From a virus, in IMG/VR virus record IMGVR_UViG_3300025120_000694, positions 1-21,064 of that record: DNA of 21,064 nucleotides. One strand, 5' to 3'. Positions 1 to 21,064 of this stretch are shown one piece after another; the stretch's first letter is position 1, and every line of letters starts with the position of its first letter. A program made the translations under genes and the position numbers. The notes below the pieces were generated by a model. That model made no database searches, had not been told where the DNA came from, and saw only the letters and a list, made by a program, of their open reading frames with translations.

Positions 1-114
1 GCTCTAAACGGTGCACAAATGAAAGCCGAAGGCCAGGCAATTATGGATAAGATGATTGAAGAACTTAAACTTTATGTAGATGGTTCACAACCATTGATGT
101 GGGTTATTGGCTAA
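1..114 (+). CDS. C-terminal end of an unrecognised protein (partial)
   Basis: An open frame enters from the left edge and stops with TAA at 112-114, leaving the last 37 residues. They are hydrophilic and predicted helical (KMIEELKLYVDG near the middle) and end in MWVIG. I do not recognise the family from so little. Its stop overlaps the ATG of the next gene (TAATG at 112-116), so the two are probably translationally coupled and belong to one transcript. Confidence 0.6.
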   Translation, partial: ALNGAQMKAEGQAIMDKMIEELKLYVDGSQPLMWVIG

Positions 115-509
115 TGCGTGTCGAAGAATTTGTTACTAAACCTGAGATTGTCAACGAACACGAAATGGTGTTCAGTAGATCAGGTAGTAAACTAAAAACA
201 AAATGGCGTTGTACCAGTGGTACAAGACGAGGTCGTGTAGTAGGCAATGCCAAAGACTGTGATGCACCTATAGATCAACGTAAGCGAGCACAAATGAAAG
301 TGACTCGTAAAACCAAAAGCAAAGTTGCCGCAAGAAAAGCAAAGAAGACCAAGAGAGTAAATCCAGCAAGTAGACTATTAGGCATGCTGAACAAACTGCG
401 TAAAGGCAGTGTAAGTTCGGGTGGTAAAGTTCAAAAAGCATACAAGCCGCCTAAATCAAGCCTCAAAGGCACAGTCGGGACAAAGAAAACAGTAAAAACA
501 AAAAAATAG
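114..509 (+). CDS. Small highly basic virion/prohead-type protein with CTS-like N-terminus
   Basis: This 131-residue protein starts at the ATG that overlaps the previous stop (TAATG); a GTG 15 bases upstream in frame is less likely. The N-terminus MRVEEFVTKPE resembles the capsid-targeting peptide of T4 internal head proteins (MKTYQEFIAEA). Residues 25-60 hold a compact segment with two cysteines (WRCTSGTRRGRVVG, then DCDAPIDQRKR), followed by a long Lys/Arg-rich tail with the motif KRVNPASR. From memory, basic proteins with this RCTSG...GRVV...C..PID...NPAS pattern are common in marine T4-like phages. The charge suggests DNA or prohead-core contact; that role is inference. The tail runs to a TAG just before the next gene's promoter. 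Confidence 0.8.
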   Translation: MRVEEFVTKPEIVNEHEMVFSRSGSKLKTKWRCTSGTRRGRVVGNAKDCDAPIDQRKRAQMKVTRKTKSKVAARKAKKTKRVNPASRLLGMLNKLRKGSVSSGGKVQKAYKPPKSSLKGTVGTKKTVKTKK

Positions 510-510
510 G

Positions 511-538
511 TTGACATAGTTTCATTTACTGTTATAAT
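511..538 (+). promoter_or_regulatory. Consensus sigma70 (early-type) promoter
   Basis: A perfect -35 hexamer TTGACA (511-516) and a perfect -10 TATAAT (533-538) are separated by 16 bases, directly after the stop of the upstream gene. The -10 ends 6 bases before the ATG at 545. With the usual -12 to -7 placement of the -10 box, +1 falls on the A of that ATG. It should serve the exonuclease and dNMP kinase genes early in infection through unmodified host polymerase. Confidence 0.85.
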
Positions 539-544
539 GATACT

Positions 545-1066
545 ATGGATATTATGATAGATATAGAAACTGTAGGTACCGGCCCTAATGCTTGTATTCT
601 TACAATCGCGGCCCAAACTTTTGATCCTTTAAGTGTTGGTTACCATAAACAAGATTACTATGCAAGAGTTGATGTTGACAGTCAGCCAGACAGAGAAGTT
701 GATGACGCAACTGTTGAATGGTGGTCTACACAACCACAACAAGCACAGGACGAAGCATTTTCAGAAGAGGGAAGAATTCCTTTGCGTGAAGCACTGGAAG
801 AACTAAGCAAGATATGTTTTCATTGCAATCTTACATGGGCTAACGGTACAACGTTTGATATGGTTATACTTGAAAATGCAATGAAACACTTAAAACTTCC
901 TATACCTTGGCAGTTTTGGAATGTGAGAGATGCACGTACAGTATATAGTTTGTACCCAGACTTGCCAAAGCCACGTGCAAGTCATCATGCACTTGAAGAT
1001 TGTAGAAGACAGATTGATCTACTACAACAAACCCTAAAACACCTAAAGGTAGTAGGACTTAAATGA
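545..1066 (+). CDS. dexA: DexA-like 3'-5' exonuclease (DEDDh, RNase T-like fold)
   Basis: A 173-residue DEDD-superfamily exonuclease. Motif I is IDIET with D6 and E8, motif II is NGTTFDM with D105, and motif III is HHALED with H148 and D152, giving the complete DEDDh set for two-metal 3'-5' hydrolysis. Size and motif spacing fit the T4 exonuclease A (DexA) and Rv2179c-like group; an RNA substrate cannot be excluded. In T4-like phages such enzymes degrade nucleic acid ends during infection. No Shine-Dalgarno precedes the ATG at 545; instead a sigma70 promoter lies 6 bases away, implying leaderless translation. A second in-frame ATG at 554 would keep D6 and E8 but leave only two residues before the first aspartate. 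The stop overlaps the dNMP kinase start (ATGA). Confidence 0.85.
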   Translation: MDIMIDIETVGTGPNACILTIAAQTFDPLSVGYHKQDYYARVDVDSQPDREVDDATVEWWSTQPQQAQDEAFSEEGRIPLREALEELSKICFHCNLTWANGTTFDMVILENAMKHLKLPIPWQFWNVRDARTVYSLYPDLPKPRASHHALEDCRRQIDLLQQTLKHLKVVGLK

Positions 1067-1686
1067 TAGTTGGTATTTGCGGACTTATAGGCAGTGGTAA
1101 AGGAACTGTTGCTGATATATTAGTAGAACAAGGATTTACTAAAGTAAGTTTTGCTGACAAACTTAAAGACGGTGTTGCAACTATTTTTGATTGGGATAGA
1201 GCCATGCTCGAAGGTGATACCGACGAAAGCAGAGAGTGGCGTGAACAAACAGATGATTTTTGGACACAAGAGACTGGCAGGACTATAACACCTCGTGTGG
1301 TTCTACAAGAATTTGGTACAGAATGTATGCGTGAAGGCTTTGACAATGGAGTATGGGTAAGTCTATTAAAGAAACAGATGATAGACAATCCTGGAAACTA
1401 TGTTGTGCCTGATGTGCGTTTTCGCAACGAACAAAATATGATACGAGAACTTGGTGGAGAAATTTGGCAAGTAAAACGAGGCAAAGATCCTGAATGGTTT
1501 GCGAGAGCTATATTTGATAATAATAATCTAGAAACAAGTAATTTAATGAGCGGTTATGATGTTCATGAAAGTGAATACAAATGGATAGATGTCAATACCA
1601 GATTTGATTTCATTCTTAATAACAATAGCACTCTTTTAGATTTACAATCTTTAGTCCTCAATCAAATCTCCAACTTTCCAAGGTAA
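1063..1686 (+). CDS. gp1: Deoxynucleoside monophosphate kinase (T4 gp1-like)
   Basis: This 207-residue protein begins with a P-loop, GLIGSGKGT at residues 7-15, followed by a strand and FADKLKD, the arrangement of phage dNMP kinases of the T4 gp1 family. Later elements include LLQEFGTE-like VVLQEFGTECMR (about 88-99), VVPDVRFRNEQ (about 114-124) and the acceptor/lid part with HESE near residue 168. The enzyme phosphorylates dNMPs to dNDPs in the cytoplasm to feed phage DNA synthesis. It starts at ATGA overlapping the exonuclease stop, so the two genes form a coupled pair under the promoter at 511-538. The last 36 bases overlap, in antisense, the 3' end of the convergent zinc-protein gene. Confidence 0.9.
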   Translation: MIVGICGLIGSGKGTVADILVEQGFTKVSFADKLKDGVATIFDWDRAMLEGDTDESREWREQTDDFWTQETGRTITPRVVLQEFGTECMREGFDNGVWVSLLKKQMIDNPGNYVVPDVRFRNEQNMIRELGGEIWQVKRGKDPEWFARAIFDNNNLETSNLMSGYDVHESEYKWIDVNTRFDFILNNNSTLLDLQSLVLNQISNFPR

Positions 1687-1995
1687 GTCGAGTCTTACTA
1701 TTTCAACACTACAATTTAGACAGACACTTCTAAGATTCGCAAGGTTACTATTCTTTAAGTTTCCATCCACATGGTATACAAGTATTTGTGCTCCACTTTT
1801 TGCTATAAAATTACAACGATCACAAATCTTCTTTTTTTGATACCCTTCGATTTGCCAACGAGCAACTTGGGCTTTCATTTTTCTATTTTTGCGTGTACAA
1901 CTATCACATCTAGTACGATAGTGCTTCTTATCAGCTTTGATATAATTTACCGCAACTAAACGGCGGTTACATGCACTACAGATAGGTCTATTCAT
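1651..1995 (-). CDS. HNH-like zinc-binding protein, convergent to the dNMP kinase
   Basis: A 114-residue protein with four CxxC pairs (C6/C9, C30/C33, C58/C61, C92/C95) and a central HVDGNLKN (H75, D77, N79) before NLRSVCLNC. This combination resembles HNH endonucleases, in which a His/Asn pair sits between zinc knuckles. From memory, proteins of this build, starting M-[RN]-x-PIC and ending WK.GDL..D, are frequent in marine T4-like phages. The start at 1995 (MNRPIC) is preferred over an ATG 30 bases upstream because a late-type box, GCTAAATA (2001-2008 on this strand), sits 5 bases before it. No Shine-Dalgarno is visible. Nuclease activity is inferred; it may act as a nicking or homing enzyme or simply as a zinc-ribbon DNA-binding protein. 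Confidence 0.8.
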   Translation of the reverse strand: MNRPICSACNRRLVAVNYIKADKKHYRTRCDSCTRKNRKMKAQVARWQIEGYQKKKICDRCNFIAKSGAQILVYHVDGNLKNSNLANLRSVCLNCSVEIVRLDLPWKVGDLIED

Positions 1996-2000
1996 ACGGA

Positions 2001-2008
2001 TATTTAGC
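2001..2008 (-). promoter_or_regulatory. T4-type late promoter box GCTAAATA, 5 bases before ATG
   Basis: On the minus strand GCTAAATA is followed by TCCGT and then the ATG of the HNH-like gene. T4 late -10 boxes (TATAAATA) occupy about -13 to -6, which would place +1 on the A of the ATG. There is no ribosome binding site. Confidence 0.65.
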
Positions 2009-2059
2009 AACACAAACCTTTGCAAAGGGCAATAGTAACGGCGATATTTGAACGATTCT

Positions 2060-2067
2060 TATAAATA
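2060..2067 (+). promoter_or_regulatory. Consensus T4 late promoter TATAAATA for gp18
   Basis: A perfect TATAAATA octamer lies 39 bases before the sheath gene ATG. It gives a leader of about 34 bases that carries the Shine-Dalgarno AAGGAAG (near 2095-2101). It faces away from the minus-strand late box at 2001-2008, so the two form a divergent pair. Confidence 0.85.
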
Positions 2068-2106
2068 TCATTAAGAGATTATAAAGCATTCAAAAGGAAG
2101 CAAAAC

Positions 2107-5100
2107 ATGGCACTAACATCCCCAGGCGTAGAAGTTACCGTAGTAGACGAAAGCAACTATCTTCCAGCCGCAACAAATTCAGTACCCTACATCCTGATAG
2201 CAACTGCACAAAATAAAGTAAGCGGTGCAGGCGTAGGAGTGGCCGCAGGTACAACAGCGGCAAATGCAAACAAATGTTATTTGATTACCTCACAAAGAGA
2301 TTTGGCAGCCACATTTGGTACACCATTCTTTTATAGTACATCAGCTGGTACATCAATTAACGGATACGAACTTAATGAATATGGACTACTAGCTGCCTAT
2401 TCTACACTAGGAGTAAGCAACAGGGCATACGTACAAAGAGCAGATGTAGATTTAAGCGAACTTACTGCAACACTGGTCAGACCAACAGGAGATCCAGCAG
2501 ATGGTGTGTACTGGTTTGATACAGGTGTATCAACATTTGGTGCATTTGAATGGAGTGCAACTACAGAAACATTTACTAACAAAGTGCCTACAGTTATTAC
2601 AAATGTTGCAGATTTAGTTGGAGGAACATCCAGCGGAGTACCATTAGCAAGTATAGGAAGTATATATGACTATGCAGTTAACACAACAAATACAAATAAT
2701 CCAGTATACTATAAATCACCAGGAAATACTGCAAGTTCACCAGTAGTAACCGCAAACAGTTGGGTACTAGTTGGAAGCGATGCATGGAAGAATTCATGGC
2801 CATCAATTATAGGTACTGCAACAAATCCAACACTTACTGCTGCACAATCAATTATCCTTAACGATGTGACAGTGGCAGCTTCTGGAACAACAGTTACCAC
2901 AATGGCTGCTGATATTAACAGTGCTTCTATTCCTGGTATATCTGCAACCGTAGCAAACGGTAAATTACAAATATTCATTGATTCAAATGGTTCCAACGAT
3001 GGTTCAACAGATAATGGCAATGGAATACTAATGGTAGAGCCAGGTGCAACAGGAACCTTATTAGCAGACTTAGGAATTACTGCAAGTGGTGACAAGCCGT
3101 ATTATGCGCCAGTTCTACATTTTGGTTATAACTATAACAATCCGAGTTGGCAAGCAACTGGCACTGAGCCTCATCCAACCGGTAGTGTTTGGTATAAGTT
3201 GAACAATGTTAATTCAGGAGCAAATCTTGTTGTTAAACAGTATGCAGCCGCAACTGATACATTTACTACATTGAACACACCAATTTATGCAAACGATCAA
3301 ACTGCATTAAAAAATCTTGATCCAGCAGGTGGCGGAACAAATATTGCAGCTGGCACTTTATATGTACAAAACAATGTACAAGAAAACGACACATATACAT
3401 CAAAGTTTTTTGATAGATTTACAACTGGAGCAACTTTAGTTACAGGCAATACAACAACACCAACATTTGTAAGCTCAGAAACATTTACAATCCAAGCAAG
3501 TGCAAAAAATAGTACAACACTTACTGCTGCGGTTACTGCTCAACTAGCAGGAACGAGTGCAACTGACTTTGTCACTGCATTTACTGCCGCAAATGTCGCA
3601 AATACAACTGCACGAGTACTATCTACTGGTGCAGTGCAAATTGAACATACACTTGGTGGAACTATAGTGCTCAAAGACACAAGCGGTACACCTGTATCAG
3701 ATGCAGGTATTTTAGCAACAATTACAACCGGACAGGTTAGAGCTGGAAATAACAGTGATGTAATACTAAGCAACTGGATTCCGTTAGGTTTTGGTGTAAC
3801 ACCGGTTTATACTGCAAGTTCAACTGCTCCAAGCATCGACCCTGCAGATGGTACAAAATGGTACTATAGTGCAACTGGTGATTGTGATATTTTAATACAA
3901 AGTGGCGGCACTTGGAAAGGTTACCAGAATGTAACATCTGACCAAAGAGGCTTTAATTTAAGTACTACTTCTCCAGATGGGCCAATTGTAAGTGCTACTG
4001 CTCCTACAAAGCAAAGCGACGACAGTGCATTGGTATATGGAGACTTATGGGTGTCAACTGCTGATTTAGATAACTATCCACAAATTTACAGATGGCAAAG
4101 TGTAAGCACAGTTGATCAATGGGTACTATTAGACAACAGTGACCAAACAACACAAAATGGAATACTATTTGCGGATGTACGTTGGGCAGGCAATGGAACA
4201 ACAGATCCTATTACTGGTGATATTCCTACAATTAAAAGTTTATTAACAAGCAACTATGTAGATTTAGACAAGCCAGATCCTACACTTTATCCTGAAGGAA
4301 TGCTAGTGTGGAACATGAGACGTAGTGGATTTAATGTAAAGAGCTTTGAAGCTGATTACTTTAATGCAACTGACTTTCCTTTTGCTACATTTGGTGCATT
4401 GCCTACAGTGACAGATGCTTGGGTAACTGCAAGTGGACTACAGTCAGATGGCTCTATGTTTGCAGGTAGAAAAGCAGTGAGAAACATTGTGGTAGGCGCA
4501 ATGAAAGCCGCAGTTGATGGTTCACAAGAACTACGTGAAGAGCAAAAAATATTTAATTTACTTTGTGCTCCAAACTATGAGGAACTAGCAAGTAACTTAG
4601 TCGCACTTAACAATGAGCGTAACAACACAGGATTTATCCTTAGTGATGCTCCTATGAGGTTAGCAGATACAGGAACAGACATAACAAACTATGCAACAAA
4701 TGCAAACGGAGATGGCTTAACAACTGCTGATCCATATTTTGGTGTGTTTTATCCAAGTTGTCAAACAACTGACTTGTCAGGAACAACAGTGGTTGCACCA
4801 GCAACGCACATGATGTTAAGAACAGTTGTACGTTCAGATGATGTTGCTTTTCCATGGTTAGCACCAGCAGGTACAAGACGTGGAACAGTTGATAATGCAA
4901 CACAATTGGGTTATGTGAACGCCACAACAGGTGAATTTGTGCAAACTGCTGTGAGACAAGGTTTAAGAGATACACTTTATACAAATAGTATAAATCCAAT
5001 TACTTTCATTCCTGGTTCTGGAATATTAAACTATGGAAATAAAACTACATTCAGTGGAACATCGTTAGATAGAATAAATGTTGCAAGACTTGTTGCTTTT

Positions 5101-5421
5101 ATTAGAGGTAGATTAGAAACAATTGGTAAGAACTTTGTATTTGAGCCAAACGATACTACAACACGCGATGAGATTAAAAATGCAATAGAAAGTCTAATGA
5201 TTGACTTAGTAGCAAAGCGTGGAATATACGACTACTTAGTAGTGTGTGATGAATCAAACAATACACCAACAAGAATAGATGCTAACGAACTATATGTTGA
5301 TGTTGCAATTGAGCCAGTGAAAGCAATTGAATTCATTTACATTCCAGTTAGAATTAAAAATACAGGCGAAATAGCAGCCGGAAACGTAGCCAGCTCAGGT
5401 GGCATTACATACGGTTCTTAA
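2107..5421 (+). CDS. gp18: Tail sheath protein gp18, enlarged with inserted domains
   Basis: This 1104-residue contractile sheath subunit packs around the tail tube and drives injection. The N-terminus MALTSPGVEVTVVDES and the C-terminal part (about 690-1104: DIPTIKSLL, AGTRRGTVDNA, INPITFIPGSG, then FIYIPVRIKNTGEI at the end) are typical of gp18 of marine T4-like phages. T4 gp18 has 659 residues, so about 450 extra residues lie in the middle. That insert holds a repeated unit with a P-x-x-G-x-x-W core at about 125-157, 354-388, 574-606 and 635-674, and a duplicated Ala/Thr-rich beta-type domain at about 244-325 and 454-536, each ending near a DLGI or DAGI turn. The insert probably decorates the outside of the sheath. 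Expression is from the late promoter at 2060 with a good Shine-Dalgarno, ending at the terminator at 5438. Confidence 0.93.
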   Translation: MALTSPGVEVTVVDESNYLPAATNSVPYILIATAQNKVSGAGVGVAAGTTAANANKCYLITSQRDLAATFGTPFFYSTSAGTSINGYELNEYGLLAAYSTLGVSNRAYVQRADVDLSELTATLVRPTGDPADGVYWFDTGVSTFGAFEWSATTETFTNKVPTVITNVADLVGGTSSGVPLASIGSIYDYAVNTTNTNNPVYYKSPGNTASSPVVTANSWVLVGSDAWKNSWPSIIGTATNPTLTAAQSIILNDVTVAASGTTVTTMAADINSASIPGISATVANGKLQIFIDSNGSNDGSTDNGNGILMVEPGATGTLLADLGITASGDKPYYAPVLHFGYNYNNPSWQATGTEPHPTGSVWYKLNNVNSGANLVVKQYAAATDTFTTLNTPIYANDQTALKNLDPAGGGTNIAAGTLYVQNNVQENDTYTSKFFDRFTTGATLVTGNTTTPTFVSSETFTIQASAKNSTTLTAAVTAQLAGTSATDFVTAFTAANVANTTARVLSTGAVQIEHTLGGTIVLKDTSGTPVSDAGILATITTGQVRAGNNSDVILSNWIPLGFGVTPVYTASSTAPSIDPADGTKWYYSATGDCDILIQSGGTWKGYQNVTSDQRGFNLSTTSPDGPIVSATAPTKQSDDSALVYGDLWVSTADLDNYPQIYRWQSVSTVDQWVLLDNSDQTTQNGILFADVRWAGNGTTDPITGDIPTIKSLLTSNYVDLDKPDPTLYPEGMLVWNMRRSGFNVKSFEADYFNATDFPFATFGALPTVTDAWVTASGLQSDGSMFAGRKAVRNIVVGAMKAAVDGSQELREEQKIFNLLCAPNYEELASNLVALNNERNNTGFILSDAPMRLADTGTDITNYATNANGDGLTTADPYFGVFYPSCQTTDLSGTTVVAPATHMMLRTVVRSDDVAFPWLAPAGTRRGTVDNATQLGYVNATTGEFVQTAVRQGLRDTLYTNSINPITFIPGSGILNYGNKTTFSGTSLDRINVARLVAFIRGRLETIGKNFVFEPNDTTTRDEIKNAIESLMIDLVAKRGIYDYLVVCDESNNTPTRIDANELYVDVAIEPVKAIEFIYIPVRIKNTGEIAAGNVASSGGITYGS
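2836..3714 (+). repeat. Duplicated domain inside the sheath insert (two copies)
   Basis: At protein level, residues about 244-325 (2836-3081) and 454-536 (3466-3714) of gp18 look like two diverged copies of one domain. Each runs from a strand (IILNDVTVAA; ETFTIQASA) through an Ala-rich helix (MAADINSASIPGISA; FVTAFTAANVANTTA), then a G-x-[LV]-Q-I strand (NGKLQIFID; TGAVQIEHT) and a closing DLGI/DAGI. The similarity is seen by eye in the translation only. Confidence 0.6.
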
Positions 5422-5437
5422 GGTACTTTAAATAACG

Positions 5438-5465
5438 AAAAATGAGGTTTATGCCTCATTTTTTT
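5438..5465 (+). terminator. Rho-independent terminator after gp18
   Basis: A 10-bp stem, AAAAATGAGG (5438-5447) with CCTCATTTTT (5454-5463), encloses a 6-base TTTATG loop and runs into a T tract. It separates the sheath transcript from the tube gene, which has its own promoter just downstream. The A tract on the left arm means it could also act on the other strand. Confidence 0.88.
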
Positions 5466-5478
5466 GTGGCAAATTTTT

Positions 5479-5486
5479 GATAAATA
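5479..5486 (+). promoter_or_regulatory. Late promoter box GATAAATA for gp19
   Basis: GATAAATA lies between the terminator and gp19, 25 bases before the ATG. The predicted leader contains a strong AAGGAG Shine-Dalgarno (near 5498-5503). It differs from T4 TATAAATA only at the first base. Confidence 0.7.
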
Positions 5487-5511
5487 ATATTATAATAAGG
5501 AGAATTATAAA

Positions 5512-6129
5512 ATGGCCGTATCATCGCTAACAAGAATGACTGTGCCTTTGGCATCAGACCAATCAAGTCCTACACAAGGACTGTTAATGCCAAAACTAAA
5601 ATACCGCTACCGGGTGGTATTTGAAAATCTTGGCGTATCTACACCTAGAACGGAACTTACTAAACAAGTAATGACTTTTACTAGACCAACAATAAACTTT
5701 GAAGAAATTGAAGTACCAATTTATAATAGTAGGATTTATCTTGCTGGACGTCAAACATGGGACGCAGTATCTGCAACTTTTAGAGATGACGCAGGCGGAA
5801 ATGTTACTAGATTAATTGGTGAGCAAATACAAAAGCAAATGGATACACTAGAACAAGCATCAGCAAGTTCGGGTATAGATTATAAATTTACAACACGTTG
5901 TGAAGTATTAGATGGTGGAAACGGAACAAGTGCACCTAATGTACTTGAGACTTGGGAACTATATGGTTGCTTTTTAGTAAGTGCTAACTATGGTGACTTA
6001 GATTATGGTTCAAATGACCCAGTAACAATCGAAACATCAATACGTTACGACAACGCAGTACAGACACCACTTGGAACAGGAATTGGATCAACAGTAGGAA
6101 GAACACTGGGTGACGTCGTAACTGGCTAA
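5512..6129 (+). CDS. gp19: Tail tube protein gp19
   Basis: A 205-residue protein with the build of T4 gp19 (163 residues), the subunit of the inner tail tube through which DNA passes. After a short polar N-terminus, the domain starts at KLKYRYRVVFENLG (about 29-42), continues through FTRPTINFEEIEVPIYNSR (about 56-74) and YLAGRQTWDAVSATFRDD (about 76-93), and finishes with ETWELYGCFLVSANYGDLDYG and ETSIRYDNA. The PxI.F.E..V..YN...Y.AG...W....T.RDD pattern is the tube signature in T4-like phages. It lies directly downstream of the sheath gene, as in T4, but is separated from it by a terminator. It has its own late promoter and a strong Shine-Dalgarno. Confidence 0.93.
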   Translation: MAVSSLTRMTVPLASDQSSPTQGLLMPKLKYRYRVVFENLGVSTPRTELTKQVMTFTRPTINFEEIEVPIYNSRIYLAGRQTWDAVSATFRDDAGGNVTRLIGEQIQKQMDTLEQASASSGIDYKFTTRCEVLDGGNGTSAPNVLETWELYGCFLVSANYGDLDYGSNDPVTIETSIRYDNAVQTPLGTGIGSTVGRTLGDVVTG

Positions 6130-6149
6130 TTAAGTTTAAGGAGTAACTT

Positions 6150-7367
6150 ATGGCTTTCGGTGAAGACTTTCTCAAAGGATTCTTTGGTAACGATTTCTTA
6201 AAAGACTATACACATGCGAGTAAGACTTTCCGTAGTAACAACGGAGCTCTTTCTCCACGTCGTAAGTTTCTATTTCATGTTGTTTTTAATTTAAATATAC
6301 AACAAATACCTCAACTTGCAAATGTATTTCAAGCAGACGATCTCACAAATCTAAATTTACTTGTAAAAGAAATAAAACTTCCATCTTACAGATTCAGTGT
6401 GGATACTATGAATCAGTACAATAGAAAACGTAAGATTCAAACACAGATTGAATATGATACAATTACCTGCATAATGCATGATGACGCCAGTGATTTAAGT
6501 AGAACACTTTGGTACAACTATTATTCTTATTACTACAAAGATGCAAGCCAAAAATACTATGATGCCGCAGTTACAAACGGAAGTATGGGGCCAAATGCAC
6601 AAGGTGTTGACCCTGGTGCCGCTTATCCATATGGATTTAGAGATATCTACACACAAGATAGGGAAATAAACGACTGGGGTTATATTGGTGAAAGTTATAT
6701 GGATGGCGCCAGAGAAGGTAAGCCTGCTTTCTTTCGTGATATTACAATATTTGGATTTAATGATCACAAATGGGCAGCTTATACACTTATTAATCCGATT
6801 ATAAGTTCTTTTGAACATGATACTTATAACTACTCTGAAGGTGCTGGTATTATGCAAAATACTTTTACCTTTGATTATGAAACTGTAAAATACTATCATG
6901 GTGCATTATCGGGCAATAAACCAGATGGACAAATACCTAGTTTTGCAAATCCAGGTAATTACGACACAGTTACATCACCGTTATCAAGACCAGGTAGTGC
7001 TGGAACTATATTTGGACAGGGAGGTTTGATTGATGCCGCAGGCGGAATTATCACTGATCTAAGTGCCGGTAACTTGGCTGGAGTTGTAGGAGCAATACAA
7101 AAAGGCGGCACTGCGTATGAAACATTTAAAGGTCGTGATTTACAAGCAATCTTAAAAACCGAATCAGAAAATATTGCACGTTCGCAGATTAAACAAGACT
7201 TGCCTGGCGCAGCTCGTGGTGTGCTATTTCCAAAGGCACCTGTTGCACAGGATGTTGGTAGTAAAGCTCCAGCTGGGTTGAAACCAGTAACCACAGTGGT
7301 AGCAGGCGCAGTGCCTACTAATTTGAATAAACCAGTAACGATTCCAGATCAAACAAAGTTGAAATAA
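6150..7367 (+). CDS. Second tail-tube-like protein (gp19 paralogue or tube-baseplate component)
   Basis: This 405-residue protein begins MAFGEDFLKGFFGNDFLKDY, followed by PRRKFLFHVVFNLN (about 36-49) and LLVKEIKLPSYRFSVDTMNQYN (about 70-91), which match the tube fold (strand, then EI.LP.....D....N). The body contains FNDHKWAAYTLINPIISSFEHD and FTFDYETVKYYHGALSG, comparable to the end of tube domains. The C-terminal 120 residues are low-complexity Gly/Ala/Pro-rich and probably flexible. Marine T4-like phages often carry a larger tube-like protein beside gp19. It could be a minor tube subunit or fill the role of gp48/gp54 at the tube-baseplate junction; the sequence does not decide. AAGGAG stands 8 bases before the ATG, 20 bases after gp19, so it is co-transcribed. 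Confidence 0.8.
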   Translation: MAFGEDFLKGFFGNDFLKDYTHASKTFRSNNGALSPRRKFLFHVVFNLNIQQIPQLANVFQADDLTNLNLLVKEIKLPSYRFSVDTMNQYNRKRKIQTQIEYDTITCIMHDDASDLSRTLWYNYYSYYYKDASQKYYDAAVTNGSMGPNAQGVDPGAAYPYGFRDIYTQDREINDWGYIGESYMDGAREGKPAFFRDITIFGFNDHKWAAYTLINPIISSFEHDTYNYSEGAGIMQNTFTFDYETVKYYHGALSGNKPDGQIPSFANPGNYDTVTSPLSRPGSAGTIFGQGGLIDAAGGIITDLSAGNLAGVVGAIQKGGTAYETFKGRDLQAILKTESENIARSQIKQDLPGAARGVLFPKAPVAQDVGSKAPAGLKPVTTVVAGAVPTNLNKPVTIPDQTKLK

Positions 7368-7368
7368 G

Positions 7369-7728
7369 ATGAGTACAGTAAATTATACAAATCCAGGAAC
7401 AGACCCTACTGTAAGATTATTCGATGAGTTTTATAAAAGAGAACTGGTAATTGATTCAAACATCTACGATTCGGTACTAAGTTTTTTTACTAAAATTTTT
7501 GCTAGTGAACAGGCTGCTAAAAACTTTACTTTAAGTGTTTTCACAATAAGCGAAGATAGCGGTACGCCAGTAGAAACACTGCTTAACGAACTTAGTAAGC
7601 AAAATCAAGTACAAATAACTGCTACTCTAGCATACTATCTGAATAATCAACGTAGTAATTCAACACTGCTTGGTATAACAAATACTGCTACTCCAAATCA
7701 ATATACTGCACGTAATATTCTGATATAG
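7369..7728 (+). CDS. Conserved hypothetical structural-type protein
   Basis: A 119-residue protein, start one base after the stop of the preceding gene. It begins with VNYTNPGTDPTVRLFDEFY and ends with TNTATPNQYTARNILI; the centre is helical (SFFTKIFASEQAAKNF; ETLLNELSKQNQVQ; TLAYYLNNQRS). From memory, a protein with the same NYTNPG start and ARN[IV]LI end occurs beside tail or head genes in marine T4-like phages, so it is probably a real conserved virion or assembly protein. No catalytic motif, signal peptide or membrane segment is seen. The function is unknown. Confidence 0.8.
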   Translation: MSTVNYTNPGTDPTVRLFDEFYKRELVIDSNIYDSVLSFFTKIFASEQAAKNFTLSVFTISEDSGTPVETLLNELSKQNQVQITATLAYYLNNQRSNSTLLGITNTATPNQYTARNILI

Positions 7729-7735
7729 GTGATAT

Positions 7736-8173
7736 ATGTCCAAGTTTCAACAAGGGATATACACTGTGATGAATCAAAGAAAGTATGCAGGCAAAGGCGC
7801 TCCAAAATATCGCAGTGGATGGGAACTTGCTTTTATGAGATTTTGTGATAATAACGATCATATTATCACATGGTCAAGTGAATCACTTGCTATACCCTAT
7901 AGAAATCCAATGACAGGAAAACCCACCCGTTACATTCCAGATTTTTTAATACAGTATAGAAATAAAAACAATCAAGTTGTTACAGAACTTATTGAAATTA
8001 AACCAAAAAAACAGAGTATACTTGAAAGTAAAGCTAGTAACAGAGATAGAATGGTTGTTGCTATAAACTACGCCAAATGGGATGCCGCTCAAAAATGGTG
8101 TAAACGTAATGGTCTTACATTTCGTGTTGTGACTGAAGAAGATATATTTCACCAAGGTAAGAAGCGTAAATAA
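7736..8173 (+). CDS. gp4: Head completion nuclease (T4 gp4-like, TnsA/PD-(D/E)xK fold)
   Basis: A 145-residue protein of the gp4/gp50 head-completion family (T4 gp4: 150 residues). The N-terminal half has KYRSGWELAFMRFCD (about 24-38), with E30 as the first acidic residue, then YRNPMTGKPTRYIPDFLI with D69, then ELIEIKPKK with E87 and K89. E30, D69, E87 and K89 give the PD-(D/E)xK nuclease core seen in TnsA-like enzymes. In T4 the protein acts on filled heads before tails attach. Its neighbours, tail genes upstream and the small terminase downstream, fit a head-tail joining task. AGGTG sits just before the ATG at 7736, and the stop codon lies inside the putative promoter of the next small gene. 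Confidence 0.82.
   Translation: MSKFQQGIYTVMNQRKYAGKGAPKYRSGWELAFMRFCDNNDHIITWSSESLAIPYRNPMTGKPTRYIPDFLIQYRNKNNQVVTELIEIKPKKQSILESKASNRDRMVVAINYAKWDAAQKWCKRNGLTFRVVTEEDIFHQGKKRK
8165..8172 (+). promoter_or_regulatory. Late-like box CGTAAATA, 6 bases before a small gene
   Basis: CGTAAATA overlaps the last codons and stop (TAA 8171-8173) of the gp4-like gene. It ends 6 bases before the ATG at 8179. It fits the NNTAAATA pattern of the other boxes in this window, with spacing one base longer than most. Confidence 0.45.
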
Positions 8174-8178
8174 GTATT

Positions 8179-8343
8179 ATGAAGACCTGTGAATTATGTG
8201 ATACAAGATTTACGTGTGATCTAAATTATACCTGTTGGTGTATGTTAGAGCCACTTAAAGAGATAAACCCTGAATTACATGACTGCATATGTCCGCAATG
8301 TTTGAAGGAAACACATGACCAAGAAACTAGAAGAACTATTTGA
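8179..8343 (+). CDS. Small cysteine-rich CWC-type zinc protein
   Basis: An ORF of 54 residues with eight cysteines: C4, C7, C13, C19, C21, C36, C38 and C41. The order CELC...F.C.....CWC, then a 14-residue helix, then C.C..CL, matches the cysteine-rich CWC family (small bacterial zinc proteins). At least one, probably two, zinc sites are expected. It starts 5 bases after the gp4-like stop and its last 29 bases overlap the start of the next gene in another frame. No Shine-Dalgarno is present; a late-type box lies 6 bases upstream. The role is unknown; regulation or assembly help are possible. The dense, ordered cysteines argue strongly against a chance frame. Confidence 0.78.
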   Translation: MKTCELCDTRFTCDLNYTCWCMLEPLKEINPELHDCICPQCLKETHDQETRRTI

Positions 8344-8809
8344 ATTACCAACTGACGTAGGACTTACTGAAGAAGTTTTACCTGATAATGTACCTGAGGC
8401 AACGCCAGAAAACAATCCTATAATGCAAAATACGCTGAGCGAGCTTGATAAAGTACAAGCCGCATTGCCACTGGTGCGTGGATTAGAAGCAAGTGATACA
8501 GAAATGGACGACCTTGCCGATAAAGCCACTAAAGGTTTTGACGATATGATGGACTTGGGAATGAATGTTGACAGTAGATGGGCAAGTGATATATTTGGCG
8601 TAGCAAGTACAATGCTTGGACATGCTATTACTGCAAAAACTGCTAAACTCAACAAGAAACTTAAGATGGTTGATCTACAACTTAAAAAAGCAAACTTAGA
8701 TCAAAAAGCATCAGTAAACCAAGACGAAACACTCGACGGAACCGGCGTTATACTAGATAGAAACGCACTTTTGGATCGATTATTGAACAAAGACAAAGAA
8801 GAGAAATGA
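8315..8809 (+). CDS. gp16: Putative terminase small subunit (gp16-like)
   Basis: A 164-residue acidic protein, the same length as T4 gp16. The layout fits TerS: an acidic, proline-containing N-terminus (ELFELPTDVG), a central helical segment (FDDMMDLGMNVDSRWASDIFGVA, then STMLGHAITAKTAKLNKKLK) and a short polar tail. In gp16 the same central region carries a D[SR]R..EV...LM.T....N..LL..HK pattern and forms the oligomerising coiled coil. TerS recognises DNA and stimulates the gp17 motor. AAGGAA is 6 bases before the ATG. The start overlaps the CWC gene. Here the large subunit is not adjacent but 7.4 kb downstream, unlike T4 where 16 and 17 touch. The assignment rests on length, fold layout and context, not on a unique motif. 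Confidence 0.65.
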   Translation: MTKKLEELFELPTDVGLTEEVLPDNVPEATPENNPIMQNTLSELDKVQAALPLVRGLEASDTEMDDLADKATKGFDDMMDLGMNVDSRWASDIFGVASTMLGHAITAKTAKLNKKLKMVDLQLKKANLDQKASVNQDETLDGTGVILDRNALLDRLLNKDKEEK

Positions 8810-8819
8810 GCTCTAGTCT

Positions 8820-8827
8820 GCTAAATA
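8820..8827 (+). promoter_or_regulatory. Late promoter box GCTAAATA
   Basis: GCTAAATA, identical to the box before the HNH-like gene, lies 20 bases before the ATG at 8848. The short leader holds GAAGGAA as Shine-Dalgarno. It probably drives the coupled virion block 8848-13910. Confidence 0.65.
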
Positions 8828-8847
8828 CTGCATAGAAGGAACATAAG

Positions 8848-9516
8848 ATGAAATCATTTGCACAATACCTTGTAGAAACACGTCAAACATTTGATTATAG
8901 AATCAAGATACTTGGCGATGTTGATGCAGAACTAATTAATGCATTGGAAGAAAAACTTCAGCAGTTTGATGTTGTTAAGATGACAGAACCAAAGAAGACT
9001 CCAATACAAAAAAAACTTGCTGACTTTCCAGGAGCTGAAAACGATTGTTGCACATTTATGGATGTAACATTTAACTATCCAGCTACACCTCCGCAAATTA
9101 CACAGATTGCTGAGTTGTTAGGAATGAATCCAAATCATATGTGTATTCAAACAAGTGAGTATGCTGATACTATGGAAGAAGAACGTAAAGGCTACGAAGA
9201 ACAACCTAACCCAGTGCTTGGTACCGAAGAAGGTGAAGAGCCTGAAAGTTCAGAAAGTAAAAAAGCAAGTGCATACTATGCCGCTGATCCTTACAAAAGA
9301 GAAATAGTTGGCAACGAGTATTCAAGTGATTTCACAATAGCAGGCGGGAAAACTCCGCCAGCAAAGTATTCAACAGATTATCCAAATAGCGTTGAAAGTC
9401 CTATTATGGGTACTAACAAGATTCCGGTCGTAAAAGCCTCTAATGGTAGCTCGGCTCCGGAGAATCGCAAAGACGGCCCTCCGGGTAAAAATGTTAAAGG
9501 AAAAAGGAACTACTAA
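8848..9516 (+). CDS. Virion/prohead-type protein with capsid-targeting-like N-terminus
   Basis: This 222-residue protein starts MKSFAQYLVETRQ, which lines up without gaps with the capsid-targeting peptide of T4 internal proteins (MKTYQEFIAEA). Residues about 15-100 look like a folded alpha/beta domain (FDYRIKILGDVDAELINALEE, later CCTFMDVTFNYPATPPQITQIAE) of ferredoxin-like or ACT-like length. Residues about 110-222 are polar, Pro/Gly/Ser-rich and probably disordered. I recall similar proteins in marine T4-like phages but no known function. It heads the block with its own late promoter, and its stop overlaps the next start (TAATG). Packaging into the prohead is inferred from the N-terminus alone. 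Confidence 0.78.
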   Translation: MKSFAQYLVETRQTFDYRIKILGDVDAELINALEEKLQQFDVVKMTEPKKTPIQKKLADFPGAENDCCTFMDVTFNYPATPPQITQIAELLGMNPNHMCIQTSEYADTMEEERKGYEEQPNPVLGTEEGEEPESSESKKASAYYAADPYKREIVGNEYSSDFTIAGGKTPPAKYSTDYPNSVESPIMGTNKIPVVKASNGSSAPENRKDGPPGKNVKGKRNY

Positions 9517-11513
9517 TGGACAACATTTATGATACACTAGCCAAACTAAAAAAGGTTGCTGATGCACCTACAATAGTAAAAGAAGACAACCAGGCTATGA
9601 TGAAAAAAGGTCTAGAGGACCTTATGAAAAAAACACGTTTTAACAAAGATGCTGACTATAAGCCATTTGGTAAAGGTGACAAAGACTATGAAACTGGTCT
9701 ACCAAAAGATGCTAAGAAGGACAAGATGTTTGATGACATGGCGGCTGCTGATGCAAGTAAAATGAACAAGGCTAGCACCTACACACCATTTAGCAACAAA
9801 CAAAGTCCAGATGGTCTACCAGAGAAGAAAAAAGACGACAAGATGTTTGAAGGACCTGGTGGACAAACCAAACACGAATTAATACGTCAATTATTTAAAA
9901 CACACTTTGGACAACCTCAATACAATGAGCTAACTGGTGGACGTTCAGGTATGCGTAGACTAAAAATAATTACAGGAACCACTAGAGGAACAGGCTATGA
10001 GTTTGCCAATGACGGTCCTGGGCAAGATACTAGTGATTTTGAAAAAGCAATTGGGAAAGCAGGATTATCAGGTGACGTAAGAGTGAAATCAAATGGTACG
10101 GCAACTACAGTACTTTATCCTGATGCTTTTAGAATGCAATCACTGGCGGAGGCAGATTTAGTTGAAAAAGAGTCTGATGTTGAAAGAGATGATCGTGCAG
10201 AGAAAGCAGGTCGTGAAGTAAAGCGTGATGCAAAGTATGATGACAGACGTCATGCTGGTAAAGATGGCAAGTCAGTTACTAAAGACATTGAGTATGATGA
10301 GAAGCATGACAAAGACGGAATGCACGAAGCTCAAGGCTATGACGACAAAGAAGATGAGTCATTGGGTATGCGTACAGGTAAAGAGTCAGGCAAAAAACAA
10401 TCAATGAAAGACCGTAGAGACGATTCATATGGCAAATTTGGCAAACGTGATAAAGAACATGCTGATGGCAAAATGCACGAAGCCGATAAAACTATGGTGA
10501 AAGGTCCTGATGGAAAGATGGTACCTGACTATGCAGTTGATGGCAAAGGCAAAAACGACATGAAAGAAAACAATTCAGGTACACTTAAAGATGCTGCCAG
10601 ACAAGGTGTTATGGCACGTCTAGCAGAACTAGCCGGTATACCAGCACAAGAGATTGAAGAAGCATTAGGGACTCCGCAGGACATTGCAGATAAAATTATG
10701 CATGAAAATCCAATTGATGAAGCAGAAGTCGAAGAAGGCAATGAATTCTCAGGTGAGAGAGACAAAGCAATCAAAGCAGGCAAGAATGACTTCACAGTAG
10801 ACGGTAAAACGTATCCTGTGAAAGGCGACAAAAATGAGTCCATAGAAGAAGATGAAGAAAAGCTCGATGAAGATCTTAAAGATGCTATAATATCTATTGA
10901 AGATGGAATGGATAAAGAAGAGTTTGCAAAAGAATATCCTAGCATGGCTGACAAGTACGATGAAATGAAAAAAGAAGCCGAAGACAGAATGGACGAAGAT
11001 GAAAAGGTCGAAGAAACCACAGTTGCTGGAAATGTTTCTCCAGGAGCAGATGGAAAAGCTCTTTACAAAAATGCAAGTATCTATGAAAACAATGAAATTG
11101 TAAGACGTGCAATGCAACTTAATGAAGACATGAGTGTTACAGTAAGTGCAGGTACTGATGCAGAACCAAATATTAATATAAACGCAAGTGGTGCCGATGC
11201 AGCTAAAATGGCAGAACTATGTAAACTTGCAGGTATAGGCATGATGGGAATGGGATCACAAGCAGGATATGGCGATGTAGAAATCCAAGTTGCTGAAGAT
11301 CAAGAATTTGCTAACGGTGCAGATGATCAGAACACTATGGACACTGAATACATGACACAGGACATTGCTGGTGGACTTAACGGACCAAAGAAAATGGCGT
11401 ATCCAAAAGTTGCTGGTGCAGACAATCCAATGGCAGTGCTTGGTGAATCAGAAGCACAAGAAGTAAGTGCAGATCATCTAATGAAACTATATCAGGAATA
11501 TAAGGCAAACTAA
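9516..11513 (+). CDS. Large highly charged virion-type protein with internal repeats
   Basis: A 665-residue, Lys/Asp/Glu/Met-rich protein, coupled at both ends by TAATG overlaps and preceded by AAAAAGGAAC. Residues 49-73 and 90-112 are two copies of a PFxxK...GLPxxxKKDKMF unit. Around 120-205 there is a more ordered segment (TKHELIRQLFKTHFGQP...RRLKIITGTTRGTGYEF). Residues about 280-310 carry DESLGMRTGKES followed by KKQSMKDRRDDSYGK, a motif I recall from other marine phage head proteins. The last 130 residues (SVTVSAGTDAEPNINI... KMAELCKLAGI ... KVAGADNPMAVLG) look like a second folded domain. No enzyme motif is seen. Its composition suggests a scaffold-like or DNA-contacting component packaged in the head; function unknown. 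Confidence 0.78.
   Translation: MDNIYDTLAKLKKVADAPTIVKEDNQAMMKKGLEDLMKKTRFNKDADYKPFGKGDKDYETGLPKDAKKDKMFDDMAAADASKMNKASTYTPFSNKQSPDGLPEKKKDDKMFEGPGGQTKHELIRQLFKTHFGQPQYNELTGGRSGMRRLKIITGTTRGTGYEFANDGPGQDTSDFEKAIGKAGLSGDVRVKSNGTATTVLYPDAFRMQSLAEADLVEKESDVERDDRAEKAGREVKRDAKYDDRRHAGKDGKSVTKDIEYDEKHDKDGMHEAQGYDDKEDESLGMRTGKESGKKQSMKDRRDDSYGKFGKRDKEHADGKMHEADKTMVKGPDGKMVPDYAVDGKGKNDMKENNSGTLKDAARQGVMARLAELAGIPAQEIEEALGTPQDIADKIMHENPIDEAEVEEGNEFSGERDKAIKAGKNDFTVDGKTYPVKGDKNESIEEDEEKLDEDLKDAIISIEDGMDKEEFAKEYPSMADKYDEMKKEAEDRMDEDEKVEETTVAGNVSPGADGKALYKNASIYENNEIVRRAMQLNEDMSVTVSAGTDAEPNININASGADAAKMAELCKLAGIGMMGMGSQAGYGDVEIQVAEDQEFANGADDQNTMDTEYMTQDIAGGLNGPKKMAYPKVAGADNPMAVLGESEAQEVSADHLMKLYQEYKAN
9660..9851 (+). 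repeat. Two-copy peptide repeat in the large charged protein
   Basis: Residues 49-73 (KPFGKGDKDYETGLPKDAKK then DKMF) and 90-112 (TPFSNKQSPDGLPEKKKD then DKMF) share PF, GLP and KxDKMF at matching spacing, differing by a few residues in length. This is a short tandem duplication at protein level. Confidence 0.6.
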
Positions 11514-12643
11514 TGACACTTAAAAAGTACATTACAGAAAGTGAAAGAGCAGTAGCATTTCCGGTTACAGGTGATGTACTAGAAGTTGTTGTTAGAGAAG
11601 ACTTTGACGATGAAATTGCTATAGATTTTCCTGTAGTAGAACACTCAGATGATAGCATTACACTACATTTAGATGAATATGCGTATGGCATACTAGAAGA
11701 TTGTAAGTACGTAAATGACAAAACTGAAGGAACTATTGATCCGCCTTCCGAAGAAGAGATAGATGAAACTGTAGCAACTACACCACAAGGTTACAGGTCA
11801 GTGACTCTTGAAGGCACCATTATGGAACGTCTAAAGGATGGTAAGATATATTGTCCAGACGTATGTTGCGGAGTTAAAGTGATGGATTGCTCTTGTGGTT
11901 CAAAGTGTCCACACTGCAATTGTAAAACAATACAAAATCTTACTGGTGATCTTAAAATGTTTGAAGATCAGATAGTTCTATACAAACGCATGGGTGTTCC
12001 ATCAAGTGCCGAATACTATACACGCAAACTTACAGAAACAAAAGCACAAGTTGCAAAACTTATTGAAGACGTTGAAGAAGTTGAAGCAATGATCACACGC
12101 AGGATTATGAACCATCCTGAGTTCAGTGACATGGTAAGACAATACGGCATTGAGCAGATTACACAAGCAATCTCAGACACTGCTGAATTCCACGGCGATG
12201 ATGACGATGAAATTGGATCAAGCGACATCAGTGCAATGGTCAATGATACTATTAAAAGTTTAAAACGTGTGATTGAAGGCGAAGATTACCACTATGCAAC
12301 TGGTGAAAGATTTAAGAAGAAAGACGAAGACGGCCCAGATGAAGAACAAAGAGATCGCACCAGAGCTGACAAAATGGACGAAGCAGAGTATCAAGGACGC
12401 AGTGTAAAACTAAACAAGCCTATGCAAGGTGATGTTAAGAAGTTTAAGGTGTATGTAAAAGACCCAAAAACAGGCAACGTAAAAAAAGTTAACTTTGGAC
12501 ATGGCGGAAGTAGCGTCAAGGGCAAAGCAATGAAAATTAGAAAAAACAATCCTAAAGCACGTAAGAGTTTTAGAGCTAGACACAACTGTGACAATCCAGG
12601 ACCAAAGACAAAAGCACGTTACTGGTCATGTCGCAAGTGGTAA
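11513..12643 (+). CDS. Virion-type protein: CTS-like start, cysteine cluster and C-terminal basic domain
   Basis: A 376-residue protein starting MTLKKYITESERA, another capsid-targeting-like peptide. Residues about 12-65 form a small beta-rich acidic domain. Residues 114-137 hold eight cysteines (C114, C118, C119, C126, C128, C132, C135, C137) and one histidine, H134, a likely zinc-binding knuckle. Residues about 145-190 are long helices, probably coiled coil. From about 293 on there is a basic domain: EYQGRSVKLNKPMQGDVKKF, KVYVKDPKTGNVKKVNFGHG, KSFRARHNCDNPGP, ending ARYWSCRKW. I recall this C-terminal domain as widespread in cyanophage and other marine phage virion-associated proteins, often as the end of diverse proteins. 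It starts by TAATG overlap. Function unknown; a DNA-contacting, head-packaged protein is plausible. Confidence 0.82.
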   Translation: MTLKKYITESERAVAFPVTGDVLEVVVREDFDDEIAIDFPVVEHSDDSITLHLDEYAYGILEDCKYVNDKTEGTIDPPSEEEIDETVATTPQGYRSVTLEGTIMERLKDGKIYCPDVCCGVKVMDCSCGSKCPHCNCKTIQNLTGDLKMFEDQIVLYKRMGVPSSAEYYTRKLTETKAQVAKLIEDVEEVEAMITRRIMNHPEFSDMVRQYGIEQITQAISDTAEFHGDDDDEIGSSDISAMVNDTIKSLKRVIEGEDYHYATGERFKKKDEDGPDEEQRDRTRADKMDEAEYQGRSVKLNKPMQGDVKKFKVYVKDPKTGNVKKVNFGHGGSSVKGKAMKIRKNNPKARKSFRARHNCDNPGPKTKARYWSCRKW

Positions 12644-12659
12644 TAAAAGGAACTAAAAA

Positions 12660-12965
12660 ATGGCAATAACATCATACGCAGGCGCAATAACCGACACAGT
12701 GTGGACAACAGATAAAGCACGAGTTACCACAGGCGTAAACGCAGTAACATTTCAAGTTGCACTAGCAGGAAAACCAACTCTAGATGCTAACGACTTTTTA
12801 TACAACAACGGCACAGCTACAAACAGTATTCCATTGGTAATACCAGCAAATAGCTCTATCGACCTATATGTTGGCGTTGGTAACCAAGTTACAACTACAG
12901 GTGCTAATGGTTCCTGCACAGAAATTGGTACTGCATCAAGTGCTAACAAAGGTGTTTACAACTAA
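12660..12965 (+). CDS. Small beta-rich structural-type protein
   Basis: A 101-residue Thr/Ala/Asn/Val-rich protein with the composition of phage decoration or fibre-like beta domains: alternating strands (VNAVTFQVAL, SIPLVIPANSSIDLYVGVG, NQVTTTGANG), one cysteine, almost no charged residues. AAGGAAC is 8 bases before the ATG and the stop overlaps the next start (TAATG). It could be a capsid decoration protein, a minor tail protein or a stabiliser. I do not recognise a named family. Its place inside the virion block and good ribosome site support a real, probably well translated gene. Confidence 0.75.
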   Translation: MAITSYAGAITDTVWTTDKARVTTGVNAVTFQVALAGKPTLDANDFLYNNGTATNSIPLVIPANSSIDLYVGVGNQVTTTGANGSCTEIGTASSANKGVYN

Positions 12966-13336
12966 TGAGATCTAAAGAGTTCATATCTGAACGCAGAGGA
13001 ACGAATCTTACACAAGGGTCGATGCCACACACTATTGAAAAAGCCTCACCTGGTAGTTTGTCTAACAACGGATACTATGATCTATACCGTGCAAGTATGG
13101 CAATGGCTTCTATGGATGCTGAAGGCAGTGCAGAACACGATATGGACCCATCTAGTTGGTTATCAGGCGACGGATACATTGGTACCTATACCGATGAAGA
13201 AGAAAAACTAGCACAAAAGGCATTTAAATCAATAGGACTTACTGCAAAGAAAAGACATGCAGCCAAAGGCAGCCAAGAATTAGACGGTGTTAATACCGAA
13301 AGTCCAGTTGTGGCTTTTAAAGGATATCCAAGATAA
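12965..13336 (+). CDS. Conserved hypothetical with CTS-like N-terminus
   Basis: A 123-residue protein starting MRSKEFISERRG, again like a capsid-targeting peptide. The middle (YYDLYRASMAMASMD, then DPSSWLSGDGYIGTYTDEEE) and the end (KAFKSIGLTAKKRHA, then ELDGVNTESPVVAFKGYPR) match, from memory, a family common in marine phages with the layout [LY]-RxxMAxA, a turn, [DE]xxxAxKAFK, and a final VN..SPV. No catalytic residues are evident. It is coupled by TAATG overlaps to both neighbours. Probably packaged with the head contents; function unknown. Confidence 0.8.
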   Translation: MRSKEFISERRGTNLTQGSMPHTIEKASPGSLSNNGYYDLYRASMAMASMDAEGSAEHDMDPSSWLSGDGYIGTYTDEEEKLAQKAFKSIGLTAKKRHAAKGSQELDGVNTESPVVAFKGYPR

Positions 13337-13776
13337 TGTACGAGTATCGTGCAACAATCGTAAAAATCATAGATGGCGATACAGTTGATGTTGACATTGA
13401 CTTAGGATTCAATGTAGTGCTCAAAGATGAGCGTGTTCGTATAATGGGTATTGACACTCCTGAAAGCCGTACACGAGACTTAGAAGAGAAAAAGTTTGGA
13501 CTTGCGGCCAAGGCAAGAGTAAAAGACTTATTAGGTAAAAGTTGTGTACTAAAAACATCAATTAACAAAAACGGCGAGGACATGAAAGGGAAGTTTGGCC
13601 GTATATTAGGTGACTTTAGTGTATACGACCACACTACTGATAGTTGGAAAATGCTTACTGAAATTTTGATATCAGAAGGACATGCAGTACCATATCACGG
13701 ACAGAACAAGGATGACGTGCAAAAAGCACATCTTGCAAATCGAATTAAACTATTAGAAGACGGCGTAGTTGAATGA
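13336..13776 (+). CDS. Thermonuclease-like (SNase-fold) nuclease
   Basis: A 146-residue staphylococcal-nuclease-fold enzyme. The sequence IIDGDTV (D13, D15, T16) is followed by ERVRIMGIDTPE with R35, D40 and E43, the same spacing as the metal and phosphate ligands R35, D40 and E43 of the S. aureus enzyme; R89 in KFGRILGD matches the second catalytic arginine (R87). All active-site residues appear intact, so Ca2+-dependent DNA/RNA phosphodiester cleavage is expected. There is no signal peptide, so it acts in the cytoplasm or is carried in the virion. It begins by overlap with the preceding stop and its stop (TGA) overlaps the ATG of the following 45-residue ORF, placing it at the end of the virion block. 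Roles in host DNA breakdown or genome processing are inferred. Confidence 0.9.
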   Translation: MYEYRATIVKIIDGDTVDVDIDLGFNVVLKDERVRIMGIDTPESRTRDLEEKKFGLAAKARVKDLLGKSCVLKTSINKNGEDMKGKFGRILGDFSVYDHTTDSWKMLTEILISEGHAVPYHGQNKDDVQKAHLANRIKLLEDGVVE

Positions 13777-13910
13777 TCACCGGAATAAACTTTGGCGGAT
13801 TAACACCATCTACAAAAGCACAACCAATTGTTGCTCCGATGCCAGAAGAATATAAGCAAGAAACAAAATTTGAACCAATAAAGAATCCTATACCAAAGCC
13901 GGTTCATTAA
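13773..13910 (+). CDS. 45-residue proline-rich peptide gene
   Basis: An ORF of 45 residues begins at ATGA overlapping the thermonuclease stop. It reads MITGINFGGLTPSTKAQPIV at the N-terminus, then a polar stretch (PMPEEYKQETKFEP) and ends IPKPVH. It has a Gly-Gly-Leu near residue 8, many prolines and no cysteines. The last 23 bases overlap the 3' end of the convergent radical SAM gene. The coupled start and reading frame kept open to the very end of the block support a real gene, but no family is recognised. It could be a small virion peptide; a substrate role for the adjacent radical SAM enzymes is speculative. Confidence 0.5.
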   Translation: MITGINFGGLTPSTKAQPIVAPMPEEYKQETKFEPIKNPIPKPVH

Positions 13911-15051
13911 CTAAAATTTTATAATATTCAGGAAAGACATCGGCAAATTTTTCTTTGCGGTACTGATCTACCATTGTATTCCAACGCCAGAATCTTGCCC
14001 ATTCTTCGTCTTTGCCAGGAGATCTTAGTGCTTCTTTAACCGCATCAAGATTAACAATTTTATAATTATCCAAATGAGTTGCTACTTTTGCTCCTATAGC
14101 TGATGGCATTTTAAGTATAGAATAATAGTGTGGAAAAGTACTTAGAATAAAATAAGGAATCAGATTAAATTTATAGAAAAGTCCGTCAGTTAATTCATCT
14201 AAGTAATAAACATTCATACTAGTAACAGTACATACAGGAAGTATACTAAGGTTAATCTGTTTACTTTCATATAACTGTTTGAACCAGTATAAGTTGGTGT
14301 ACACCTCTTGCCAGTTACCCGGATGTCGTAAATATTCAAAGCGTTTCCCCCATCCATCAATGCTCAAATTTATATTGACATGATTGAATTTCTTCAGTAT
14401 ATTAATATTTTCCTGGGATATCTTGTGGGTAATATTGGTACTTAGATTAATTTGTATTTGATCTGCACGTCCAGTGTCTGCTAATTTTTGTAATAGATTA
14501 AATGTTTGAGGATCAAGCAACGGCTCGCCACCATAGATCTCTAATCTCTGTAAATTGCTACTCCACTCTACAATTTCTTGTATCTGTTCATTTGTAAACT
14601 GTTTACGTTTTGTATCAAGAAAATAAAAATTGTTTTCCCACTCAGTATCCTGTTTAGCATAGTTCTTACCTTCAACACTTAATGTCACACTATCTCTGCT
14701 ATTACAACTTCTACATCTTAGATTGCATACATTGCTAATTTTTAACGCAAGTTGTACAGGTCCTTTTTTGTAATCGACAATTGAATGCTTTTGTTTTAGT
14801 ATTTTTAATCTTTCGCTTTCATAACCAACACGTTCTTCTTTCCAACAACGCTCGCACTGCTTATGTTTACCATTTTGCAACATATGACTGCGAAAGTTTT
14901 CTAATGTCTCGTTTGTCCATATATCACTTAGTTTTTGACCTTGAAAGTTCCAAGTACTTCCGCCGAGAGCAGGACACGGACTAGCATTTAGATTGGCATC
15001 CATTGTAAAATGGGTAAACGGGGCATGACATAAATTTGGAGTATCATTCAT
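13888..15051 (-). CDS. Radical SAM protein with N-terminal auxiliary cysteines (paralogue A)
   Basis: A 387-residue radical SAM enzyme. The [4Fe-4S]-SAM motif CNLRCRSC gives C109, C113 and C116; the GGEP SAM-binding motif is at 174-177; NLSIDGWGKRFEYLR follows in the second half of the barrel. Before the barrel, C8, C26, C66 and C69 (LCHAPF, PCP, CERCW...ERVGYESER) look like ligands for an auxiliary cluster, here N-terminal rather than in a C-terminal SPASM/Twitch module. The start at 15051 is chosen over 15057 because it puts a cysteine at residue 8, as in the paralogue, and because GTTAAATA ends 5 bases before it. Paralogue B diverges from it across 43 bases. The reaction and substrate are unknown; peptide or protein modification is typical for relatives. 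Confidence 0.88.
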   Translation of the reverse strand: MNDTPNLCHAPFTHFTMDANLNASPCPALGGSTWNFQGQKLSDIWTNETLENFRSHMLQNGKHKQCERCWKEERVGYESERLKILKQKHSIVDYKKGPVQLALKISNVCNLRCRSCNSRDSVTLSVEGKNYAKQDTEWENNFYFLDTKRKQFTNEQIQEIVEWSSNLQRLEIYGGEPLLDPQTFNLLQKLADTGRADQIQINLSTNITHKISQENINILKKFNHVNINLSIDGWGKRFEYLRHPGNWQEVYTNLYWFKQLYESKQINLSILPVCTVTSMNVYYLDELTDGLFYKFNLIPYFILSTFPHYYSILKMPSAIGAKVATHLDNYKIVNLDAVKEALRSPGKDEEWARFWRWNTMVDQYRKEKFADVFPEYYKILVNEPALV

Positions 15052-15056
15052 AATCA

Positions 15057-15064
15057 TATTTAAC
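15057..15064 (-). promoter_or_regulatory. Late-like box GTTAAATA, 5 bases before ATG
   Basis: On the minus strand GTTAAATA is followed by TGATT and the ATG at 15051. It has the same 5-base spacing as the boxes before 1995(-), 15095, 16240 and 17829. No Shine-Dalgarno is present. Confidence 0.55.
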
Positions 15065-15081
15065 TAACTATGGATGGGGCC

Positions 15082-15089
15082 TATAAGTA
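15082..15089 (+). promoter_or_regulatory. Late-like box TATAAGTA, 5 bases before ATG
   Basis: TATAAGTA lies 5 bases before the ATG at 15095. The 17-base string CTATAAGTATTAGTATG (15081-15097) recurs with one change before the terminase large subunit (16226-16242), supporting a shared start signal. Confidence 0.6.
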
Positions 15090-15094
15090 TTAGT

Positions 15095-16231
15095 ATGCTA
15101 AAAGAGAAAAAATATTGTGCCGCTCCATGGAGAAGTTTGCATTTAAACTTTGAAGGGCAAATCAAAACATGTTGTGCTGGAAATCCAAACATGTTAGGTA
15201 CAAATACCGATGGATCAATAGAACAAATTTTACAAGGCCCTGTGCTTAAAGAAATTAAGCAAAGCATAAAACAAGGTATACTGCATGAAGTGTATTGCAA
15301 AGGTTGCATTGGCAGAGAAGAAGTTGGATTTGGAAGCGAAAGAGACTGGCATAATAATATAAGTCCAGATTTTAATTTTACTACTGCTGAAGATTCAGAT
15401 CATAAACCAGCCCTAATAGATGTGCGTTGGAATAACACCTGTAATCTTGCATGTACATACTGTAGCGAAGTTTTTAGTACTAAATGGGCCAGTATTAAAG
15501 GCATAGCAAATAATGAAAATATAAAAGATGAATATACACAAGTTATAGATTACATAGACACGCATAAGCATCATGTAAAAGAAGTAGCAATGGTTGGCGG
15601 CGAACCATTGATGATGAAAGAAAACAATGCACTGCTTGACATACTTCCAGAAGATGTGTTAGTTACTGTGATTACAAATATGACAACTGACTTTGATAAA
15701 TTTCCTGTACCAAAAAAGTTACTTGCACGTAAGCGTGTAGGATGGAGCATGAGCTTTGATAATATTGGCAAAAGGTTTGAATATGTACGATGGGGCAGTA
15801 CATGGGAAACACTCGATAAAAATGTAACTACAGTGGCCAAACGTATCAACAGTTCTGAACAACACGGAGGTATACATAGTGTGTATAACATTTATAATTG
15901 CACCAAACTATGCGATCTTAAACAATATGCAGTTGATAAAGGAGTAAGTATCATGTGGCAACATGTTTGGGGCGATCAGCTTGACCCGACACAACATAAT
16001 CAAAAAATAAGAACACTTGCAATTGAAGAAATAAAAAAATTTAGAAATACTTTTGAACCAGATGAAAACGACACACCGTTTCTCAATGCCACTGAACAAC
16101 AACTACTTAACGGTAATGGAAATCGTAGTTTGGAATTGAAACAATTTACGGAAAAAGTAGAAAAAAACTGGCACCTAGATCAAAAAGGACAGTTTGTAAA
16201 ACTTTGGCCTGAGTTGGCAGAGGCACTATAA
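15095..16231 (+). CDS. Radical SAM protein with N-terminal auxiliary cysteines (paralogue B)
   Basis: A 378-residue paralogue of the divergent radical SAM gene. The cluster motif CNLACTYC gives C116, C120 and C123; GGEP is at 168-171; MSFDNIGKRFEYVRWGSTW parallels SIDGWGKRFEYLRHPGNW of paralogue A. The N-terminal set is C8 (YCAAPW), C26 and C27 (KTCCAG), C68 and C71 (YCKGCIGREEVGFGSER). The frame is open 21 bases further upstream (ATG at 15074), but the start at 15095 aligns C8 with paralogue A and has TATAAGTA 5 bases before it. Chemistry: SAM cleavage to a 5'-deoxyadenosyl radical with probable help from an auxiliary Fe-S cluster; substrate unknown. The stop TAA lies inside the putative promoter of the terminase gene. 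Confidence 0.88.
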   Translation: MLKEKKYCAAPWRSLHLNFEGQIKTCCAGNPNMLGTNTDGSIEQILQGPVLKEIKQSIKQGILHEVYCKGCIGREEVGFGSERDWHNNISPDFNFTTAEDSDHKPALIDVRWNNTCNLACTYCSEVFSTKWASIKGIANNENIKDEYTQVIDYIDTHKHHVKEVAMVGGEPLMMKENNALLDILPEDVLVTVITNMTTDFDKFPVPKKLLARKRVGWSMSFDNIGKRFEYVRWGSTWETLDKNVTTVAKRINSSEQHGGIHSVYNIYNCTKLCDLKQYAVDKGVSIMWQHVWGDQLDPTQHNQKIRTLAIEEIKKFRNTFEPDENDTPFLNATEQQLLNGNGNRSLELKQFTEKVEKNWHLDQKGQFVKLWPELAEAL

Positions 16232-16234
16232 GTA
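16227..16234 (+). promoter_or_regulatory. Late-like box TATAAGTA, 5 bases before terminase ATG
   Basis: TATAAGTA overlaps the stop codon (16229-16231) of radical SAM paralogue B. It ends 5 bases before the ATG at 16240. No Shine-Dalgarno is visible between them. Confidence 0.6.
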
Positions 16235-16239
16235 ATAGT

Positions 16240-17817
16240 ATGGTAGCAAGAGAAGCAGATGGGATATTAGTTAAAAGCCCTTATAAAAAACAAGAGTTTA
16301 CTGACGAGCAATTGCAAGCCTTTGTGCAATGTGCCGACCCAGAAACTGGGCCTGAGTATTTCCTTAAGAATTTTTTCTTTATACAACATCCTGTACAAGG
16401 AAAAATACAGTATGCTCCGTGGGAGTTTCAAGAACGTTTGATTAAAACTTACCACAACTATAGATACAGTATCTCAATGATGCCCCGGCAAACAGGAAAA
16501 AGCACAAGTGCGGCCGGATACTTGTTATGGTATGCAATGTTCAAACCAGATAGTACAATACTAGTTGCGGCACACAAATATGCAGGTGCCCAAGAGATTA
16601 TGCAACGTGTTAGATACAGTTATGAAGCATGTCCAGATCATATACGTGCTGGAGCAACAAGTTATAACAAAGGATCAATAGAATTTGACAACGGAAGTCG
16701 AATAGTTGCACAAACAACAACTGAAAACACAGGAAGAGGTATGAGTATTACCTTGTTATACTGCGATGAGTTTGCATTTGTTCGACCTACGATAGCAAGG
16801 GAATTTTGGACATCAATATCACCGACATTATCAACAGGTGGTGGTGCTATTATAACAAGTACACCAAACAGTGATGAGGATCAGTTTGCTTTTATATGGA
16901 AAGGTGCAAACAAAACTGAAGACGAGTTTGGTAATCAAAAAGAACTTGGTATAAACGGGTTTAAAGCATATAGAGCCTACTGGCGAGAGCATCCTGATAG
17001 AGATGAGGATTGGGCAACCGAGCAACGTAATATACTAGGAGTCGAACGTTTCAGACGTGAAATGGATTGCGAGTTTATTATAAGTGATGAAACACTTATA
17101 TCACCAACAAAGCTGATTGACCTTGAAGGAGTTGCAGAACCGTTATACAAAACAGGCCAAGTACGTTGGTACAAAAAGCCACAAAAGGGTAAAATTTATG
17201 TGGTAGCACTTGATCCTAGTTTAGGAACAGGTGGCGATCCTAGTGCAATACAAGTGTTTGAAGCTAATTCAACGTCGCAAGTAGCAGAGTGGAGACACAA
17301 TAAAACGCCCATAACTGATCAAATACGTATTCTTGTTGAAATTGTAAAACATATTAACGAATCTGTTCAAGATCCATTAGGTATATATTACAGTGTAGAG
17401 AACAATACCATTGGCGAAGCCGCTTTGCTTTGCATAGAACAGTATGGAGAACAAAACATTGAAGGATATTTTTTAAGTGATAACACTGTTGTTAGTGCTA
17501 GTGGTCGAAGGTATAGAAAAGGCTTTAACACAACAAATAAAAGTAAAATTGCGGCCTGTGCAAAACTTAAAACAGTAATTGAGTCTAATAAAATGACCCT
17601 AAGCAGTCCAAGTTTGATTGGTGAACTTAAAAACTTTGTTGCACACGGAACAAGTTATGCGGGCAAGCCTGGTGAGACTGATGATTTGGTTATGGCAAGT
17701 TTACTGGCAGTGCGTATGCTACAAGTTTTAACAAGTTATCACAAAGAATTAGATTCCCATTTAACAGATTTCAGCGAGGAAACATTAGAACCAATGCCGT
17801 TTGTGGCAATGTTTTAA
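16240..17817 (+). CDS. gp17: Terminase large subunit gp17 (packaging ATPase and nuclease)
   Basis: A 525-residue terminase large subunit (T4 gp17: 610). It pumps DNA into the prohead and cuts concatemers. The N-terminal ATPase has an adenine-binding-like region YAPWEFQ (58-64), Walker A MPRQTGKST (81-89, K87), Walker B TLLYCDE (171-177, D176, catalytic E177) and coupling motif TSTPN (206-210). The RNase H-like nuclease domain has VVALDPSLGTGGD (D325), YYSVENN (E387) and GETDDLVMA (D481/D482), the three acidic positions of gp17. All motifs are intact. Length is on the short side, mainly at the two ends. The start at 16240 has no Shine-Dalgarno but a late-type box 5 bases upstream. The small subunit candidate is 7.4 kb away, with the virion block and radical SAM pair in between. 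Confidence 0.96.
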   Translation: MVAREADGILVKSPYKKQEFTDEQLQAFVQCADPETGPEYFLKNFFFIQHPVQGKIQYAPWEFQERLIKTYHNYRYSISMMPRQTGKSTSAAGYLLWYAMFKPDSTILVAAHKYAGAQEIMQRVRYSYEACPDHIRAGATSYNKGSIEFDNGSRIVAQTTTENTGRGMSITLLYCDEFAFVRPTIAREFWTSISPTLSTGGGAIITSTPNSDEDQFAFIWKGANKTEDEFGNQKELGINGFKAYRAYWREHPDRDEDWATEQRNILGVERFRREMDCEFIISDETLISPTKLIDLEGVAEPLYKTGQVRWYKKPQKGKIYVVALDPSLGTGGDPSAIQVFEANSTSQVAEWRHNKTPITDQIRILVEIVKHINESVQDPLGIYYSVENNTIGEAALLCIEQYGEQNIEGYFLSDNTVVSASGRRYRKGFNTTNKSKIAACAKLKTVIESNKMTLSSPSLIGELKNFVAHGTSYAGKPGETDDLVMASLLAVRMLQVLTSYHKELDSHLTDFSEETLEPMPFVAMF

Positions 17818-17823
17818 TAAATA
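17816..17823 (+). promoter_or_regulatory. Late promoter box AATAAATA, 5 bases before ATG
   Basis: AATAAATA overlaps the terminase stop codon (TAA 17815-17817) and ends 5 bases before the ATG at 17829. No Shine-Dalgarno is present. Confidence 0.65.
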
Positions 17824-17828
17824 CGTAC

Positions 17829-20177
17829 ATGGCACAAGAAAACACAGCATCACAGCAAATATATGATTTGCTAGTCACTAGAGACTTTGATCCAAAGAGT
17901 TTGGACAGTATGGGCAAACCGACGGTCAATCCTAGCGAAGCAGACTTATTTTCATTTAACTTTGTCGCTAATGGAAACGAATACGGCACAGTTGTTGTAT
18001 TAGTCAATGGTGACAATGATCTAGAAGTCTACTACGGCGATAACTTGGGCAAGGGTATGGACCCTGGCGATAAAGGTGATTGGTACGATTTTCTTGCTAT
18101 GCTTAGACAAACTGCCAAGCGTAATCTACTAACATTTAGTTTGAACAATATGAACAAACTAAAGTATCAAATGGCCAGCATGGCTGATATCAGTGAGAGC
18201 TTGATAATGGAAGCATGGAGAGCTCAAGGCAAGAGCAAGAGCTATAGTAATCAACCTGGCAAAGCAAAAGTGGTCATACAACACTCTCGTGCTATCGGTG
18301 AAGGTGAGCAGCGTTTTAGAAACATTGCAAGTCTGTTTGTTGAGAATGCTCAAGGCGAAAGATTCCGTATGCCTTTTGAAAGTATTGCTGGTGCTAAAGC
18401 AATGGCACGTCATGTAAGCGAAGGCGGGACTCCATATGATGCCTTTGGGCAACACATAAGTGAAACAATAAACGAGATTAAAACACTGGGCAAGTTTGTA
18501 AGAGCAAGTCGAAGTAATGCGTTTGCACAGAACGAACAAGCACTGGACTTAGTGGAAGATGCAGTAAAGCATTATTCAGATCTTAAACGTAAAGCCAAGA
18601 AGATGATTGGTAAACGTGGATACAAAGAGATATTTTCGACCTATGATCCAGCAATAGCAACAGAATTAGACGAAACAATAGAAAGTGTAAGAGAAGTATT
18701 TGTAAACAGTGCAATTGATAGTCGTATCGAAGAAGCATTGCCTATACTGGCTAAAATAAAGGAAAACACAATGAGAGAAGCAAACCAATTTGAAAACTGG
18801 ACCAACCAGATTATGGAAGGTACTTGGGCATTACCAGAAACAGAAGAGGATATGGCAAGGCTACAAGAGCTTATGTCAAAGCCATTACCATGTGGGCCTG
18901 ATGGCGAGTATGCTTCTGAACAACTTTATGATCTAATTGGCGATGACAGTTTGTTTGATGACATTGGTGAACTAGCAGACAAAGATCCAGATGCAGATTG
19001 CAGAGAAGTAGTAATGGCACGTGCTAAAGAACTTGGCGTAGACATAGACGTAGAAGTTGGTGAAAGCATTAACGAAAATCCAACTGATCAAGAAACTGCC
19101 AGTAGTTATCAAGCAGGACAGGCAAATGCGGCCGCAGGTAAAGAACGCAGTATGGCAATGAACTTAGGTGGCGAGAAAGCCGCTATGAAACAAACTGCTG
19201 GTGGACAAGATATAGAAGAAGATTCAGAAGAGATGACAAACACCGGGCGTGAAGAAGATTTGTCAAATATTGATAGAGATAGTATAACAATTGATATGGT
19301 TAAGCCAGCGATTCTAAAAATGTATGCCTCATATGAAGCAGATGCTCAGGAATGGAATGACAGATATGCTGAACTTGAAAAAGAAGTTAGAGCAACAGGA
19401 GTAAGAGATCCGAGACAAATAGAAGTCGACGTGTTAAACATGGATGATGATATAATAAGTTATACAAACATTGATGATCTAGAAGATAAGATTGATGCAA
19501 TCAAAAGACTTATGAGACAAGGTGATGCTGATGGACATGATATTGTTGATTTGGCAAGTTCAGGTCCAAGTGATACTATTGCAAGAGAAGAGTTTATGAG
19601 AGAACTAAAAACTGCAATCAAGCAAGACCATCCAGACGTATACGACAAATTGTTTATGTACGGTATTGGTGAGTCAGTTTCAGAAAGTGTTACTGATGCG
19701 GACCTATATAGCACTGACAAAAATTCAGTAATTGAAATAATGAAACAGTATCCTGAAGATGCAAAGAAAATGAGGCAGGCTGGTGATGTATATGCTATAT
19801 ACGGATCAGATTTATACAACGAATTTGAAAGTTATATGCAATCAGACGGCGGTATATACATGGCCGGTAGCGATGTTGATCCTGTAGAGGTAATTAACAC
19901 CATGCTAGATGGCTACGATTTATTAGAAGGCATGGATAGTTTTGTTAATCCAAACGACCAAGATGGCACAGACAACGAAAAACCAGTTGACATGATGGCC
20001 CAGGACGATATGGATGATGAAGACATGACTGAAGATCGTGAGATGCTAGAGCTCCTTAGACTTGCTGGACAACAGAACGAAGTTGAAGAAACACAGGATG
20101 TTGACACTGGCAGAGAAGCACTTAAAGCCGAACGTGATCCAATGCTTGAAAGAATGTTACACATCGTAAATAGGTAA
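17829..20177 (+). CDS. VrlC-like large virion-associated protein
   Basis: This 782-residue acidic protein has an N-terminal alpha/beta region (about 1-105: LFSFNFVANGNEYGTVVVLV, then LEVYYGDNLGKG) and the segment MASMADISESLIMEAWRAQG (about 117-136). A conserved core at about 145-230 has KVVIQHSRAIGEGEQRFRNI, RFRMPFESIAGAKAMARHVS and GGTPYDAFGQHI. This core matches my recollection of the VrlC-like structural proteins encoded near terminase or head genes in cyanophages; the name comes from a Dichelobacter locus. A helical region follows (about 235-330), then a long Asp/Glu-rich C-terminal half. The role is unproven; virion location is inferred from relatives and context. It starts without a Shine-Dalgarno, 5 bases after a late box overlapping the gp17 stop. 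Confidence 0.85.
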   Translation: MAQENTASQQIYDLLVTRDFDPKSLDSMGKPTVNPSEADLFSFNFVANGNEYGTVVVLVNGDNDLEVYYGDNLGKGMDPGDKGDWYDFLAMLRQTAKRNLLTFSLNNMNKLKYQMASMADISESLIMEAWRAQGKSKSYSNQPGKAKVVIQHSRAIGEGEQRFRNIASLFVENAQGERFRMPFESIAGAKAMARHVSEGGTPYDAFGQHISETINEIKTLGKFVRASRSNAFAQNEQALDLVEDAVKHYSDLKRKAKKMIGKRGYKEIFSTYDPAIATELDETIESVREVFVNSAIDSRIEEALPILAKIKENTMREANQFENWTNQIMEGTWALPETEEDMARLQELMSKPLPCGPDGEYASEQLYDLIGDDSLFDDIGELADKDPDADCREVVMARAKELGVDIDVEVGESINENPTDQETASSYQAGQANAAAGKERSMAMNLGGEKAAMKQTAGGQDIEEDSEEMTNTGREEDLSNIDRDSITIDMVKPAILKMYASYEADAQEWNDRYAELEKEVRATGVRDPRQIEVDVLNMDDDIISYTNIDDLEDKIDAIKRLMRQGDADGHDIVDLASSGPSDTIAREEFMRELKTAIKQDHPDVYDKLFMYGIGESVSESVTDADLYSTDKNSVIEIMKQYPEDAKKMRQAGDVYAIYGSDLYNEFESYMQSDGGIYMAGSDVDPVEVINTMLDGYDLLEGMDSFVNPNDQDGTDNEKPVDMMAQDDMDDEDMTEDREMLELLRLAGQQNEVEETQDVDTGREALKAERDPMLERMLHIVNR

Positions 20178-20191
20178 TTTTACCAAAACAT

Positions 20192-20219
20192 TTGATTTCT
20201 CCTATAGTTATGCTATTAT
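20192..20219 (+). promoter_or_regulatory. Sigma70-like promoter upstream of small ORF and gp32
   Basis: TTGATT (20192-20197) and TATTAT (20214-20219) are separated by 16 bases, the same spacing as the perfect promoter at 511-538. The -10 ends 5 bases before the ATG of the 46-residue ORF. It is suited to early or middle expression of gp32. Confidence 0.6.
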
Positions 20220-20224
20220 AAAGC

Positions 20225-20365
20225 ATGTTTAATTTTACGCGACATAAAACTACACCGATTGGTGTGTCTATGCTAAATAAAAGTGCAGGTAATGTAGTTG
20301 CATTGCTTGTTGACAAACATACAAAGGCAAATGATAGAGTAGTAGTTGCTACTCGTAGGCAATAG
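20225..20365 (+). CDS. 46-residue hypothetical protein upstream of gp32
   Basis: A short ORF starts 5 bases after the -10 box and reads MFNFTRHKTTPIGVSMLNKS, then an aliphatic stretch (AGNVVALLVDK) and a basic end (NDRVVVATRRQ). It ends 10 bases before gp32, and its last codons run into the gp32 Shine-Dalgarno (AGGAGA at about 20365-20370). It has no recognisable family. It may be a small early protein, or a leader ORF whose translation affects gp32 translation, a gene that is autoregulated in T4. No second start or frame explains this interval better. Confidence 0.5.
   Translation: MFNFTRHKTTPIGVSMLNKSAGNVVALLVDKHTKANDRVVVATRRQ
20272..20279 (+). promoter_or_regulatory. Possible internal late box GCTAAATA before gp32
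   Basis: GCTAAATA, identical to the boxes at 2001(-) and 8820, occurs inside the 46-residue ORF about 97 bases before gp32. It could give late gp32 transcripts, but an octamer inside AT-rich coding sequence may be chance. Confidence 0.25.
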
Positions 20366-20375
20366 GAGAAACAAA

Positions 20376-21064
20376 ATGGCTTCATTAGCAGAAATAAGAG
20401 CTCGTCTTGCAGCGGCAGATAATAAGCAAGGCAATCAATCATCCGGCGGCGATGGTGCAATTTACCCACATTGGAATATGAACGAAGGCGATAGTGCAGT
20501 ACTACGTTTCCTTCCTGATATGGATAACAATAACACGTTCTTTTGGATTGAACGTGCAATGATCAAACTCCCATTCAATGGTATCAAAGGACAGATGGAC
20601 AGTAAAAGTGTTCAAGTACAGGTTCCTTGTGTTGAGATGTGGGGCGATACTTGTCCAATCCTAACAGAAGTACGTCCATGGTTTAAAGACAAATCACTAG
20701 AAGACATGGGTCGTAAGTACTGGAAAAAACGTAGTTATGTGATGCAAGGATTTGTAAGAGAGAATCCAATCTCAGATGACAAATCAGATAAAGCAATTAG
20801 ACGTTTTATCATTGGTCCGCAAATTTTTCAAATTATTAAAAGTGCATTAATGGATCCTGAGTTAGAGGAACTACCTACAGACTATGCAAGAGGTTTAGAC
20901 TTTAGAGTAAGCAAAACTTCTAAAGGTGGTTATGCTGACTATAGCACATCAAAATGGGCAAGGAAAGAAACTGCACTTACAGAAGCAGAAGCCACTGCTA
21001 TTGACTCACAAGGTTTATATAATTTAGGTGACTTCCTACCTAAAAAGCCAGGTGAAGAAGAACT
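20376..21064 (+). CDS. gp32: Single-stranded DNA-binding protein gp32 (partial, runs off the right edge)
   Basis: The first 229 residues of a gp32-type ssDNA-binding protein, which coats replication and recombination intermediates and organises the replisome. The basic/helical N-terminus (SLAEIRARLAAADNK) fits the cooperativity segment. The OB-fold core includes GDSAVLRFLPD, FFWIERAMIKLPF, VPCVEMWGDTCPIL, KYWKKRSYVMQGFVRE, IRRFIIGPQIFQIIKSALMD and FRVSKTSKGGYADYSTSKW, the last like the conserved F.V..T..GG...Y..S.W of T4-like gp32. The zinc loop has only two cysteines, with CPIL in place of the T4 CPVC. The acidic C-terminal tail is beyond the window. AGGAGA precedes the ATG by 6 bases. Confidence 0.92.
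   Translation, partial: MASLAEIRARLAAADNKQGNQSSGGDGAIYPHWNMNEGDSAVLRFLPDMDNNNTFFWIERAMIKLPFNGIKGQMDSKSVQVQVPCVEMWGDTCPILTEVRPWFKDKSLEDMGRKYWKKRSYVMQGFVRENPISDDKSDKAIRRFIIGPQIFQIIKSALMDPELEELPTDYARGLDFRVSKTSKGGYADYSTSKWARKETALTEAEATAIDSQGLYNLGDFLPKKPGEEE

Follow-up and report, generated by a model that had tools for sequence, protein, structure and literature searches.

Promoter boxes abutting start codons and predicted leaderless messages in giant T4-like water phages and in Pelagibacter phage HTVC008M

In a group of giant T4-like phages from water, as well as in the cultured phage HTVC008M, promoter boxes stand at a single fixed distance ahead of many start codons; from the nucleotide sequences, it is predicted that the corresponding messages probably have the start codon as their 5' end. 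The interpretation retained here, held with high though not complete confidence, is that a leaderless class of genes is driven by gp55-type late promoters and by host sigma70 promoters, beside a class of genes with leaders carrying a Shine-Dalgarno (SD) sequence.

Results

The phage and its genes

The stretch analysed, called the window hereafter, is a 21-kb virus record (IMGVR_UViG_3300025120_000694) taken at its full length of 21,064 nt. It encodes T4-type structural genes (tail sheath, two tail-tube proteins, head closure, terminase and a virion structural protein), and also an SSB, an exonuclease and two radical SAM genes. Its terminase large subunit (TerL) is 91-93% identical to IMG/VR contigs, one of them of 328 kb, and 52% identical to that of PA5oct, i.e., the closest isolate group in the phage collection. 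The name T4-like phage, given by the initial annotation, agrees with the TerL, sheath and tube homologies of the window and with the major capsid protein (MCP) and gp55-family sigma of its relatives. On the contrary, the description of the gene at 17829 as VrlC-like was not reproduced, its PHROGs label being virion structural protein. The product of 1651..1995 has no PHROG match at 0.001.

Two starts deserve a comment. For the radical SAM gene of the minus strand, the spacing argues for ATG 15051 and not for the upstream ATG 15057 of the ORF caller, which overlaps the late box. The minus-strand gene at 1651 probably starts at 1995 rather than at TTG 2025. It must be noticed that terL neighbours the two divergent radical SAM genes (13888-16231) in the window, and that its divergent partner in the related record G006 is an HNH endonuclease gene.

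Eight boxes directly before start codons

The gap is defined as the number of nt separating the end of the box from ATG. Eight boxes at a gap of 5-6 from starts devoid of SD had been described by the initial annotation; all of them are present at these coordinates and gaps (Table 1), none of the eight starts has an SD, and an SD is present before each of the genes cited as SD-led (2107, 5512, 6150, 8315, 8848, 12660 and 20376). The observation is thus confirmed, and chance is very far from explaining its spacing: a box at gap 5-6 precedes 8 of the 23 gene starts of the window vs. 3 of the 794 other ATGs (Fisher P=1.6e-11). This P value is optimistic, the box set being that of the initial annotation and drawn from the same window, and the decisive tests were for that reason moved to other records. 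The box before 8179 is the weakest of the eight cases, and the TATTAT box at 20214 has a weaker consensus. For the promoter at 511-538, the expected +1 is the A of ATG 545, its 5' end being unmapped.

Table 1. Boxes, genes and divergent pairs (positions in the window unless another record is named; gap in nt between box and ATG).
Feature	Position	Strand	Gap	Remark
sigma70-type promoter TTGACA-N16-TATAAT	511..538 (box 533-538)	+	6	ATG 545; 12/12 consensus
Late-type box GCTAAATA	2001..2008 (core 2006-2001)	-	5	ATG 1995
Late-type box CGTAAATA	8165..8172 (core 8167-8172)	+	6	ATG 8179; overlaps stop codon of preceding gene
Late-type box GTTAAATA	15057..15064 (core 15062-15057)	-	5	ATG 15051
Late-type box TATAAGTA	15082..15089 (core 15084-15089)	+	5	ATG 15095
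Late-type box TATAAGTA	16227..16234 (core 16229-16234)	+	5	ATG 16240; overlaps TAA stop of preceding gene
Late-type box AATAAATA	17816..17823 (core 17818-17823)	+	5	ATG 17829
sigma70-like promoter TTGATT-N16-TATTAT	20192..20219 (box 20214-20219)	+	5	ATG 20225; 9/12
Late box TAAATA + AAGGA SD	2062..2067	+	39	before tail sheath gene 2107; leadered
Late box TAAATA + AAGGAG SD	5481..5486	+	25	before tail tube gene 5512; leadered
Late box TAAATA + AAGGA SD	8822..8827	+	20	before gene 8848; leadered
Exonuclease gene	545..1066	+		phrog_255; predicted leaderless, early-type promoter
Small gene, 114 aa, HNH-like by eye	1651..1995	-		predicted leaderless
Cys-rich ORF, 54 aa	8179..8343	+		leaderless status uncertain
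Radical SAM protein gene	13888..15051	-		predicted leaderless
Radical SAM protein gene	15095..16231	+		predicted leaderless
Terminase large subunit	16240..17817	+		phrog_36964; predicted leaderless
Virion structural protein	17829..20177	+		phrog_13484; predicted leaderless
ORF, 46 aa	20225..20365	+		predicted leaderless
Divergent leaderless pair, window	15051-15095			43 nt between ATGs
Divergent leaderless pair, G006	14927-14966
Divergent leaderless pair, G007	85553-85592
Divergent leaderless pair, HTVC008M	18916-18943

Spacing in related records

A genome-wide scan of the spacing, proposed by the initial annotation as a check that could refute the leaderless starts, was run on relatives of the window and turned out in their favour, the 5-base spacing being strongly enriched. 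The pooled records are G001, G003, G004, G006, G007 and G011, i.e., uncultured IMG assemblies; G005 and G006 look like one phage and G005 was excluded from the pooled counts, and G002, a close relative of G001, is counted within the 76 gap-5 starts mentioned below. The counts relate TAARTA to ATG codons opening an ORF of at least 60 codons and include a few chance ATGs, as judged from the controls. The distribution of gaps in the six records is bimodal: one mode is a spike at gap 5 accompanied by lesser groups at 4 and 7, and the other, beyond a trough covering 8-16, is a hump at 17-28.

The enrichment of all hexamers was also ranked, for gaps of 0-30 nt and ORFs of 100 codons or more, no box set being chosen beforehand. 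In the six records, no hexamer/gap pair is more over-represented than TAAATA at gap 5 (34 observed vs. 1.6 expected), whose enrichment outranks that of every SD hexamer; TAAGTA at gap 5 is likewise high (16 vs. 1.0). Reversed or shifted hexamers give no gap-5 spike, shifted ATAART showing the necessary echo at gap 6. The spike is present in each identity group among 80 related loci, and a more distant record, G009, has a broader excess over gaps 4-7. Among late boxes preceding a gene, about 40% are at gap 4-7 (26 vs. 40 genes in G001, 23 vs. 31 in G006).

Two start classes and a common register

The SD motif is found at none of the 76 gap-5 starts of the related records, whereas it is found at 48 of 82 starts at gap 17-22 and at 41 of 69 at gap 23-28. 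Together with the gap-5 enrichment, this supports, at the level of sequence, the two start classes (leaderless and SD) put forward by the initial annotation. The base preceding ATG at gap 5 is C or T in 74 of the 76 cases. In SD-led genes behind the same box, position 6 downstream of the box is A in 73 and a purine in 100 of 130 genes; at gap 5, this position coincides with the A of ATG. Thus one promoter with one start register accounts for both classes, and a pyrimidine before ATG is expected, since it would be the -1 base next to a purine +1. Besides this purine enrichment, the +1 register relies on what is known of T4 late promoters, and the actual 5' ends are inferred. Genes at gap 7, often with ACY-ATG, would have leaders of 2-3 nt, their 5' ends being unmapped. 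GTG starts are few in the leaderless and leadered classes alike, so that AUG-only use, which leaderless initiation would predict, is uninformative here.

Early promoters at the same gap

Strong sigma70-like promoters, i.e., those with a match of at least 5/6 in each hexamer, peak at gaps 5 and 6 (5 and 7 sites, respectively, in G001, G003, G004 and the window), most gaps below 20 having 0-2 sites. In G009 the peak is at gap 6, with 8 sites. The sigma70-like promoters of PA5oct and T4 have no peak at gap 5-6. The hypothesis that leaderless genes are late genes only is rejected, sigma70-like promoters sharing the same gap. The suggestion of the initial annotation that the classes could be set by time of infection is unsupported as it was worded, the leaderless layout being met with early-type sigma70 and with late-type boxes; the class split tracks likely protein dose better than infection time.

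Conservation of the boxes

The boxes are retained before many orthologues: (i) at gap 4-7 in 8 of 8 related records for the HNH-like 114-aa gene, at protein identities of 49-86%; (ii) at gap 4-7 in all 14 printed homologue contexts for the structural gene at 17829; (iii) in 10 of 13 contexts for the radical SAM homologues of 15095, and in L011 for the radical SAM gene at 15051; (iv) as the sigma70-type box in 5 of 7 exonuclease orthologues (G001, G002, G003, G007 and G009); (v) as TATTAT in both relatives found for the ORF at 20225 (L008 and L012). Of 34 independent contexts upstream of terL, 15 have TAARTA at gap 4-7. The box of 8179 is retained at this gap in only one of three close relatives (L004, not L005 or L007).

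A palindrome of the CCTTNNNNAAGG form (CCTTTGCAAAGG, CCTTACCTAAGG, CCTTAATTAAGG) precedes the TAAATA box of the HNH-like gene by about 8-11 nt in most relatives. It sits at 2017-2028 in the window, the comparison covering the orthologues of the HNH-like gene in G001-G011, and is possibly an operator or a recognition site.

Genes of the two classes

The leaderless-type genes encode terminase, portal (in G006 and G009), minor virion proteins, radical SAM enzymes and HNH endonuclease. In HTVC008M they encode gp2, head closure, tail tube cap, a baseplate wedge subunit, a tail completion protein and tape measure. The SD-led genes include tail sheath, tail tube and fibres or spikes, and MCP is SD-led in 6 of the 6 related records where it was found. 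These lists fit a dose rule, i.e., leaderless for low-copy and SD for high-copy proteins, which remains an inference, the copy numbers being those of T4 proteins. The rule is imperfect: portal is leaderless in G006 and G009 and leadered elsewhere.

The leaderless layout saves space. In the four divergent leaderless pairs (Table 1), both boxes lie inside the 26-43 nt between the ATGs, i.e., two promoters in that length, and some boxes overlap the preceding stop codon.

Distribution among phages

The number of TAARTA at gap 5 is near that of the reversed-pattern control in T4, PA5oct, Phosso, Atu_ph07, 121Q, Vibrio 2.275, CBB, KVP40, PAU, Cr30, phiM12 and the tested cyanophages, and the gap-5 spike is missing in T4, PA5oct and syn9. 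S-TIM5 (4 vs. 2 for the control) is too small to call, and Mosig (7 vs. 2) and Melnitz (5 vs. 2) have a weaker excess. HTVC008M has a gap-5 spike of 13, vs. 1 for the control. With the starts annotated by its depositors, 14 genes have a box at gap 4-6, none of the 14 with an SD, and an SD is present in 10 of 12 leadered late genes. Thus this pelagimyophage has the same layout as the jumbo records on the basis of an independent annotation. HTVC008M belongs to another family (Kyanoviridae) and its cyanophage relatives are without the spike, so that the trait is convergent or transferred.

The host of HTVC008M is SAR11, the most abundant bacterium of the ocean. There is no sign that this host uses the same layout: in SAR11 genomes, TATAAT precedes ATG at gap 6 in 71 cases vs. 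61 for the control, i.e., without clear excess, and gap 10 shows no excess either.

Late sigma and bS21

A gp55-family sigma (phrog_234) was found in 7 of the 8 related IMG records searched (G001, G003, G004, G006, G008, G009 and G011); this gene is outside the coverage of the 21-kb window. As regards the TAARTA box, the two leading bases (TA) of the TATAAATA-like box are weakly constrained, and the fourth base of TAARTA may be G as well as A. The open frames of the gp55-family sigma in the jumbo clade are of about 300 aa (e.g., G003 101500-101844), the gp55 of T4 having 185 aa.

A phage bS21 as partner of the leaderless class is unsupported, its distribution not tracking the trait: bS21 was found in G006, G007, G009, PA5oct, Phosso and Atu_ph07, and was not found in G001, G003, G004 and G011. 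The bS21 of HTVC008M (91228-91431) is 56-57% identical to genes of Pelagibacteraceae genomes (L239-L242), and its own gene is SD-led.

Discussion

Proposed mechanism and its alternatives

In the first class, an 8-bp T4-type late box (core TAARTA) or a host sigma70 -10 box would place +1 on the A of ATG or within 1-2 bases of it. TAARTA is presumably read by the gp55-family sigma of the phage, and ribosomes would engage the 5'-terminal AUG of the resulting leaderless mRNAs, a route of translation which is inferred. In the second class, the same late box would stand about 17-40 nt upstream and leave a leader with an SD. Mass-produced proteins (major capsid, sheath and tube) would be made from the SD class, and the leaderless class would serve for many enzymes and virion components of low copy number (terminase, portal in some lineages, radical SAM, HNH-like and exonuclease). 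That the class split sets the dose is also inferred.

The fixed distance from TAARTA to ATG and the absence of SD would equally suit an A/U-rich translation signal (e.g., an S1 or start-site context element) carried by longer transcripts, without any promoter. This is considered improbable, since the same hexamer is also met 17-40 nt upstream together with an SD and with its own downstream purine register, its fourth base is restricted to A or G, a gene for a gp55-family sigma is present, the same gap is met with an unrelated box (sigma70 -10 with -35), and divergent pairs share 26-43 nt. It could also be that the promoters are real but that transcription begins inside the ORF or mostly elsewhere, the genes being translated from starts further downstream or from polycistronic RNA produced by read-through. 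Some genes are indeed directly behind a co-directional gene, so that read-through RNA should exist. This is nevertheless quite improbable: some other cause would have to be found for the -1 pyrimidine and for a gap of exactly 5, protein conservation starts at these ATGs, and divergent pairs have no upstream co-directional gene.

The genomes are AT-rich, and AT-rich DNA could give TAAATA near ATG by chance or composition alone. Practically no credit is left to this possibility, which is refuted by the hexamer controls (no spike with reversed or shifted hexamers), by the absence of spike in AT-rich PA5oct (33% GC) and T4 (35% GC), and by the observed vs. expected numbers of TAAATA at gap 5 given above. 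As for the boxes at 8167 and 16229 of the window, which overlap the preceding stop, they could suggest a stop-start coupling in which TAA would end the preceding gene immediately ahead of the next start. As a general cause it is refuted and its probability is negligible: only 19 of 117 boxes contain the in-frame end of an open frame of at least 60 codons, the rate is 0.004 for other stop hexamers vs. 0.074 for TAAATA and 0.044 for TAAGTA, and TAAYTA is found in 8/1345 cases vs. 82/1313 for TAARTA.

Beyond two promoter-driven start classes, a broader reading may be formulated, which is tentative and on balance doubtful: a lytic lineage would possess a dedicated leaderless channel, early and late, in which one box in two placements sets the dose, marine phages of distinct families having converged on it, perhaps along with a modified initiation on the ribosomes of the infected cell.

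Comparison with known systems

In well-studied Gram-negative phages, leaderless messages usually play only a marginal part. In the present phages, a large minority of late genes apparently have a T4-type late promoter joined to their start codon, giving a switch, readable in the sequence, between two initiation routes under one transcription system. Gene-start calling in marine jumbo phages would be improved, and HTVC008M with its cultured SAR11 host makes the layout directly testable. Late promoter prediction was unsuccessful in pelagimyophages (PMC7029224), which a layout abutting the start codon may explain.

Each half of the system is known separately, i.e., leaderless genes abutted by a -10 box and T4-type late promoters; the search of open PMC articles yielded neither their combination nor any account of leaderless T4-type late transcription (subscription papers and preprints being outside its scope). 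T4-type late promoters have the box TATAAATA in T4 and KVP40 and NATAAATA in S-PM2 (PMC2984593). The box sequence and the gp55-family sigma are common to them and to the relatives of the window. On the contrary, the late boxes of T4 and syn9 are mainly 20-30 nt upstream, whereas about 40% are at gap 4-7 in the clade of the window, where TAAGTA is also used.

In bacteria, leaderless («TA-led») genes (Zheng et al. 2011, PMC3160421), leaderless mRNAs of Caulobacter and Sinorhizobium (PMC4117421) and a -10 box adjoining the ORF in Deinococcus-Thermus (PMC12340547) have been described. Bacterial leaderless genes share with the present ones a -10-like box placed some 10-12 nt ahead of the start codon, the absence of SD and, for the present ones by inference, a +1 at the start codon. 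They differ in that they use boxes of host sigma factors, whereas the clade of the window uses mainly a T4-type late promoter with a phage sigma, and has in addition an SD class on the same promoter.
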